DNA of 64,000 nt, taken from contig NC_013222.1 of the NCBI RefSeq assembly GCF_000024125.1, positions 1,900,501-1,964,500 on the forward strand. Direction: 5' to 3'. Below are positions 1-64,000 of the stretch, piece by piece. Source of the stretch: Robiginitalea biformata HTCC2501. GTDB taxonomy: Bacteria > Bacteroidota > Bacteroidia > Flavobacteriales > Flavobacteriaceae. The stretch's first letter is position 1; each line of letters begins with the position of its first letter. The notes under the pieces were generated by a model that saw only the letters and a list, made by a program, of their open reading frames with translations, did not search any database and had not been told where the DNA came from. The position numbers were made by a program, and so were the translations under genes.

Positions 1-398
1 TGCACCGGGTATCGGACTGTGCACAGATAACCATCGCTACAGGCCACCCGAAGGCGGCCATGCTCCTGGACATTTACCACGTCCACCGGGGCGGCAATTC
101 CTGGGAGACCCTGGACGTATTGAACGGCGGCCGGATGCCCGTCATGCATATGAACGATTACCCCGCTACCCCTGCCTGGAACGAACTCACCGATGCGGAC
201 CGCGTGTTGCCCGGGGAGGGCGCCTGCCCATTCCACGAGGTGATCCCAAAGCTATACAAGGCCGGTTTCCGGGGCGGTTTTTCCGTGGAGCTCTTCAACC
301 GCGGCTACTGGGAGCAGTGGGATGCGAAGCAGATGCTCGAACAGAGCTTCGCACGGACTGTGGAGGTGCTTACCGGGGCCATGGAAGGAATGGATTGA
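1..398 (+). CDS. Sugar phosphate isomerase/epimerase, C-terminal part (5' end outside window)
   Basis: The reading frame is open from the first bases of the window, so this is the last part of a gene that starts upstream. The visible part contains DIYHVHRGG, then HMNDYP and a closing VELFNRGYW segment. These resemble the late strands of xylose-isomerase-like TIM barrels (AP-endonuclease-2/IolE fold), where His, Asp and Glu residues bind a divalent metal. Such enzymes interconvert keto- and aldo-sugars or inositol derivatives. The substrate cannot be told from this piece. It is the only plus-strand gene in the first 18 kb. Confidence 0.75.
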   Translation, partial: HRVSDCAQITIATGHPKAAMLLDIYHVHRGGNSWETLDVLNGGRMPVMHMNDYPATPAWNELTDADRVLPGEGACPFHEVIPKLYKAGFRGGFSVELFNRGYWEQWDAKQMLEQSFARTVEVLTGAMEGMD

Positions 399-547
399 TG
401 GACAGAAGGGCGGATGGCCCTGCCCGGGGTGTGCACGCAGCGCTTTTAAGCTCTAATTTGTGAATCGATGGTCCCGATGATTTTCCCGAAGCAATTGTTG
501 GCGGATTTTTCGAAAGAATTGAACCATGGGCATAAAAAGGAGCTGTT

Positions 548-955
548 TTACGCCCCGGCGTCTGCCAGCTTCTTGGTATCTACAAATTGCTGGAAGGCGA
601 TTACCTTTCCGTTGTCATCCAGGGTCCACAGGTGGGCGGCCTGGGCATTATAGGCCGTACCGGTTTCCTTCACCCTGGCCTCGTAGCGCAGCGTGGCCAG
701 GACCTTGTTGTCGTCCATCCCGTGAATTTGAATGTCCTTCAGGCCAAAATATTCGTGGATTTCCCCCAGGCGCGCAAATACGCCTTCCAGGACGGCTTCC
801 GGGCCCTTGTAAGGATTGCCGTCTGCCAGGGAATTGCTCTCCGCCTCGTTCCATTCGATGCCGGGATGCATCAAGCCCAGGACGGTGGGCATATCGCCGG
901 TGGAGAATGCGTTATAAATGGATTCGATGATTTTGGTGTTTTGATTGTTTGACAT
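548..955 (-). CDS. SnoaL/NTF2-like protein
   Basis: The protein has 135 residues from the start MSNNQNTK; an upstream ATG at 1003 would add an unlikely 16-residue extension. The pattern of an N-terminal helix (IIESIYNAFSTGD), then MHPGIEWNEAES, then VLATLRYEARV and a C-terminal HLWTLDDNGKV strand is that of small cone-shaped NTF2/SnoaL proteins. These can be polyketide cyclases, isomerases or simple ligand-binding proteins. No signal peptide is seen, so it should be cytoplasmic. The substrate is unknown. Confidence 0.75.
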   Translation of the reverse strand: MSNNQNTKIIESIYNAFSTGDMPTVLGLMHPGIEWNEAESNSLADGNPYKGPEAVLEGVFARLGEIHEYFGLKDIQIHGMDDNKVLATLRYEARVKETGTAYNAQAAHLWTLDDNGKVIAFQQFVDTKKLADAGA

Positions 956-1181
956 TTTATTGGTTTTGTTTGTAGCTGAATATACCAAAAATACGGACGG
1001 CATGTGCAGTACTTAACTTCAATAAGTCTTCAACCAGGTGGCAGATTCACCAGGCCCTCAATAAGCGAGTGCGGGCTTTCAGGATTTGATGCTGTCCGCC
1101 CGCACGCCACTCTGAGACCGCTGAATCAGGCATTTTGAATCTTTAGCCAATTCACGGTTTGTACATTGCAGATAGTATCGC

Positions 1182-2042
1182 TTATCGTTTTGGATGTCCG
1201 GGTTCCCAGATCAACCGGACAAACGAACTCAATCGTTCATTTTCCCTGCTAACTGGGATCCCCGCGACTATTCCAATCAGTAAATTATCGGCAATACCCA
1301 ACCGCATCTGGGGTCTCATGGTCATGTCAAAGTTTCCGCGGCTGATTGATTTATTAAATTCCACCCCGATGAAGTTCCTTGTCCCCGGAATCATATAATG
1401 GAAACTGGTATTGACATCATAGGTTGTATGGAACCGGTTTGTTCTGAAATCCTGCTCAACCAACGGACCCGTGTAGATCAATGAGTGGAAGTTGTTCCCC
1501 CAGCGTTTGGCAACAACCAAAAAGGGGTTGTATATATTTCCTCTCAGGAAAGGTTTTCCAAAGGCCCTGAAGTCGGATAGCTCAAATTCATTGATGTACC
1601 CAAATGCCATGGATGTCGCCATGGGCTCGTTGACAAAAAAGGACCACTGGGCTGCAATTTTTATGCTATTCAGCCGGTTGGACGGGACCGAGTCATTAGC
1701 AGTGCCATTGACGGGTGAATAAAAGGTGAAGGGAAGCTCCACCTCCAAACCCAATCGGTCTGCAGGGGCCCATTCATATTCAATCAACCCCTCATAGGAA
1801 TCGAATCTTAAATTATCGGTGAGTCCCAACCCCAGGTTCCATTCTTTTTCGCCTTTTCGGGCTCCCAAATCGCGGATCAGGTCAATATACAGCGGTTCGG
1901 CGTGCAGTACCTTATCGGGTTCTTTCTGGTCTTCGATTTGGTGAATGTAGAGACTGTCTTTTTCTGCATCCGTGAGTTGGGCCATACACGTTGCAGAAGA
2001 TGCCAATAAGAGGATTGACATCCTTATTTTTTTGATGTTCAT
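1182..2042 (-). CDS. Secreted outer-membrane beta-barrel protein with HAEPLYIDLIRDLGARKGE motif
   Basis: The 286-residue protein begins with a signal peptide ending near CMAQ. A short charged segment follows, then the motif HAEPLYIDLIRDLGARKGE. The rest alternates aromatic-rich strands (GLIEYEWAPADRLGLEVELPF, FHSLIYTGPLV, FRTNRFHTTYDV) and ends in SFVRLIWEP, as in small outer-membrane barrels. I recognise the motif as recurring in Bacteroidota but know no function. The neighbour at 2118-2507 lies 75 bp upstream on the same strand and may be co-transcribed. Confidence 0.6.
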   Translation of the reverse strand: MNIKKIRMSILLLASSATCMAQLTDAEKDSLYIHQIEDQKEPDKVLHAEPLYIDLIRDLGARKGEKEWNLGLGLTDNLRFDSYEGLIEYEWAPADRLGLEVELPFTFYSPVNGTANDSVPSNRLNSIKIAAQWSFFVNEPMATSMAFGYINEFELSDFRAFGKPFLRGNIYNPFLVVAKRWGNNFHSLIYTGPLVEQDFRTNRFHTTYDVNTSFHYMIPGTRNFIGVEFNKSISRGNFDMTMRPQMRLGIADNLLIGIVAGIPVSRENERLSSFVRLIWEPGHPKR

Positions 2043-2117
2043 TTTTGATTTGTTTTAAGTGAATGAAAAGCTGCCCCTTGTCCGCTGCGGAAAGGGGAGG
2101 TAACCCATAAAAACAAA

Positions 2118-2507
2118 TCAAACTTTGGGTGGGGGGCTGTCTATTACCTTGTGGCCATTGGTCAATCGGGCGTGGTAGTCGGGAAACCGATTGCTCTTTT
2201 CGGCAGGGTGGGTTGCTGCCTGGTGGACAGATTGGATCTCATAAACCAGGAAGTCGATTTTAACATTCTTTCCCGCGTTATGTTCTTCGTGATCCGGGTC
2301 GCAGTGTTCTTTGAAGGCGTCCTCAAACCCCAATACCATCTCAACCAGCACTTCGATAATACTCTCCTGGTCATTGAAGGATAAATCCTCTGTGATATGG
2401 TCCGGGTTGGGGTCTGCCGTGTCCACACTGATGTTGAGCAGGTAAAGCCCCATGAGCCCCCACAGGTATTTGATGGTACCGCTATTTCTAATTCTACCCA
2501 ACATCAT
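2118..2507 (-). CDS. Hypothetical protein, 129 residues
   Basis: The protein has a single short hydrophobic segment near residues 10-27 (IKYLWGLMGLYLLNIS), then an acidic, His-rich soluble part with DPNPDHITED, EHCDPDHEEHN and QSVHQAATH. The Asp/His clusters could bind metal, but no family was recognised. It lies just upstream of the outer-membrane protein gene on the same strand, which suggests a shared transcript and a role in the cell envelope. Both points are inference. Confidence 0.5.
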   Translation of the reverse strand: MMLGRIRNSGTIKYLWGLMGLYLLNISVDTADPNPDHITEDLSFNDQESIIEVLVEMVLGFEDAFKEHCDPDHEEHNAGKNVKIDFLVYEIQSVHQAATHPAEKSNRFPDYHARLTNGHKVIDSPPPKV

Positions 2508-2652
2508 TTACCTGTAACGTATTTTTTGCCGGTTATTATATGCGGCCTCCGATGATTTCAATACGAATCCTGCGCATTGAGGGTCCACCCCCATGGATTG
2601 GAACCTGTTGGCTTCTCGGCGACTTTCCGGCGGCTTTAATCGGGATGTGTTT

Positions 2653-3048
2653 TTACAATTCCTCCACCAACTGGATATTGTTGCCGCAGGTATCGTTGAA
2701 TACGGCATACTTTACGGTACCCGCTTCGGTTGGCTTCACGCTGAAGCTTACGCCGAGTTCGGTGAGGCGCTTGTATTCTGCATCCACATCCTCAACGTCG
2801 AATTGCGTCCAGGGCATACCCGCTTCCATCAGGGCATCCTGATAGACTTTGGCCGGCTCAAAATGGTTGGGGGCCGGCTCCAGCAACAATTCGGGCCCGT
2901 CCTGCCACTCCTTGGAAACCAGGGTGAGCCAGCGGTTGCCGCCACCCAGGGGGATGTCTTTATTTTTGAGGAAACCCAGTTTTTTGGTGTAAAACTGCAA
3001 GGCTTTTTCCTGGTCCTGCACGGGGATGCTGATGAGTGTGACTTTCAT
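2653..3048 (-). CDS. VOC (glyoxalase/bleomycin-resistance) family protein
   Basis: The 131-residue protein matches the vicinal-oxygen-chelate fold: a first beta-alpha-beta unit with SIPVQDQEKALQFYTKKLGF and a second with QFDVEDVDAEYKRLTELG, ending in FNDTCGNNIQLVEEL. The final Glu is in the usual metal-binding position. Proteins of this size form dimers and act as isomerases, dioxygenases or antibiotic-binding proteins; the substrate is unknown. A second, unrelated VOC gene lies in the cassette array at 27713-28141. Confidence 0.85.
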   Translation of the reverse strand: MKVTLISIPVQDQEKALQFYTKKLGFLKNKDIPLGGGNRWLTLVSKEWQDGPELLLEPAPNHFEPAKVYQDALMEAGMPWTQFDVEDVDAEYKRLTELGVSFSVKPTEAGTVKYAVFNDTCGNNIQLVEEL

Positions 3049-3074
3049 AATTTACGGTTTGAGGGGTAGGGTTA

Positions 3075-3857
3075 TTATTGCATCAATTTACCCAATATTT
3101 CTTTCATCATCTTGGCTGCCAAAAAAGCCGTCATATTCTGGAAGTCCCTGTTTGGGTTGTATTCCACAATGTCCGCCCCCACCACTTCCGCATCGATTCG
3201 CCGGATGAGGTCCAGGACCTGCCGGGAAGTCAATCCCCCGGGCTCGTGGTGGGATACCCCCGGGGCAAAGGCGGGGTCAAAGGCATCCATGTCCAGGGAA
3301 ATATATAGCGGATTGCTGAACTCGGGCAGTGCAGACAAATCCAAATCTTTCATCTGATGCACCTCCACCCCAAATTTTTCTGCCTGCGCTGCCTGGTGGG
3401 GATTCAGGGTCCGGATGCCAACCTGGACCAGCTTCGCCGCCAACCCGTTTTCCATAATCCGGGCAAACGGGCAGGCGTGGGAGTGCTTATCGCCTTCGTA
3501 GTTGTCGTATAAATCGCTATGCGCATCGATATGGAGGATATCCAATTTCGGATACTGCCCATAGTACGCCCTGATGATGGGATACGTGATGGAATGGTCC
3601 CCGCCCAGGGTAAGGACCCTGGCGTTTTGACCCAGGTGCGTTGCGGTAATTGCCTCGATGTCGAAATACCCGTCGATTTCAAAGTCCCCTTTGTCCTCAA
3701 CCCGCGAATCTTCAATCGAAGTTAAGGCCTCGGTATACAAATTGGAGGAACCGCTGTACAAGGCCTCCCGGATCTTCGGGGGCGCGAGTTTGGGACCTTG
3801 CTGGTAGGACGATTTCTCATCGAACTGTATTCCCTGAATGAATATTCTTTTCTTCAA
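3075..3857 (-). CDS. Arginase/agmatinase family ureohydrolase
   Basis: The 260-residue protein has the complete dimanganese signature of ureohydrolases: GGDHSITYP near residue 94, DAHSDLYD near residue 120 and SLDMDAFDPAFAPG near residue 195, followed by SHHEPGGLT. These enzymes hydrolyse guanidino groups (agmatine, arginine, guanidinobutyrate) to urea and an amine in the cytoplasm. Specificity cannot be read from the sequence. It ends 26 bp upstream of the VOC gene on the same strand, so a shared transcript is possible. Confidence 0.88.
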   Translation of the reverse strand: MKKRIFIQGIQFDEKSSYQQGPKLAPPKIREALYSGSSNLYTEALTSIEDSRVEDKGDFEIDGYFDIEAITATHLGQNARVLTLGGDHSITYPIIRAYYGQYPKLDILHIDAHSDLYDNYEGDKHSHACPFARIMENGLAAKLVQVGIRTLNPHQAAQAEKFGVEVHQMKDLDLSALPEFSNPLYISLDMDAFDPAFAPGVSHHEPGGLTSRQVLDLIRRIDAEVVGADIVEYNPNRDFQNMTAFLAAKMMKEILGKLMQ

Positions 3858-3959
3858 TTCGTATTATTTTTTGCCAACACCGCAGCGAATCTACTTGTAC
3901 TGCCGATCGTACGGTTATCTCTGGAAATGATTAAACACCTTGCCCAAATGTTAATGCGT

Positions 3960-4931
3960 TTAGTTTTTCTTGTTTGTTGACGTTTTGTCATGGATATTTA
4001 CCGTTGGTATATTTACGATTTCAAACGTTGCGGAAGCCAAAAGAACTTTCCCCTTTGTCTGCTGAATTCGTTTTCCGATTTCTTCATTCAGCAGGTGCTT
4101 GGTAAACCTTCTTTTTTTGTAGTCAACGATGTACCTCAGGTTAAACTGAATCCAATTATCTGTCATTGTGATAGCCAATGTGGGCTCTACTTGTGCGTTT
4201 TCGATATAATACTTTTCCACAACATGTTTCCACTCAGACACCGATGCCCTCACGAATTCCGATAGGTGTTTCTGTGCGACGGATATTACGATATCTTTCG
4301 CCAATTCCATATCGGATCCGTATCGTATCGGCAGATTGAATTCGTCCCAGACAAAGGGAAAGTCTTTGGAATAATTGTATACCGGGCCCTTAAAGACAAA
4401 AGCATTGCTTAGTTTAACAATACGTCCGCTGTAGTTATCGCTGGAGATCCACTGACCTATTTCCATCATGGTGGTATAAATACTATCAATGTCAATGACG
4501 TCTCCTTTAATCCCATTTATTTCAATCCTGTCGCCCGGCTTGTACACCCGGACAAAGAAGATGTAGAAGGACCCGGCGATACTCAAAATCAGTTCCTGTA
4601 GGGTTATTGTTATGCCAGCCGTCAGTAAGCCAATGGCCAGCCCAAAGTCCTTTATGCTGCCTGAGAAGTATGTAATGGAAACCAGGATAGCAAGGAAATA
4701 GCCGATAATTTCAATGCCTTTTTGAGATTTATAGCGAAGCGAATTATCCGGGAGCCGCCTTTTGAGAACCCTTCTAACCCAGGTAACGATTGAGAATATC
4801 AGTACGATCCATACCAGGTACTTAGCGAGGCTCGCAAGGATGGGGTATTGGGCAAACCAGTTATTTATTTCCTCGATCAATGTTTGAATGTTAAATTCAC
4901 GAGACCGCACAGTAAACCACAAGTAATACAC
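3960..4931 (-). CDS. MscS-family mechanosensitive ion channel
   Basis: The frame covers 323 residues from a GTG placed immediately after the stop of the next gene; a start slightly further in is possible. There are three hydrophobic segments (near residues 30-52, 73-95 and 97-130), then the pore helix region (GLAIGLLTAGITITLQE) and the MscS beta domain with VYKPGDRIEINGIKGDV. Such channels release solutes on hypo-osmotic shock in the inner membrane. The TAG of the upstream gene and this GTG are adjacent and in one frame, which is unusual and makes the true start uncertain. Confidence 0.82.
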   Translation of the reverse strand: MYYLWFTVRSREFNIQTLIEEINNWFAQYPILASLAKYLVWIVLIFSIVTWVRRVLKRRLPDNSLRYKSQKGIEIIGYFLAILVSITYFSGSIKDFGLAIGLLTAGITITLQELILSIAGSFYIFFVRVYKPGDRIEINGIKGDVIDIDSIYTTMMEIGQWISSDNYSGRIVKLSNAFVFKGPVYNYSKDFPFVWDEFNLPIRYGSDMELAKDIVISVAQKHLSEFVRASVSEWKHVVEKYYIENAQVEPTLAITMTDNWIQFNLRYIVDYKKRRFTKHLLNEEIGKRIQQTKGKVLLASATFEIVNIPTVNIHDKTSTNKKN

Positions 4932-5234
4932 CTAATAAAAAATGGATGTAAAAATCAGCTTGTTATACTTTGCCAGCCAATTGGGCAAAAAAATATCAAA
5001 ATTATCCCTGTCGGTGTCCGAGTATTTCCTTGCTTTTTTGGTTAGGGGACAAAACATTTTGAAAACCAGAAGGGTTATTCCTTCACCGATAACCAATACA
5101 ATGCCAAGCCAGGCATAGCGATTAACCCGGTTCGCAAGGCCCGAATAAAGCACATATAAAATTATAATTACAAAAAAGATCCAAGTAAGGGTGTGAAACA
5201 ACTTAATTGTAAGGAGTTTTCCCGTTGGATTCAT
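4932..5234 (-). CDS. Small membrane protein, 100 residues
   Basis: Two hydrophobic segments are visible (TLTWIFFVIIILYVLYSG and AWLGIVLVIGEGITLLVF), followed by CPLTKKARKYSDT and DIFLPNWLAKYNK. The last motif recalls a small Flavobacteriia membrane protein that normally carries one more hydrophobic stretch after FTSIF. Here the stop comes at once, so the C-terminus may be shortened. No function is known to me. It directly precedes the MscS gene with no spacing. Confidence 0.55.
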   Translation of the reverse strand: MNPTGKLLTIKLFHTLTWIFFVIIILYVLYSGLANRVNRYAWLGIVLVIGEGITLLVFKMFCPLTKKARKYSDTDRDNFDIFLPNWLAKYNKLIFTSIFY

Positions 5235-5385
5235 AGGTGCCTTCTTGAGTAGGATTTACAACGTTATATGCCTGGCTGGTTCTAAAAAAAAGCAGCAGCC
5301 AGGTTTTTCCGTCCTATAAGCATATAGCTATACCTGGTGCCGCAGAAAGTTTTTAGTATTCTTTCCTTATAAAACCGACGTATAA

Positions 5386-5443
5386 CCAATTAAAGTTAGG
5401 GAAAAAAGTTCAAGGGGGGTATAGGATCGGAAAGGCGTAAACC
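5386..5443. repeat. Relic of a long-family (A) recombination site
   Basis: The 15-base word TTAGGGAAAAAAGTT at 5396-5410, followed by AAGG, a G run and GGATCGGAA, repeats the right half of the family A sites found at 20-36 kb. A possible left end with an AAC core lies at 5260. No GTT core closes it, so the site looks inactive. It suggests that the cassette array once reached this far. Confidence 0.5.
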
Positions 5444-5466
5444 CATTACCGGGCCCGTGAATCCTA

Positions 5467-6321
5467 TCACAATTTCTCCCGAATGGCCTTTCGCCCATAG
5501 TATATGCCAAATACACAAGTTACAATTGCAAACATAATCCCGTATTCACCAAGCCAGTATTCCGCACCTTCGACCTCAGTTGTGACCGGCGGAAATATCT
5601 TTTGAATATATACATTGCTTACGGCGTGGAAGATTACGGCCGGCCAAAGGCTATTGGATTTAAAAGTGTAATAGGTCATGATATACGACATCGAAATAAT
5701 CACCACATAAAACGTGGTCATTTCCAACGCGACATTTTCCCCTTAATACACGATAAGTGGCCAGTGCCAGGATGCCCAGATAATTCCGCTGAAAAGCGAA
5801 ACGCCCGTCACAGGAAGCACTTTCCGCAATTCATAAATAAAAAACCCGCGCCATCCGATTTCTTCCCCTAAGGTCGTTGCCATGGACCGTATTACGCCAA
5901 CAGTTCCCAATAAGACAAAAGCGATGATTGCCGCTAAGGCCGGAGTGAGTGACCCTATTCCCATCAACCCAAGTTCTCTGGCCCAGTCCAAAACCAATTC
6001 CCCACTGGCCAATCCGCCAAATCCAAGAACCCAGAGTAGCAGATAGGTCAGCAAGGCGTAGCAGGCTGGAACGAAATACGACAGGCGAATGTATTTCCAG
6101 TTGCCCCAATGCCAATTAAGCGTAGAGACGGATCTTCCTGTTAATTTAAGTGTCACGAAGGCGGCCAAGGCCGGACACCACATAAGTGCGCCAATGTATA
6201 TACTGGAAGGATATAAATGGACGATTGCGTTATGGAATATCGAACTTGTAATGGCAGTAATTGCCAGGAAAATAAAGATGGTTTTCCAGGCTTTTTTACC
6301 CCCGGGCCGGTCTTTGGGCAT
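5467..6321 (-). pseudogene. CPBP-family intramembrane metalloprotease with in-frame stop
   Basis: The first 192 codons give a multi-pass membrane protein with the CPBP motif EEIGWRGF (EExxxR) near residue 160 and motif 2 in WASWHWPL near residue 185. A TAA follows at 5743-5745. The same frame then continues through GENVALEMTTFYVV to a second part (to 5467) that holds the third conserved element, IFHAVSN. No base is gained or lost, so this is a single nonsense codon that separates catalytic His/Asn residues from the rest. It is either a recent pseudogene or a sequencing error. Confidence 0.75.
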
Positions 6322-6419
6322 ATTGGTTTGGTTACTCTTTTTAGACGAGGGGATACCGCTATTGTTACATGGCGCCGTAAGGGAGGGATTCCGGGTATTT
6401 TTCTGCCATATGGAACCGG

Positions 6420-7457
6420 TTACGACTTTTGCCGCCTTTTCAGGATTTTGACAATTCGGTTATTGATGATTTCAGACAGGTTCCAATTGTACAGTTTTGG
6501 GTCGGTGGTGCTGTAGAATTCAACAATAACAGCATCCAAATCTTTATGGTATTTTGCAAAACTCTGGTATCCGGGAACCCAACCGGAATGTTCATACTCA
6601 TAGACGGAAGCATAGATTTCCTGTTCCCCCTGTTCAAATACCGATCCGTCGTTCAATGCCCTCAGGAAAGTCCCCACGTCCTCTGCGGTGGCGTGCATGC
6701 CAAAATCGTTTGTCTTTAAATCATGGGGATACCCTACATGATACCCACTCATCACATCCTCTGTATTTACTTTGCTCAGGGAAGCGAAAGTGTTGTTGAG
6801 GTTTAACGGCACCAGGATTTCTTCCTGGATGAATCGGAAGTTTTCAAACCCCAGCACGTCATCCATGATCTTATTGATCAGCAGGTAATTCGTATTGCAA
6901 TACTCATAATCTTCTCCGGGTTCAAAGTTGGCCGGTTTGCCCTCAATCAGGGCAAGGCTTTCTTCGAAGGTTTCGGTTGGATCGGCCCAAAAATTCGGGG
7001 CGTCCGTAAAATTGGGAATGCCACTTCTGTGCTGGATCATCTGCCTCAAAGTGATCTTGTCTGCGTTTTCGATTGTTCCCACGAGTTCCGGTAAATAATC
7101 AGCGAGGGTCTTATCCAGGGAAAGCCGTCCGCCGGCCACCAGTTTGGTAACCGCCACAGCGTCGTACAATTTGCTGATGCTGGCAATCTTAAACAGGGCC
7201 TGGGGCCTGGCAGGTATCCGGGCGTCCCTGTCGTGCCAGCCCGAAGCGAAATACTGCGGGGGTTGCCCCGCCTGGTCCACATACACAACCATACCGTCAA
7301 ATCCGTGGCCAATGGCCTGGTCCAACTGATCCTGGACGGTATCGGGCAGCGGAAGTATCCACGCCTTCACCAAAAGCCATGGTACAAAGAACAGGGAGAT
7401 TGCCGTGCCAGCAAATAGCACTATCCTGAATAGCTGCTTTTTTCGATTCTTACTCAT
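6420..7457 (-). CDS. Membrane-anchored serine hydrolase (class C beta-lactamase-like)
   Basis: From the start MSKNRKKQL the protein has 345 residues; earlier ATGs lack support. A hydrophobic anchor spans about residues 9-30. The penicillin-binding fold follows with SISK (SxxK) near residue 92, YCN (YxN) near residue 187 and HSGW in the KTG position near residue 290. Relatives are DD-peptidases, esterases or beta-lactamases acting in the periplasm. No resistance role can be inferred. Confidence 0.8.
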   Translation of the reverse strand: MSKNRKKQLFRIVLFAGTAISLFFVPWLLVKAWILPLPDTVQDQLDQAIGHGFDGMVVYVDQAGQPPQYFASGWHDRDARIPARPQALFKIASISKLYDAVAVTKLVAGGRLSLDKTLADYLPELVGTIENADKITLRQMIQHRSGIPNFTDAPNFWADPTETFEESLALIEGKPANFEPGEDYEYCNTNYLLINKIMDDVLGFENFRFIQEEILVPLNLNNTFASLSKVNTEDVMSGYHVGYPHDLKTNDFGMHATAEDVGTFLRALNDGSVFEQGEQEIYASVYEYEHSGWVPGYQSFAKYHKDLDAVIVEFYSTTDPKLYNWNLSEIINNRIVKILKRRQKS

Positions 7458-7694
7458 TGGAACTGGGTTTGTATGCATCATTCTTAACGGGTTGCGGCTA
7501 ATACAAGCAGTTGATTCCATACTGCTTATGCTCTGCCCAAGCAAAATGCCAGTAAACGAATGTACAATTGAAAAGGAAAAAATAGAATCAACCACAGAGT
7601 TCGCTTCATGTGGTTAATGCCAGTGAATGCGCTTTTGGTATCGGAGCGGACCCCGGGGGCCTGCTTACGAAACGCAAAGTTTCGCTGTCGCTGG

Positions 7695-8453
7695 TTATTC
7701 TTCTCTTTTCTCTAATTCTTTATCTATTAAGTCCAGCAGTTCTGACACATCGGAACGCAAACCTCGGTATTGAAAGTTAATAAAGAGATTTGTCAGATTT
7801 CTAAATGTCTTAAGATAGTAGATAAATTCCGCATCACTTTTCAAGGCATCAGCGTCTACGGGGCGCAAGTCTCCCGGATACCCCGGGGAATTGAGGTCGT
7901 AATTCAGGCCCGCTTCAAATCGGGTAGGATAAATTCGCTGTAGACCAAACCAGTAGTTATCCATGAAGTCATTCTCGGAAACTGCAAAAAATCGATACCG
8001 GGAATCGTAAACATCAACGATCTTCTTTTGTAAGACCTTGTCGGAGATGATGTTAACGCCATGTGACTTCAACGACTCAAAAGCACTCGTGGAATACACG
8101 AAGCGGGTGGAGAAAAAGGCCTCAGAAAAGAGGCGAGACAGGGTTTCCTCATCGATCTCATCAGAAGACTCCAAAAACCCTAGAATTGAGTCGCATGCTT
8201 TTAGACTTCTTTTGTGGATTTCAATATTACCGTCTATATCGGCCATGTCCGATTGTAACGACAGTTTGAAAGACCGAAGCATTTCCAATTCAAAGGCTTC
8301 CGTTTTTCGGCCTTCATTCCAGTTGTTGATTTGCAGGGCGATAAGGATGCCGATGACAACCAGAATAATCTCCCCCGCCGCATACATAAAATAATTTCTG
8401 AAACGATTTTCCAATATTAGGTGCTGTCGGATTTTCCGGAAGAATTTTATCAT
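7695..8453 (-). CDS. DUF6090 family membrane protein
   Basis: The 252-residue protein opens with the family signature: a basic amphipathic start MIKFFRKIRQ, then one transmembrane helix around residues 22-44 (GEIILVVIGILIALQINNW). A mostly helical region of about 200 residues follows. Six more members lie in this window (15.6, 16.5, 17.3, 24.4, 25.2 and 29.2 kb). Function is unknown. This member is outside the part of the array with clear recombination sites, but its neighbourhood has the same character of single unrelated minus-strand genes. Confidence 0.85.
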   Translation of the reverse strand: MIKFFRKIRQHLILENRFRNYFMYAAGEIILVVIGILIALQINNWNEGRKTEAFELEMLRSFKLSLQSDMADIDGNIEIHKRSLKACDSILGFLESSDEIDEETLSRLFSEAFFSTRFVYSTSAFESLKSHGVNIISDKVLQKKIVDVYDSRYRFFAVSENDFMDNYWFGLQRIYPTRFEAGLNYDLNSPGYPGDLRPVDADALKSDAEFIYYLKTFRNLTNLFINFQYRGLRSDVSELLDLIDKELEKREE

Positions 8454-8498
8454 TGTTTAGCGGTTGGTTCTAATTAGGCACAATGGTTTGTGTTTCTA

Positions 8499-9935
8499 CT
8501 ATTTAGGTTCTATTTGTAGGATGATCCTACGATATCTGGACAGGGACGGCGTTCCTTTATCTGTCACTCTCAGAATAATATGAATCGTTTCGGCCTTATT
8601 TACACTGGGAGCTACTCCGTGAATTCTATGGGCATTTTCCGGTTGACTGAGTTCAAACTCCCCTTTATAAGTGCCTGCTTCGGGGTAAGGAAACCATAAA
8701 AAACTCAAACTATCACCATCAGGGTCCGTTGAATTCGAAGCATCCAACATAAAAGATTCCCCGGATTTCACGCTCATTTTTTCAGGGTGTGATACTATGG
8801 GTATGGGCGGATGGTTGGCTTCTTCAAATGGCATTATGTTCCAATCCATTCGCGCTGCAAAATCATGTTGAAAATCGTCCCTCCACCGCCATAGGGTTTC
8901 TTTGTACCCGTTGAAAACAGTTGTGTCTTTTTTTACACTCCGTCCATATGCATCAGGGATATAGCGTATGTAGTGGTCTGTGGCATTTGTCCAAATGGGT
9001 CTTGTTTCAGGGCCAATTCTGACTATAGAACCCCCTTCCTTTGTTTTTGAAAAATCTGGCTGATACAATTCGTAGCGACCTCCCCAGCCTCCCCATTCGG
9101 GGTGTTCGGCGTTATTCAACCCATTTGGAATCAGTGATAAAAATGCGGGTGTATCCCCTTCCACGCCCCAGGAAACGTCAGGGTATGCCGCACCGAGCGG
9201 GCCGTGCCCTTGTTGGATATGCTCAGATAACCATGCATTGCTGATGGTGCTGTTGTCGATTCCATTAAAAACACCATTTATACCGGTCCAGGTGGCACTT
9301 CCATAGTCGTCGCCAGGTGACACGATATAGAATAAATCCGGAAAATTGTTCCGGATCCAGAGACCGCTATCATCCTGGTCTGAAATGGTATATACCCTGA
9401 GTTTGGAGATCAACTCTTTGGCCTTCTTCTTACTATTTGTTTTTTCGATTTTGAAAAGAGACTGCGCCAGAGTATTTACTCCGCCCCATACAGAAATCCA
9501 TAAAGGCCTGTCATCATCTTTTTCCAATTCCTGAATAATCCATTCTGAACCTTCCGAATCCAGGCCCTCGCCAACACCTGTCATCCCGTATTTTGGCAAC
9601 CCACTCTTTACGAGGCCCAGCAATTCGTTCTCGCCTGGAAAACCCTTTTCATGTTTAAGCAGATTAGGCTGGACCTTACCGTATGCCTCAATTACTTTGA
9701 CTATAGATTCCGGATTCACTTCATCGGTAAGCCAACAGGAAGTAGTAGCTACCAACCCTTTAATATCTATCTGATTGGAGTACAGAAAAAGTCTGACCAG
9801 GGATTGTGTGTCATCCGGGTCCGCTTCAATGTCGGTTAATATGATCACCCTGTTTTTTGGAGGACTCTGGGCAGGTACATCCGAACCCCAAAAAGCGATT
9901 AAAAAAATTGCAATCGATAATCTTATCCCTGTCAT
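8499..9935 (-). CDS. DUF1593 / nucleoside hydrolase-like secreted protein (Sde182-like)
   Basis: The 478-residue protein has a signal peptide ending near VPAQ, then VIILTDIEADPDDTQSLVRL, the Asp cluster that binds calcium in nucleoside hydrolases. The core continues through WISVWGGVNTLAQ and YTISDQDDSG to about residue 350. The last 100 residues hold an Ig-like segment with LDASNSTDPDGDSLSFLW. This domain order is typical of DUF1593 proteins seen with polysaccharide-degrading genes. The substrate is not known, and no other carbohydrate genes are adjacent. Confidence 0.82.
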   Translation of the reverse strand: MTGIRLSIAIFLIAFWGSDVPAQSPPKNRVIILTDIEADPDDTQSLVRLFLYSNQIDIKGLVATTSCWLTDEVNPESIVKVIEAYGKVQPNLLKHEKGFPGENELLGLVKSGLPKYGMTGVGEGLDSEGSEWIIQELEKDDDRPLWISVWGGVNTLAQSLFKIEKTNSKKKAKELISKLRVYTISDQDDSGLWIRNNFPDLFYIVSPGDDYGSATWTGINGVFNGIDNSTISNAWLSEHIQQGHGPLGAAYPDVSWGVEGDTPAFLSLIPNGLNNAEHPEWGGWGGRYELYQPDFSKTKEGGSIVRIGPETRPIWTNATDHYIRYIPDAYGRSVKKDTTVFNGYKETLWRWRDDFQHDFAARMDWNIMPFEEANHPPIPIVSHPEKMSVKSGESFMLDASNSTDPDGDSLSFLWFPYPEAGTYKGEFELSQPENAHRIHGVAPSVNKAETIHIILRVTDKGTPSLSRYRRIILQIEPK

Positions 9936-10054
9936 ATTCTTAATTTATATCGTTTGTTTCTCTATCTGACTAACGGCACTACCTGGCACGGCCAGCAGGT
10001 CATTGTCCGGGTCGAGAACTGAAAGTTCTCACCTCAAAATTGTAGGGTCAGGAG

Positions 10055-10678
10055 TTAAATGCGCCTTGTTCTAATGACAGTTTTACCAAGAAAGGATAAG
10101 GCCATAAATAGCACTAGCAGGAGGGCAAAAATAATGGCCGTATTCAATAATGCTTTTTCATATCCGATGTCACTGACATTTAAAAACGGATAGGGATAAT
10201 AACCGGAAAAACCACCTCGGATCGTAATAAACGCAATATACACCAGGGGATACCCTAACCACTTTAAAACGGCTTTTAGCTGCAAGTCCGCGTTATTCAC
10301 ATTAAAAAACCAATAGCCGAGCATATAAAAGGGCGTAATAGTATGTAAGAGTTCATCGACAATTAATTGCAGCCCGGTGGGTTCCCATATGCTTCTTAGG
10401 ACTAGCTGATAAACCGATCCCACGATGAGTATCAGTGCAGTGATTGCCGTTATGGAACCATCCATCAACAGCACCCGGGAAAGCCGGCTCTTTGATTTTA
10501 AGGCGGAAACCGTAAAGAACAAGGCGACCAGGATATTCGTCAGGATGGTAAAAAAGCTGAAGAAACGGATCACCGTTTCAGTGATATCGGCTTGTCGGTT
10601 CTGGATCATTAAAACAAACTGGGACAGCACCGCGAACCATCCGATACAGAGTCCGAATATTTCAGATTTTCTTTTCAT
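10055..10678 (-). CDS. Pr6Pr family membrane protein
   Basis: The 207-residue protein has six hydrophobic segments and little else. The start (FGLCIGWFAVLSQFVLMIQ), the RFFSFFTILTNILVALFF segment and YPYPFLNVSDIGY before the last helix agree with the Pr6Pr (FAR-17a/AIG1-like) family. The biochemical role in bacteria is unknown to me. A motif CCAACGG just upstream (about 10694) recalls the core of the short recombination sites, so this may be an old cassette. Confidence 0.75.
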   Translation of the reverse strand: MKRKSEIFGLCIGWFAVLSQFVLMIQNRQADITETVIRFFSFFTILTNILVALFFTVSALKSKSRLSRVLLMDGSITAITALILIVGSVYQLVLRSIWEPTGLQLIVDELLHTITPFYMLGYWFFNVNNADLQLKAVLKWLGYPLVYIAFITIRGGFSGYYPYPFLNVSDIGYEKALLNTAIIFALLLVLFMALSFLGKTVIRTRRI

Positions 10679-10740
10679 TTTTTGATCTGTGCCAACGGTT
10701 TTCTTATTGGCATGTGATAGATATATCGCAAAGAGCCGTC

Positions 10741-11655
10741 CTAAAATATGGATAATTCAGACCGGGTGGTAAATTCCTCCAAAAATTTCATCCCCCGGTA
10801 GGAATTCCCTTTTTTATTCAATCTCGGGCTCCAAACCGCAATCGCATACTGATCGGGATGTACGGCAATAATGCCCCCACCAACACCACTTTTCCCGGGC
10901 AGCCCCACCTTAAAGGCAAAATCCCCGGATTCGTCGTAAAATCCGCAGGTTTGCATCAGCGCATTGATTCTTTTGGACTGGCTTTCGCTCAACACAGGAT
11001 TCTTGCTTTTTACATCGCAACCATTATTGGCCAAAAACAGGAATAACCCGGAGAGTTCCTGACAGCTCATTTCCAGGGAGCAGAGGTCATAGTAGAAATC
11101 CAGGACATCCACGGGTTCATTGTTAATTTGGCCGAATGACTTTATGAAATTACACAGGGCTACATTCCTGTAGCCTACCTCTTTTTCGGATTGGGCGATT
11201 CGCCTGGAATAATCCAACGAAGTGTTGTTGGTAATGCTTCGAACAAAGGCGATAAAATCTTCCCGTGGATTCTTCAGTTTACTTAATAGTATGTCCGAGA
11301 CCACGATTGCCCCTGCGTTCAGGAACGGGTTCCTGGGAATGCCCCTGTCAGTTTCAAGTTGGACAAGCGAATTAAAAGCTGTGCCCGATGGCTCAACGCC
11401 CACCCGGTTCCATATTTCATCGCCCACAATGCGATAGGCCATCACCAGGGCAAGGACTTTCGCAATACTCTGAATGGAAAATTTATCATAACAGTTGCCT
11501 GAGCCGAAATGGCGATGATCAATTGTGGAAATGTGCACCCCGAAGTTGGCGGGATCCACCTTTGCCAATTCGGGGATGTAGGATGCCACCTCCCCCTGAT
11601 CTTCCATATTCGCTATCTGATGGTAGACATCCCGGATTAATTCTTCAAAATTCAT
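10741..11655 (-). CDS. glsA: Glutaminase
   Basis: The 304-residue protein is a full-length serine-dependent glutaminase that hydrolyses glutamine to glutamate and ammonia in the cytoplasm. The catalytic SxxK is in FSIQSIAKV near residue 63. Other family blocks are GIPRNPFLNAGAI near residue 108 and the Gly-rich KSGVGGGIIAV near residue 258. The length is normal. Neighbours are unrelated, and the gene stands alone on the minus strand. Confidence 0.93.
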   Translation of the reverse strand: MNFEELIRDVYHQIANMEDQGEVASYIPELAKVDPANFGVHISTIDHRHFGSGNCYDKFSIQSIAKVLALVMAYRIVGDEIWNRVGVEPSGTAFNSLVQLETDRGIPRNPFLNAGAIVVSDILLSKLKNPREDFIAFVRSITNNTSLDYSRRIAQSEKEVGYRNVALCNFIKSFGQINNEPVDVLDFYYDLCSLEMSCQELSGLFLFLANNGCDVKSKNPVLSESQSKRINALMQTCGFYDESGDFAFKVGLPGKSGVGGGIIAVHPDQYAIAVWSPRLNKKGNSYRGMKFLEEFTTRSELSIF

Positions 11656-11830
11656 CTGTCTGCTTAAGGTTTACATGACGCTTCCGGCCAGGGTCTGGAA
11701 CCCGGAGGCCCGGTTATTCATGGGTTTGGAGGGTTCATTAGTCAGAATCCCAATCTGCAATCCAATGTTGATGGTGCGGCGGCGTGCACAGGCACAAACC
11801 TTACTATTAGAATTGTATTGGCTACATGCG

Positions 11831-12463
11831 TTAATTGATTATTCCCGGTGTTTTTCTGATATAAGTCTCGTCATCGAGTTGATTCAACATAAAATGCGCG
11901 ACACTTGCCCGGGAGATCATTTTAGTCAGGATATAACTTCCAACCGACAGCCCGTGTCTGTAATTCGTCCTTTTTTTTCCGTTGGTCAATTGCCCGGGCC
12001 GGACAATGGTCCAGTCCAGGTCGCTATTCATGATCAATTTTTCCTGTCTGGATTTATCCAGGAAGTAAAAGTAAAGGATTACGGGAATTGTGAATAGCGT
12101 ATAATACAAACCGAGTTTAAACCGACTGTCATTCACGCCAAGCGAGGTGATGCAAATTAGCCGCCTGACCCTGTGGGTATTCATGGCCAGTAGTAGGTTA
12201 TGCGTCCCTTTCGATAAGATGTTTGTCGGAATGATGAACCTTTTATGCCCAAGTGCTGAAAGCACCGCGTCCTGTCCTTTAAGGGATGATTCGAAACTCT
12301 CCCGGGCCAGCACATTTCCTTGGATTATTTTCAGATTCGGATTGCTTATTTTGACTTTCCCGGGATTTCGAACCAGCGCGGTTATAACATGCCCCCGCTC
12401 AAGTCCCTGCTCAATCAATTTCCTGCCTGTTTTACCCGTTCCCCCAACTATAAAGAGCTTCAT
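11831..12463 (-). CDS. NAD(P)-binding atypical short-chain reductase
   Basis: From MKLFIVGGTGKTG the protein has 210 residues; an upstream ATG at 12538 would add an unsupported 25-residue extension. The N-terminal GGTGKTGRKL is the glycine-rich dinucleotide-binding loop of the atypical SDR-a5 group. DAVLSALGHK and CITSLGVNDSR follow at the usual spacing, and VRPGQLTNG near residue 165. Relatives are flavin or biliverdin reductase-like enzymes. The substrate is unknown. Confidence 0.82.
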   Translation of the reverse strand: MKLFIVGGTGKTGRKLIEQGLERGHVITALVRNPGKVKISNPNLKIIQGNVLARESFESSLKGQDAVLSALGHKRFIIPTNILSKGTHNLLLAMNTHRVRRLICITSLGVNDSRFKLGLYYTLFTIPVILYFYFLDKSRQEKLIMNSDLDWTIVRPGQLTNGKKRTNYRHGLSVGSYILTKMISRASVAHFMLNQLDDETYIRKTPGIIN

Positions 12464-12653
12464 GATACGATGCTTGAATAAGGGCTGGCTTCGCATCGGC
12501 AATTCCTTCCCTCCAGGGGGAGAATACAGCAACGCCAAAAAAGACTCCCCAGTTTGTGTGAATTTAAGCCAGTTCCCTGTTTATTTAAAAGTAGGGAATT
12601 TCAAAGAAGTTAAACGAAGCGATAGATTATTGTTGTTGCGGGGGCACAATTTA

Positions 12654-13289
12654 TTAAAAGTAGCTGTACAGTATAGAAATCAAAGCAATATATACAACCA
12701 GGTATACTAAAATGGGAAGGACTAAAAACCAAATGATTGCTCTGCCTTTTTTTACATCTGTTATCGTAGTAACGCCTGCATAGCTGATATATATGCTATG
12801 AAAAATGAAGAAAAAGAGTAATGGGATTGCAATTATTTCAAAGGATTGCAGATAGGAGTAGGGATCATAGGGAATGGGGTAAATAATTGTTTCAATCAAA
12901 GAGTCTAAAATGATAAACAGACTTATGAAGAAGTTTGAATAGAGGTAAAGTGCTCTGGATTTTTCTAAGTTTCCTTCACCTGCAGACCATTTAACCCGCA
13001 CATTATAAAACCAACCGCCTATGAGGTATAGGATATAACCGCCAATGGCTCCTATTGCCAGGGATACCAGCCAAAACCCAGTCCATGTATTTATAAATTC
13101 TAACTTATCGAGGATTCCTCTAATTTCAAATTTAACCAGTTGCTTTTCTAACCGGTCTATTCCATACCCAAGACAGAAGACAACAATTGCAAAATTGAAG
13201 TATTTAAGTTTATTTTCTAGAACATGAGATTTGAAGAATTCCTTAGGATATACCAATAATTGGATCCAGAATTTGGAAGCGTTTTCCAT
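12654..13289 (-). CDS. Yip1-like multi-pass membrane protein
   Basis: The 211-residue protein has about five hydrophobic segments and the opening FWIQLLVYPKEFFKSHV, as in Yip1/YIF1-domain proteins of Bacteroidota. A family-level call is tentative, as the fold is defined mainly by membrane topology. It sits in AT-rich DNA with no partner gene. Function is unknown. Confidence 0.55.
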   Translation of the reverse strand: MENASKFWIQLLVYPKEFFKSHVLENKLKYFNFAIVVFCLGYGIDRLEKQLVKFEIRGILDKLEFINTWTGFWLVSLAIGAIGGYILYLIGGWFYNVRVKWSAGEGNLEKSRALYLYSNFFISLFIILDSLIETIIYPIPYDPYSYLQSFEIIAIPLLFFFIFHSIYISYAGVTTITDVKKGRAIIWFLVLPILVYLVVYIALISILYSYF

Positions 13290-13356
13290 AAGTTTAAATA
13301 TTCCGGCTACCGGTCCCGGACCGACATTGATAAAGCGTTAAGTTGCAAATAAGAAC

Positions 13357-13692
13357 CTACTGGATAGTTGAAAGAATAGATACGGCGGCAAACAATAAAC
13401 CCAGGATAATTAGGCCCGCCCAGTGCCACAAGGGTCTTTTTATCTGAGATTTGGAACCTTCATAGGTATTTTTCAATTCCGGGGAAAATTCTTTTTTTCG
13501 GATAGTTCTTTTGCAATGCACACATTCACTAAAAGTACTTTTTCCAACAGGGAATACAGGTATCCAGAAAATGTGGAAGTATTTACCAAATTGGGTGATG
13601 TTTTGTGTTGCTGTATTTTGACAATAAGAACATGAAGACTGTTCTACCGAAACAGAGCCGATATTACTGGCGCGCAATCCAAAGATGATCAT
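13357..13692 (-). CDS. Zinc-ribbon membrane protein
   Basis: The 111-residue protein carries CSYC near residue 21 and CVHC near residue 57, two CxxC knuckles about 35 residues apart, consistent with one zinc ribbon split by the segment HIFWIPVFPVGK. A single transmembrane helix lies near residues 88-107 (WAGLIILGLLFAAVSIL). It is probably a tail-anchored protein with a cytoplasmic ribbon. Function is unknown. The FWIPVFPVGK stretch is common to small zinc-ribbon proteins in this phylum. Confidence 0.65.
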   Translation of the reverse strand: MIIFGLRASNIGSVSVEQSSCSYCQNTATQNITQFGKYFHIFWIPVFPVGKSTFSECVHCKRTIRKKEFSPELKNTYEGSKSQIKRPLWHWAGLIILGLLFAAVSILSTIQ

Positions 13693-14130
13693 AAGCTTAT
13701 AAGATTTAGAATCAAATAATTAACGCCTTCGGAACCCAATAATTGTAATTGAGGTATTTATTTTTAGCACGCTGCTTATCATCCGAGCAGTGCTATTGAT
13801 GGTAGCTTACTCTAAAGATGGTGAAACCATTGATACTTCTGATACCTCATAAGCATTACCGCAATGATATGTCAGGGGTGAAGGGTTTTTGCGAATCATA
13901 ATAATAGTGTTGCTTGTGAATATTGGATTTAGCAACAAATGCAGGGTGCCTGGAGGCGAAGAACAACTTTTGGTTTCCTGCCTTGCAGGAAAAATTAACA
14001 TCGGCAAAAGCGAGCCTCAGCCGGAGCCCACTTAAGCCGGTTAATTCTTTGATCACCGGGTTTGATTTGAAAGTGAAATTCGCGAAAAATATGGAAGGTG
14101 GGGGAGCGGGGGAATGGGGTTGGTCTCTAG
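13693..14130. other. Gene-free 438-bp stretch ending in a site relic
   Basis: No convincing reading frame is present on either strand. The last 75 bases are a diverged right half of a family A site (listed separately). The middle contains GAGCCT and AGCCGG words that could be worn parts of the same site's central stems. The rest shows nothing that I can assign. Confidence 0.5.
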
Positions 14131-14132
14131 TT
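14057..14132. repeat. att26: diverged right half of a family A site
   Basis: The stretch keeps the order ACCGGGTTTGATTTG, AGTGAAATT, a GAAAAA run, GGTGGGGGAG, GGAATGGGGT and a closing GTT core at 14130-14132. All are also found in intact copies, for example at 30070-30158. The left half is not recognisable. It is the most distal clear member of the family before the 5.4-kb relic. Confidence 0.6.
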
Positions 14133-14568
14133 AGCCACAGTTGTTTTTCACCTTCTCCAATGCTTTGGAAAATGCATTTGTCATGGATTCTAGATGTTCA
14201 TCCATAATATCTATTTCAACGACAAGCGTATTCACTTTTTTTCCTTCAACTATCCTGTAGATTTCGGTTGCTCCCGACCATTTTTTTACCTCATCATTTA
14301 AGGGGAGTTCCTTTCCGTTTTCCACCAATCCGATGTGCTTGAATCGAATTATTTGATTCGGAATATGCTTGTCTATCCGGCTATAGATTCCACTGCCGTC
14401 AGGCCCCAGGAAATGTACATGGTTTCCTTCTTCCCAACTATCTGCTACCAGATGAGACCCTTCAAAGAAAACACTGGTCCAATCCCGATAGGAATTTTCT
14501 TCCCAAAGGGCTTTCCAAATAGTGGCTTTATCGGCCTCAATATCAACTGAAAATTCTCTTCTGTTCAC
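14131..14568 (-). CDS. SRPBCC/AHSA1-like protein
   Basis: The 145-residue protein starts REFSVDIEADKATIWKALW, continues with SYRDWTSVF and GNHVHFLG, and ends in a long helix (SMTNAFSKALEKVKNN). This is the order of the START-like helix-grip fold of the AHSA1/SRPBCC group, which binds hydrophobic ligands. No signal peptide is seen. The stop codon overlaps the GTT core of att26, so the gene fills its unit. The ligand is unknown. Confidence 0.75.
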   Translation of the reverse strand: MNRREFSVDIEADKATIWKALWEENSYRDWTSVFFEGSHLVADSWEEGNHVHFLGPDGSGIYSRIDKHIPNQIIRFKHIGLVENGKELPLNDEVKKWSGATEIYRIVEGKKVNTLVVEIDIMDEHLESMTNAFSKALEKVKNNCG

Positions 14569-14622
14569 GATGTATCCGGCTATTTCATCTTAAGCCCCGG
14601 GTTATGAATCCGTCCTGCCTAC

Positions 14623-14656
14623 AACGAACCCGACAAATTCAGCGAGAGGCAGCGTT
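14623..14656. repeat. att25: minimal or worn recombination site
   Basis: A 34-bp interval lies between an AAC core (14623-14625, in CTACAACG) and a GTT core (14654-14656). It separates two unrelated genes. Little internal pairing remains, so it is a degraded site at best. Confidence 0.3.
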
Positions 14657-15504
14657 TAGTTTTCTTTAAATGCTTGAATCATTTCCAGAGTAGATTTATG
14701 CGGTCTGCCTGAAGCTTTTTCAAAATCAGATGGCACATTGTTGGCGCCGCTGCGGATCCCTTCATAGATCCCTGCGATAATAGTTCCCAGAAAATCGCCC
14801 AAAGCTGCCCGGCGCTCTTTTTTGTAGGCTTCTACAGAAATCGATTTGAAAGATAGCGAAGTTCCATACACCTGATTGATATATTCCGCCAATTCATTTT
14901 GCGTGATCGGCTCACCCACCAGGTTGAGCGTCTCCCCATTTAAGTGGTCGTTCAGCAGCATTTGCGCGTAGGCAACACCCAATTCTTCGCGGCTCGTATA
15001 GCCGCATTTTCCCTGGGCTGCACAATTTATGATGCCGCCTTCTTTCACGTAAGTGTCAATGTACTCTAAATCGGGTTCAATGTAAATACCGTTGCGGCCA
15101 ATCACATACTCCAAACCAGAGTTGCGTACATCTTCTTCGGTTTGGCGGTTGCTTTGCACCACGGGGCTGAATGCGGTGTTTTCATCATCGCCAACAATGC
15201 TGGTGTACACAATTTTACGCACGCCATTCTGCTTTGCGGCTTCTATTACATTGCGGTGTTGCCGTATGCGTTTTCGTGGTTCGTCCATACCCGATACCAG
15301 CAACACCTTGTCGATGCCTTTCAGCGCTTCGTTAAAATCTTCGCGGCTGTTGTAATCGCCCTGGCGCACTTCCACCCCTAAATGCCCGGCTTTGGACGGG
15401 GTACGCGCAATGGCCACCACATTTTCTTTGCCAATTTCCCTGATAACGGCTCGGGTAATGGCAGCTCCTAACTGGCCGCTGGCGGATGTTACAGCTATTT
15501 TCAT
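14656..15504 (-). CDS. NmrA/QorB-type NAD(P)-binding oxidoreductase
   Basis: The 282-residue protein begins MKIAVTSASGQLGAAITRAV, the dinucleotide-binding loop of the NmrA group. KVLLVSGMDEPRKRIRQHRN and KIVYTSIVGDDE follow, as in quinone oxidoreductase 2 relatives. The middle NGIYIEPDLEYI fits the substrate domain. It is a soluble enzyme or a redox sensor. GC content is nearer the chromosome than in the neighbouring cassettes. Confidence 0.82.
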   Translation of the reverse strand: MKIAVTSASGQLGAAITRAVIREIGKENVVAIARTPSKAGHLGVEVRQGDYNSREDFNEALKGIDKVLLVSGMDEPRKRIRQHRNVIEAAKQNGVRKIVYTSIVGDDENTAFSPVVQSNRQTEEDVRNSGLEYVIGRNGIYIEPDLEYIDTYVKEGGIINCAAQGKCGYTSREELGVAYAQMLLNDHLNGETLNLVGEPITQNELAEYINQVYGTSLSFKSISVEAYKKERRAALGDFLGTIIAGIYEGIRSGANNVPSDFEKASGRPHKSTLEMIQAFKEN

Positions 15505-15589
15505 TGTTTAGCTTTTTTATGCCTCCAATTCTTTTTTCAAAGATTTAGAACTTTATTTAAACACTCCCGGAGAAATAGAGATATGCTTC

Positions 15590-15614
15590 AAGTGCCTGGG
15601 TGAAATTTGAGGTT
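15590..15614. repeat. att24: short remnant of a family A site
   Basis: The 25 bp keep AAGTGCCTGGGTG, equal to the left end of family A sites apart from one core base, and a closing GTT at 15612-15614. All central stems are lost. The next bases, GTTGTGC, pair with GCACAAT at 16418-16424 at the far end of the same unit. Confidence 0.45.
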
Positions 15615-15631
15615 GTGCGGCTATAGTTATT

Positions 15632-16393
15632 TTATTTCTTATTGAGGACGTCAATTAATTCTTGGGTTGAAGTCATTAATTCATCAAGATTTCCGGACCG
15701 TGTTGTTAGCATTAGCTGGCGGAAATATAAATTATTTTCAACTGCTTTAAATTCCAATGATGACTTCTCAAGTTCAAAGATTGGGAAGTGTTTCCGTTTT
15801 TTAATTATTGTGGAATCCACAGATATTTTAGGGTTATTTCTCCACTCAAAGTATCCATTCTCATTAAAGAATGGATGGAGGTGGTTCCAATTGTAATCAA
15901 TTTCTCTATTAACATGTAATGTCATCTGATCTACAAGATTATAATGAGAGATTATTCGTTGCCTTATCGTTTCCGGTTGAATCAATCCCATATTGCCACT
16001 TGTAACCAAATCGGTATACGTTGCGGTTTTCGGAGAAAATGGAAATGGTTCCATCACATCCATTAATTTTAAAATAAAATCTTCTTTTGAATTATTGACT
16101 CCTATAGAATTTAACGCATTTTGTATATCATTTATTTGTGTTATCTGGCTCATATTGCGCAACTTATGAGACTTGTAATAATTCAAATCTGAGTTAAGTT
16201 CGATTATTAAACTCTCGATATAATTTTCTGCAATCTTCTTTTCAGAATTGGTTTGATTCCAATTGTTAATGGATAATGCGATTAATATTCCTATCACCAC
16301 AAGTACAATTTCTCCAACTGCGTAGAGGAGGTACTTGCTGAGCTTGTTTTCGGCCAGCAGTTTTTGACGAATTTTTCTAAAGAATTTTATCAT
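15632..16393 (-). CDS. DUF6090 family membrane protein
   Basis: The 253-residue protein has the family N-terminus MIKFFRKIRQKLLAENKLS and one transmembrane helix (GEIVLVVIGILIALSINNW, residues 28-46). The C-terminal domain is helical and rich in Asn and charged residues. It is one of three DUF6090 genes that follow one another here. The N-terminal 45 residues are far more conserved than the rest among the seven copies in the window. Function is unknown. Confidence 0.85.
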   Translation of the reverse strand: MIKFFRKIRQKLLAENKLSKYLLYAVGEIVLVVIGILIALSINNWNQTNSEKKIAENYIESLIIELNSDLNYYKSHKLRNMSQITQINDIQNALNSIGVNNSKEDFILKLMDVMEPFPFSPKTATYTDLVTSGNMGLIQPETIRQRIISHYNLVDQMTLHVNREIDYNWNHLHPFFNENGYFEWRNNPKISVDSTIIKKRKHFPIFELEKSSLEFKAVENNLYFRQLMLTTRSGNLDELMTSTQELIDVLNKK

Positions 16394-16421
16394 TGGTTAG
16401 CGGTTGGTCATTATGATGCAC

Positions 16422-16465
16422 AATGTGTCCGGGAATATTGTGCACCAGCAAACAGTATACGCGTT
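16422..16465. repeat. att23: reduced recombination site between two DUF6090 units
   Basis: The site keeps GTGTCCGGG of the family A left end after a worn core (AAT in place of AAC) and closes with GTT at 16463-16465. GCACAAT and ATTGTGC around the GTGTCCGGG form a small hairpin. The central stems are missing. Confidence 0.4.
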
Positions 16466-16486
16466 GTCAGCTTTTCGTTTTTTTTC

Positions 16487-17227
16487 TCATTCCAAATATT
16501 CCCTTATTTGATTTTTAAGTTGAACGGTTTTTTCAAGTGCATCTTCTTTCAAAGCTGCTGCCTGGTACCTAAACCCGCCTCTGTGTTTAATCATATTGTG
16601 ATACTGCTGATCGTTTAAAAGCGCTTCATAATCCACAGGTGTAGAATCCAGGCCGTCATTAAACGGACTGCCTTCCATGGATTTTAACCGAAAGTACTTG
16701 TGATATAAAGGTAAAAGGGAACTGGGCCAAAACTGGTTTTCCAGGCGAACCGTTTTCGCTACCAGGGACTTATAATCATTGTCAAAAAGCGTGATAATTG
16801 CATTTCGCAGGCCATCCGAGCTGACGATATCAAAACCGCGGCTTTCTATAGAGCTAAATGCCGTTGTGGACAGCACGATATCTGGCGAATATTGAGCTCT
16901 GCCAAAGTGATAATCCATGCTGTCGTGGTAGGGCAATCGATTTTCCAGGATAATTAGTACCTGATTTACCGATCGTGCGGCTTTGTACTCTTCTGCTATG
17001 TCCGATTTTAAGGATTGTTCGTTGTATTCAAGATTTACAAAAAGTTCCTGCAGTAAGCGTTTTTCTACCTTTTTTTCAATTCTGTTTTGATTCCAATTAT
17101 TTATTTGGAGGGCAATTAAGATGCCGACGACCACCAGGAATATTTCCCCAATTGCGTACCTTAAATACTTTGCGGGTTTGTTTTCCTCAGCGAGTTTTTT
17201 GCGGATATTTCGGAAAAAATTGATCAT
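16487..17227 (-). CDS. DUF6090 family membrane protein
   Basis: The 246-residue protein has the signature MINFFRNIRKKLAEENKPA and the helix GEIFLVVVGILIALQINNW. It starts 22 bp downstream of the next DUF6090 gene (17250-18041), with no site between them. The two therefore form a two-gene unit and are probably co-transcribed. Their C-terminal domains differ, so they are not a recent duplication. Confidence 0.85.
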   Translation of the reverse strand: MINFFRNIRKKLAEENKPAKYLRYAIGEIFLVVVGILIALQINNWNQNRIEKKVEKRLLQELFVNLEYNEQSLKSDIAEEYKAARSVNQVLIILENRLPYHDSMDYHFGRAQYSPDIVLSTTAFSSIESRGFDIVSSDGLRNAIITLFDNDYKSLVAKTVRLENQFWPSSLLPLYHKYFRLKSMEGSPFNDGLDSTPVDYEALLNDQQYHNMIKHRGGFRYQAAALKEDALEKTVQLKNQIREYLE

Positions 17228-17249
17228 CAGCCATTTGTTTCAGTAGCGT

Positions 17250-18041
17250 TTAATAGGGGATATAGGAATCCGGATTTAAATTCGGGTATTTGGCCTGTAT
17301 AAGCGAATCTATATGGGAAATGTCGTCCTCAATCCGGTTGTAGTTTCCTTCAATCCTCGTGGTGAAAAAAATGACGTCGGTTAGTAAATTGGCAAACTCC
17401 CTATTGTGTGCCAGGCCCGGATTATTTGGCTCAAAGACCGAGGAATGTTTGGTGGTAATCAATTTGGCCTCCACGAGAATAGTCCTAATAGTGGTCCTGT
17501 CTACATGCCGGTTTAAAAATGGCCTAAGTTGGAAATCGACATAATCACTTTGGATCTTTTCAAACTTTATCAGGGATTCCTGATTGCGCTTCAGGTCGGC
17601 CAGTTTTTTGCGAAGTTCAGGGGAAGAGATTAACTTAAAATCGCCGGAGGAGCTAAGCACGTCGTATAGGGTGGTTGGCCTTCCGGATACCCAAACCCAG
17701 GTAATTTTATCAAGATCCTGGTTGAGGGATTCCTCGTTATAGGTAGAATCCTCATTGTTTATCCCGGCCAGTAATCGTTTTGCGGCATAGACTACTTCCA
17801 TCATTTTACTTCTCCCATTTTCTACCAGAAATTTATTGTATTCCAATTCCTCCGCCAGATCCCGGAAAATGCGTTGCTCTTCCCTGGAATTGATACGCTC
17901 TTGATTCCAGGTATTAATTTGCAGTGCTATCAGGATACCGATCACTACCAACACAACTTCCCCTATGGCATAAAGCAGGTACTTGGAGAATTTATTCTCA
18001 GCAAGTAATTGTCGCCTAACTCGTCTGAAGAATTTTATCAT
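17250..18041 (-). CDS. DUF6090 family membrane protein
   Basis: The 263-residue protein has the signature MIKFFRRVRRQLLAENKFS and the helix GEVVLVVIGILIALQINTW. It is the first gene of a two-gene unit with 16487-17227. The C-terminal 200 residues are predicted helical (LAEELEYNKFLVENGRSKMM, LADLKRNQESLIKFEKIQ). Function is unknown. The family may be an anchored scaffold or stress protein, but this is only a guess. Confidence 0.85.
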   Translation of the reverse strand: MIKFFRRVRRQLLAENKFSKYLLYAIGEVVLVVIGILIALQINTWNQERINSREEQRIFRDLAEELEYNKFLVENGRSKMMEVVYAAKRLLAGINNEDSTYNEESLNQDLDKITWVWVSGRPTTLYDVLSSSGDFKLISSPELRKKLADLKRNQESLIKFEKIQSDYVDFQLRPFLNRHVDRTTIRTILVEAKLITTKHSSVFEPNNPGLAHNREFANLLTDVIFFTTRIEGNYNRIEDDISHIDSLIQAKYPNLNPDSYIPY

Positions 18042-18070
18042 TTGGTTATTGGTTGGTCATAATGGAGGCC

Positions 18071-18212
18071 GACGTGACGGTGTAGGTATCTGCCTCCGCC
18101 TCCGAAGAGCAAATCAAACATGGAACCGGGAAGTTCCCGGGTTTGACTTCAGTTCAATTTAGGGAAAAAAAGGATAGGTGGGGAGTGGACGGAATCAGGC
18201 ATGCCCGATGTT
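18071..18212. repeat. att22: reduced family A site (142 bp)
   Basis: The right part is well kept: TGGAACCGGGAAGTTCCCGGGTTTG-like hairpin, TTCAATTTAGGGAAAAAAA, GGTGGGGAGTGGACGGAATC and CCCGATGTT. The left arm is shortened and its core reads GACG in place of AACG. It is probably a poor recombination substrate now. Confidence 0.6.
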
Positions 18213-18281
18213 GGCATTTGGGCATTTCCGGCAACTTGAAGCATGTTAGTTATTCAGGCTGATTTTTCGTAATTTAAACTC

Positions 18282-18422
18282 ATGGATATTCCCAAGGAGG
18301 CTTTATACATTCTCGTTCCTGTTATTTTTCTTGCCCTGGCAATGGGATTGCTGAATTACCTAACGAGAAATGGAAGAAATTTCAGAAGCAGCAGGAATAG
18401 AAGGGCGAGGAAGCAGGATTAG
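18282..18422 (+). CDS. Small membrane protein, 46 residues, antisense to the array
   Basis: The frame starts at ATG 18282 and encodes MDIPKEALYILVPVIFLALA, then a short loop and a very basic tail (RNGRNFRSSRNRRARKQD). One transmembrane helix followed by an Arg-rich tail is a credible small membrane protein. It is the only likely gene in the unit between the GTT at 18210 and the AAC at 18505, and it points against all other cassette genes. Size and isolation make it uncertain. Confidence 0.4.
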   Translation: MDIPKEALYILVPVIFLALAMGLLNYLTRNGRNFRSSRNRRARKQD

Positions 18423-18789
18423 CCTTTTCGATTCTGCAGTGTCCTTATTGAAGGTTTCCGGTTTAATATTTTTCAGATTTTAATTGTTTATTAATGACCG
18501 CCAACGGTCTGGATATGGCTCTTGGCAAAGCGCCGCGAGTTTTTTTGTATTCTCATTATTCTTAAAAACTATCCTTTGACGGATTAATCGGGGCCATTGA
18601 ATGTCCTGTGCTGCTAACATGCCCGAAAGAATCCGCTTTAGCTTACTTTTGTTGTTGGCACAAAGTCAACAAGCATCTGCTTTGCTTTCTCCTTTAAAAT
18701 ATTCACTTTTTTTCAGGCAATAGCGGTAAGTCGTAATTTTCTCGTTGGCAACGTGCATTTTATGGCGCTTAAGCGTACTATCAACTTGA
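18423..18789. other. Gene-free 367-bp stretch with a short-family core
   Basis: The stretch contains GCCAACGGTCTGGATATGGC at 18501-18520. This matches the left end of the short (family B) sites and pairs over GTTGGC/GCCAAC with the start of the unit at 18210. A closing right half is not clear; GTTGGCAACG at 18744 is a candidate. The last part should hold the promoter of the plus-strand gene at 18790, but no motif is convincing. Confidence 0.4.
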
Positions 18790-20172
18790 ATGAACTCTGA
18801 TCAAATGAGAATAGTCCCCCTTTTATCAATTCTGGCAATTCTTTCCTTTCATCCTCCTGCAATCAGTCAAACATTACTTGATAATTCCAGCCCTCCCAAT
18901 AAACTCGGGGTGTTCATCGATGGCTGTGAACGGTGGGATGGAGGCTGTGATTTGGATTATATCCGAACGGAAATTACGGCCGTGGACTTCTACCGGGACA
19001 ATCAAAGGGCGGATGTCTTCCTGCTGATTAACCGGAACAGATCCGGTGGGGGTGGAAGGCAATACCAACTGATTTTCATAGGTCAGCAAAACATCCACGC
19101 AGGAAGGTCGGACACGCTCTATGTAGATAATAGACAGACGGACACCGACTTCGAAGTGCGGGAAAAAGTAACCCGGTATATCAAATTGGGTTTGGCTCCC
19201 TATGTTGCGAAAACCAAAGCCGGGGAGGAAATTGAAATCAATATGAAGACTGGCTCCGGCATTGAAGGAGATTCCATACAGGATAACGTGGATCCCTGGA
19301 ATTACTGGGTGTTTAATGTGGGGAGCGATGCGAACATTGAAGTTGAGGAATTGAGCAGTGACATCAATATTGGTGGAAACATCAATATTAACCGTATAAC
19401 GGATAAGTGGAAACTGTCCCTGTCCGGGAGGATCGATGAAAGGCTGAGAAGAACCATCCAAAAAGTGCCGAGAGTGGATGAGAATGGCGATCCGGTGCTC
19501 GATGAAGACGGGAACCAGATCATCGATGACGTTGAGAATAATTTTGATGTATCCGAATTTGGATTCAGCCACCAGCTCGTGAAGTCTGTTTCACCCCAAT
19601 GGTCGTATGGATATGATTTGGCAGGGCGCCAGAACACCCGGCTTAATTATAAGTTCCAGGCCAGCTTCCGGCCGGCAGTGGAGTACAATTTTTTCCCGGA
19701 ATCCGTGCAGAATTCCAGATTTCTGAGGGTGAACTACGGGGTGGAACTCAGGAATAATCAGTATGTCGAAGAAACGATTAGCGGGGTTCTCGAAGAAACC
19801 AGGGTCCTCCATAGTTTAAGAACCAGCCTGGGGCTCAATAAACGCTGGGGAAACCTGGAGGTGGGCTATCGCTGGAGAAATTATTTGGATGATTTTAACT
19901 CCTGGTCCACCGGGTTGAATATTCGGGCGGAAGTCCGCGTTACCGGGAATTTATCTTTTTACGTAAGGGCAGAAGGCAACTATGTAAAGGACCAGATTTA
20001 CCTGGCATCCGGAGACTTCACCGAACAGGATATTTTAAGCGGGAGGGTAACCCTGCCCTCAGCGTATAACATCGATACCCGGTTTGGGTTTAATTATCGG
20101 TTTGGTTCTAATCTCAATAACTTCGTCAACCGAAGATTTTTTGGAAGGGCCAATTTTGTTGGGACTGATTGA
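18790..20172 (+). CDS. Secreted outer-membrane protein of unknown function
   Basis: The 460-residue protein has a signal peptide (LLSILAILSFHPPAISQ), with a possible second start at 18805. The N-terminal domain contains VFIDGCERWDGGCDLDYIRTE with two Cys and a Gly-rich RNRSGGGGRQYQLIF. An acidic linker follows (DENGDPVLDEDGNQIIDD), then alternating strands to a C-terminal NRRFFGRANFVGTD, as in a beta barrel. It is the only large plus-strand gene within the array. No recombination site precedes it cleanly, so it may be an insertion or a very old unit. Confidence 0.6.
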   Translation: MNSDQMRIVPLLSILAILSFHPPAISQTLLDNSSPPNKLGVFIDGCERWDGGCDLDYIRTEITAVDFYRDNQRADVFLLINRNRSGGGGRQYQLIFIGQQNIHAGRSDTLYVDNRQTDTDFEVREKVTRYIKLGLAPYVAKTKAGEEIEINMKTGSGIEGDSIQDNVDPWNYWVFNVGSDANIEVEELSSDINIGGNININRITDKWKLSLSGRIDERLRRTIQKVPRVDENGDPVLDEDGNQIIDDVENNFDVSEFGFSHQLVKSVSPQWSYGYDLAGRQNTRLNYKFQASFRPAVEYNFFPESVQNSRFLRVNYGVELRNNQYVEETISGVLEETRVLHSLRTSLGLNKRWGNLEVGYRWRNYLDDFNSWSTGLNIRAEVRVTGNLSFYVRAEGNYVKDQIYLASGDFTEQDILSGRVTLPSAYNIDTRFGFNYRFGSNLNNFVNRRFFGRANFVGTD

Positions 20173-20225
20173 TATTTCATTCTTTGCGTTACAGGCCTAG
20201 AAAAACTGATATCCTATTCGAATGA

Positions 20226-20291
20226 GGATTTGAAAATCCGCGGGGATTTTCAGAAGTAGGTGAGAACAAGCAATTACTTATAGCGCTTGTT
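20226..20291. repeat. att20: right half of a short-family site
   Basis: The perfect hairpin TGAAAATCC-GCGG-GGATTTTCA is followed by GAAGTAGGTGAGAACAAGC and AATTACTTATAGCGCTTGTT. The same 60 bases close att18 at 21690-21750. The left arm is missing, cut near the end of the plus-strand gene. The GTT core is at 20289-20291. Confidence 0.6.
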
Positions 20292-20295
20292 GTGC

Positions 20296-20798
20296 TTAGT
20301 TTTTATTTTCAAACTCGCTATCCTTTTTTAAGTGCTCTTTTCTTAAATTTTCTGCGTATTGAATAAAATAGCCGTCAAAAAATTGTTTATTCGGACTTTC
20401 TAAAAGTGCTCCAAAGCCCGGAGTTAGTACCATTCCATCGACTAATGATTTTCTAGATTCCCAATTTTTTTACTCAACATTTTGTTTTCGTTCTGCAAAA
20501 ATAGATTCTCAACGTGCCTTACTTCTGCAGCAAATAAGTGAAAACCATGATTATGTTCTTCTTCGGTTAAGGCATCTGGATTCATTCGGAAAGTTGAAAT
20601 TATTCTTGATGATTCTTTTGAAGAACCTAAACTTAGAAGTAGATGAATATCCAGGGCCGCAATCTCATGAAAAGTTGAGGCTTGTGTTGCTTTTGTATTA
20701 CTCCTTATTTGTAATCCAACGAAAATCAATGAAATGATAACAGCAAGGGCCGATATGATTTCAGCAATCAAAGCATATTCTTCAAGTATTTCTTTCAT
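20296..20798 (-). pseudogene. Membrane-anchored hypothetical protein, frameshifted at an A7 run
   Basis: The first 118 codons (20442-20798) encode one transmembrane helix (ISALAVIISLIFVGLQI) and the segment RSNTKATQASTFHEIAALD, then lose frame at a run of seven A (…SKKI). Adding one A restores a frame reading WESRKSLVDGMVLTPGFGAL and on to SEFENKN and a TAA at 20296-20298. The restored protein has about 167 residues, and the TAA lies exactly at the start of the unit. Either the gene is a pseudogene, or it is phase-variable, or the base call is wrong. Confidence 0.65.
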
Positions 20799-20882
20799 AA
20801 TGATCTTCTTTATTTCTTTTATTAAGAGTTCAACCCATTAATTTGCTTGTGGTTATCTTTCCCATTATCTGAAATTAAGTAC

Positions 20883-21113
20883 AACTTGCCGGGGTATGAG
20901 CCGTTCCGCAGTTTGTTTTACGCCACAGGCAGCGCCTGCATCCTTTGGGAGCCTGGTGTTTCCTCAATTGAAGATCTGGGCTACTTCAGGATGGCGCCCT
21001 ACGGGACGGCGAGCAAAACAAGCCTGGAAACGGGAGGCTTCCGAAACTGATTTAAAGTGAATTTAGGGAAAAAGTTTTAGGTGGGGGAGTGGACGGAATG
21101 GGGGATACCCGTT
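20883..21113. repeat. att19: family A site (231 bp)
   Basis: A near full-length copy with left arm AACTTGCCGGGGTATGAGCCG, second stem CAGTTTGTTTTACGCC, central GGCGCC stems, GGCGAGCAAAACAAGCC and right arm CGGAATGGGGGATACCCGTT. The unit core TAAGTACAAC (20876-20885) pairs with GTTGTGCTTA (20289-20298) at 9 of 10 positions. Confidence 0.8.
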
Positions 21114-21128
21114 GATGTAGCCAGTTTA

Positions 21129-21602
21129 TTAATTCCCATTCAACTGTTTATTATATTCTTCCGCATCGTATGTTCCGATTGATTTTTGGACAAGTCCTTG
21201 TTCATTCATTGTCCATTCTTCAAATCCACTAAAATCAACTTTATTTCCAGTCCCGTTTGGTCCGGTATTGGTTCCCCTGAATGTCCAGTAATATCTATAA
21301 GTCCCATTTCCCTTTGTCAGACTGTCCATTGTTAATTCCAGATCGGGAAATGCCTCCATATATGAATTTGCTGTTTCCGCCAATTGTTTTCTTCCTACTG
21401 CTGGTGTTCCATTGTTTACTGTTAGTGATCCATCTTCTGCGTAAAATGAAGCCATTTTTTCAGGAACCTTACTGTTCCAGGCATCAGTGTACTTTTGTCC
21501 AAATTCGACCATTTTATCATATTCAGACTTGTCAGATTTACAACCTGTCATAATGATTGAGATTATTAAAAAGGTTGATAAAATTGTTTGTTTGACTTTC
21601 AT
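21129..21602 (-). CDS. SnoaL/DUF4440-like lipoprotein
   Basis: The 157-residue protein has a lipoprotein signal (TFLIISIIMTGC, Cys 21). An NTF2-like domain follows: MVEFGQKYTDAWNSKVPEKMASFY, then a strand pair and GTYRYYWTFRGT and FSGFEEWTMNE. It should be anchored in the envelope. The ligand is unknown. It forms a single-gene unit between att18 and att19. Confidence 0.75.
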   Translation of the reverse strand: MKVKQTILSTFLIISIIMTGCKSDKSEYDKMVEFGQKYTDAWNSKVPEKMASFYAEDGSLTVNNGTPAVGRKQLAETANSYMEAFPDLELTMDSLTKGNGTYRYYWTFRGTNTGPNGTGNKVDFSGFEEWTMNEQGLVQKSIGTYDAEEYNKQLNGN

Positions 21603-21626
21603 ACTCTTCTTTTTTCAAAGTGGCTA

Positions 21627-21750
21627 CCACGGTGTCGGCTACGAGTAGTTGCATGGTTAAGCGATTCACGTTTCAAGTACACACCAAACTGAAAATCCGC
21701 GGGGATTTTCAGAAGTAGGCGAGAACAAGCAATTACTTATAGCCAATGTT
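21627..21750. repeat. att18: short-family (B) site (124 bp)
   Basis: The left arm GGTGTCGGCTACGAGTAGTTGC pairs with the right arm GCAATTACTTATAGCC. The interior holds the perfect hairpin TGAAAATCC-GCGG-GGATTTTCA, shared with att20. The left core is worn (CCACGG in place of AACGG); the GTT core is at 21748-21750. Confidence 0.65.
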
Positions 21751-21775
21751 GGCAGTTGCCTTTTTTGGTTTAAAA

Positions 21776-22657
21776 TTATTCATCGATACTCAAAAACTTC
21801 TTTGCATTTTTATAGAATATCATTTCCTTTTCTTCTTTATTCAAAAAGGCTAAATCGTTTAAAAAGTCAATCGAATTTGTAATTGCATTTGGCCAAACCA
21901 TTTGGTCAGAACCGAACATTACCCTGTCAAGAAGTCCGTATTCTTTAGCAGATTTCAAAAATTTTACAGCAAAGTCTTTAGTCATAGGATGCAACCACAT
22001 TTCTACTCCTAAATCTGCGTGAAGGTTTGGATAACCATCCATCATTCTCAAGGTGTTTTCATAGAAGTTTTCTCCTGCGTGCATTAGATATAATTTCAGT
22101 TTAGGGTATTTAACCAAAACATCTTCAATCAAAAAGGGGTCGCCTAGGCTAATTCTATAATTTGGCCATCCTAATTGCTGGGCATTTGGAAAACTGCCTC
22201 CTGAATGATATCCAACAGGAATTTCATATTTCTCGCATATTTCCAGATAGGGTTGATAAATCGAATCAGCGAGTGTTTTCCCTTTATAAACAGCCATTAC
22301 CTCTGCAAAGACCTTTATTTTTCCTGACTTTACATATTCCTCAAATTCTTTTATAGGAATTAGTTCCTCCTCGCTATCTTGATATGCAGGTATAAATCGT
22401 GTGTCTGTTTTTGTATAAAGTTCTATACTTTCGAGTGAGCCACAAACAACTGCGTATTCAATGTTATGCTCATTCATTTTTTGGATCGTTTGTTCAAGTG
22501 TTTCTTTTGCCGTTTTACTTGATTCCAGGCCATTTCGTGCTGTTCCAACCCAAAAGTCTTTTTCTGTATAGCTATGCATATGCATATCTATAATTTGTCC
22601 GTAAGAGATATCATAACCAATTGTAAACAATGTCAAAATCAAGATTATTCTTTTCAT
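21776..22657 (-). CDS. Secreted amidohydrolase family protein
   Basis: The 293-residue protein has a signal peptide ending near SYGQ, then IIDMHMHSYTE, where the HxH pair is the first metal site of the amidohydrolase superfamily. Further metal candidates are VGYHSGGSFP near residue 150, YLMHAGENFY near residue 192 and FGSDQMVW near residue 250. The Asp in the last motif is the usual catalytic base. It resembles amidohydrolase-2 (PF04909) hydrolases or decarboxylases. The substrate is unknown. Confidence 0.8.
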   Translation of the reverse strand: MKRIILILTLFTIGYDISYGQIIDMHMHSYTEKDFWVGTARNGLESSKTAKETLEQTIQKMNEHNIEYAVVCGSLESIELYTKTDTRFIPAYQDSEEELIPIKEFEEYVKSGKIKVFAEVMAVYKGKTLADSIYQPYLEICEKYEIPVGYHSGGSFPNAQQLGWPNYRISLGDPFLIEDVLVKYPKLKLYLMHAGENFYENTLRMMDGYPNLHADLGVEMWLHPMTKDFAVKFLKSAKEYGLLDRVMFGSDQMVWPNAITNSIDFLNDLAFLNKEEKEMIFYKNAKKFLSIDE

Positions 22658-22706
22658 TTAAATCTCCTTTTTTTTTGAATGGACGATAGATTTTTAGGTT
22701 ACTGTC

Positions 22707-22939
22707 ATCGTGTCCGGAGTATGCCCCGTTTCGCAGCTTGTATTGCGGCACGGGGGCGCCTGCATCCTCTGGGAGCCAGGTGTTTCCTCACTGAGGACTT
22801 TGGCTACTTCAGGATTGCGCCCAGGGGACGGCGAGCAAAACAAGCCTGGAAACGGGAAACTTCCAGGTTTGATTTAATGTCAATTTAGGGAAAAAAGTTA
22901 TAGGTGGGTGAGTGGACGGAATGGGGGATATCCGTTGTT
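22707..22939. repeat. att17: family A site (233 bp)
   Basis: A full-length copy, but the left core reads ATCG in place of AACG. Its flanking bases GGTTACTGTCATC still pair at 9 of 13 positions with GTTGGCAGTTGCC at 21748-21760, which shows drift rather than absence of the terminal match. The GTT core is at 22937-22939. Confidence 0.75.
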
Positions 22940-23058
22940 GCCAGCACGTGCTATTCATTTTTCGACAGCACTATTTTATTTCGAAGACTTAATTCAATAA
23001 TCAGCGAATTATTCGGATTCGATAAGTCTAAATATCAGACCTTATATGAATATTCATA

Positions 23059-23502
23059 TTATCTATCAACAAAGTGAAAATCAGGCGGTCCATCTCTTTT
23101 TACCAAAATAATTGCATCTCCTGTCTCTGGTATATCCCAATAGTGAGGCATTTCACCTGGAATTACTATGAAGGCACCAGGTTTAAGGTTATAAATCTCC
23201 TTTCCAAGTTTGATTGTTACTTCTCCGCTAATTAAAACAACGTATTCATCGTGAGTATGCCAATGCTCATCAAAAAATCCCCCTGCCGGAAACCAGGCAT
23301 AATAACTAATTCCGCCAGTATTTGGATTTGTTGATTGCAATGCTGTCCGCGTTCCTGCTGGTGCTATACTTCCGTCACCTGCTTCTCCCCATTCCACATC
23401 ATCTAGGTTTATAGCGAGTGATTCTGGTGGACTCTTTTCGGACTTACACCCTAAAAAAACAAACAGGAATATCGCGAGGTAAAATAATCGTATTCTAGTC
23501 AA
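23059..23502 (-). CDS. Cupin-domain lipoprotein
   Basis: The 147-residue protein has a lipoprotein signal (FYLAIFLFVFLGC). The cupin motif 1 is in DEHWHTHDEYVVLISGEV near residues 78-95, with His-His-Glu ligands, and motif 2 in PGEMPHYWDIP near residue 120. A single cupin domain of this type binds a divalent metal. It could be an enzyme or a sensor in the envelope. It is a single-gene unit between att16 and att17. Confidence 0.8.
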   Translation of the reverse strand: MTRIRLFYLAIFLFVFLGCKSEKSPPESLAINLDDVEWGEAGDGSIAPAGTRTALQSTNPNTGGISYYAWFPAGGFFDEHWHTHDEYVVLISGEVTIKLGKEIYNLKPGAFIVIPGEMPHYWDIPETGDAIILVKRDGPPDFHFVDR

Positions 23503-23547
23503 ATTGGTCAGTTTTTTGTTCCCGTTAGTTTTTTTGGCATTGCTTAC

Positions 23548-23669
23548 AACGGCCTCGTGTATGAGCAGTAGCGGATTTCATGCAACTAATTTTCAATACA
23601 TAAGATAACCTATTTAAAACAAAATAGCGGTTCGAGCAGGCACTCAAACCGCTATTGCATGATCACGTT
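23548..23669. repeat. att16: short-family (B) site (122 bp)
   Basis: AACGGCCTCGTGTATGAGC opens the site at 23548. The right arm CCGCTATTGCATGATCACGTT pairs with GTGTATGAGCAGTAGCGG. The AT-rich loop contains a terminator-like hairpin (listed separately). Terminal match with the preceding unit: GTTGCCAGCA (22937) against TGCTTACAAC, 8 of 10. Confidence 0.6.
23612..23656 (-). terminator. Rho-independent terminator-like hairpin inside att16
   Basis: On the minus strand AATAGCGGTT and AACCGCTATT form a 10-bp stem with a 14-base loop, followed by TTTTGTTTT. It lies just downstream of the lipoprotein gene 23685-24278, so it probably ends that transcript. Confidence 0.5.
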
Positions 23670-23684
23670 TTTGTGCTTCGTTTT

Positions 23685-24278
23685 TTAGTTTGGTTTTGAA
23701 TATTCGATTAATTCCTCCACGTAGTGAAAATCACCTTGATCTTGAGTGAGTTTTATGAAATTTTTTACAGCAGGCGCATACAACCAAACTTCGGTTTCAT
23801 TTGCGCTATACCCTCTGGAATTGGTGATTTTACCAGTGTACTTTATGGTATAGGCCATATACGTACCCGCTTCTACTGTTTCTTCCTGGTAGGATAGTAC
23901 TTCGGCATCCTGACTTTGGTTTCCGGTAGTTCCATCCTGACTGGTCCAACTGTTTTCGTATTTCCATTTTTTACCCACTTCGAGAGGCCAGTCGTACTTC
24001 GGTGTTTCGCTTTCCTCCGGTTTAACGATTTCGGCAACGGGTATGGTATCTTTACCAATAGTCATAGCCAGGGATCCGTCAAAACGTACTATTTCTCTTG
24101 TATCTGTGCCATCTGAGCGTACTTCGCCTTCAGTAGTCACACCCTTATATTTCCAGACCCATTTCTCACCCAGCTGATAATCCGAAAGAGTTGGTTGGTT
24201 GGTACTGCTGGATGTAGTTGAGTCGTTACAGGCACTGAGTACTAAAAGGGCAAGTACAACTGGAAATAGATTTTTCAT
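23685..24278 (-). CDS. Hypothetical lipoprotein, 197 residues
   Basis: The protein has a lipoprotein signal (FPVVLALLVLSAC, Cys 17) and a Ser/Thr-rich linker. The domain that follows contains LGEKWVWKYKGV and a related LEVGKKWKYENSW about 70 residues later, so it may consist of two similar halves. No family with a known role was recognised. It is likely exposed on the periplasmic face or cell surface. Confidence 0.65.
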   Translation of the reverse strand: MKNLFPVVLALLVLSACNDSTTSSSTNQPTLSDYQLGEKWVWKYKGVTTEGEVRSDGTDTREIVRFDGSLAMTIGKDTIPVAEIVKPEESETPKYDWPLEVGKKWKYENSWTSQDGTTGNQSQDAEVLSYQEETVEAGTYMAYTIKYTGKITNSRGYSANETEVWLYAPAVKNFIKLTQDQGDFHYVEELIEYSKPN

Positions 24279-24410
24279 TCTTTACTTTTAACAATACGTC
24301 CTGAAAGAATGAAACTTGTTACAGTTACTAAAGGCTTAATTATGAAACGCTCAAATTTCAAATTAGGCCGGTGCCAGGCTAAGAATACATACTCCTACGC
24401 GAGCCAACTG

Positions 24411-25136
24411 CTATTCCAAAGAAGCGTATTCATTATCAATCAGCTCAATTAACTCTGTGATTCTACCCTTTAATAAAACCGATTGCCTGGTATAGTAATT
24501 TAGTAGTCCCGATGAAATATAAATGTCAGCTAATATTCGTTTATCAGTAATCTGAATGGGTGAGCCATATTCACCATATTTAATTTCATACGCATATTTA
24601 TTTCTCAATTCAGTAGAACGATTCAATATATCTGCTCCAATAGTAATGATATCTTGGGCTTCCAATTCGTAGATATTCTGAATAGAATTAAATAACTCCC
24701 GATTGCTTATAATGTTCGATTCCCCTTCAGAGATCATTGAGTTGTATGTTCCAATTTTTGGTCGAAATTGTCTGTCTGTAAAGAAGATATATTCCAATTG
24801 AGAAACCCCTTCCACTTTAGGAAGCTCACCAATAATTTCCTCGAAAATAAAGTCAATGGTTGAGTCTTGAGACATTAATTGGGCAATTCGCCATTTGTGA
24901 TCATTAATGACTTGAGACAACAGTAATGTATCTTGAATTAAATCACTCTTTATTTCACTCAGATAGACTTTCTCAGCAATTCGGGTATTTTTTAATTCAT
25001 TCGAATTATCGATACTAAGGGCAATTAAAATTCCAATAACCACCAGTATTATTTCTCCGATAGCATACAGAAGATATTGAATGACCTTATTGTCCCGAAT
25101 CATATTCTGTCTTATTGCTCTAAAGAATTTTGTCAT
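24411..25136 (-). CDS. DUF6090 family membrane protein
   Basis: From MTKFFRAIRQNMIRDNKVI the protein has 241 residues; an ATG ten codons upstream is less likely because every paralogue starts at this motif. The helix GEIILVVIGILIALSIDN is present. No clear recombination site separates it from the lipoprotein gene at 23685, so the two may share a unit. Function is unknown. Confidence 0.85.
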   Translation of the reverse strand: MTKFFRAIRQNMIRDNKVIQYLLYAIGEIILVVIGILIALSIDNSNELKNTRIAEKVYLSEIKSDLIQDTLLLSQVINDHKWRIAQLMSQDSTIDFIFEEIIGELPKVEGVSQLEYIFFTDRQFRPKIGTYNSMISEGESNIISNRELFNSIQNIYELEAQDIITIGADILNRSTELRNKYAYEIKYGEYGSPIQITDKRILADIYISSGLLNYYTRQSVLLKGRITELIELIDNEYASLE

Positions 25137-25164
25137 TAGGTAATGGTTGAATATAATGAAACAC

Positions 25165-25219
25165 AACGGTCTCGGCTATGAGTAGTTGCGAGGACTAGCA
25201 ATTACTTATAGCCATTGTT
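25165..25219. repeat. att15: short-family (B) site (55 bp)
   Basis: AACGGTCTC then GGCTATGAGTAGTTGC pairs with GCAATTACTTATAGCC at 14 of 16 positions around an 8-base loop; GTT core at 25217-25219. Its size and shape resemble a classical attC. Confidence 0.7.
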
Positions 25220-25228
25220 GTACTTTCG

Positions 25229-26026
25229 TTATTTTTGAATTTCTTTATTCAACAGATCGATTATCAATTCAATTCTCTTTTTTAATGCCAATGCCTGCAT
25301 ATTTGTCGAATGGCATTGAGCAATAGCATTAGCCATCATAGATTCCAGTTGCGCATTTTGCAATATTTTTTCTGAGCTTGGTGTTTTCTGCGATTTCCCG
25401 ACAAATAATCTTCCGTCAATATCATTATTTTTTTCTACGAGATAAATCGGTCTTCCACTAGATTCGTAAGATGAATGTACCATATCTCTAAAAATCCCTA
25501 GACTTATTTGATACGGTATATTCAAATCTGTTTTTAGAGTTTGCCATTGGAGCTCCATCTCTTGTAAAGCAAGTATATCAGAAGTCCAACTTGATAACAG
25601 TTTACGCAAAGGCTTGTTCTGTACCAATCTAATTTTGCCCGAAGTGATAAGATCATTTTGAATAGGATCAAAAGTAGGGTCTAATCCTAGGTATCTTATT
25701 TTATGAATAAGTGTATCTCTATTAACATCGAATTCCGAATTATCCACGTAGTTGAGGACATCTATGGAATTTTGAATAATTGCATTCCGCATATCAATCT
25801 TTTGTTCCAGTTGGGATAGATTTAGAACGTATTCTTCCTTCAAATCCTTAAGAACCTCTTGTTCTAGTATTCGGTTCTTCCTGTGTTCATTCCAATTGTT
25901 GATTGATAATGCTATTAAAATTCCAATAACGACAAGAATAATTTCTCCAATTGCATATTTCAAATACTTCCCAGTCTTTCCTTCTGAAAGTAAGTTCTGT
26001 CTAATTTTTCTGAAGAATTTTATCAT
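25229..26026 (-). CDS. DUF6090 family membrane protein
   Basis: The 265-residue protein has the signature MIKFFRKIRQNLLSEGKTG and the helix GEIILVVIGILIALSINNW. It fills one unit between att14 and att15, separate from the DUF6090 gene at 24411. Two adjacent units therefore carry different members of the same family. Function is unknown. Confidence 0.85.
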   Translation of the reverse strand: MIKFFRKIRQNLLSEGKTGKYLKYAIGEIILVVIGILIALSINNWNEHRKNRILEQEVLKDLKEEYVLNLSQLEQKIDMRNAIIQNSIDVLNYVDNSEFDVNRDTLIHKIRYLGLDPTFDPIQNDLITSGKIRLVQNKPLRKLLSSWTSDILALQEMELQWQTLKTDLNIPYQISLGIFRDMVHSSYESSGRPIYLVEKNNDIDGRLFVGKSQKTPSSEKILQNAQLESMMANAIAQCHSTNMQALALKKRIELIIDLLNKEIQK

Positions 26027-26054
26027 TGGTTATTGGTTGGTCATAATGTAATAT

Positions 26055-26152
26055 AACGTGCCTGGGTGTGCCGTTCCAGGTTTGATTTAATGTCAATTTA
26101 GGGAAAAAAGTTATAGGTGGGGGAGTGGGCGGAATGGGGGATCCCCGTTGTT
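26055..26152. repeat. att14: family A site lacking its central stems (98 bp)
   Basis: AACGTGCCTGGGTGTGCCGTTCC is joined directly to AGGTTTGATTTAATGTC, AATTTAGGGAAAAAAGTT, GGTGGGGGAGTGGGCGG and AATGGGGGATCCCCGTTGTT. About 135 bp of inner stem-loops are gone while both outer arms and cores are intact. Confidence 0.75.
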
Positions 26153-26171
26153 GGCAACTGGCTCTTGCTGG

Positions 26172-26585
26172 TTATTTTATTTTTTTAAAGACTAAAGGCA
26201 TCGTTGCCTCGTCGATGTAATTCATATCAATCAGATTCAGTGATTTCACCATATTCAGTGTTGTTGTTTTATATTGCTTGAAGTGAGGTGATTCTAAATG
26301 CTTTCTATATGCATCTTCATCTGCGTAGATTTCTAAAATCCTGATCTGGGTAGGGTTTTCTTTTTGATACATTGGAAAAATTGAAATTACACCAGGCTCC
26401 AATTCAACTGATGCTCTTGCTTCTTCCTTTAATATTGATAGATATTCCTCGAGATATTCAGGCTCGATTTGAATTTCCGAAAGTCTGATCATTACTTTAT
26501 CCGAATCAAAGTCGATTCTTGGTTTCTTACTTTGATTACAAGAAACAAATAGAACGATGATCAAGAATGCGATTAGCTTATTCAT
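26172..26585 (-). CDS. Antibiotic-biosynthesis-monooxygenase-like lipoprotein
   Basis: From MNKLIAFLIIVLFVSC the protein has 137 residues with a lipoprotein Cys at residue 16. The ABM-type ferredoxin-like fold is suggested by VMIRLSEIQIEPEYLEEYLS, PGVISIFPMYQKENPTQIRILEIY and YRKHLESPHFKQYKTTT. Relatives are quinol monooxygenases such as YgiN. Lipid anchoring is unusual for such a protein. The role is unknown. Confidence 0.75.
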   Translation of the reverse strand: MNKLIAFLIIVLFVSCNQSKKPRIDFDSDKVMIRLSEIQIEPEYLEEYLSILKEEARASVELEPGVISIFPMYQKENPTQIRILEIYADEDAYRKHLESPHFKQYKTTTLNMVKSLNLIDMNYIDEATMPLVFKKIK

Positions 26586-26601
26586 ATAACAGTTTGTTGC
26601 C

Positions 26602-26724
26602 AACGGCCCTGGCTATGGTATGTGCGGGATTTTGAAACCGAATCTTTGTCCACCGGACTGCATGTTGTTTAGTTGCAAAATCCTCATTTTAAGCATTCAG
26701 CCCGCATTTGCTATTGCTGACGTT
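26602..26724. repeat. att13: short-family (B) site (123 bp)
   Basis: AACGGCCCTGGCTATGGTATGTGCGGG pairs with CCCGCATTTGCTATTGC near the right end; the core is GTT at 26722-26724. The unit before it has GTTGGCAAC (26150) against GTTGCCAAC (26596-26604), a perfect 9-bp match. Confidence 0.7.
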
Positions 26725-26732
26725 GCCAGCAG

Positions 26733-27635
26733 TTATTTATTTTTTAAATCGTCTAAAAACTGAAATATTTTTGTGTATGCAGATTTTAGTTCCTTTTCAG
26801 TAGGACTGTGTTTTCCATCGGGTATGTAACTCACAACATCATTATTTTTACGCAATTTAGATGTGAAATCAACAAATGTTTCAGGTGGAATTTGATTGTC
26901 CATTCCTCCGTGCCACAAAAACACTGATGGGTCTTTCTCGTCAAAATAAGTAATGGGTTCGTAAACGGATACAACCTCTTTTTTTGCATAGCCATCTGAC
27001 GGAAAAAGCGCTTTACCCGCTTTACTGAAAGGTTCGTAATCAAAATCAATAAAGATTTTTTCAATCTCATCTAAGTCATCTACTGGGCCTGAAAAGTTTA
27101 TTACAGCTTTAATAGTTACTCCATCGATTAATTTATCAGGAAAGGACTTGTTATTTTGAGCTAATCCAACATTAGTCGCGATTTGTGCTCCCGCAGAAAA
27201 ACCAGTTAAAATAATATTATTCAAGTTCAAGTCGTAGTCGCTATTATTTGCTTTTAGAAAATTTAAAGCGTTCGTTAAATCGGTGGTTGCAATTGGAATT
27301 CCTCTTTTTAATCGGTAATTCATATTAACAACATTCAACCCTTTTTTTAAATAAGGTTCGATGTATCTTTCTTCTGCACTTTTGTCACTTAAATAGTATG
27401 CACCTCCGTGTAGGAAGACAATTGTGTAATTATTTTTTCCATAAGACTTTGCTTCTTTGGAAAGATAGATGTCCATATTCTGTTCTGCATCAGTTCCGTA
27501 AGAAACATCTTTATGTATTTGATAGATAGCCGAAATTTCTTCGGCTGTTTTATCTGGAATCGAAGTCAAAGTCTTTGAGCAAGAAGTCGTTAGCAAGAAG
27601 CATAGAATTATCCAATGGACTATTGTTCTTTTCAC
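26733..27635 (-). CDS. Alpha/beta hydrolase (carboxylesterase-like) lipoprotein
   Basis: The 300-residue protein has a lipoprotein signal (ILCFLLTTSC). IVFLHGGAYYLSDK carries the oxyanion HGG motif near residue 75, GFSAGAQ the nucleophile elbow near residue 146, FLWHGGMDNQIP the likely Asp and DGKHSPTE the likely His. This is the layout of hormone-sensitive-lipase/BD-FAE-type esterases. The substrate is unknown. It is a single-gene unit. Confidence 0.82.
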   Translation of the reverse strand: MKRTIVHWIILCFLLTTSCSKTLTSIPDKTAEEISAIYQIHKDVSYGTDAEQNMDIYLSKEAKSYGKNNYTIVFLHGGAYYLSDKSAEERYIEPYLKKGLNVVNMNYRLKRGIPIATTDLTNALNFLKANNSDYDLNLNNIILTGFSAGAQIATNVGLAQNNKSFPDKLIDGVTIKAVINFSGPVDDLDEIEKIFIDFDYEPFSKAGKALFPSDGYAKKEVVSVYEPITYFDEKDPSVFLWHGGMDNQIPPETFVDFTSKLRKNNDVVSYIPDGKHSPTEKELKSAYTKIFQFLDDLKNK

Positions 27636-27660
27636 TATGGTTGGTTTTTTAATTGCTGGC

Positions 27661-27702
27661 GGTTTTGGCTAAACTGCGTTATAATGCAGTTTAGGTTTTG
27701 TT
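27661..27702. repeat. att12: worn short-family (B) site (42 bp)
   Basis: GGCTAAACTGC pairs with GCAGTTTAG around GTTATAAT. The right core GTT (27700-27702) is intact, but the left core reads GGT where AAC is expected. The unit-specific bases GCTGGC still match GCCAGC at 26725-26730. Confidence 0.5.
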
Positions 27703-27712
27703 GGTAATTGTT

Positions 27713-28141
27713 TTATACATTTAATTTTGATGCTCGATATTCACTTATTTCAAATAAATGACTATCAGGATCTCTGAAAAAGCATCTTGTCTCAGCACCT
27801 CTATCTATTGGTGGCGTTATAAAATCGACTCCCTTATCCCTTAAAATTTCGTAAGATTTCCTACAGTCCTTTACCCTAATTGTATAGGAATGACTTACTG
27901 TATTTTTATCCTCCGGCGGAATAAATTGTATGTCTGGTTTATCCTCAGTTGGTCCACCGGGAGTCACCAGTAAAATCCAACTTTTTAAAAACTCCAACAC
28001 TAGCGAGTCACCGCCATATTCTCGAAATATTCTAGCCCCTAATACATCCACGTAAAACTTCTTTGATTTTGCCATATCTGACACAACCAGAATTGTAGTT
28101 AATGCGGAGTCTTCAAAAGGATTACTACTAGCGGTACTCAT
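27713..28141 (-). CDS. VOC family protein
   Basis: The 142-residue protein has the vicinal-oxygen-chelate pattern: TTILVVSDMAKSKKFYVDVLG in the first unit and DCRKSYEILRDKGVDFITPP in the second, ending in FFRDPDSHLFEISEY with the metal-binding Glu. It is soluble. The substrate cannot be predicted. The unit has a perfect 9-bp terminal match, GTTGGTAAT (27700) against ATTACCAAC (28153). Confidence 0.85.
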   Translation of the reverse strand: MSTASSNPFEDSALTTILVVSDMAKSKKFYVDVLGARIFREYGGDSLVLEFLKSWILLVTPGGPTEDKPDIQFIPPEDKNTVSHSYTIRVKDCRKSYEILRDKGVDFITPPIDRGAETRCFFRDPDSHLFEISEYRASKLNV

Positions 28142-28158
28142 ACTTCTAATTTATTACC

Positions 28159-28344
28159 AACGGTTAGTATATGGCAAGTAGGGCAGTAGAAAGTGATAAA
28201 CTTTCAAGTTTGCTCTGAGCCAAAGCGTTGTATTTTGTTTTTATCTTATCCATTTTAAAAGCCAAATCAACGATTTGGCGGTGTTTGTAAATAGCACTGA
28301 ACTTCCGTAAATCACTGCACGCTCTATTTGCTATATACAGTGTT
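28159..28344. repeat. att11: long member of the short family (186 bp)
   Basis: AACGGTTA then GTATATGGCAAGTAG pairs at 13 of 15 positions with CTATTTGCTATATAC near the right end; GTT core at 28342-28344. The loop contains further small inverted repeats (GCCAAATC/GATTTGGC). Confidence 0.65.
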
Positions 28345-28355
28345 AGATGCTGGCT

Positions 28356-29045
28356 TTAAATTATTTTTCTAAGGTTTACGAGTAAATCATTTTTGAATTT
28401 TTCATCTGTTTTTTTTGACATAAAATATTCCTTGTCATATCGTTGTTTCTGTTCGTGTTTCCCTGCCGACAAGAAATTAAGTTTTGAAATAGCCATAGAC
28501 TGCACAAGTCTGCTTTTGTCGCTTAAGTAACTAAACAGCATTTCAATACTCTCTTTATTTTTTAGGTCAACTATTTGATCGAAATGAGCTTCTCGCATAG
28601 TGTCTGACGAGTGCTCCTTTAGTTGCCTTAATAGCTTTGAATAAATGTCATCTCCGTTAATCCGCCATATTGCTTGTCCAATTACTAAAAGCCAACTTAA
28701 ATCGGTATTAGTATTTAATTGGTCGTATAAAATTGGTAGAGCTTCCTTATCCTTTAAAATTCCTGCAGCTTTGAAAAGGTGAGATTGTCTCAGTCTCAAA
28801 TTCTGGCGAATGAGTCGTTTTGCAATCTCTTTATCATTTTCCGACATTGAATCAAAGAAGTATGTATCTACTTCATTCCTTGAAAGGCCATAAGCATTAA
28901 TAAAGTGGTTTTGATAGAAGTCCTTAAACGCTTTAGACAGAGAATCTGAGTTTGGGTCAATATCGATTAAATATTCAGAAGCCTTAGGTGTAGTTTTTTC
29001 AACCACTACAGCCTTTTTTCCAAATATTTTTTTCAGTATTCCCAT
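28356..29045 (-). CDS. HEAT-repeat-like protein
   Basis: The 229-residue protein starts MGILKKIFGKKAVVVEK and then shows repeated helical pairs: RLRQSHLFKAAGILKDKEALPIL, DLSWLLVIGQAIWRINGD, MREAHFDQIVDLKNKESIEMLF and RLVQSMAISKLNFL. This is the pattern of short HEAT repeats, which bind proteins or tetrapyrroles. No catalytic motif is present. The unit's terminal bases match only imperfectly (GTTAGATGC against GTACCCAAC). Confidence 0.65.
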   Translation of the reverse strand: MGILKKIFGKKAVVVEKTTPKASEYLIDIDPNSDSLSKAFKDFYQNHFINAYGLSRNEVDTYFFDSMSENDKEIAKRLIRQNLRLRQSHLFKAAGILKDKEALPILYDQLNTNTDLSWLLVIGQAIWRINGDDIYSKLLRQLKEHSSDTMREAHFDQIVDLKNKESIEMLFSYLSDKSRLVQSMAISKLNFLSAGKHEQKQRYDKEYFMSKKTDEKFKNDLLVNLRKII

Positions 29046-29088
29046 TTCTATATTTCAGCTAATTCCATTTCGTTTTGCGCTTGTACCC

Positions 29089-29147
29089 AACGGACTAGTG
29101 TATGAAGCGCAGTAGCGATTAGCCGCTATGATTTTATACACGTTGTT
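29089..29147. repeat. att10: short-family (B) site (59 bp)
   Basis: AACGGACTA then GTGTAT pairs with ATACAC before the GTT core (29145-29147), and AGCGATT-type inner words form a second short stem. Size is that of a classical attC. Confidence 0.65.
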
Positions 29148-29168
29148 GTGCTTTCGTTATTTTATTTT

Positions 29169-29930
29169 TCAATTTAAATGTTCATCAATAGATGCCTTTA
29201 ATTTTGTGCCTTGTTGTAATGCTTCTTCATAAAATTCTTGCTGAATTTTTATTTGATATAATCTGGCAAAATTTATTGTGGCCATTTTATCATCATTCGC
29301 TATAGCACTAATATCCAAAGGTATTGCCTCTCTTTTATCGTTTTGGTAATAATCTTCTAATAAAGGATGTTTGTTACTTCCCTTTCTGTGATATTTACTG
29401 TAGTGATTGAAATAATAAGGTTCTATTTCTTTTTTTATGAATGTGTTGGTGATTTCTTCACGTTCTTTAATTCTATACAATAAATTGTAATACGCAGTGA
29501 TTTCCATTTGTAAGTCTTTTGGTAAAATGGAAAACTCTCCAGTCTTATTTAGTTTGTCATACGCGGTGCTATTAGCATAGAAGTTTTGTTCAAATAAGCT
29601 TGCAGTGATATAACTTGTTGTTAATGAGTCAAAAGGTATTATTTGTTGAAACTGATCAGATAGCATCTGACTTTTTATCACATTAGTTTTGATGACTTCG
29701 TTAAGTGCATCTAGCTGAATAAGGTCATCTGAGATGTTTTGGCTTAGTTGATTAAGCTGTATGTCAGCTGACTTTTGTGTTTTTGATTGTTCATTCCAGT
29801 TATTAATCTGAATCGCAATCAATATTCCAATTACCACAAGTATGATTTCTCCAATAGCATAAATCAGATATTTACTGAGCTTATTTTCAGTGAGTAAATT
29901 TTGACGGATTTTCCGAAAGAATTTTATCAT
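29169..29930 (-). CDS. DUF6090 family membrane protein
   Basis: The 253-residue protein has the signature MIKFFRKIRQNLLTENKLS and the helix GEIILVVIGILIAIQINNW. It is the DUF6090 unit nearest to the recombinase and the best bounded one, with GTTGTGCTT (29145) against AAGCACAAC (29953), a perfect 9-bp match. The C-terminal region is helical, rich in Gln and Tyr. Function is unknown. Confidence 0.87.
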   Translation of the reverse strand: MIKFFRKIRQNLLTENKLSKYLIYAIGEIILVVIGILIAIQINNWNEQSKTQKSADIQLNQLSQNISDDLIQLDALNEVIKTNVIKSQMLSDQFQQIIPFDSLTTSYITASLFEQNFYANSTAYDKLNKTGEFSILPKDLQMEITAYYNLLYRIKEREEITNTFIKKEIEPYYFNHYSKYHRKGSNKHPLLEDYYQNDKREAIPLDISAIANDDKMATINFARLYQIKIQQEFYEEALQQGTKLKASIDEHLN

Positions 29931-29958
29931 TGGTTAGCGGTTGGTTATAATGAAGCAC

Positions 29959-30158
29959 AACGTGTCCAGGTATGCCTCGTTCCGCAGCTTGTTTTGCGCC
30001 ACTGGCGTGCCGACCCGACGGCGGCCTGAGTAAGGAGGCACCATGGACGGCGAGCAAAACAAGCTTGGAAACGGGATGTTTCCGGGTTTGATTTGAAGTG
30101 AATTTAGGGAAAAAAGTCAAACGTGGTGAAGAGGACGGAATGGGGCATACCCCTTGTT
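29959..30158. repeat. att9: family A site with the variant central loop (200 bp)
   Basis: The outer arms are those of family A, but the centre reads GCGTGCCGACCCGACGGCGG and AAGGAGGCACCA, in place of the GGCGCC stems. The same centre occurs in att3. The GTT core is at 30156-30158. Confidence 0.82.
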
Positions 30159-30167
30159 AGCTTTAGT

Positions 30168-30353
30168 TTACCTTTTATCGGTTGATTTCCTTTTTGCAAT
30201 AAGAACAAACACCATTCCTGCAATTATTAAAATGTTTGAGAGGATCGAGTAGATAGAACCTCCATTAATTAAGTTGAGAACAAGTAGAATTAAACTTGCT
30301 ATAATTAAAAAGATCGCTAAACCGCCTTTTATATCAAACATTTCGCAAAACAA
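30168..30353 (-). CDS. Small two-helix membrane protein (61 residues)
   Basis: The protein has two hydrophobic segments (LAIFLIIASLILLVLNLI and LSNILIIAGMVFVLIA) joined by a short loop and ends KRKSTDKR. A start four codons later (MFDIKGG) is possible. Its unit is only about 210 bp plus its site and has a perfect 10-bp terminal match (GTTAGCTTTA and TAAAGCTAAC), so the cassette structure supports a real gene here. Function is unknown. Confidence 0.6.
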   Translation of the reverse strand: MFCEMFDIKGGLAIFLIIASLILLVLNLINGGSIYSILSNILIIAGMVFVLIAKRKSTDKR

Positions 30354-30361
30354 TTAAAGCT

Positions 30362-30592
30362 AACGTGTCCGGGTATGCCCCGTTCCGCAGCTTATTTTGC
30401 GCCACGGGCGGCGCCTTTATCCTTTGTGAGCCTGATGTTTCCTCGTGAGGGTAACGGCTACTTCAGGATGGCGCCCCAGGGACGGCGAGCAATACAAGCT
30501 TGGAACCGGGATGTTTCCGGGTTTGATTTCAGGTCAATTTAGGGAAAAAAGTTAAAGGGGGGGAGCGGACGGAATGGGGCATACCCGATGTT
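30362..30592. repeat. att8: family A site (231 bp)
   Basis: A full copy: AACGTGTCCGGGTATGCCCC, CAGCTTATTTTGCGCC, GGCGCC centre, GGCGAGCAATACAAGC, GGAATGGGGCATACCCGATGTT. The GTT core is at 30590-30592. Confidence 0.85.
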
Positions 30593-30605
30593 GTAGGTAG
30601 TGCTT

Positions 30606-30848
30606 TTAATTATTTGGAAGCGCTTCAAACTCTTTGCGCTTTTGTTCAAACCAATGCTTCATGTCTTCAGGGGATTTCATCTGCTTCTTCATATTCTCCA
30701 TAGCCTTTAGATGGGGTTTGTCACCTTTTTGAAACATCTTCATACCATGTTTCTTACTCATCTCTGAAATTTCTTCAAATGTTTCGGCTCGAAATACCTT
30801 ATCGCAAGCTCCTCCCAACTGATTACATGTCATCGATTTCATAAACAT
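30606..30848 (-). CDS. DUF1059-like small protein
   Basis: The 80-residue protein contains SMTCNQLGGACDKVFRAETF, the two-Cys opening of DUF1059 proteins, then EEISEMSKKHGMKMFQKGD and a charged helical end. It is soluble and may bind metal or a nucleotide; no role is established to my knowledge. Its unit has a perfect 10-bp terminal match, GTTGTAGGTA (30590) and TACCTACAAC (30877). Confidence 0.75.
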   Translation of the reverse strand: MFMKSMTCNQLGGACDKVFRAETFEEISEMSKKHGMKMFQKGDKPHLKAMENMKKQMKSPEDMKHWFEQKRKEFEALPNN

Positions 30849-30883
30849 TCTTCTAAATTAAACTCCTTCAAACCATTACCTAC

Positions 30884-31116
30884 AACGTGTCCGGGTATGC
30901 CCCGTTCCGCAGCTTGTATTGCGCCACAGGCGGCGCCTTCATTCTTTGGAAGCCAGGTGTTTCCTCAATGAGGACTTTGGCTACTTCAGGATGGCGCCCC
31001 AGGGACGGCGAGCAAAACAAGCCTGGAAACGGAAGGTTTCCGGGTTTGATTTAAAGTGAAATTAGGAAAAAAAGTTAAAGGTGAGCGGGAGGACGGAATG
31101 GGGCATACCCATTGTT
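30884..31116. repeat. att7: family A site (233 bp)
   Basis: A full copy with standard centre; small differences are AATTAGGAAAAAAAG in the bulge and GAGCGGGAGGACGG before the right arm. Cores: AAC 30884-30886 and GTT 31114-31116. Confidence 0.85.
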
Positions 31117-31128
31117 GGCTACAGTTTT

Positions 31129-31530
31129 TCACCACCACACAAATTCGAAATTTCCTGAAATCAGGCCAATCGTGTAAATCAAAATAACATTCCAGATAAA
31201 TGCTGATTTTGCTCTATTAGAATCATTAATCTGATCCTTCGCCAATAACTGTCTTTCTTTTTTTGAGATAATAGTTGAAAGCAAAGTTGAAAGTAAGAGA
31301 ATTAATACTAGGGTTAATGTTGGCGAATTAGAAGTTATCAATTGCCATACATAGAAAATAATAACAACCAAAATGAGATGTCCAATCCAATATAGTTTTT
31401 TAGTTCCTGTCTTATTATTAGAACCGAATATTAGTTTGAATGGTACATTCAATATCGTAGCGAGTAATGCAAATAAGCCCCAATAGCTTGCAATAAATAA
31501 TACTACTAGCGTAATTATTTTTGTTGTCAT
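31129..31530 (-). CDS. Multi-pass membrane protein, 133 residues
   Basis: The protein has four hydrophobic segments (ITLVVLFIASYWGLFALLAT, WIGHLILVVIIFYVWQLI, LTLVLILLLSTLLSTII, SAFIWNVILIYTIGLI). It resembles no family that I know. The unit is bounded by GTTGGCTACA (31114) and TGTAGCCAAC (31557), a perfect 10-bp match, and the ATG is about 30 bases inside. Confidence 0.65.
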   Translation of the reverse strand: MTTKIITLVVLFIASYWGLFALLATILNVPFKLIFGSNNKTGTKKLYWIGHLILVVIIFYVWQLITSNSPTLTLVLILLLSTLLSTIISKKERQLLAKDQINDSNRAKSAFIWNVILIYTIGLISGNFEFVWW

Positions 31531-31563
31531 CTTAGGAATATTTTCAATCTTTTAGTTGTAGCC

Positions 31564-31795
31564 AACGTGCCTGGGTATGCTCCGTTCCGCAGCTTGTTTT
31601 GCGCCACGGGCGGCGCCTTTTTCCTTTGTGAGCCTGATGTTTCCTCGTGGAGGGTAACGGCTACTTCAGGATGGCGCCTCAGGGACGGCGAGCAAAACAA
31701 GCCTGGAACCGGGATGTTTCCGGGTTTGATTTCAGGTCAATTTAGGGAAAAAGTTAAAGGTGGGGAAGAGTACGGAATGGGGTATACCCGTTGTT
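31564..31795. repeat. att6: family A site (232 bp), identical to att1
   Basis: A full copy that is base-for-base the same as the site at 35357-35588, as part of the duplicated 1,071-bp unit. Confidence 0.88.
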
Positions 31796-31807
31796 GTGGT
31801 TAGTGTT

Positions 31808-32602
31808 TTATTTACTTAATTTCAATATTCTAAATGCACCTTGTATAACCAAAATAAAAACGATTGTTCCTATTATCAAATCAGGTTTGTTTGAATCCAA
31901 CAAATTCACCAAAACCCCAGCTATTATTACTCCTAAATTAATAATCACATCGTTTGATGTGAAAATCATACTCGCTTTCATATGAGCCTCTTCTTTGCTC
32001 TTTGACTTTTGCAAAATATAAAGGCAAACTCCATTAGCGATAAGTGCGAAAATCGAAATGATTATCATTGTCAAAAAGTCAGGAAGTTCTTCCTCTTTAA
32101 AAAATCTCCTTAAAACTTCTACAAATCCAATGATAGCAAGTGTTATTTGAAAATATCCAGCGAGTTTTGCAATCCTCTTTTTTCTCGTCAATGTTCCTCC
32201 AACCGCAAATAAGCTAATTCCGTAAACAAAGCTGTCGGCAAGCATATCCAAACTGTCGGCAACTAATCCCATTGATTTTGAGATTATTCCAGTTGTCATT
32301 TCGATGAAGAAAAAGACGAAATTTATTCCGAGTACAGACCAGAGTAATTTTTTCTGGTTTGAGTTTTCATTAAATTCCGTTTGGTTGGTCTGTTCGGTAG
32401 AGATAACCTTTCCGCCCAAATTCAGTTCAAGAACTGATTTTTCGATTTGGTCAATTTCACCGCTGTGAAAAATGGTCAGTTTTCGGTTAGAAATATCAAA
32501 GTCTAAATTCACAATACTTGAAATGTCGTCCAATTTCATTCGGATTAGATTTTCTTCAGATGGACAATCCATTTTGGTAATCTCAAATATTGTTTTGTTC
32601 AT
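31808..32602 (-). CDS. CDF-like cation transporter with N-terminal HMA-like domain
   Basis: The 264-residue protein starts with a metal-binding-like domain (ITKMDCPSEENLIRMKLDD, one Cys) of about 80 residues. A five- to six-helix cation-diffusion-facilitator domain follows, with metal-site segments ADSLDMLADSF and TSNDVIINLGVI. CDF proteins export Zn, Co, Cd or Fe in exchange for protons across the inner membrane. The fusion is short compared with full CDFs, having no C-terminal domain. Identical to 35601-36395. Confidence 0.82.
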   Translation of the reverse strand: MNKTIFEITKMDCPSEENLIRMKLDDISSIVNLDFDISNRKLTIFHSGEIDQIEKSVLELNLGGKVISTEQTNQTEFNENSNQKKLLWSVLGINFVFFFIEMTTGIISKSMGLVADSLDMLADSFVYGISLFAVGGTLTRKKRIAKLAGYFQITLAIIGFVEVLRRFFKEEELPDFLTMIIISIFALIANGVCLYILQKSKSKEEAHMKASMIFTSNDVIINLGVIIAGVLVNLLDSNKPDLIIGTIVFILVIQGAFRILKLSK

Positions 32603-32630
32603 TCAATCTTCTGTTTTTGACATTAACCAC

Positions 32631-32863
32631 AACGTGCCGGGGTATGCCCCGTTCCGCAGCTTGTTTTGCGCCACAGGCGGCGCCTGTATCCTTTAAGAGC
32701 CTGGTGTTTCCTCGTTAAAGACCAGGGTTATTTCAGAATGGCGCCCAAAGGACGGCGAGCAAAACAAGCTTGGAAACGGAAAGCTTCCGGGTTTGATTTT
32801 AAGTCAATTTAGTGAAAAAAGCTAAAGGAGGGGAGTAGGACGGAATGGGGGATACCCGCTGTT
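32631..32863. repeat. att5: family A site (233 bp)
   Basis: A full copy with AACGTGCCGGGGTATGCCCC left arm; in the bulge AATTTAGTGAAAAAAGC replaces the usual GGG. Cores: AAC 32631-32633 and GTT 32861-32863. Confidence 0.85.
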
Positions 32864-32883
32864 ATATGTAGGCAATAATTGCA

Positions 32884-33165
32884 TTATTTGAAAAGCCAGA
32901 TTACCGCCCAGACAATTAGCCCTGTAAAAAAAAAGGCGAGAATGTATGCCAAAATTTCCCATTGAGCATCTTTTTTTGCTTGTTTGCGAATTTGACTTTT
33001 AAGAATCTCAAATTCTGCATGTGAAAGCTTTTTGAACTCCACTTCTGTTTTTCCGGAAACCTCATAGAGTATATCCTTAAGCTCTCGTATTTTCCGCTTT
33101 TTAAGAATTGCCCGATTATTCTTTAAGCTAACGATAGCACTTAACATGCTGCCTTCACCACCCAT
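32884..33165 (-). CDS. Small tail-anchored protein, 93 residues
   Basis: A basic helical region (KKRKIRELKDILYEVSGKTEVEFKKLSHAEFEILKSQIRK, quoted in part by its ends KKRK and RKQAKK) precedes one C-terminal transmembrane helix (LAYILAFFFTGLIVWAVIW). This arrangement suggests a cytoplasmic domain held at the membrane. No family was recognised. The unit has a perfect 10-bp terminal match, GTTATATGTA (32861) and TACATATAAC (33219). Confidence 0.6.
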   Translation of the reverse strand: MGGEGSMLSAIVSLKNNRAILKKRKIRELKDILYEVSGKTEVEFKKLSHAEFEILKSQIRKQAKKDAQWEILAYILAFFFTGLIVWAVIWLFK

Positions 33166-33225
33166 TCAATGATCTTTTAAAATTCTATAGTATATCGTAC
33201 TTGAGCAGTTTTTCAGCTTACATAT

Positions 33226-33458
33226 AACGTGTCCGGGTATGCTCCGTTCCGCAGCTTGTTTTGCGCCACGGGCGGCGCCTTTATCCTTTGTGAGCCTGAT
33301 GTTTCCTCGTGGAGGGTAACGGCTACTTCAGGATGGCGCCCCAGGGACGGCGAGCAATACAAGCTTGGAACCGGGATGTTTCCGGGTTTGATTTCAGGTC
33401 AATTTAGGGAAAATAGTTAAAGGTGGGGAAGAGTACGGAATGGGGTATACCCGATGTT
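33226..33458. repeat. att4: family A site (233 bp)
   Basis: A full copy. Stems: GTCCGGGTATGCTCCGTTCCG with CGGAATGGGGTATACCCG; CAGCTTGTTTTGCGCC with GGCGAGCAATACAAGC; GGCGCCTTTATCC with GGATGGCGCC. About 65 bases between the second and first right stems have no partner. Confidence 0.87.
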
Positions 33459-33471
33459 GTGTGCAGTAGAA

Positions 33472-33939
33472 TTATTTATTGATAATCTTTTTTAGCAATA
33501 CAATTTGTCCCAAGTGATAGTAACAATGTTCAATTAGGCCATCAATATTTCTAAGGTAGTTTCCATATTTCTTATCAACGAAGTCCTTGTTAAGTTGTTC
33601 TTCGGAAATTTTTTCTAGTATTTCAGCAAGTTTCTCCGTGTCCTTCCAGAAATTACCTTGAAAAGCCATCCATTCGTTTTGCGATTGGATAGCAGGAAAT
33701 TCAAAGCTGAACTGATCCTTTATTTCAAGTTTACCAGTGATGAAAACGTTTTTTATACCGTAAATAAAATAATGGACATGTTGGGCAATCTCTGATATTG
33801 TATTAAAAGATTCAACCCTTTTTTCGGCAACCGTCCAATCTATAAATTCTATTTGATCTTTAAAATTTGTATTGGCAATCCATGTTCCATCTAGGATAAC
33901 CTCTCGGAGTCTGTTTGCTAATTCTTGACCTTTTTTCAT
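33472..33939 (-). CDS. DinB-like protein
   Basis: The 155-residue protein is all helical, with NTISEIAQHVHYFIYGIKNVF near residue 45 and LIEHCYYHLGQIVLLKKII at the end. Three His residues in these positions (IAQHVHY, EHCYYHLG) fit the metal site of the DinB/YfiT four-helix bundle. Such proteins act as thiol-dependent transferases or have unknown roles. The unit has a perfect 10-bp terminal match (GTTGTGTGCA and TGCACACAAC). Confidence 0.78.
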   Translation of the reverse strand: MKKGQELANRLREVILDGTWIANTNFKDQIEFIDWTVAEKRVESFNTISEIAQHVHYFIYGIKNVFITGKLEIKDQFSFEFPAIQSQNEWMAFQGNFWKDTEKLAEILEKISEEQLNKDFVDKKYGNYLRNIDGLIEHCYYHLGQIVLLKKIINK

Positions 33940-33969
33940 TTAAAGATTATTCTAGTGCATATTGCACAC

Positions 33970-34171
33970 AACGTGTCCGGGTATGCCCCGTTCCGCAACT
34001 TGTTTTGCGCCTCTGGGCGTGCCGACCCGACGACGGCCTGAGTAAGGAGGCACCAAGGGACGGCGAGCAAAACAAGCCTTGAAACGGGAAACTTCCAGGT
34101 TTTATTTAATGTCAATTTAGGGAAAAAAGTTAAAGGTGGGGAGGAAGACGGAATGGGGTATACCCGTTGTT
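33970..34171. repeat. att3: family A site with the variant central loop (202 bp)
   Basis: Family A arms with the alternative centre GCGTGCCGACCCGACGACGG and AAGGAGGCACCA, shared only with att9. Cores: AAC 33970-33972 and GTT 34169-34171. Confidence 0.85.
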
Positions 34172-34219
34172 AGGGTATGTTACACAACGCCATAAACCTT
34201 GAATTTTAAAATTGAGTCT

Positions 34220-34402
34220 TTACTTAGGATTTCCCTTTTTTGTTATACGAAGAATTCCACCAAATGCAAAGAATGAGACCACTAGTAAAACCTTATAATC
34301 ACTTAATGGATTATCTGGCCACATATCCAGAAGTGTTATAAATAGAGCCGTGGCATTTACAATAACAATTACCCAGAGTAAAATTTTAAATGCTTTCTTC
34401 AT
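34220..34402 (-). CDS. Small two-helix membrane protein (60 residues)
   Basis: Two hydrophobic segments (ILLWVIVIVNATALFITLL and YKVLLVVSFFAFGGIL) flank an acidic loop, and the end is ITKKGNPK. It is the only frame in a unit of about 240 bp bounded by GTTAGGGTAT (34169) and ATACCCTAAC (34410), a perfect 10-bp match. Function is unknown. Confidence 0.6.
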   Translation of the reverse strand: MKKAFKILLWVIVIVNATALFITLLDMWPDNPLSDYKVLLVVSFFAFGGILRITKKGNPK

Positions 34403-34416
34403 TTTTAATATACCCT

Positions 34417-34468
34417 AACGGTTTGGCTATGGCACGTGTCCCGAAGGGCATGTGCTATAGCCGTTGTT
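34417..34468. repeat. att2: short-family (B) site (52 bp)
   Basis: AACGGTTTGGCTATGGCAC pairs with GTGCTATAGCCGTTGTT (11-bp stem with one mismatch). The apex holds TCCCGAAGGG, a 3-bp stem with a 4-base loop. It is the best short site, lying two units from the recombinase. Confidence 0.78.
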
Positions 34469-34505
34469 GTGCGGTCGGCTTTTTTATTTTTTTCAACTTC
34501 ATCAT

Positions 34506-34712
34506 TTAACAGCAACTTGTCCCTTGTTGGATTGGTGGACATTTCACTGTTCCGTAACTACAATACACGCAACAGTCGCCTTGTTTTGGCTTTAATACTT
34601 TCTCGCAGTTATCACACTCGTAAAAGAATTGACAAGCATCTGTCGGCATAGTCTCCGCCTTTTTATGTCCGCAGTTGGGGCAAGTGATTATTGATTGTAG
34701 TTCTATGTTCAT
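34506..34712 (-). CDS. GDCCVxC domain protein
   Basis: The 68-residue protein has CPNCGH, CDNCEKV and the namesake GDCCVYCSYG, and ends CC. It is rich in Cys pairs that can bind soft metals. The start overlaps the stop of the MerTP gene as ATGA, which indicates translational coupling. Such small proteins are found beside mercury transport genes, so binding of Hg(II) or another thiophilic metal is likely. It is the second gene of cassette C2. Confidence 0.82.
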   Translation of the reverse strand: MNIELQSIITCPNCGHKKAETMPTDACQFFYECDNCEKVLKPKQGDCCVYCSYGTVKCPPIQQGTSCC

Positions 34713-35311
34713 TTAATTTCTTTCTTGTCCGTTACTGAATAGCCTGTTTTTTCAATGGCTTCTTCTATTTCTTCAATGCCTGTTTGGGCCTGGTCAAATT
34801 CAATGATTGCATTTCCGTTTTCGTAAGACGCAGTAGTCTGGATAATTCCTGTCAGTTTATTTACTTCCTGATTTACGTGTTCTTCACAACCCGAGCAAGT
34901 CATTCCGTTTATTTTGAATTCGGCTGTCTGAATTTTTGATCGGTCGGTGACAACTGTTGTATTTTCTGTCTGTGGGAAGAATACGTTTGCATAAGTTGGA
35001 AATGAAAGCATTAGTCCTGCAAAAACTGTCACAATAGCTAAAAATTTCTTTGTCTGAATGAAAGGAGTTTTTTCAGTTGTATCGCAGTCGCAGTCAATTT
35101 GTTTTTGCGGTTTCAGTTTTTGATACCATGCGAACCCAAGCACCAAAACTGTCAGTCCGATTAAATACGGTCGCAAAGGGTCAAGCCAAGAAAATGTCGA
35201 GGCGAGTCCACTTGTCCCTGCCAACAAAGCCAAAACAGGTGTAATACAGCAAAGGGAAGCCGAAATTGCTGTTAAAAGTCCAAGTCCTGTTAGTTTGTTT
35301 TCTGATTTCAT
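34709..35311 (-). CDS. merTP: MerTP-type mercuric transport protein
   Basis: From MKSENKLTGLGLLTAISASL the protein has 200 residues. The MerT part has SASLCCITPVLALLAG with the paired Cys in the first helix, and CDCD in the loop after the second helix. A third helix precedes a C-terminal MerP-like domain with the metal-binding GMTCSGCEEHVNQE. The fusion moves Hg(II) across the inner membrane. No mercuric reductase is in the window, so uptake alone would not detoxify unless merA lies elsewhere. Confidence 0.88.
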   Translation of the reverse strand: MKSENKLTGLGLLTAISASLCCITPVLALLAGTSGLASTFSWLDPLRPYLIGLTVLVLGFAWYQKLKPQKQIDCDCDTTEKTPFIQTKKFLAIVTVFAGLMLSFPTYANVFFPQTENTTVVTDRSKIQTAEFKINGMTCSGCEEHVNQEVNKLTGIIQTTASYENGNAIIEFDQAQTGIEEIEEAIEKTGYSVTDKKEIK

Positions 35312-35356
35312 TTTATTTCTTCTAATACTCTTTGTTGTCTTTTTCCGCTGCCGCAC

Positions 35357-35588
35357 AACGTGCCTGGGTATGCTCCGTTCCGCAGCTTGTTTTGCGCCAC
35401 GGGCGGCGCCTTTTTCCTTTGTGAGCCTGATGTTTCCTCGTGGAGGGTAACGGCTACTTCAGGATGGCGCCTCAGGGACGGCGAGCAAAACAAGCCTGGA
35501 ACCGGGATGTTTCCGGGTTTGATTTCAGGTCAATTTAGGGAAAAAGTTAAAGGTGGGGAAGAGTACGGAATGGGGTATACCCGTTGTT
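35357..35588. repeat. att1: family A site (232 bp) of the first cassette
   Basis: A full copy, identical to att6. It follows the cation transporter gene of the first cassette and precedes cassette C2. Cores: AAC 35357-35359 and GTT 35586-35588. Confidence 0.88.
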
Positions 35589-35600
35589 GTGGTTAGTGTT

Positions 35601-36395
35601 TTATTTACTTAATTTCAATATTCTAAATGCACCTTGTATAACCAAAATAAAAACGATTGTTCCTATTATCAAATCAGGTTTGTTTGAATCCAACAAATTC
35701 ACCAAAACCCCAGCTATTATTACTCCTAAATTAATAATCACATCGTTTGATGTGAAAATCATACTCGCTTTCATATGAGCCTCTTCTTTGCTCTTTGACT
35801 TTTGCAAAATATAAAGGCAAACTCCATTAGCGATAAGTGCGAAAATCGAAATGATTATCATTGTCAAAAAGTCAGGAAGTTCTTCCTCTTTAAAAAATCT
35901 CCTTAAAACTTCTACAAATCCAATGATAGCAAGTGTTATTTGAAAATATCCAGCGAGTTTTGCAATCCTCTTTTTTCTCGTCAATGTTCCTCCAACCGCA
36001 AATAAGCTAATTCCGTAAACAAAGCTGTCGGCAAGCATATCCAAACTGTCGGCAACTAATCCCATTGATTTTGAGATTATTCCAGTTGTCATTTCGATGA
36101 AGAAAAAGACGAAATTTATTCCGAGTACAGACCAGAGTAATTTTTTCTGGTTTGAGTTTTCATTAAATTCCGTTTGGTTGGTCTGTTCGGTAGAGATAAC
36201 CTTTCCGCCCAAATTCAGTTCAAGAACTGATTTTTCGATTTGGTCAATTTCACCGCTGTGAAAAATGGTCAGTTTTCGGTTAGAAATATCAAAGTCTAAA
36301 TTCACAATACTTGAAATGTCGTCCAATTTCATTCGGATTAGATTTTCTTCAGATGGACAATCCATTTTGGTAATCTCAAATATTGTTTTGTTCAT
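35601..36395 (-). CDS. CDF-like cation transporter (second, identical copy)
   Basis: The 264-residue protein is identical to the product of 31808-32602: an N-terminal MDCPSEE domain and a cation-diffusion-facilitator membrane domain with ADSLDMLADSF and TSNDVIINL. The ATG is 31 bases downstream of the cassette boundary. Gene dosage of a metal exporter and its first position may both raise expression, which is inference. Confidence 0.82.
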   Translation of the reverse strand: MNKTIFEITKMDCPSEENLIRMKLDDISSIVNLDFDISNRKLTIFHSGEIDQIEKSVLELNLGGKVISTEQTNQTEFNENSNQKKLLWSVLGINFVFFFIEMTTGIISKSMGLVADSLDMLADSFVYGISLFAVGGTLTRKKRIAKLAGYFQITLAIIGFVEVLRRFFKEEELPDFLTMIIISIFALIANGVCLYILQKSKSKEEAHMKASMIFTSNDVIINLGVIIAGVLVNLLDSNKPDLIIGTIVFILVIQGAFRILKLSK

Positions 36396-36423
36396 TCAAT
36401 CTTCTGTTTTTGACATTAACCAC

Positions 36424-36450
36424 AACTGGTTTTAACCCCAAGATATAAAA
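36424..36450 (-). other. Candidate primary insertion site (attI-like) between recombinase stop and first cassette
   Basis: Only 24 bases separate the recombinase stop codon from the CAAC core of cassette C1. They include the inverted repeat GGTT-TT-AACC at 36428-36437 beside the core. Cassette identity to C6 ends exactly here, so recombination took place at this point. The full extent of the site may reach into the recombinase gene. Confidence 0.6.
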
Positions 36451-37674
36451 TTAAAAACCATCCCCCCTCCGGGATAACAGCAGGTTTGAGGTAGTTTTAT
36501 CGGGGGGCGGGGTTGTTTCCGGCAGGAGCAGGTCCAGGGGGCTCTGGATGTCCAAGAGGTCCTGGCGGGAGACATGGGTATAGACCATGGTGGTTTCCGG
36601 CCGGGCGTGGCCCAGAAGTTCCTGGATGTAGCGGATGTCCACGCCCTGTTCCAGCAGGTGGGTGGCGTAGGAGTGTCGCAGCATGTGGGGGGTGACTTTT
36701 TTGAGGATGCCGGCCCGGCGGCTGTTGGCTTTTAAAAAGGCCCGGATGCTTGTGGCGCTGTACTGCTGCCCGGGGCGGCCTTCGGCCAGGTAGCGCGACG
36801 GGGCGTAGGCCGTGAGGTAGTCTCCCAGCAGGGGGAGGAGCCGCTCGGGCAGGACCACGCGCCGGTCTTTGCGGCCCTTCCCGGCCCGGACCAGCAATTG
36901 CCGTCGCGGGATGTCCACTTCGGCCAGTTGCAGATTGATGAGTTCGCCCACCCGCAGGCCGCATCCGTAGAGCAGGGCAGTGAGTGTGCGGTGCTTCAGG
37001 TTCCGGGTTTGCTGCAGCAGGCGCATCACCTCGGCCTTCCCCAAAACGCCCGGGAGTTTCCGGTCCTTCCTGGGGCTCACAAGCCCCTTGGCCTCCAGGT
37101 GGCAGGCGGGCAGGAAAGCCTCCAGTTGTTTCAGGGCGCTGATGGCCTGCCGGTGGGTGCTGACGGAAACCTTCCGCTCGAGTACCAGCCACTGCAGGAA
37201 GGCCTCCGCGTCCGTCTGGTCTGCTTTTTCCGGCGGTTTCTCGCCCAGGAATTCCAAAAACTGGGCTGCCATGGTCCCGTAGGAGGCGATGGTGCTTTCG
37301 CTGTAGCGCCTTCCCCTCAGGAACTGCCGGTAGGTATCCAGCAGCGTAGGGTTGGCTTCCCGCGCCAGGCGTTCCCTGAATTTTTCCACTTCGCCCTGTC
37401 CGGAAACAATATATCCCGCCTCCCTGAGGTGGCGGATCAGCCCCTTGGCGTGGTTCGGGTCCGGCAGATGCCAGAAGCCCAGGGTGGGGTCCCAGCGGGT
37501 ACCCGGGAACTGTTTGATGCATTCCTTGGCCGCAAAGGAATACCGGAAGGTCACCCGCAGGTAGTCGCGCCCCTTGAACTGGTAAGCGGAGAGTCGGAAT
37601 CGCGTCGGCATGACGGGAAGGTACCTCCATTCCCTGCAGGTGGGTTGCAGTGGGGAAGGGGGCGCCCCGTTCAT
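36451..37674 (-). CDS. Tyrosine recombinase of the cassette array (XerC/D-like, not IntI)
   Basis: The frame has 407 residues; a start at 37611 (MPTRFRL) is also possible. Residues 23-90 form an extra N-terminal domain with FPGTRWDPTLGFWHLP, somewhat like a HARP domain. The core-binding domain (about 108-200) includes FLQWLVLERKVSVSTHRQA, strikingly similar to integron integrases. The catalytic domain has R241 (YGCGLRVGE), K266/K269 (GKGRKDRR), H330 and R333 (HMLRHSYAT), H356 (LLGHA) and Y365 (MVYTHVS). It ends QSPLDLL, another integron-integrase-like feature. The segment between GKGRKD and HMLRH is about 40 residues shorter than in IntI1, so the IntI-specific insertion is absent. GC content matches the chromosome, unlike the cassettes. 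Confidence 0.9.
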   Translation of the reverse strand: MNGAPPSPLQPTCREWRYLPVMPTRFRLSAYQFKGRDYLRVTFRYSFAAKECIKQFPGTRWDPTLGFWHLPDPNHAKGLIRHLREAGYIVSGQGEVEKFRERLAREANPTLLDTYRQFLRGRRYSESTIASYGTMAAQFLEFLGEKPPEKADQTDAEAFLQWLVLERKVSVSTHRQAISALKQLEAFLPACHLEAKGLVSPRKDRKLPGVLGKAEVMRLLQQTRNLKHRTLTALLYGCGLRVGELINLQLAEVDIPRRQLLVRAGKGRKDRRVVLPERLLPLLGDYLTAYAPSRYLAEGRPGQQYSATSIRAFLKANSRRAGILKKVTPHMLRHSYATHLLEQGVDIRYIQELLGHARPETTMVYTHVSRQDLLDIQSPLDLLLPETTPPPDKTTSNLLLSRRGDGF

Positions 37675-37680
37675 CCGAGG

Positions 37681-39648
37681 CTAAGAAGCCAGTTTTTCCC
37701 GGAAGTCGTTGATGATGCCCCCCTTGGTGAGGATTTCTACTTGCCGGGGGGTCATTTTATGCGTTAGCGGGAGGTCCACTTCGTTGTTTTTGTTCAGCAC
37801 CCGCACGGTGATGGGGTTGCCGGACCGGACGCTTTCCTTCAGGTTGCTGAAGCGGATGACTGCCCCTTCCTCAATTTGTTCGTAATCTTCCGGGTTGATG
37901 AATTCCAATGGGAGGATGCCAAAGTTGATGAGGTTCTGCCAGGCAATCCGCGCGTAGTCCTTGGCAATTACGGCCACCTGCCCGAGGTATTTCGGCCCGA
38001 TGGCTGCGTGCTCCCGGCTGCTTCCCTGGGCGTAGTTCTCCCCGGCCACCACCACATGGCCCCCGTACTTCTCCTTGGCCTGCATGGCCCGCTTGTAAAA
38101 GGTATCGTCGATAACGGTAAAGCTGAACTTGCTGATTTCCGGGATGTTGCTCCGGAAGGGGAGGACCTCGGCCCCGGCCTTCATAATCTCATCTGTGGAG
38201 ATGTTGTCCCCCATTTTCAAGAGCACCGGCACCTCGTATGCCTCCTGCAGCTGGTCCATTTCCGGCAGCGACTGGATGTTGGGCCCTTTTTTGAGTTTGA
38301 TCTCCGCCTTGTGCTCTGTGGGGGCCACCAAGAGCTCCTCGTGGATCTTTTCGGTCTCCGGGGCCTCGTATTGCGGGTAGGACATGCCGTAGGATTCCTC
38401 CAGGGTCCGGGGGTCTGTAATTTTACCCGTCAGGGCCGAGGCGGCCGCGGTTTCCGGGCTGCAGAGATACACCTGGTCGTCCTTGGTACCCGAGCGGTCC
38501 GGGAAATTCCGGGGCATGGTCCTCAGGCTGATCGTATCGCTTGCGGGGGCCTGGCCCATGCCGATGCACCCCATGCAACCGGATTGGTGGAAGCGCCCCC
38601 CGGCCTTGATCAGGTTGGCAAAGGCCCGGCTTTCGATCATGTTCTGGATGAGTTGTCGGGAGGTCGGGTTGATGTCGAAGGAGACCTCCGGGTGCACGAG
38701 CCGGTCTTTTACGATGGCCCCGGCAATCCAGAAATCCCGGTGCCCGGGGTTGGCCGAGGAACCGATCACCACCTGGCTGATGGGCTTTCCGGCCACTTCC
38801 TCCACAGGCACCACGTTGCCCGGGCTTGTGGGGCAGGCAATCAGCGGCACCAGTTCGTCCAGGACGATCTCGTCCTCCAGGTCGTAGGTGCAACCCGCAT
38901 CCGCGGTGAGCTCCACCCAGTCGGATTCCCGCTCCTGGGATTTCAGGTAGCGCCGGGTTTCCCCGTCACTGGGGAAGACGGTGGTGGTGGCCCCGAGTTC
39001 GGCCCCCATATTGGCGATCACATGCCGGTCCATGGCGCTGAGGCCCTGGAGCCCATCCCCGTGGTATTCGATAATTTTCCCCACGCCCCCCTTCACGCCG
39101 TGCCGGCGGAGCATTTCCAGTATTACGTCCTTGGCGCTCACCCAGTCCGGGAGTTTGCCCGTGAGACGGACCCCCATGATTTTGGGCATCTTCACGAAGT
39201 AGGGTTGCCCGGCAATGGCCCCGGCCACGTCCAGGCCCCCGGTCCCGATGGCGAGCATGCCGAGCGCTCCCGCGGCGCAGGTGTGGGAATCCGACCCCAC
39301 CATGGTAGCCCCGGGCACCCCAAACCGCTGCATGTGCACCGGGTGGCTCACCCCGTTTCCGGGCCGGCTGAACCACAGCCCGAATTTCTGGGCGGCCGAG
39401 TGCAGGAACAGGTGGTCGTCCGCATTGCGGAAATCCGTCTGCAACAGGTTGTGGTCCACGTACTGGACGGCTACTTTTGTCTTGGCCCGGTCCAGGCCCA
39501 TGGCTTCGAGCTCCAGTTGCACGAGCGTCCCGGTGGCGTCCTGCAGGAGCGCCTGGTCGATTTTAAGGCCAATCTCCGAGCCGGGTTCCATTTCGCCCTC
39601 CAGCAGGTGGGCGTGAATCAGTTTCTGGGCGACGTTCATTTTTGACAT
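37681..39648 (-). CDS. Aconitate hydratase
   Basis: The 655-residue enzyme interconverts citrate and isocitrate in the TCA cycle. Family blocks are SDSHTCAAGALGMLAIGTGG, IACPTSPGN and SGCMGCIGMGQ, whose Cys residues bind the 4Fe-4S cluster, and ENYAQGSSREHAAIGP in the swivel domain. At this length it belongs to the compact group of aconitases. Its stop is 6 bp before the longest possible recombinase start, so the two genes may share a transcript. The full housekeeping motifs show that the platform has not damaged it. Confidence 0.93.
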   Translation of the reverse strand: MSKMNVAQKLIHAHLLEGEMEPGSEIGLKIDQALLQDATGTLVQLELEAMGLDRAKTKVAVQYVDHNLLQTDFRNADDHLFLHSAAQKFGLWFSRPGNGVSHPVHMQRFGVPGATMVGSDSHTCAAGALGMLAIGTGGLDVAGAIAGQPYFVKMPKIMGVRLTGKLPDWVSAKDVILEMLRRHGVKGGVGKIIEYHGDGLQGLSAMDRHVIANMGAELGATTTVFPSDGETRRYLKSQERESDWVELTADAGCTYDLEDEIVLDELVPLIACPTSPGNVVPVEEVAGKPISQVVIGSSANPGHRDFWIAGAIVKDRLVHPEVSFDINPTSRQLIQNMIESRAFANLIKAGGRFHQSGCMGCIGMGQAPASDTISLRTMPRNFPDRSGTKDDQVYLCSPETAAASALTGKITDPRTLEESYGMSYPQYEAPETEKIHEELLVAPTEHKAEIKLKKGPNIQSLPEMDQLQEAYEVPVLLKMGDNISTDEIMKAGAEVLPFRSNIPEISKFSFTVIDDTFYKRAMQAKEKYGGHVVVAGENYAQGSSREHAAIGPKYLGQVAVIAKDYARIAWQNLINFGILPLEFINPEDYEQIEEGAVIRFSNLKESVRSGNPITVRVLNKNNEVDLPLTHKMTPRQVEILTKGGIINDFREKLAS

Positions 39649-39685
39649 GTTACTGGGATTTGAATATTGGGTTCTTCGGATTTCT

Positions 39686-39775
39686 TTGTGTTTCCCTCGG
39701 GCTTTGTGTTTCCCTCGGGTGTTGTGTTTCCAGCGGGTATTGTGTTTCCTGCAGGTTTTGTGTTTCCGGCGTATT
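39686..39775. repeat. 18-bp tandem repeat, five copies
   Basis: TTGTGTTTCC followed by eight more variable bases, often CTCGGG or AGCGGG, occurs at 39686, 39704, 39722, 39740 and 39758 with an exact 18-base period. It lies in the space between the divergent aconitase and nhaA genes, in the aconitase promoter area. The period is a multiple of three, but no gene is convincing. Confidence 0.85.
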
Positions 39776-39956
39776 CTGCAAGCAGACCGCCGGGACAGCG
39801 CATGCAGAGGTCCCTATAACTTACAAAATTCCCGGGGGATTTGTGCGCGGTTCCTGCCAATAGTGTGTCCGATTGCAAGGGAAAATGCCTGCGGGATGAT
39901 TTTTCCCCCGGGCCTTTGGTGGAATACCGCTATTTTGTTAACATAGGCACCGATTT

Positions 39957-41294
39957 ATGAATGAACTACCCTCACATTCCCATTGGGCCCGGTTCAAGCG
40001 GCTTACCCGCCCGCTGTTTTCAGGCGACCTTTCCTACGGCCTGCTGATGGTGGGCGCCGTGGTGACTGCCCTGGTGCTGGCCAATTCCCCCTGGGCACAC
40101 GAATTCCACGCTTTCTGGGAGTACACCCTGGAGGTCCGCGTTGCCGGGGCCAACCTGGAGCTCACCTTCCACGAATTGGTCAACGACGGGCTGATGGCCA
40201 TTTTCTTTTTTGTCATCGGCCTGGAGATCAAGCGGGAGCTGATTGCCGGGGAACTCTCCAACCTGCGCAAGGCGGCCCTGCCGATTATCTGCGCCCTGGG
40301 CGGGCTCCTCTTCCCGGCGCTCATTTTCCTGGGACTCAACCAGGGCGCGGATACCGCAGCGGGCTGGGGGATCCCCATCGCGACGGATATCGTCTTCGCC
40401 CTGGTGTTGCTGACGATTATCGGCAATAAAAAGGTACCCTTCGCCCTGAAAATATTCCTGACCGCCCTGGCCGTGGTAGACGACCTCTGCGCCGTGCTGA
40501 TCATCGCCTTATTTTATACGGACCAGATTGTCTTTGGCAGTTTGCTCTGGGCCTTTGTCTCGTTTTTCGTCTTGGTGATCGCCAACCGCATCGGGGTGCG
40601 GAACCCGTTCTTTTACGGGCTGGTGGGCGTGCTGGGCATTTGGACGGGGTTTTTCCTCTCCGGGGTACACGCCACCATTGCCGGGGTGATTACCGCAGCT
40701 GCCATTCCGGCCCGGGCCGGGATGGATGAGGAGCAGTTCGCCCACAATATCGAGAACCTGATCAAAACCTTCCGGGAACGCCGTGCCACGGATTCCGACT
40801 TTATCAAAAAGGAGAAGCTGGAATTGGTGCGGATCATCCAGAAGGCCGTCCGCAAGATTGTGCCGCCCCTGCAATCCGTGGAGAAGGCCCTGCAGCCCTT
40901 TGTGAATTTCGTGGTGCTCCCGCTGTTTGCCCTGGCCAATACGGGCCTCACCCTGGAGGCCGAAAACCTTGGCCGCCTCCTCGAGCCGCTGTCGCTGGGC
41001 ATTATCCTGGGGTTGGTGGCGGGTAAATTCGCCGGCATCTCCTTGTTGGCGCGCCTGTCGGTAGCCCTGGGGATTGCCCGCCTCCCGGAACGGGTCACCT
41101 GGCCGCAAATTTACGGGGCGGCTGCCTTTGCGGGCATCGGCTTTACCATGTCGATCTTTATCGGGAATCTGGCTTTTGAAAATGCCGATTACCTGCAGCA
41201 GGCCAAACTGGCCATCCTGGTGGCCTTTGTGCTGGCCGTGCTCCTGGGCACGCTCATCTTCAGGGTGTTTGTGCGGGCGGAACGCCCCCGATAA
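39957..41294 (+). CDS. nhaA: Na+/H+ antiporter NhaA
   Basis: The 445-residue membrane protein has about twelve hydrophobic segments. LTFHELVNDGLMAIFFFVIGLEIKRE and GWGIPIATDIVFALVLLTIIG (both cited by their known blocks) contain the motifs of NhaA, and LAVVDDLCAVLIIALFYT holds the paired Asp residues that bind Na+. It exchanges sodium for protons in the inner membrane, in keeping with a marine organism. About 50 residues longer than the E. coli protein, owing to a cytoplasmic loop near residue 270-300. Confidence 0.92.
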   Translation: MNELPSHSHWARFKRLTRPLFSGDLSYGLLMVGAVVTALVLANSPWAHEFHAFWEYTLEVRVAGANLELTFHELVNDGLMAIFFFVIGLEIKRELIAGELSNLRKAALPIICALGGLLFPALIFLGLNQGADTAAGWGIPIATDIVFALVLLTIIGNKKVPFALKIFLTALAVVDDLCAVLIIALFYTDQIVFGSLLWAFVSFFVLVIANRIGVRNPFFYGLVGVLGIWTGFFLSGVHATIAGVITAAAIPARAGMDEEQFAHNIENLIKTFRERRATDSDFIKKEKLELVRIIQKAVRKIVPPLQSVEKALQPFVNFVVLPLFALANTGLTLEAENLGRLLEPLSLGIILGLVAGKFAGISLLARLSVALGIARLPERVTWPQIYGAAAFAGIGFTMSIFIGNLAFENADYLQQAKLAILVAFVLAVLLGTLIFRVFVRAERPR

Positions 41295-41314
41295 TCCCTC
41301 AACCCCCTGTTTGC

Positions 41315-41518
41315 CTATCGATTCCCTACAGGGGCAACCCGCGTACCACCCCCGCCCCCCAGGTAGGGATGCCCCTCAAAACCCTTGTAATCCGGGTCTT
41401 GGGCCCGCGGGTCGTTTAATTCCTCTGCGGGTCTTTTCCCAAAACTCAGTTCAAAGGCGCGACGGTGCTGCGCATCCCAGTCCTTGTTCGCAACGATATA
41501 ATCTTTTGTCGGGCCTGC
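41315..41518 (-). pseudogene. C-terminal relic of a sulfatase
   Basis: An open frame of 67 codons with no start reads AGPTKDYIVANKDWDAQ, then FELSFGKRPAEEL, then NDPRAQDPDYKGFEGHPYL and ends at a TAG at 41315. FGKRPAEEL is the characteristic late motif of secreted sulfatases, which normally continues YDLxxDP before a DPR segment. Here about 20 residues between them are missing. The frame is closed upstream by TGA at 41519. It is therefore a remnant with an internal deletion. Confidence 0.6.
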
Positions 41519-41541
41519 TCATTGACTGGCCGAATGAATAA

Positions 41542-42576
41542 TTAGTGAGCCCGCACCCGGATGGCATAGGCCCGACGGGGGTTGTCTTTTAGCAGTTGGT
41601 CGATTTCACCGCGGGTAAAGCCATTTTCTTGCAGGCGGGGGATCAGGTGGGTGAACAGGTCGGTATACCCCCGGTAACCGCCGCCATTCGGCTCCCCCAC
41701 GTCGTACCAGCCGGCATCGTGTGACAACAGGACGTGGTCCAGCAAGCCCCGGCGCTTCAGCTCCGAAAGCGTTTGCACGTACCAATCGAGGTTGCCGGGG
41801 TTTCCGGGATTTGCCTGACGGCCTTTGGTGCCGGCGTTTAGATGGTCCAGTGAGATCCAGGCACCCGCCCGGGCTGCTTCCTGATAGCCCTCCGGCGTCC
41901 CGTTCTGGGCGTGTGTCCAGGTAAAGGCCTCCGGGGATACCCCCATTTCCCTGAGGATCCCGATCTGTGCCATGGCCGGCCCGTCTCCCCCGGTGTGGGA
42001 GACAATGGCCATACCCGTTTCCAGATGCGTGTACGCGGCTGCCCGAACGATCTTTTCGTGCAAGGCGGAAAGCGTATCCCGGTTGGCAACTGAGATCTTG
42101 ATAAAACCCGGCCGGATGCCGCTACCGTCGATCCCCTCCCGGAATTCTTCGATCCATACGGCGGCAATCTCCCTGGGCGTGGCCTCCCGTGCGCTTTCCG
42201 GCACGTGCAGGTTGTCCCGGGCCCCGTAGTAACCTGTGTTGGTGAGGATTTGGATCCCTGTTTGTTCGGACAATGCTCGCAGTATCCACGGGTCGCGCCC
42301 CAGGTAGGCCGGGGTGCAATCCAGGAAGGTCCGGACCCCGTATTGCCGGAGTTCCTCCAGATAGGGCAGGGCACGGGCAACAACCGCTTCCCGGTCCCAG
42401 CGGTGGTAGCCGGTACTATCCGCCCCTATCCAGTCCACCAGCACGTGTTCGTGGATCAGGGACACCCCCATATCCTCAGGGTGTATCTCCCCGGTTACGG
42501 TGATGAGTTGCCCGAGTGCCATAACGGGGGCAACCAGTATGGACAACAAGGATAAACGGCGCATTAGAATTTTCAT
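41542..42576 (-). CDS. Secreted phosphotriesterase-family metal hydrolase
   Basis: The 344-residue protein has a signal peptide ending near ALGQ. Metal ligands of the family are present: SLIHEHVLVDW (HxH), PGFIKISV (the Lys that is carbamylated), IVSHTGGDGPA and LDHLNAG (His), and LLSHDAGWY (Asp). Despite the family name, natural members are often lactonases or amidohydrolases. It is predicted to be periplasmic. A hypothetical lipoprotein gene lies upstream on the same strand, 58 bp away. Confidence 0.87.
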   Translation of the reverse strand: MKILMRRLSLLSILVAPVMALGQLITVTGEIHPEDMGVSLIHEHVLVDWIGADSTGYHRWDREAVVARALPYLEELRQYGVRTFLDCTPAYLGRDPWILRALSEQTGIQILTNTGYYGARDNLHVPESAREATPREIAAVWIEEFREGIDGSGIRPGFIKISVANRDTLSALHEKIVRAAAYTHLETGMAIVSHTGGDGPAMAQIGILREMGVSPEAFTWTHAQNGTPEGYQEAARAGAWISLDHLNAGTKGRQANPGNPGNLDWYVQTLSELKRRGLLDHVLLSHDAGWYDVGEPNGGGYRGYTDLFTHLIPRLQENGFTRGEIDQLLKDNPRRAYAIRVRAH

Positions 42577-42634
42577 GTTAAGGTGAAAAGCTGTTAGGTA
42601 CCATAAACTTACACCTTATTGGGAAAATGCAACT

Positions 42635-43420
42635 TTAATGGGAAACTGTGTCTGCATGCAATTGCCGGTACTTAAAATTCCTCCACTCCGCCTTGTTCAT
42701 CGACGTGACCGATTGGAGCACCAGTTTCCCGGAATCATAGCCGGGTTCATCGGGCTTCTGAATTTCAAAGGAGTGGAGGTAGCCTTCCTCTTTATCGAAG
42801 CGGATAGTCCCGCCGCGGTTGTCCAGGCCAATCCCGTCGATCCGGTAGGCGAGCAGCTTCCGGCCTTTGAGATTCTCTTCCCCTTGGAATGTCATCTCCA
42901 CATTGCCGAAGTCCCGCAGGACGGGTGGGGATTCGCTCAGATCCAGGTCCAGGATGTGGAAAACAATGGGGTCAGTTCCCTGTCGGAGGAACCGGAAGGC
43001 ATACCCCAGACTTGCAAAGTCAAAATCGTAGCTGTGCCATTGGGACGGGGCGTTCTGGAATTCCTGCCGGTGATCGCCCAACCGGATATCCATGGACCCC
43101 CCGGGCTGCGTCTCCAGGACGGCGGACAGGTTTTCGTTCCCGGTGGCATCCACCCGGAGTGCCTCAAAGCGCCGGACTGTATGGCTGGAGCTATCCATCC
43201 ATGCCCGGACAATGGTCGCCTGGTTGTTCCCTTTGTGCCATTTAAAGGATTCGAGCTTGGTGGCTTCTTCAAAGTAAACCGCTATTTGCCCTTTGTTGCT
43301 GCCGTCCCAATTCGATTTCTCATAGATCAGGACTTTCTGGGTCAATTCCGGTGCGGTATCGTCTCCGCAACCGGTGAGGCAGAGCAAAGCCAAGCCACCG
43401 ATACAGGTAAAATACTTCAT
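42635..43420 (-). CDS. Hypothetical lipoprotein
   Basis: From MKYFTCIGGLALLCLTGCGDD the protein has 261 residues with the lipid-anchored Cys at residue 18; the upstream extension to 43504 has no signal function. The body is beta-rich, with KVLIYEKSNWDGSNKGQIAVYF near the start and LAYRIDGIGLDNRGGTIRFD near the end. No family was recognised. It is probably exported with the neighbouring metal hydrolase. Confidence 0.6.
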   Translation of the reverse strand: MKYFTCIGGLALLCLTGCGDDTAPELTQKVLIYEKSNWDGSNKGQIAVYFEEATKLESFKWHKGNNQATIVRAWMDSSSHTVRRFEALRVDATGNENLSAVLETQPGGSMDIRLGDHRQEFQNAPSQWHSYDFDFASLGYAFRFLRQGTDPIVFHILDLDLSESPPVLRDFGNVEMTFQGEENLKGRKLLAYRIDGIGLDNRGGTIRFDKEEGYLHSFEIQKPDEPGYDSGKLVLQSVTSMNKAEWRNFKYRQLHADTVSH

Positions 43421-43591
43421 GATTGTTTGATTTTTGATTGATGGGTGGCGACCGTCCGCCGGGAAGCCCGGATGGGCAAGTGGACGACTACCAATATATT
43501 TCACGAATAAGACGGCAAATTGTTACAGGTCTTTGAAAAAACCTTAAAGAAAGCTATCCCCTGGCGGGTAATATGGGTACCTTGATGTTTT

Positions 43592-45811
43592 ATGCAAACA
43601 AAGGGATGCTTGAGATTTCTTCTGGGTTGCCTGACAGGCCCTGCGCTTTTTGGGCAATCCCCGGAACCGCTGCCAATTCCTAGGGTAGACGGGATCGTAT
43701 TTGACGGCCGGGTGGACGAACCGGCCTGGGATGCGATCTCCACGCTTCCCATGGTGCAGTACGAGCCGAATGCGGGGGAAGCCCCAACCGAACGCACCGA
43801 AATTCGACTGGCCTACGACGACACCTATTTCTACTGCTCCATGCGTGCCTACGACAGCGATCCCAACGGGGTGCGGGCTACCTCGCTCTACCGGGACCGG
43901 ATTTCCGGTTCCGACCACCTGGAACTCCTGTTGGACACCTACAACGACAATGAAACGGCCTATGTGTTCACCACCACGCCTGCCGGTATCCGCAATGACC
44001 TGGAAATTTCCAATGACGGTACCGGGGGCACCATCTCGTCCAATACATGGCTGAACCGGGATTTCAATACCTTCTGGGATGCGGAGACCACAGTCACCGA
44101 TCAGGGGTGGTTTGCCGAAATACGAATACCCTTCAGCAGCCTCCGGTTCCAAGATACCGACGGGCGGGTCATTATGGGCCTAACGGTCCAGCGAAAGGTG
44201 GCCCGCAAACTCGAACGCCTGGTTTTTCCGGCGGTGCCTCCAAAGACCAACTTTGCCTTTTTGCGACCTTCCCTGGCCCAAAAAATTGTCCTCACGGGCA
44301 TCAAACCCATCAAAACCTTATATGTGACGCCCTATGTGCTGGCCGGGCATGAACAAATCAATGCGCTGAATGATTCCGGGACGGGCTATGACCAACGCGG
44401 GGAATTTCAAGGAAACCTCGGCGGGGATGTGAAGTTCTCCATTACCAACAACCTGACGGCCGATTTTACGATCAACACGGATTTTGCCCAGGCCGAAGCC
44501 GACGACCAGCTGGTGAACCTGTCCCGGTTTTCTCTTTTCTTTCCTGAGAAACGCCAGTTTTTCCAGGAGCGGGCCTCCATATTTGACTTTCGAACCGGGG
44601 GGCTGAGCCGGTTGTTTTTCAGCCGTCGGATTGGCCTGACAGCTACTGGGGAACAGGTTCCCATCTATGGCGGGGTGCGCCTGATTGGCCGGATGAATAC
44701 CTGGGACCTGGCTGTCCTGGATATGCAGACCCAACGGCAGGATACCATCCCATCGGAAAACTTCGGGGTACTTCGCCTTCGCAAGCGCGTTTTTAACAGG
44801 AACAGTTACCTGGGCGGCATGTTCACCAGCCGGATTGACACAGAAGGCAACAGCAACCTGGCTTACGGCGTGGATGGGCTGATCCGCGTGGCCGGGGACG
44901 ATTACCTAACACTCCAATGGGCTCAGACCTTTGACAGCCGGTTTGTGGACCAGGCAGCCGCTGACTTTAAAAGCGGGCGACTGGCCCTGGAGATGAACCG
45001 CAGGCGCCGCAGGGGCTTTGGTTATACGGTAGGGGCGATATTTTCCGGCCCAAATTACAACCCGGGGGTAGGATTTGTGGATCGGAGCGACTTCAAATAC
45101 GGCACGACGGCCCTGTCGCATACCTGGTTCCGGGAGTCCGGCCCCTTTATCTGGCACAAGCTGGAGGCTCTGGGCAATGCCTACCTGGACAATTCGAGCA
45201 ACTATGTATTATCTTCTGAGTATGGCGCAGAATGGTCCTTTTCCAGGCGTAACCTGGACGGTGGCAGTGTCCTGGTAAAAAAAGTCTACGAAAACATCCT
45301 GACGGATTTTCCGCTGGCCGAAGGCGTGGTCATCCCGCCGGGCATGTATGATTTCTACCGGATCAGCGGCACGTATTCCATGGCGGTCGACCGGACGGTG
45401 CGGACAGGGGCCGTGCTGGAAACCGGTACATTTTACGATGGCTGGCTGCACACCCTGACGTTGACTCCTTCCTGGTACCAGTCGAAGTATTTCCAGCTGA
45501 ACCTCGAATACAGTTATAACTACGGGATATTTGACAACCGGAACGAAATATTAAACTTCCATATTGCCCGCCTCCGCGTTGGAACGGCACTCAACCGGCA
45601 TATTTCCACGAATGCCCTATTGCAATACAACGGGGCCCAGGACCTGCTTTCGTACAACGTCCGATTCCGCTGGAATTTCCGGGAAGGCCAGGACCTATGG
45701 ATCGTAGTCAATTCGGGCCTGAATACAGACCGGATGGCTTTCACCCCCAACCTGCCACGCACCGCGAACCGCTCCATCCTCCTGAAATACATCCATACTT
45801 TTATCTTTTAG
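43592..45811 (+). CDS. DUF5916 outer-membrane protein with N-terminal CBM9-like domain
   Basis: The 739-residue protein has a signal peptide ending near LFGQ. Residues 25-200 form a carbohydrate-binding-family-9-like domain (DGRVDEPAWDAI, TEIRLAYDDTYFYCSMRAY, GWFAEIRIPFSSLRF). The rest is DUF5916, with FTINTDFAQAEADDQLVNLSR and FPEKRQFFQERASIFDF, then many amphipathic strands ending HTFIF. This C-terminus fits a beta barrel inserted in the outer membrane. Function is unknown; a role in surface glycan handling is a guess. Confidence 0.85.
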   Translation: MQTKGCLRFLLGCLTGPALFGQSPEPLPIPRVDGIVFDGRVDEPAWDAISTLPMVQYEPNAGEAPTERTEIRLAYDDTYFYCSMRAYDSDPNGVRATSLYRDRISGSDHLELLLDTYNDNETAYVFTTTPAGIRNDLEISNDGTGGTISSNTWLNRDFNTFWDAETTVTDQGWFAEIRIPFSSLRFQDTDGRVIMGLTVQRKVARKLERLVFPAVPPKTNFAFLRPSLAQKIVLTGIKPIKTLYVTPYVLAGHEQINALNDSGTGYDQRGEFQGNLGGDVKFSITNNLTADFTINTDFAQAEADDQLVNLSRFSLFFPEKRQFFQERASIFDFRTGGLSRLFFSRRIGLTATGEQVPIYGGVRLIGRMNTWDLAVLDMQTQRQDTIPSENFGVLRLRKRVFNRNSYLGGMFTSRIDTEGNSNLAYGVDGLIRVAGDDYLTLQWAQTFDSRFVDQAAADFKSGRLALEMNRRRRRGFGYTVGAIFSGPNYNPGVGFVDRSDFKYGTTALSHTWFRESGPFIWHKLEALGNAYLDNSSNYVLSSEYGAEWSFSRRNLDGGSVLVKKVYENILTDFPLAEGVVIPPGMYDFYRISGTYSMAVDRTVRTGAVLETGTFYDGWLHTLTLTPSWYQSKYFQLNLEYSYNYGIFDNRNEILNFHIARLRVGTALNRHISTNALLQYNGAQDLLSYNVRFRWNFREGQDLWIVVNSGLNTDRMAFTPNLPRTANRSILLKYIHTFIF

Positions 45812-45865
45812 GAAGGGGCATAGGGCCAGGTACATATGGCGGGGGGCTCGCTGTCTCCGCTGTTA

Positions 45866-48418
45866 CTACCCGCATTTAGAAGACCCGCAGTCGGTGCAGG
45901 TCAAACAACCCTCCTGATAGATCAGATTCGCGGACTTGCAGTTGCTGCACTTCTGGCCTTTGGCTGCCACGCCATCGGCCACATATCTTTTTAAAGCCCG
46001 TGCCACGCCGTTTTTCCACGTGTTGATCTGTTCACTATCGAGTTGCAGGCTGCCAATAAGGTCGACAATGTTTTCGATCGGCATGCCATGGCGAAGCGTA
46101 CCGGATATCAGTTTGGCATAATTCCAGTATTCGGGATCGAATTTATGGGATAATCCTTCGATCGTCGTTTTATAGCCCCTGGTGTTTTTATATTGAAAAT
46201 CATAACGGGAATTTCCGTCTTCATCTTTGTTTTTAATAATCAGCCCCTTCTCCACCCAACGGGGAATCAGGATGCCATCTTCGTCATCGGCCAGCCCTGT
46301 AAAGATTTCGTAGGGTTTGTTGTCGATAAGCCCGATAAAGGCGATCCATTTTTCCTTGTTGTTCTGAAAACGCACGACATCGGCCTCAAGGGTCTGCGGT
46401 CGCTTGGTGGGGAAGGCCGTCAGGGTATTCTGGGAATCCTCCTTGTTGTCATCGTTGGATATGAGAACCCCCGAACGCGAACCATCGCGATATACGGTAA
46501 CGCCCTTGCAACCGGCTTTCCAGGCTTCCAGATAGAGTTTGCCGACCAGTTCCTCCGAAACGTCGTTAGGCAGGTTGATGGTAACGCTGATGGAGTGGTC
46601 CACCCACTTCTGCACCTCACCCTGCAGGCGTACCTTGCTCAGCCAATCCACATCATTGGAGGTGGCCTTGTAGTAGGGCGACTTTTCAACGATGGCATTG
46701 ATCTCCTCCTGGCTGTAATTTTTGTCCGTATCGTAGCCTTTGGTAATCATCCAGGCCTTGAACTGGTGGTGGAATACGAGATATTCTTCCCATGAATCGC
46801 CCACCTCGTCCACAAAATCGACGCGTGCTTCCTTGTCGTTCGGGTTGACTTTCCTCCGACGTTTGTAGACCGGAAGAAAAACGGGTTCAATACCCGAAGT
46901 AGTTTGGGTCATCAAACTTGTAGTACCCGTTGGGGCGATGGTCAAAAGCGCAATGTTCCGCCGGCCATGTTCGAGCATTTCATAGTACAGTTTTTCATCG
47001 GCCTCTTTTAACCGGAGGATAAATGGATTTTCCTTTTCGCGCTGCGCATCGAATATCCCGAAGGCACCGCGGTCCCGGGCAGTTTGTACCGAGGCCCGAT
47101 AAGCCTCCAGGGCGATGGTCTTATGTACTTCAACTGAGAATTCATTGGCTTTTTTGCTGCCATAACGCAAACCAAGGGCAGCGAGCATATCGCCTTCTGC
47201 GGTAATGCCTATACCTGTCCTACGGCCTTCCTCAGCCTTTTTCCTGATGTTCTGCCAGAGTTTGTATTCCACCATTTTGGTTTCATCCAACTCGGGGTCA
47301 TCCTCGATTTTCTTCAAAATGGCATCTACTTTTTCGAGCTCCAGATCGATGATGTCGTCCATGATGCGTTGTGCTGCCGCAATATGTTTTTTAAAGAGGG
47401 GAAAATTAAAGGACGCTTCTTCCGTAAAGGGCTCTTCTACATAGCTGAAAAGATTGATTGCCAGCAAGCGACAGGAATCATAGGGGCAAAGTGGAATTTC
47501 ACCACAGGGGTTTGTCGATACGGTCTTATAACCCAGGTCAGCGTAGCAATCCGGTACTGATTCGTCAATAATTGTATCCCAGAACAGAATTCCCGGTTCG
47601 GCTGATTTCCATGCATTGTGCACTATTTTTTTCCAGAGTTGAGATGCCTTTATTTTTTTGGAAAATTTTGGATCGCTGCTGTGGATAGGGAATTTTTGGG
47701 TGTAATGCCCGTCCATTTCAACAGCTTTCATAAAAGCATCGTCTATACGCACGGAAACGTTCGCACCCGTTACCTTGCCCTGCTCCATTTTTGCATCGAT
47801 AAAGTCTTCCGCATCGGGATGGTTGATGGAAACGGAAAGCATTAAGGCTCCCCGTCGACCATCCTGTGCAACTTCGCGGGTGGAGTTCGAATAGCGCTCC
47901 ATAAAGGGAACCAACCCCGTTGAAGTCAGGGCCGAATTTTTCACCGGCGAGCCTTTGGGCCGGATATGAGAAAGGTCGTGTCCAACCCCACCCCGGCGTT
48001 TCATCAATTGTACCTGCTCCTGGTCGACTTTCATTATAGCCCCATACGAATCCGAATTGCCGTCTGTTCCGATGACAAAACAGTTGGAAAGTGAAGCGAT
48101 CTGATAGGGATTGCCGATGCCTGCCATCGGACTGCCCTGGGGTACGATGTATTTGAAGTTTTTGATCAGGTCAAAGATTTCTTCCTCCCCAAGGGGGTTC
48201 GGATACTTTTCCTCGATCCGGGCGATTTCACCGGCGATCCTTCGGTGCATATCGTCCGGGGTACGCTCATAGATATTCCCGTCGGAATCTTTAAGGGCAT
48301 ATTTGGTCACCCAGACGCGGGCAGCCAGGTCGTCGCCCTTAAAATAAGCCAGGGAAGCTTCAAATGCTTCTTCCTGGGTGAATGTCTGCGTAGGCTCGTG
48401 GATTGTAGATGTAGGCAT
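45866..48418 (-). CDS. nrdJ: Adenosylcobalamin-dependent ribonucleotide reductase
   Basis: The 850-residue enzyme reduces ribonucleotides using B12. IASLSNCFVIGTDGN carries the first redox Cys, TNPCGEIPLCPYDSC the catalytic NxCxE set near residue 305, and TIAPTGTTSLMTQTTSGIEP the phosphate-binding part. The C-terminus is a zinc ribbon, GQKCSNCKSANLIYQEGCLTC and CGSSKCG, which holds the Cys pair that regenerates the active site. Single-chain and full length. No cobalamin riboswitch was recognised upstream. Confidence 0.93.
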   Translation of the reverse strand: MPTSTIHEPTQTFTQEEAFEASLAYFKGDDLAARVWVTKYALKDSDGNIYERTPDDMHRRIAGEIARIEEKYPNPLGEEEIFDLIKNFKYIVPQGSPMAGIGNPYQIASLSNCFVIGTDGNSDSYGAIMKVDQEQVQLMKRRGGVGHDLSHIRPKGSPVKNSALTSTGLVPFMERYSNSTREVAQDGRRGALMLSVSINHPDAEDFIDAKMEQGKVTGANVSVRIDDAFMKAVEMDGHYTQKFPIHSSDPKFSKKIKASQLWKKIVHNAWKSAEPGILFWDTIIDESVPDCYADLGYKTVSTNPCGEIPLCPYDSCRLLAINLFSYVEEPFTEEASFNFPLFKKHIAAAQRIMDDIIDLELEKVDAILKKIEDDPELDETKMVEYKLWQNIRKKAEEGRRTGIGITAEGDMLAALGLRYGSKKANEFSVEVHKTIALEAYRASVQTARDRGAFGIFDAQREKENPFILRLKEADEKLYYEMLEHGRRNIALLTIAPTGTTSLMTQTTSGIEPVFLPVYKRRRKVNPNDKEARVDFVDEVGDSWEEYLVFHHQFKAWMITKGYDTDKNYSQEEINAIVEKSPYYKATSNDVDWLSKVRLQGEVQKWVDHSISVTINLPNDVSEELVGKLYLEAWKAGCKGVTVYRDGSRSGVLISNDDNKEDSQNTLTAFPTKRPQTLEADVVRFQNNKEKWIAFIGLIDNKPYEIFTGLADDEDGILIPRWVEKGLIIKNKDEDGNSRYDFQYKNTRGYKTTIEGLSHKFDPEYWNYAKLISGTLRHGMPIENIVDLIGSLQLDSEQINTWKNGVARALKRYVADGVAAKGQKCSNCKSANLIYQEGCLTCTDCGSSKCG

Positions 48419-48487
48419 CGATTGAATTTTATGGATTGCGAAGTCTTGAAATCAGCCATAAAACTAGACAAAAAGTAAATGGTTTTA

Positions 48488-48505
48488 TTATGATAAAAAT
48501 CATAA
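48488..48505. promoter_or_regulatory. Perfect inverted repeat upstream of nrdJ
   Basis: TTATGAT and ATCATAA flank four A, 70-87 bases upstream of the nrdJ start, in very AT-rich DNA. The position suits an operator or promoter element. It does not match the NrdR box that I know, and no regulator can be named. Confidence 0.35.
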
Positions 48506-48593
48506 AGTGTACAAGAAAAGAAGTTAAATAGCCTGAAAATCAATAGAATAAAAATTTATTAACAATAAAAAGTTGACAAAAAAATTGAATTTA

Positions 48594-48983
48594 GCTGAGG
48601 TTGGCTCACTGCGTTCGCCTGACCCGGGCCGAACGCCCGTTAATAGGTCCTGCGGACCTATTGCAGTGAGGAGCCAGCTGGTGCGCTGGCGAACTGCAAA
48701 TGCAAAACCCCCGCAAGCTGCGCTTGCCGGAAGCTTTGCGATTCCATTTTCAAATCTTCAAATCGACAAATCTTCAAATTGCCAACAGCTGGGGTTGGCT
48801 CACTGCGTTCGCCTGACCCAGCCGTCCCGTCCTGCAAATGCAAAACCCCCGCAAGCTGCGCTTGCCGGAAGCTTTGCGATTCCATTTTCAAATCTTCAAA
48901 TCGACAAATCTTCAAATTGCCAACAGCTGGGGTTGGCTCACTGCGTTCGCCTGACCCAGCCGTCCCGTCCTGCAAATGCAAAA
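48594..48983. repeat. 138-bp tandem duplication between nrdJ and tRNA-Lys
   Basis: Two full copies, 48694-48831 and 48832-48969, are identical in the bases compared. A partial copy precedes them (GTTGGCTCACTGCGTTCGCC at 48600-48619) and the start of another follows at 48970. Each copy holds the small repeat TTCAAATCTTCAAATCGACA and the stem-forming GCAAGCTGCGCTTGCCGG. It has no coding value that I can see. Confidence 0.85.
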
Positions 48984-49014
48984 CCCTGCCAGGCTCCGCC
49001 TGGCGGGTTTTTGT
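48984..49014 (+). terminator. Terminator-like hairpin after the tandem repeat
   Basis: CCTGCCAGGC and GCCTGGCGGG form a stem around TCC, followed by TTTTTG on the plus strand. Confidence 0.5.
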
Positions 49015-49056
49015 TTCCATCGAAAAGCTCAAGCCAGCTTGGCTTTCCTCTGAAAA

Positions 49057-49089
49057 CAAAAACCCCCGCCATTTCTGGCGGGGGTTTTG
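49057..49089 (-). terminator. Rho-independent terminator of tRNA-Lys (works on both strands)
   Basis: CCCCCGCC and GGCGGGGG pair around ATTTCT; on the minus strand the stem is followed by TTTTTGTTTTC, 11 bases downstream of the tRNA end. The plus strand also has a T run. Confidence 0.75.
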
Positions 49090-49099
49090 CGCTTGATCG

Positions 49100-49172
49100 T
49101 GACCCGGCTGGGGCTCGAACCCAGGACCCTCTCCTTAAAAGGGAGATGCTCTACCAACTGAGCTACCAGGTC
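49100..49172 (-). tRNA. tRNA-Lys (anticodon TTT)
   Basis: The 73-nt sequence has a 7-bp acceptor stem (GACCTGG with CCGGGTC), a D arm GCTCAGTTGGTAGAGC, an anticodon stem TCTCC/GGAGA with loop CTTTTAA, and a T arm with GGTTCGAGCCC. The discriminator base is A. CCA is not encoded. Confidence 0.97.
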
Positions 49173-49336
49173 GGTTTTATTAAAAAATGAACCGCTGTGA
49201 AGCGGTTTCGGGCTGCAAATATAATATCTATTATTCATTTTTCAAGTGAATGGGTAAAGAATTTCGGGTTTGTCCAAAAAGCCGGATATTTGAGGTTTTC
49301 ACCCCGTGGCGATATGGGACAAAAAAGCGGAATTGC

Positions 49337-49852
49337 ATGCGGATTGCACTGGTAGGATATATGGGAAGCGGGAAAAGTACCGTGGGCCGGCTGTTGGCAG
49401 AGAACCTCGGGGTTTCCTTCACGGACCTGGACGATTACATCGTGGCCCGGCTCGGGCAATCCATCCCGGAGGTCTTCCGGGAAAAGGGGGAAATCTATTT
49501 TCGGAAACAGGAACACCGATTATTGAAAGAGTGGTTGCAGTCCGGGGAGTCCGGGGTCCTGGCCCTGGGGGGCGGCACGCCCTGTTATGCCGGGAACATG
49601 GAATTGTTGCTCGCCCAGGCGGATGCTGTTTGCTATTTGCAGGTATCCGTACCGGAACTGGCCCGCAGGTTGCGGCAGGGGCAGGAAAGCCGGCCGCTGA
49701 TCGCCCACCTGCACCCGGAGGAGTTACCGGAATTCATAGGGAAGCACTTGTTTGAACGGGCGCCCTTTTACGCCCGGGCCATGCATGTATTGCCGGCCGA
49801 CAAGCACAGTCCGGAAGAGTTGGCGGCGCAGATCCTCGAAAAGGTTTCCTGA
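49337..49852 (+). CDS. aroK: Shikimate kinase
   Basis: From MRIALVGYMGSGKSTVGRLL the protein has 171 residues, the normal length; an upstream ATG at 49250 lies in unrelated sequence. GYMGSGKST is the Walker A loop, TDLDDYIVARLG the shikimate-binding DxD region, FREKGEIYFRKQE and LGGGTPCY the substrate loop, and QESRPLI the lid. It phosphorylates shikimate in aromatic amino acid synthesis. Confidence 0.92.
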   Translation: MRIALVGYMGSGKSTVGRLLAENLGVSFTDLDDYIVARLGQSIPEVFREKGEIYFRKQEHRLLKEWLQSGESGVLALGGGTPCYAGNMELLLAQADAVCYLQVSVPELARRLRQGQESRPLIAHLHPEELPEFIGKHLFERAPFYARAMHVLPADKHSPEELAAQILEKVS

Positions 49853-49866
49853 ACCTTTTTACAGAA

Positions 49867-50364
49867 TCAATCCAGGAATACCCCGTTTTTGCGCGGGGTG
49901 AAATCTACCCGAACGTGCATCTGCAGGGAGGTAGACAGGGAAAGCCCTTTAAAGTCGGCCTTTACCGGGTAGCGCTTGTGGTTCCGGTTGATCAGGACAG
50001 CCGTTTTGAGCTGTCGCGTCGGGGTCTTTAAAAAGTGGTGTACCCCGTAGATAAGCGTACTGCCCGAATTCAGGACATCGTCTACCAGCACCACGGAGCG
50101 GTTTTCGTATTCCTCGGGTTTCAGGGAGGTGGTAACCCCGCTCTTCAGGGGGTTGGCCTTATCCATTTTTACCTTGCAGAGCAGGATTTCCGCCGGGGTG
50201 ATCTCCTGGAGCACGGCCTGGATTTTCCGGGCAAAATCGAGCCCGCCTCCTTCAATCCCTGCCAGGACGATTTGTTTTTCTTCCACGTTGCTCTCGTAGA
50301 TCTGGTAGGCAATCCTGCGGATCTTGTGGCGGATCTGCTCGTGGGTCAGGATCTGGTTTTCCAT
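49867..50364 (-). CDS. Phosphoribosyltransferase family protein (PyrR-like)
   Basis: From MENQILTHEQIRHKIRRIAY the protein has 165 residues. SVVLVDDVLNSGSTLIYGV is the PRPP-binding loop and GIEGGGLDFARKI the pyrophosphate loop. The size and the C-terminal RYPVKADFKGLSLSTSLQ fit the PyrR/hypoxanthine PRTase group. Whether it is an enzyme or a pyrimidine-responsive regulator is open. It precedes aroK convergently. Confidence 0.85.
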   Translation of the reverse strand: MENQILTHEQIRHKIRRIAYQIYESNVEEKQIVLAGIEGGGLDFARKIQAVLQEITPAEILLCKVKMDKANPLKSGVTTSLKPEEYENRSVVLVDDVLNSGSTLIYGVHHFLKTPTRQLKTAVLINRNHKRYPVKADFKGLSLSTSLQMHVRVDFTPRKNGVFLD

Positions 50365-50371
50365 CGGCGGC

Positions 50372-50959
50372 TTATTTCTTCTCAAAGATAAAAAACAGTT
50401 CGGTACCGGCGCGGGGCGGGATGGAATTCCGGGCGCGCTCCAGTTTGCGGATATGGAACAGGGAGGAAAAGCGGTTGCGGTATTCGGTTTCCGACCCGCC
50501 GAACGGGGGGCCGTCTTCCGTGAGCGGGAAGTCAAAAAACAGGCCGGCCAGCCGTCCGCCGGGGACCAGGAGCCGGTGCATGGCCTGCACGTAATCCGGG
50601 CGACGGGCAGGGGGGAGGGCGCAGAAAAACGTGTGTTCCAAAATCAGGTCAAAAGGTCCTCCACGGAAGCTGAAAAAATCCGTTTGTTGCAGGGCAGCGG
50701 CCGGGAGTTCCGGCAGTCGGCGCCTGAGGTCGTCCAGGGGCCGGCGGGCCAGGTCCACAATCGTCAGGTTTTCGAAGCCCGCACGGTAGAGGTACTCGGC
50801 CTCGTACCCCCGGCCTGCCCCTGGCACCAGGATGCGCAGTTCCTGGTCGGTGAGCCCGTCGATATAAGCCGTCAGGGGCGGGGAAGGCCCCCCGAGGTCC
50901 CATCGGTCTGTGCCTGCCCGGTAACGATCTTCCCAGAAATCCCTGTCCAAATCCGTCAT
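50372..50959 (-). CDS. Class I SAM-dependent methyltransferase (TPMT-like)
   Basis: From MTDLDRDFWEDRYRAGTDRW the protein has 195 residues. RILVPGAGRGYEAEYLYRAG is the SAM-binding motif I, LTIVDLARRPLDDL motif II, and DLILEHTFFCALPP motif IV. WDLGGPSPPL is the thiopurine-methyltransferase-like substrate region. It lies 7 bp before the PRTase gene and 4 bp after the S4 gene, so the three form an operon. Confidence 0.85.
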   Translation of the reverse strand: MTDLDRDFWEDRYRAGTDRWDLGGPSPPLTAYIDGLTDQELRILVPGAGRGYEAEYLYRAGFENLTIVDLARRPLDDLRRRLPELPAAALQQTDFFSFRGGPFDLILEHTFFCALPPARRPDYVQAMHRLLVPGGRLAGLFFDFPLTEDGPPFGGSETEYRNRFSSLFHIRKLERARNSIPPRAGTELFFIFEKK

Positions 50960-50963
50960 ATCG

Positions 50964-51365
50964 TCAGGGTGTCTTTGCGTCCGGGTCCCAGTCGTCATCC
51001 GGGTCCTCCCTGTAGGCCTCCAGGTCGCGTCGGTCCTTCTTGGTGGGGCGGCCCGTGCCTTTTTTGCGGTAATACTCTTTGGTGGCCCTGATGAGCTTGT
51101 GTTGCTCCAGGTCCTCGGCCGGGGTGGTGTCCTGCCGGTAAATCCCCACCCATTTGGCCCCCACGCGCTGTGGCGGGATGTCCAGCACGGTCAGTTGCAT
51201 CTCCAGCTGGTTTTTGCGCAGCGTGATTTTATCCGAGGGAAGGACTTCCCGGGAGGGTTTGCACGTGTCCCCGTTTATGCGCACCAGGCCCTTCCGGCAG
51301 GCCTCGGTGGCCTTGTTCCGCGTCTTGAAATACCGGGTGCACCAGAGGTATTTATCGATGCGCAT
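50964..51365 (-). CDS. S4-domain RNA-binding protein (Hsp15-like)
   Basis: The 133-residue protein starts with a complete S4 domain, MRIDKYLWCTRYFKTRNKA and CRKGLVRINGDTCKPSREV, followed by a basic tail (KEYYRKKGTGRPTKKDRRD). E. coli Hsp15 of this architecture binds stalled 50S subunits carrying peptidyl-tRNA. It is the first gene of a three-gene operon with the methyltransferase and PRTase. Confidence 0.87.
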   Translation of the reverse strand: MRIDKYLWCTRYFKTRNKATEACRKGLVRINGDTCKPSREVLPSDKITLRKNQLEMQLTVLDIPPQRVGAKWVGIYRQDTTPAEDLEQHKLIRATKEYYRKKGTGRPTKKDRRDLEAYREDPDDDWDPDAKTP

Positions 51366-51439
51366 CGCTGAAAATCTTTGTTAAGGTTCCCGGCAAAAAT
51401 AGGGGAAAATTGTATCTTGCGGGCTTTAAGAAAACGGCT

Positions 51440-52417
51440 ATGACCTGGAAAAAATACGGGCTTTGCCTGCTGGCGGCAGCGGGATTGATCGGATGCAGCA
51501 ATGATGATGACGGAGGGATTGTTGAAGTCCCGCCCCGCACCCTGGCCGAGGTGGCGCCGGAAGACCAGGCCGCCATCCAGGAGTTTTTACAAACGCATTT
51601 CTACAATTACGAGGAATTCCAGAACCCGCCGGCGGATTTCGACTACCGGGTTGTGATCGATACGATTGCCGGGGCGAATGCCGACAAGGAACCCCTGAGC
51701 GCCCAGGTTTCCAGCAAACAGATTTCGGTTTCTGCCGACGAATTTGGCCTGGAAGACCAGGCGGACGTCCTCCATACGTTTTACTACCTGGAGGCCCGCG
51801 TTGGCGGTGGCGGGCCTGAAGAAGCGCCTACCGTGGCCGATTCGGTCTTGCTTACCTATGAAGGCAGCCTGCTCAACGGGGAGTCCTTTGACGGCACCTT
51901 CGTGGAGCCCATCTGGTTTGACCTGGCCGGTTTGCAGGGCCCGCTTTCGGGTGCCCGCGGATTTACGGAAGGCATGCCGTTCTTTAAGCCGGCATCGTCC
52001 ATTACTGCTAACCCGGACGGTACAGTCAGTGCCCAGGATGCCGGGGTAGGCCTGATCATCATGCCCTCCGGCCTGGGGTTTTTCAACAACAGCGCAGGCG
52101 GCATCCCCACTTACAGCCCGCTGATCTTTACGGTCCAGGTCTTTTCTGTGAAGCGAACGGACCACGACGGGGATGGGATCCCTTCCATCGACGAAGACCT
52201 GGACGGGGACGGTTACCTGTATAACGACAATACGGACGAGGAGGCCGAACGCAACGCATTCGGGGCGTTTCTGACGGTTAATTTCCTGGATTCGGACGAT
52301 GACGGGGACGGAACGCCCACCCGGGAGGAAATCATCATCAATGCGGACGGCAGCATTACCTATCCGGACTCCAACAACAACGGCATCCCGGATTACCTGG
52401 ACCCGGATACGAACTAA
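51440..52417 (+). CDS. FKBP-type peptidyl-prolyl isomerase-like lipoprotein with calcium-binding repeats
   Basis: From MTWKKYGLCLLAAAGLIGC the protein has 325 residues with a lipid Cys at 19. DSVLLTYEGSLLNGESFDGT and VIMPSGLGFFNN (within residues 140-235) match the FKBP fold, though its active-site aromatic residues are not all evident. The C-terminal 90 residues carry Asp-rich type-3-like repeats (DHDGDGIPSIDEDLDGDG, DSDDDGDGTPTREE, DSNNNGIPDYLDPD) likely to bind calcium. It should act on the periplasmic side of the envelope. Confidence 0.82.
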   Translation: MTWKKYGLCLLAAAGLIGCSNDDDGGIVEVPPRTLAEVAPEDQAAIQEFLQTHFYNYEEFQNPPADFDYRVVIDTIAGANADKEPLSAQVSSKQISVSADEFGLEDQADVLHTFYYLEARVGGGGPEEAPTVADSVLLTYEGSLLNGESFDGTFVEPIWFDLAGLQGPLSGARGFTEGMPFFKPASSITANPDGTVSAQDAGVGLIIMPSGLGFFNNSAGGIPTYSPLIFTVQVFSVKRTDHDGDGIPSIDEDLDGDGYLYNDNTDEEAERNAFGAFLTVNFLDSDDDGDGTPTREEIIINADGSITYPDSNNNGIPDYLDPDTN

Positions 52418-52507
52418 GGCCCGCTACCTGCCCGAGCCCGGTCCAGGGCCATTCACGCGGGCAGACAAAGCGGCCTGAAAAGTGCCATTAGTCCGGCCCT
52501 GAAAGAA

Positions 52508-52540
52508 GTATCCCCGCCAGTGGCGGGGATTTTCCTTTTT
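52508..52540 (+). terminator. Rho-independent terminator after the FKBP gene
   Basis: ATCCCCGCC and GGCGGGGAT pair perfectly around AGT (52510-52530), followed by TTTTCCTTTTT. The symmetrical hairpin CCGGCC-TGAA-GGCCGG at 52557-52572 may end the opposing barrel gene. Confidence 0.8.
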
Positions 52541-52583
52541 AAGAGATGCCTTGTCGCCGGCCTGAAGGCCGGTTATCCATGCG

Positions 52584-53153
52584 CTACAACTTAACGGAGA
52601 GGCCCAGGATAAACTGGCTGGGGCGCGTGTCGATACGCCCGGATTCCAGCCCTACGGCTTCCGCTTCGTTGCTGCTCAGGCCCCGTTCATACCGCAGGTC
52701 GATCCCGATATTCCCCAGGTTCACCCCGGCGCCGATATGCAGGCCAACCGTGAAATCGTTTTCCACGTCCCCCAGGGTGATTTCGTCAAAATCCGTATCC
52801 AGGATGTATTGCAGGTCCGGGCCGGCAAATATTTTGACTGGGCCGAGGATCCGGATTCCCACCAGCAGGGGCAGGTCCAGCTTGCTCATATCGAAGTCCG
52901 AGCCGTCGTATTCGGATTTTGTCTTGGTATAAATCAGCTCGGGGCGGAAAAAGACTTTATCCCCAAACTGGCCGAAAATCCCGAGGTGGTAACCCATCTT
53001 GGTGTCCGAACTCAGGTCGGGGGCCGAATCGAATTTGTAATCCCCGTTCGAGTTGAAGTTCAACCCGGCCTTGATTCCGAATCCGGGGTCTTTTTGTGCG
53101 AATGCCGACAGGGCGAAGAGCCCCAGCAGGCAGCTGAGAAGTGTGCGTTTCAT
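52584..53153 (-). CDS. PorT-like outer-membrane beta-barrel protein
   Basis: The 189-residue protein has a signal peptide (LLSCLLGLFALSAFAQ). Amphipathic strands follow, from FGIKAGLNFNSNGDY through MGYHLGIFGQFGDKVFFRPEL and GAGVNLGNIGIDLRYERGL to FILGLSVKL. This is the small eight-stranded barrel of the porin/OmpX-like family common in Bacteroidota. No substrate can be assigned. Confidence 0.83.
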   Translation of the reverse strand: MKRTLLSCLLGLFALSAFAQKDPGFGIKAGLNFNSNGDYKFDSAPDLSSDTKMGYHLGIFGQFGDKVFFRPELIYTKTKSEYDGSDFDMSKLDLPLLVGIRILGPVKIFAGPDLQYILDTDFDEITLGDVENDFTVGLHIGAGVNLGNIGIDLRYERGLSSNEAEAVGLESGRIDTRPSQFILGLSVKL

Positions 53154-53236
53154 AAGGTGTTCGTTTTTATGGCGTGAAGTTAGGCTTCCCTGTTCCCGCC
53201 GGTTTGTCGGATGGAAACAAAAAGGATACCAAACTT

Positions 53237-54193
53237 TCAGGCCTTGCGTTCTAACACCCTTAAAACGGCCTTTTCCACGGCTTTATTGTCAATCCCGTAT
53301 TTCGCCATCAGGTCGTCCGGCGTTCCGCTTTCCCCAAACGTATCCTGTACGGCCACGAATTCCTGGGGCGTGGGATGCCTGCGCGCCAGCAGCCCGGCGA
53401 CGCTTTCCCCGAGGCCGCCCAGGTAATTGTGCTCCTCGGCGGTGACCACGCAGCCCGTTTTGGCTACGGAGGCCAGGATGGCTTCCTCGTCCAGGGGCTT
53501 AATCGTGTGGATATTGATGACGTCCGCGGAGATGCCCTGCTCGTGGAGCCGCTGGGCGGCCTCCAGGGATTCCCAGACCAGGTGGCCTGTGGCGATGATG
53601 GTTACGTCCGAGCCTTCCTGCAGGTGTACGGCCTTCCCAATGTGGAATTCCTGGTCCACCGGGGTGAAATTGGCCACTTTCGGCCGCCCGAAACGCAGGT
53701 ACACCGGGCCTTCGTACTCGGCGATGGCCAGGGTGGCCGCCTTGGTCTGGTTAAAATCGCAGGGGTTGATCACCACCATGCCCGGGAGCATCTTCATCAG
53801 CCCGATGTCCTCGAGGATCTGGTGGGTGGCCCCGTCTTCCCCCAGGGTGATCCCGGCGTGGGAAGCGCAGATTTTTACGTTCTTGCCGGAATAGGCAATC
53901 GACTGGCGGATCTGGTCGTAGACCCGGCCGGTGGCGAAATTCGCAAACGTGCTGGCAAACGGGATGTAGCCGCCAATAGTCAGTCCGGCTGAAATCCCCA
54001 TCATGTTCGCCTCGGCAATGCCCGTCTGGAAAAACCGCTCGGGGTTTTCCTCAATAAAGGTCTCGATCTTGAGCGACCCCACCAGGTCTGCGCATAGGGC
54101 CACCACCCGGGGGTTTGTCCGCCCGAGCTCGGTCATTCCCGCGCCAAAGCCGCTTCGTGTATCCTGTTTTCCTTGATCCGTGTAAGTTTTCAT
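53237..54193 (-). CDS. Transketolase, C-terminal subunit
   Basis: The 318-residue chain is the pyrimidine-binding and C-terminal half of a split transketolase. TRSGFGAGMTELGRTNPRV opens it, FFQTGIAEANMMGISAGL holds the conserved Glu that activates thiamine diphosphate, and CASHAGITLGEDGATHQILED is the substrate region. It pairs with the 54212-55057 product, 18 bp upstream on the same strand. Together they shift two-carbon units in the pentose phosphate pathway. Confidence 0.92.
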   Translation of the reverse strand: MKTYTDQGKQDTRSGFGAGMTELGRTNPRVVALCADLVGSLKIETFIEENPERFFQTGIAEANMMGISAGLTIGGYIPFASTFANFATGRVYDQIRQSIAYSGKNVKICASHAGITLGEDGATHQILEDIGLMKMLPGMVVINPCDFNQTKAATLAIAEYEGPVYLRFGRPKVANFTPVDQEFHIGKAVHLQEGSDVTIIATGHLVWESLEAAQRLHEQGISADVINIHTIKPLDEEAILASVAKTGCVVTAEEHNYLGGLGESVAGLLARRHPTPQEFVAVQDTFGESGTPDDLMAKYGIDNKAVEKAVLRVLERKA

Positions 54194-54211
54194 GCGTGCG
54201 TCGGGTTGCTA

Positions 54212-55057
54212 TTAGTAATCGCCCAGGGTTTCCGGGTTCTGCTCCAGGGCCGTGGCCAGTTGTTCGTCGTTGGGGGCTTTGCCGTGCCAGGCATGGGTGT
54301 GCATCATAAAATCCACCCCGTGGCCCATCACCGTGTCCATCACAATGGCCACGGGCTTGCCTTTTCCGGTCCGGGATTTGGCTTCCTTCAAGGTGGCGAG
54401 AACCGCTTCCAGGTCGTTGCCCTCCGGGAGTTCCAATACCTCCCAACCAAAGGCTTCGAGTTTGACGGAGACATCGCCCAGGGGCATCACCTCTTCGGTG
54501 GGCCCGTCAATCTGCTGGCCGTTCCGGTCGATGGTCGAAATCAGGTTGTCCACCCCCTTGCTGCCCGCGTACATGATGGCTTCCCAGTTCTGGCCCTCCT
54601 GCAGTTCCCCGTCTCCGTGGAGACTGTATACCAGGTGGTTGTCCTTGTTGAGTTTTTTGGCCAGGGCCGCGCCGATAGCCACGGACATGCCTTGCCCGAG
54701 CGACCCGGAGGCCACGCGGACGCCCGGGAGCCCCTCGTGGGTGGTGGGGTGCCCCTGCAGGCGCGAATCGATCTTCCGGAAGGTGCCGAGTTCCTCCAGG
54801 GGGAAGTAGCCCCGCCGCGCCAGTACGCTGTACCAGACCGGGGAGATATGCCCGTTGGAGAGGAAGAAGAGGTCTTCGCCTTTCCCGTCCATGTCGAACC
54901 CGTCCTTCAGGTCCATGATTTCGTAGTAGAGGGCCACGAAAAATTCCGTGCAGCCCAGCGAGCCGCCCGGGTGGCCCGAGTTGACCTGGTGGACCATGCG
55001 GAGGATGTCCCGCCGCACCTGGGTCGCCAGCGCCTTTAATTCCTTGGTTTCAGCCAT
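54212..55057 (-). CDS. Transketolase, N-terminal subunit
   Basis: The 281-residue chain is the thiamine-diphosphate-binding half. SGHPGGSLGCTEFFVALY is the opening motif, VASGSLGQGMSVAIGAAL the diphosphate region, and LHGDGELQEGQNWEA followed by STIDRNGQQ the GDG-N cofactor motif. It is the first gene of a two-gene operon with the C-terminal subunit. A split enzyme is usual in this phylum. Confidence 0.92.
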   Translation of the reverse strand: MAETKELKALATQVRRDILRMVHQVNSGHPGGSLGCTEFFVALYYEIMDLKDGFDMDGKGEDLFFLSNGHISPVWYSVLARRGYFPLEELGTFRKIDSRLQGHPTTHEGLPGVRVASGSLGQGMSVAIGAALAKKLNKDNHLVYSLHGDGELQEGQNWEAIMYAGSKGVDNLISTIDRNGQQIDGPTEEVMPLGDVSVKLEAFGWEVLELPEGNDLEAVLATLKEAKSRTGKGKPVAIVMDTVMGHGVDFMMHTHAWHGKAPNDEQLATALEQNPETLGDY

Positions 55058-55280
55058 GTCGATCGATTTTCTGAGCCCAAAAATAATGGCATTCCCCCGG
55101 CTTCACAACTTCTTTTGCCATTACTTATGAACGGGATGCACGGGCTGGCGTATGCGGGAAGCCCATGCAAACGCCGGGATTGCCCGGCAGAACTTTATTT
55201 TTTTATTAAGGGGGAAAGCCGCAGGGGTTGTGTATTTTTGGCCCCAGAGAATCCAGGGCGATTCGCAGAACACAAAACCA

Positions 55281-56411
<1,131 letters not shown>

Positions 56412-56412
56412 T

Positions 56413-57495
56413 ATGCTGACGATCATCGACCGGTACATCCTGAAAAAATACCTGTCCACCTTCGGGCTCATGCTGCTGTTATTCGTGCCCATCGGCATTA
56501 TGCTGAACCTGGCCGAGCAGATCGGCAAGATGATCGACAACGAGGCCCCCCTGGTGGAAATCCTGATCTATTACGGGAATTTCACCATCTATATCGGAAG
56601 CCTGTTATTCCCGATATTCCTGTTCCTCTCCATCATCTTTTTTACCTCCAAGATGGCCAATAACACGGAGATCGTGGCGATTTTGAGCTCCGGGGTTTCC
56701 TTCGGGCGGTTTTTGAGGCCCTACTGGATCGGCGCCAGCATCATCGCGGTGCTGATGTTCCTCATGGGGATGTTCATCGTCCCCTCGGCCAGCAAGGGCT
56801 TTAACGAGTTCAAGTTCAAATACCTGAAAAAAGGCTCCAAGGACCGGGTAACCAGCAACATCTTCAACCAGCTTGGGGAGAGCGACTACATTTACGTGAG
56901 CAGCTTTGACCCGGCCCGGCAGATCGGCTACAATTTTACCTACGAGCACTTTGGGGAGGACGGGGAACTCGAGTACAAGATTTCTTCGGCAAATATCCGC
57001 TGGCTGGAAGAGGACAGCCTCTACCGGCTCACGAGCTACACGCGCCGGAACCTGCGGGGCGACACGGAGATCGTGGAGACCCGGCGCCGCCTGGACACGC
57101 TGTTCGCCTTCCAGATAGACGACCTCACCCCGGTATCCTATATCGCCGAAACCAAGAACCTCTTTGAACTGAACCAGTTTATCGCCGACCAGCGGCGCAA
57201 AGGAGCCTCGAATGTGAATACCTACGTGATGGTCAAATACAAGCGGTGGGCCCTGCCCGTCACCGCCTTTGTACTCACCATTATCGGGGTGGCCGTCTCC
57301 TCGATCAAGCGGCGCGGCGGGATGGGGGTGAACCTGGCCTTCGGGATCGGGGTGGCCTTTATCTATATTTTTATGGACAAGGTTTTCGGGACGCTGGCCG
57401 AGCAATCCGGGTTCCCGCCCCTGCTGGCAGTGGGGATCCCGAATATATTCTTCCTGGTCCTCGGGTATTTTATGCTGCAGAAGGCCAAGCGGTAA
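56413..57495 (+). CDS. LptF/LptG-family permease
   Basis: From [20 protein letters not shown] the protein has 360 residues; the ATG comes one base after the tgt stop. Three N-terminal helices, a periplasmic beta-jellyroll (about residues 120-250) and three C-terminal helices ([23 protein letters not shown] onward) match the permeases of the LPS export machine. It moves lipopolysaccharide from the inner membrane with LptB and LptC. Whether it is LptF or LptG cannot be settled here. Confidence 0.9.
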
Positions 57496-57584
57496 GGTTG
57501 ATATGGCGCAAGCTCCAGGCCGGATGTGCTTTTTTGCGAATATCGTTTATCTTTGCCCCGGAGAACCCCCTAACGGAACACTAC

Positions 57585-58538
57585 ATGGAATACCTGGATT
57601 TTGAACTCCCGATCAAAGAGCTCGAAGAGCAACTCGAGAAGTGTCAGATCATCGGTGAGGAAAGCGACGTGGACGTCACCGAAACCTGCAAGCAGATTGA
57701 GAAAAAGCTCGATGAGACCCGGAAGGAGATCTTCAAAAACCTGTCCCCCTGGCAACGGGTACAGCTCTCCCGCCATCCCAACCGCCCGTATACCATGGAT
57801 TACGTCCGCGCCATTTGTGGGGATACCTTCCTGGAACTCCACGGCGACCGCACCGTGCGGGACGACAAGGCGATGATCGGCGGCCTCGGCAAGATCGGGG
57901 ACCAGAGCTTTATGTTCATCGGCCAGCAGAAGGGGTACAACACCAAGACCCGCCAGTACCGGAATTTCGGGATGGCCAACCCGGAAGGATACCGGAAGGC
58001 GCTCCGCCTGATGAAGTCTGCCGAAAAGTTTGGCCTGCCGGTGGTCTCCTTTATCGATACCCCCGGGGCCTACCCGGGCATCGAGGCAGAGGAGCGCGGA
58101 CAGGGCGAAGCCATCGCCCGGAACATCCTGGAGATGACCCGCCTGAAAGTCCCGATCATCGTAGTGATCATCGGGGAAGGGGCCTCGGGAGGCGCCCTGG
58201 GCATCGGCGTGGGCGATCGGGTGCTCATGCTGGAAAACACCTGGTACTCCGTAATTTCCCCGGAATCCTGCTCGTCCATCCTCTGGCGCAGCTGGGAATA
58301 CAAGGAACAGGCTGCTGACGCCCTGAAACTCACCGCGGCGGATATGAAGCGGCTGAAACTGATCGACGAAATTGTCCGGGAACCCGCCGGCGGCGCACAC
58401 AGCAACCGGGAGAAGGCTTTTGACATCGTGAGCAACAAGATTGCAAAGCACTATCAGGAGCTCAAAAAGTTATCACCAAAAGAGCTGGTCGAAACGCGCA
58501 TGGAGAAATACAGTTCCATGGGAGTTTTCAAAGGCTGA
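57585..58538 (+). CDS. accA: Acetyl-CoA carboxylase carboxyltransferase subunit alpha
   Basis: From [19 protein letters not shown] the protein has 317 residues, full length. [40 protein letters not shown] and [20 protein letters not shown] are the carboxyltransferase core; [20 protein letters not shown] forms the oxyanion region. It transfers the carboxyl group to acetyl-CoA with AccD in fatty acid synthesis. It lies 89 bp downstream of the Lpt permease. Confidence 0.95.
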
Positions 58539-58705
58539 CAGGTCGCATCCCGCAGTTTCCGGTAAACCGGTCCGCGCGCTTTCCCGAAATTTTCGGTTAT
58601 CAACATAAAACCGTAACTTATTAACAGTCCGATTGTGGACAGGCGGTGAATATCCCAAAACGGAGCGCCCTGTTAACTTAAGGTTAATTCCCTACTTTTA
58701 TCCTC

Positions 58706-60262
58706 ATGGAAAAATCGAGCCCGCTTGCCGGACGAAAAATTGGAAAAGCTGCCATCATCCCGTTGGAGAAAGGGAAGATACCGCCACAAGCAGTTGATTT
58801 AGAGGAAGTTGTGCTCGGAGCCATGATGATTGACAAAAAAGGGGTGGACGAGGTGATCGACATCCTGCACCCGGATGTCTTCTACAAGGACGCCCACCGG
58901 TACATCTACGAGGCCATCTTCAAACTCTTCGAATCTTCCGAACCGGTAGATTTATTAACCGTTTCGGCCCAATTGAAGCAGGATGAGCGGCTTGAGCTCG
59001 CCGGGGGCGATTTTTACCTGATTACCCTCACCCAGAAAGTGGCCTCATCGGCCCACATTGAGTTTCACGCCCGGATTATCCTCCAGAAGTACATCCAGCG
59101 CCAGCTGATCAAGATCTCCAACGAGATCATCGAGGAGGCCTACGACGAGTCCACGGATGTCTTTGACCTGCTCGACAACGCGGAATCCCGTCTGTACGAC
59201 GTTACCCAGGGCAACCTGAAGCGGTCGGCCGAGACGGCCCAGAACCTGGTGATGCAGGCCAAGAAAAAAATCGAGGAAATCTCCAACAAGGAGGGCCTCA
59301 GCGGTATCCCGTCCGGTTTTGACAAGGTGGACAAGCTCACCTCAGGGTGGCAGCCGAGCGACCTGATCATTATTGCGGCACGTCCCGGTATGGGTAAAAC
59401 GGCCCTGACCCTGTCCATGGCCCGGAATATCGCCGTGAATTCGAATATACCCGTGGCGTTTTTCTCCCTGGAGATGTCTTCCGTTCAGCTGATTACCCGT
59501 CTGATCTCTTCGGAAACCGGGCTCTCCTCCGAAAAACTTCGGACGGGCCGGCTCGAAAAACACGAATGGGAACAGCTCAACGTCAAGGTGAAGGCCCTGG
59601 AGAAGGCGCCGCTATTTATAGACGACACCCCATCGCTGTCCATCTTTGACCTGCGGGCCAAGGCGCGGCGACTGGCTTCCCAGCACAAGATCCGCCTGAT
59701 CGTCATCGACTACCTCCAGCTGATGACCGGGGGCGCCAGCCAGAAAGGCGGCAACCGGGAACAGGAAATTTCCACCATTTCGCGGAACCTCAAGGCGCTG
59801 GCCAAGGAACTGGACGTACCGGTGATTGCCCTCTCGCAGCTGTCCCGTGCCGTGGAAACGCGTGGCGGCAGCAAACGCCCCATCCTCTCCGACCTGCGGG
59901 AGTCCGGGGCCATTGAGCAGGATGCGGATATCGTGTCGTTTATTTACCGCCCCGAATACTACAAGATCGACGAGTGGGACGACGAGGAACGCACCCCCAC
60001 CCAGGGGCAGGCCGAGTTTATCGTGGCCAAGCACCGGAATGGCGGCCTCGATAATATTAGGTTAAAGTTCATTGCGCAACTGGGTAAATTTGATAATTTG
60101 GATGACTTTGATTCTCCATTCGAGTTTCAATCCAAGATGAATGCCGAGGGGGAGAACCCGTTCCAGGCCAAAGAATTCCCGAGTGCCGACCAGGCGTTTG
60201 GCAGTTCCATGAACGATCCTTCCCAGGGCGGACACCCGGAAGACGATGACGTACCTTTTTAA
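58706..60262 (+). CDS. dnaB: Replicative DNA helicase DnaB
   Basis: The 518-residue protein has the N-terminal domain (PQAVDLEEVVLGAMMIDKKG) and the RecA-like helicase domain with Walker A IIAARPGMGKTALTLSMA near residue 228, FFSLEMSSVQL, LIVIDYLQLMTGG (Walker B) and FIYRPEYY. It unwinds DNA at the fork. No intein interrupts the motifs. The C-terminal tail is acidic and low in complexity (GGHPEDDDVPF). Confidence 0.95.
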   Translation: MEKSSPLAGRKIGKAAIIPLEKGKIPPQAVDLEEVVLGAMMIDKKGVDEVIDILHPDVFYKDAHRYIYEAIFKLFESSEPVDLLTVSAQLKQDERLELAGGDFYLITLTQKVASSAHIEFHARIILQKYIQRQLIKISNEIIEEAYDESTDVFDLLDNAESRLYDVTQGNLKRSAETAQNLVMQAKKKIEEISNKEGLSGIPSGFDKVDKLTSGWQPSDLIIIAARPGMGKTALTLSMARNIAVNSNIPVAFFSLEMSSVQLITRLISSETGLSSEKLRTGRLEKHEWEQLNVKVKALEKAPLFIDDTPSLSIFDLRAKARRLASQHKIRLIVIDYLQLMTGGASQKGGNREQEISTISRNLKALAKELDVPVIALSQLSRAVETRGGSKRPILSDLRESGAIEQDADIVSFIYRPEYYKIDEWDDEERTPTQGQAEFIVAKHRNGGLDNIRLKFIAQLGKFDNLDDFDSPFEFQSKMNAEGENPFQAKEFPSADQAFGSSMNDPSQGGHPEDDDVPF

Positions 60263-61580
60263 TAGAATTTCCCTTAATTCCCTCCCCAAACGTTTCAAGA
60301 ACATTGCGCTGTTGCGGATAACCCGGCCGGTTCTGTTGCTGGCCCTGCTGTTTACCTGCCTGGCCTCCCGGGGCTCGATGATCCTGATCCCCATGGACGC
60401 GGAGAGCCAGGAGAACCACCTGAAGGCCTACGGGATTACCTACTGGGTGCTCAGCAAGCAGCAAAAAGTGCAATGGCTGCTCAATTACCGGGGCGGCTCC
60501 TTCCTGCTGCCGGATGGGGAGCCCATCCGCAACGAATGCCGGATCCGAGGGGTTTCGTTTGAGGTGCTCAGCGATGCCCAGGCCCAATCCGTGCTCGACG
60601 GGATTGCCAGCCCTTCCCAGAACCAGGAGGCGGTAATCCTGGAGAAAGCTCCGAAGATTGCCGTGTATTCCCCCAAGGACAATGCCCCCTGGGACGATGC
60701 GGTCACCATGGTGCTCACCTATGCGGAAATCCCCTATGTAACCGTCTACGACCAGGAAGTCCTGGAAGACAAACTCCCGCTCTACGACTGGCTCCACCTG
60801 CACCACGAGGATTTTACGGGACAATACGGGAAGTTCTACGGGGCGTACCGCGCTGCCCCCTGGTATATCGAGGGGAAGCAGCAGGCTGAAGCCCTGGCCC
60901 GGCGGCTGGGGTATGAGAAGGTCTCCGAGGAGAAAGGGGCGGTGGCCATGAAGATCCGCAACTACGTCATCGGAGGCGGCTTTATGTTTGCCATGTGTTC
61001 GGCCACGGACAGCTTCGACATCGCCCTGGCAGCCCAGGGAGTGGATATCTGCGAACCCATGTTCGACGGGGACCCCTCCGAACCCAATTACCAGCAGCAA
61101 CTGGATTATTCCAACACCTTTGCCTTTACGAATTTTACCCTGGAGCGCAACCCGCTCCGCTACGAATTTTCCTCCATCGACATGACCAGCAAACGGGAAG
61201 ATGTGCCCCGGGAATCCGACTATTTTTCCCTAATGGACTTCTCGGCCAAATGGGACCCGGTACCTACGATGCTCTGCCAGAACCACACGGCCCTGGTGAA
61301 AGGGTTTATGGGGCAGACCACGGCCTTTACCCGTTCTGAGGTGAAGCCCACGGTTCTGGTGCTCGGCGAGAACCGGCTGAATGGAGAGGCCCGCTATATC
61401 CACGGAATCAAGGGCAGGGGCTTCTTTACCTTCTACGGGGGCCACGACCCGGAAGACTACCAGCACCGGGTGGGCGACCCGAAAACCGAGTTGGAGCTGC
61501 ACCCGAATTCCCCCGGGTACCGGCTCATCCTGAACAATGTATTGTTTCCCGCGGCGCGGAAGAAGAAGCAGAAGACCTGA
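60246..61580 (+). CDS. Secreted asparagine-synthetase-B-labelled hypothetical protein
   Basis: The 444-residue protein overlaps the dnaB stop by 17 bases and has an N-terminal hydrophobic segment (PVLLLALLFTCLASRG). Recognisable blocks are SMILIPMDAESQENHLKAYG, KIAVYSPKDNAPWDDAVTM and GGGFMFAMCSATDSFDIALAAQG, where the Cys sits in a nucleophile-like turn as in class I amidotransferases. Bacteroidota relatives are often named asparagine synthetase B, but the true synthetase domain is not visible. The function should be taken as unknown. Confidence 0.65.
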   Translation: MTYLFNRISLNSLPKRFKNIALLRITRPVLLLALLFTCLASRGSMILIPMDAESQENHLKAYGITYWVLSKQQKVQWLLNYRGGSFLLPDGEPIRNECRIRGVSFEVLSDAQAQSVLDGIASPSQNQEAVILEKAPKIAVYSPKDNAPWDDAVTMVLTYAEIPYVTVYDQEVLEDKLPLYDWLHLHHEDFTGQYGKFYGAYRAAPWYIEGKQQAEALARRLGYEKVSEEKGAVAMKIRNYVIGGGFMFAMCSATDSFDIALAAQGVDICEPMFDGDPSEPNYQQQLDYSNTFAFTNFTLERNPLRYEFSSIDMTSKREDVPRESDYFSLMDFSAKWDPVPTMLCQNHTALVKGFMGQTTAFTRSEVKPTVLVLGENRLNGEARYIHGIKGRGFFTFYGGHDPEDYQHRVGDPKTELELHPNSPGYRLILNNVLFPAARKKKQKT

Positions 61581-61649
61581 GTTTTCGGGTTTTCAGAGCG
61601 GCCCGGCCTGTCTGGCCAGCGCCGGCAATGCAACGGGCACGAAGTACGG

Positions 61650-62450
61650 TCAGAGTTGCTCCGCCAGCTGCTCCAGCACGTGTTCCACACCCTGTTCCGA
61701 GTTGCTCAGCGTCCGGTAGCGGGCGCGCTTAAGCACGTTCGGGTGCGCATTGGCCATGGCAAAACTAAAGTCCGAGAGTTCAAGCATTTCCAGGTCGTTG
61801 TTGTAATCCCCGAATACCATAACCTGCCCGGCGTGCACCCCGGCATCCCGCATCACTTGTGATAATGCATACCCTTTGTGGGCATTCGGGTGGGAGACAT
61901 CCACCCAATTGGAGCCGGAGACCTTCACCTGCAAATCGGATTCCAGGTCCTGCAGGGGGGGGTAGATGTACTTCTCCGAGTTCTCAAAATGGTAAATGGC
62001 CACCTTCATGGCCGGGTCGTCCACGGCTTCCAACTCATCCACCACAGAAAATTCGGCATAGTATTCGGCCAGGACGCGGAGGAATTCCCCGGAATGTCCC
62101 CGGACGTAAGCCTTTCCGGCCGCACAAAGCACCGGGTGCGCCCCGTCGATGCGCCCGGCCCGGCCCAGGATCTCCCGCTGGCGGTCTGCGGGCAGGGGAG
62201 TGCTGAGCAGCGTCTTGTCCCCATCCCGCACCAGGGCGCCGTTCTCGGCGATAAACAGGATGTCCCCGGCAATGCGCTCCAGTTTGTCCACCATGCTGTG
62301 GTATTGCCGCCCGCTGGCGGCTACAAAACGGATCCCTTTTCCTTGCAGGTGGTGGAAGAGTTCAAAGAACCGGTCGCTCACCTGGTGTTCGGGGTTGAGG
62401 AGCGTGCCGTCCATATCGGTGACGACCATCCGGATATCGCGTAAGTCCAT
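61650..62450 (-). CDS. Cof-type HAD-IIB phosphatase
   Basis: The 266-residue protein has VVTDMDGTLLNPEHQ (motif I, nucleophile Asp), FVAASGRQYHSM (motif II), the Lys of VSHPNAHKGYALSQVM and VFGDYNNDLEML (motif IV). The cap between residues 80 and 190 is of type IIB. Such enzymes dephosphorylate sugar phosphates or cofactors in the cytoplasm. It converges with the gene at 60246. Confidence 0.9.
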   Translation of the reverse strand: MDLRDIRMVVTDMDGTLLNPEHQVSDRFFELFHHLQGKGIRFVAASGRQYHSMVDKLERIAGDILFIAENGALVRDGDKTLLSTPLPADRQREILGRAGRIDGAHPVLCAAGKAYVRGHSGEFLRVLAEYYAEFSVVDELEAVDDPAMKVAIYHFENSEKYIYPPLQDLESDLQVKVSGSNWVDVSHPNAHKGYALSQVMRDAGVHAGQVMVFGDYNNDLEMLELSDFSFAMANAHPNVLKRARYRTLSNSEQGVEHVLEQLAEQL

Positions 62451-62536
62451 GGCTTCGGAGTTTAAGCTGCAAAGGTATTTTTTATCCGTACATTTCGGGT
62501 GCGGAAAGCATTGTTTAATTGTTATATCATCAAAAA

Positions 62537-62959
62537 ATGATCTATATCCAACGCGAAATCCGCCTGAGGGCGCGGCCCAGGGGCTTCCACCTGGTAACTT
62601 CAGAAATCCTGGAGGCCCTGCCCGAAATCCGCTCCGTACAGACCGGCCAGTTGCAGGTCTTTATCAAGCACACCTCGGCCAGCCTCACCCTCAACGAAAA
62701 TGCGGACCCCACGGTGCGGGGCGATTTTGAGCGGCATTTCAATACGATGGTCCCGGAGAATGCCCCCTATTACCAGCATACCCTGGAAGGCCCCGACGAT
62801 ATGCCCGCCCACATCAAAGCCTCTTTGTTGGGGACCTCCGTACACATGCCGGTTACCGGCGGCCGCCCCAACCTGGGCACCTGGCAGGGGGTTTACCTCT
62901 GCGAGCACCGGGACGCCGCTTCGGGTCGTTGGCTGGTGCTTACCCTAAGCGGGGTTTAG
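62537..62959 (+). CDS. YjbQ/UPF0047 family protein
   Basis: From MIYIQREIRLRARPRGFHLV the protein has 140 residues. FIKHTSASLTLNENADPTVRGDF carries the family's metal-binding His and Asp set, and HIKASLLGTSVHMPV and GTWQGVYLCEHRD are the C-terminal motifs. Members have weak thiamine phosphate synthase activity; the cellular role is not settled. It stands alone between the HAD gene and the ribosomal operon. Confidence 0.9.
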   Translation: MIYIQREIRLRARPRGFHLVTSEILEALPEIRSVQTGQLQVFIKHTSASLTLNENADPTVRGDFERHFNTMVPENAPYYQHTLEGPDDMPAHIKASLLGTSVHMPVTGGRPNLGTWQGVYLCEHRDAASGRWLVLTLSGV

Positions 62960-62995
62960 GGCATTTTGCCGGCTAACCAGGAACCAGGTCATGGG

Positions 62996-63030
62996 CATAA
63001 AAAAACCCCATCGCTGAGCGACGGGGTTTC
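62996..63030 (-). terminator. Terminator of the infC-rpmI-rplT operon
   Basis: On the minus strand AAACCCCGTCGCT and AGCGATGGGGTTT form a long stem, followed by TTTTTATGCC, 23 bases after the rplT stop. The plus strand could also end the YjbQ gene. Confidence 0.8.
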
Positions 63031-63052
63031 CAGTGAGAAAGTTTCCGTAAAT

Positions 63053-63397
63053 CTATTTGACCTTATCGACAATGGCCTTAAAGGCATCCGGGTGGTTCAT
63101 GGCGAGGTCCGCCAGGACTTTCCGGTTGAGTTCGATATTGTTCGCTTTTACCCGGCCCATAAACTGGGAATAGGACATCCCGTGCTGGCGTGCGCCGGCA
63201 TTGATACGGGCAATCCACAGGGAGCGGAAGCTGCGTTTTTTGTTGCGGCGGTCGCGGTATGCATAAAGCATCGCCTTTTCCACTGCGTTCTTGGCAACGG
63301 TCCAGACATTCTTACGCCGGCCGAAATACCCCTTGGCCTGCTTCATCACTTTTTTGCGACGGGCCCGTGAGGCAACTGAATTTACTGATCTTGGCAT
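63053..63397 (-). CDS. rplT: 50S ribosomal protein L20
   Basis: The 114-residue protein is full length, with [40 protein letters not shown] and [21 protein letters not shown]. It binds 23S rRNA early in 50S assembly. It is the last gene of infC-rpmI-rplT, where L20 usually controls the operon by binding its mRNA. Confidence 0.97.
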
Positions 63398-63489
63398 TTT
63401 TTTCTTGTTTTTTTGTAGCAGGCGCCCCGCAAATACGGGATCTTTTCAGGGCCTGACTCCATGGTTAAACGTACTACCTGTGCGGTGGT

Positions 63490-63687
63490 TTATTTCAACC
63501 GCAGTTGTTCTTTGATATTGTCCTCGTCGGCCGGGTGTACCAGCGTGGAATGCGTAAGCTTCAGCTTGCGCTTCTTGGACTTCTTGGTCAAGATGTGGCT
63601 CTTAAAAGCGTGCTTTCTCTTGATTTTCCCGGTGCCGGTCAGCTTAAACCGCTTCTTGGCACTGGACTTGGTCTTCATCTTGGGCAT
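63490..63687 (-). CDS. rpmI: 50S ribosomal protein L35
   Basis: The 65-residue protein ([20 protein letters not shown], then [19 protein letters not shown]) is a complete L35. It lies between infC and rplT, spaced 38 and 92 bases from them, in the conserved order. Confidence 0.97.
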
Positions 63688-63725
63688 TGTCTCGCTTTGT
63701 TAACTATTAAGGTTACTTTCTCACA

Positions 63726-64000
63726 TTATTTTTTGCCGCCTTTCGGGGCGATGAACATCGTCATCCGCTTGCCCTCGAGTTTCGGCATCTGTTCCACCTT
63801 CCCGTAATCTTCCAGATCCTGGGCCAGGCGGAGCAGCAATATCTCTCCTTTATCCTTGTACACGATGGAGCGGCCTTTAAAGAAAACATAGGCTTTCAGC
63901 TTGGCGCCGTCCTTGAGGAACTTCTCCGCGTGCTTCTTCTTAAAATCGTAATCGTGGTCGTCCGTATTGGGGCCGAACCGTATTTCCTTGACCACCACCT
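63726..64000 (-). CDS. infC: Translation initiation factor IF-3, C-terminal part (5' end outside window)
   Basis: The visible part is the C-terminal domain ([19 protein letters not shown], then [16 protein letters not shown] and [10 protein letters not shown]), which binds the 30S platform and keeps the subunits apart. The gene continues beyond the right edge. The position ahead of rpmI confirms the identity. Confidence 0.95.

Follow-up and report, generated by a model that had tools for sequence, protein, structure and literature searches.

The stretch of DNA analyzed here (the window; 64,000 nucleotides of Robiginitalea biformata HTCC2501, NC_013222.1) contains, at positions 14057-37674, a tyrosine recombinase gene and an array of short gene units. 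A sequence-only reading had described about twenty-five integron-like units at this place. The location is confirmed and the count is roughly right, but intact closure of the units (see below) is confined to the ten nearest the recombinase. The units mostly carry one gene and end in imperfect palindromes bounded by YAAC and GTTR, downstream on the recombinase strand. The opposite (+) strand holds one open reading frame (ORF; 460 aa, 18790-20172). GC content is 63% in the recombinase gene, 39% in the array, and 56% and 47% in the flanks.

The recombinase gene (36451-37674; 407 aa; assigned from Pfam, NCBIfam, an alignment of 24 homologues, and models) lies on the minus strand, as do all the features listed in this paragraph. 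Between its stop codon and the first cassette is an attI-like junction (36424-36450), at which GTTG, from 36426, marks the start of a duplicated unit. Cassette 1 (35359-36425) carries a cation efflux gene (35601-36395) and a site at 35356-35589; it is identical to its duplicate, cassette 6 (31566-32632; gene, 31808-32602; site, 31563-31796). Cassette 2 (34419-35358) carries a MerT/HMA gene (34709-35356), a 68-aa ORF, and a short site (34416-34469) found by both searches described below, and cassette 10 (29091-29960) carries a DUF6090 gene (29169-29930) and a short site (29088-29148) found by model R1. The others contain ORFs of 60 aa (cassette 3, 33972-34418; site, 33969-34172), 155 aa (cassette 4, 33228-33971; site, 33225-33459), 93 aa (cassette 5, 32633-33227; site, 32630-32864), 133 aa (cassette 7, 30886-31565; site, 30883-31117), 80 aa (cassette 8, 30364-30885; site, 30361-30593), and 61 aa (cassette 9, 29961-30363; site, 29958-30159). 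Closure is 9/10 in cassettes 2 and 10 and 10/10 in the remaining eight. An older part (20442-29090) holds HEAT-repeat, glyoxalase, esterase, ABM, cupin, amidohydrolase, SnoaL, two DUF6090, and unknown genes, with sites at 28158-28345, 26601-26725, 25164-25220, 23547-23673, and 21627-21751, the remaining sites being degraded. The distal degraded part (14057-20441), with three DUF6090 genes (15632-18041) and an NmrA-like gene (14656-15504), has site remnants only, and neither search finds a site in it.

A strict scan for YAAC, a short spacer, a stem, a spacer 2 to 4 nt longer, and GTTR gave 12 hits in 14057-37674, all of them on the cassette strand and one doubtful (24257-24327), with none on the opposite strand; over 20 dinucleotide shuffles the hits averaged 0.8 and never exceeded 3, and 37 kb of control sequence from the window gave 2. 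R1, a covariance model trained on sites from other genomes, has seven matches in the whole window, every one within the array: the short sites of cassettes 2 and 10 and the five sites of the older part. Combined, and counted without the doubtful site, the searches give 15 distinct sites. Further copies from repeat families, some truncated, lie near 26074-26156, 22752-22943, 20870-21134, 20231-20292, and 18094-18230. Closure means that the first 10 nt of a cassette match, as reverse complement, the 10 nt that its own YAAC terminates. It is intact in the ten units at 36.4 to 29.1 kb and decays distally. A scan of the array returned 24 head-tail pairs matching at 9/10 or better, and 10 shuffles returned 0 to 8, so single 9/10 closures can be chance; the firm pairs of the array are the eight at 10/10.

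The array contains a 1,071-bp duplicate with both ends exactly at GTTG, and one copy directly adjoins the 3' end of the recombinase gene. This cassette-precise duplication supports the earlier suggestion of a system analogous to integrons. The gene of the duplicated unit also occurs in Algibacter onchidii, with the same GTTG start and a different site behind it. By tblastn, all that the corresponding stretches of congeners have in common with the window array is DUF6090-type genes, one SnoaL gene, and one amidohydrolase gene, and a fixed order of units across relatives, named beforehand as evidence against the integron-like reading, was not encountered at the species level.

Cassettes begin with GTTRN6A. 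The bases beyond GTTR vary by cassette and pair with the cassette's own tail: the closure match with the own partner is 4.98/6, versus 2.09 when shuffled, in 115 cassettes, and 4.32 versus 2.34 in 38 further ones (cassettes of up to 3.5 kb were counted). Position 11 is A in all 105 intact-closure cassettes among 147. With its two ends complementary over 10 nt, a cassette can form the outer stem only as a circle. Mismatches within the sites are one sided (A x C, 118; G x T, 7; C x A, 8; T x G, 16), and the conserved A x C mismatches read as G.T pairs on the bottom strand. The bottom strand is predicted, using DNA parameters, to be the more stable in 90 of 98 distinct sites (duplicate sequences having been dropped), versus 49 of 105 random 125-mers. 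The energy comparison made beside the position-11 count kept 75 of 105 sites, those of up to 150 nt. Fourteen of 15 stem pairs covary; site alignment A2 used 42 of the 53 sites of 118 to 130 nt and dropped 11. It had also been suggested that the core sequences differ from those of integrons. They are not really different, because the mapped crossover point falls in GTT/AAC, the core also used by integrons; what differs is the surroundings, namely the 10-nt cassette-specific closure, the G.T strand marks, and an asymmetric internal loop.

The recombinase has an N-terminal domain (about residues 22 to 92), a SAM-like domain, and a catalytic domain. The model of the N-terminal domain most resembles, as a weak match, the damage-recognition domain of XPB (the XPB/HARP fold was compared). 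The IntI-specific insertion near patch III is absent from the array group, in which the segment from GKGxKDR to HxLRH measures 63 to 67 aa in rows with both motifs, versus 106 to 108 aa in canonical IntI. An IntI profile matches the window recombinase in two separate stretches; the enzyme scores 219 bits with TIGR02249 (IntI; cut-off, 265) and 213.9 bits with NF040815 (archaeal XerA; curated cut-off, 220). Its best matches among solved structures are XerA chains. In a tree, 15 IntI rows form one branch (support, 100) with the array group outside it, and 12 Bacteroidota Xer rows, two of them from the window's genome, form another (99) that likewise leaves out the array recombinase. The 31 rows of array type do not group as a single clade (four changes are needed); they may nevertheless have a single origin. 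At the 3' end of the recombinase gene, an attI-like junction consisting of GTT and a matching closure is present in 42 of 45 loci, against a mean of 12.3 and a maximum of 20 in shuffled controls. The same platform might act on double-stranded DNA in the manner of Xer/dif, with the palindromes serving as unfolded protein-binding arms. A recombinase about equally close to archaeal XerA and to IntI would suit such a system, as would the long perfect palindrome found immediately 5' of GTT in some attI-like sites. Folded single strands, not a duplex, are however what the one-sided A x C bias fits, and the closure varies in sequence while its pairing is conserved; we regard the double-stranded mechanism as unlikely.

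The same layout recurs beside homologous recombinases in relatives, on their strand, in line with the proposed association of the array with another type of recombinase. Twenty loci of relatives have 89 sites on the recombinase strand and 6 on the other, with about 3.3 expected from shuffles; four of the 20 (L046, L049, L051, and L059) have none on the recombinase strand. Locus L059 contains almost no sequence past the recombinase gene. In 56 further loci (L060 to L115), 63 sites lie downstream on the recombinase strand, 4 upstream, and 9 on the other strand. An R1 search that took in 44 of 80 named loci found no match in 10 of the 28 array-group loci searched, and at L078 the single match lies upstream on the opposite strand.

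The suggestion that the system is widespread in Bacteroidota is borne out in 296 genomes: R1 matches occur in at least 143, the array recombinase in at least 94, and both together in at least 81. Among the matches listed, and with kinship ignored, 13 genomes have the recombinase only, 62 the sites only, and 140 neither (141 if n is taken as 297; the window's own genome is among the positives). The recombinase threshold, an E value of ≤1e-72, was set by eye at a gap in the scores. The best candidates of each genome were scored, up to 11 for sites and up to 6 for the recombinase, so some site-only genomes may have a recombinase. An ordinary integron would explain the arrays if their sites were simply attC sites on which canonical IntI acts, the neighboring recombinase being a bystander. 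The GTT/AAC core and the gene-then-site order are indeed the same, canonical IntI scores over its cut-off in 84 of the 296 genomes, and it is present in 12 of the 62 site-only genomes among the matches listed. However, a scan of the window's genome found no TIGR02249 match at an E value of ≤1e-60, and the window recombinase itself falls under that model's cut-off. R1 sites were present at only one of 20 Bacteroidota IntI loci (L172), in a genome (G064) that also has the array recombinase, and genomes negative for the array recombinase have sites, if anything, less often when IntI is present (12 of 59) than when it is absent (50 of 143). The sites go with the array recombinase, not with IntI, and an IntI-served integron is very improbable. 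That the palindromes are REP-like or MITE-like dispersed repeats or terminators accumulated between genes, with no cassette mobility, is scarcely credible: such repeats are intergenic in many genomes and the distal copies are degraded, but the duplication is unit precise, unit ends hundreds of bases apart show closure, the one-strand arrays begin at the recombinase, and one gene is followed by a different site in A. onchidii.

We therefore consider it highly probable that the locus is a chromosomal platform for capturing gene cassettes, functionally akin to an integron, and that it uses the following folded-site mechanism. A circular cassette would carry one site, which would fold into a hairpin as single-stranded DNA, most likely from the bottom strand. 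The outer arm would consist of GTTRN6 paired with N6YAAC, the conserved G.T at position 11, and about 3 bp more. Beyond it would lie an asymmetric internal loop, most often of 3 x 6 nt, and then an inner arm that contains two conserved G.T pairs. The shape of the hairpin may be recognized by the core domains of the recombinase, probably together with its N-terminal domain, and the enzyme would join the folded site to the attI-like junction at the end of its gene, exchanging strands before position 4 of GTTR. Given insertion at that site, a new cassette would adjoin the recombinase gene, and older cassettes would shift away and decay. A bias toward integration is likely, because only circular cassettes have the whole outer arm. 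More tentatively, and with somewhat less than even confidence, we propose a second cassette-capture system of Bacteroidota, in which a non-IntI recombinase uses an XPB/HARP-like N-terminal domain in place of the IntI insertion to read folded sites and in which the outer arm acts as an insertion ratchet: circles would enter easily, and array copies, their outer arm broken by the next cassette, would leave poorly.

The platform shares with integrons, in particular sedentary chromosomal ones, a recombinase gene, an attI-like site, and one-strand gene-then-site cassettes, as well as the core (with exchange next to G proposed here), an imperfect palindrome with a bottom-strand bias (here in predicted stability), and insertion adjoining the recombinase gene, which the arrangement of the array suggests for the window. 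Clusters of attC sites without an integrase are known as CALINs, and the 62 of 296 genomes that are site positive and recombinase negative among the matches listed are comparable, although the site architecture is unlike attC. Archaeal XerA and the host XerC/XerD have the fold and catalytic residues in common with the array recombinase, but XerC/XerD fall on a separate branch of the tree, and we know of no cassette arrays associated with Xer. The window recombinase differs from integron integrases in branching outside IntI, in having an extra N-terminal domain but no IntI insertion, and in being encoded on the cassette strand with the attI-like site at the 3' end of its gene. The integron core is RYYYAAC / GTTRRRY; the window platform keeps GTTR, followed by the closure and a fixed A. 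Its sites, at 46 to over 200 nt, also set it apart, and it has G.T pairs where attC is described, in the available text of PMC6393395, with extrahelical bases.

Smyshlyaev et al. (2021; PMC8138268) define, in the available part of the paper, an "Integron-like" subgroup of tyrosine recombinases in which the IntI insertion is "not fully conserved," so the array recombinases may already belong there; that part does not mention arrays or sites for insertion-less members. In the portions available, a survey of complete genomes (PMC9024848) gives for Bacteroidetes In0 only and then one complete integron (Salinibacter ruber), and a review (PMC8618304) lists Bacteroidetes/Bacteroidota among the integron-bearing phyla. 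Our literature search, with most subscription journals and bioRxiv outside its scope, found no description of this platform in the text available. Cassette closure, the circle-only outer stem, the bottom-strand G.T marks, the attI-like junction, and the non-IntI recombinase with its N-terminal domain are new here.

If about a third (by recombinase) to half (by sites) of the 296 Bacteroidota genomes sampled have a parallel platform, the picture of integrons in this phylum would change, and many small genes of patchy distribution would gain a possible source. Its closure predicts a mechanism of directionality. In the available text of PMC8138268 and PMC9668308, the insertion is called essential to IntI; given its absence here, the platform also offers a natural experiment on which parts of an integron are needed.

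The array lies on the minus strand of the window (G000:C1:1900501-1964500, in a single-contig genome of 3,530,383 bases). A tyrosine recombinase gene of 407 amino acids (36451-37674, minus strand) is followed downstream on its own strand by mostly one-gene units of unrelated function, as the sequence-only reading had described, and its contrast between AT-rich cargo and a recombinase gene that is not AT-rich is also borne out (39% GC for the array, 63% for the gene). The cargo includes cation efflux, MerT/HMA, glyoxalase, BD-FAE hydrolase, ABM, cupin, amidohydrolase, SnoaL and DUF6090 genes, and several genes have no family match. Six DUF6090-type membrane-protein genes are present (15632-18041, 24411-26026, 29169-29930), and similar ones recur in the relatives' stretches. 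On the other side, an aconitase gene (37681-39648, same strand as the recombinase) ends 7 nt from the recombinase gene start and has no match in nine congeners at E <= 1e-100; an 18-nt tandem repeat (TTGTGTTTCC..., 39668-39775) separates it from an NhaA gene.

The sites in the array, imperfect palindromes bounded by YAAC and GTTR, are real. A strict scan of the array (14057-37674) found 12, one of them doubtful, on its cassette strand and 0 on the opposite strand, and 20 shuffles of the array gave a mean of 0.8 and a maximum of 3. R1, a covariance model built from 42 sites of other genomes, matched seven times in the window, every time within the array. Long and short sites have one architecture in common. 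Counting from the end of YAAC, the fifteenth base is mismatched as A x C in all 11 sites above the higher score and the tenth base also in 7 of them, and in 11/11 the bottom strand is predicted to be more stable. Among 98 distinct sites, stem mismatches were A x C in 118 cases, G x T in 7, C x A in 8 and T x G in 16, even though the scan penalized A x C more heavily than G x T. In 90/98 sites, versus 49/105 random 125-mers, the bottom strand was predicted to be more stable. The consensus structure of the 42 sites has 15 pairs, 14 with pair-keeping changes on both sides, and two positions are kept as bottom-strand G.U in 30/42 and 39/42 sequences.

The two ends of a cassette can pair with each other in a way that is possible only in the circular form. 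Both borders were detected for 115 cassettes. In these, the sequence following GTT agreed with the reverse complement of the sequence preceding YAAC of the same cassette at 4.98 of 6 positions, compared with 2.29 and 2.37 for the two possible pairings within the linear site and 2.09 when partners were shuffled. The result was repeated in 38 cassettes from previously unused stretches of seven genomes, of which six were new (4.32 versus 2.34). This closure is intact in 105/147 cassettes of the combined set; position 11 is A in 105/105 of these, and its partner gives A x C in 85. Position 4 goes with the cassette (0.90 versus 0.49 at random), which would place the exchange before position 4. Predicted folding of the bottom strand favors the closed circle over the linear junction at 73/75 sites (mean energies, -29.6 and -22.2 kcal/mol). 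Of the ten cassettes nearest the recombinase gene in the window, eight close at 10/10 and two at 9/10, and distal closures are decayed, a pattern that fits insertion of new cassettes at the recombinase end.

A candidate attI-like site lies at that end. Of 82 recombinase loci examined, 45 have a first site within 4 kb, and at 42 of these a GTT head between gene and site matches the first site's tail at 8/10 or better (shuffled control: mean, 12.3 loci; maximum, 20); at 9/10 or better the figures are 37 and 2.6. By eye, the sequence before GTT is of two kinds, one AT-rich and ending close to ATATAACNA or TATAAACNA and the other, found instead at loci L050, L052, L053, L054, L082, L084, L154 and L157, a palindrome of about 20 to 25 bp with a few bases, often CCAATT, between it and GTT.

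Sequence comparisons indicate that the cassettes move as units. Cassette 1, directly downstream of the recombinase gene, and cassette 6 share an identical segment of 1,071 bp that has GTTG as its exact boundary on either side. The gene they carry is also present in Algibacter onchidii (86% nucleotide identity), where the match starts at that same GTTG but a different site follows the gene, and locus L050, from another genus of the family, encodes a protein 67% identical to theirs, followed by a site. In the congeners G006, G007 and G009 the recombinase is 65%, 63% and 57% identical, and their stretches (for G007, just 3.5 kb past the recombinase gene, to the contig end) have only DUF6090-type genes and the SnoaL gene in common with the array (tblastn, 1e-5); by the same search, congener G004 additionally shares the amidohydrolase (46% identical).

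The suggestion that the system is widespread in Bacteroidota was substantiated. As raw genome counts that ignore kinship, with limited candidates scored per genome in each search, at least 143 of 296 Bacteroidota genomes have the site model, at least 94 the recombinase profile (E <= 1e-72) and at least 81 both, with neither in 140 among the candidates scored. Within one genus (code g48), ten recombinase-positive genomes have 2 to 11 site matches each among the matches listed, and seven recombinase-negative genomes have 0, 0, 0, 0, 1, 1 and 2. On 44 named loci R1 matched 64 times. Of these matches, 63 lie downstream of the recombinase gene and on the same strand, and one, at L078, lies upstream on the opposite strand; the 16 of these loci that belong to neither Bacteroidota nor Fibrobacterota gave 0. 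Recombinases with an N-terminal extension occur on contigs titled Chitinivibrionales (Fibrobacterota; L110, two downstream sites by scan and 0 by R1) and Undinarchaeales archaeon (L093, which may be mis-binned). Plasmid records H1 to H8 hold recombinase homologues in Persicobacter, Chryseobacterium, Pontibacter, Rufibacter, Flagellimonas and Arenibacter.

To judge from its layout, the array would work like an integron, but its recombinase differs from IntI in two defining respects, the IntI insertion and the IntI clade. Across the Bacteroidota genomes and loci compared, the sites go with the array recombinase and not with IntI, and 20 Bacteroidota IntI loci (among L160 to L183) had hardly any arrays by scan. 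Canonical IntI scored above the TIGR02249 cut-off in at least 84 of the 296 genomes, far above the level suggested in the available portions of the literature, and in none from the family of R. biformata among the candidates scored. In the available part of their report, Smyshlyaev et al. (2021; PMC8138268) describe the insertion as not fully conserved within their integron-like subgroup, so members of the array-recombinase group may already sit there unrecognized. Likewise, the Bacteroidetes In0 elements of an earlier survey, as described in the portion of PMC9024848 available, may be array-type recombinases, or canonical IntI, with unrecognized sites.
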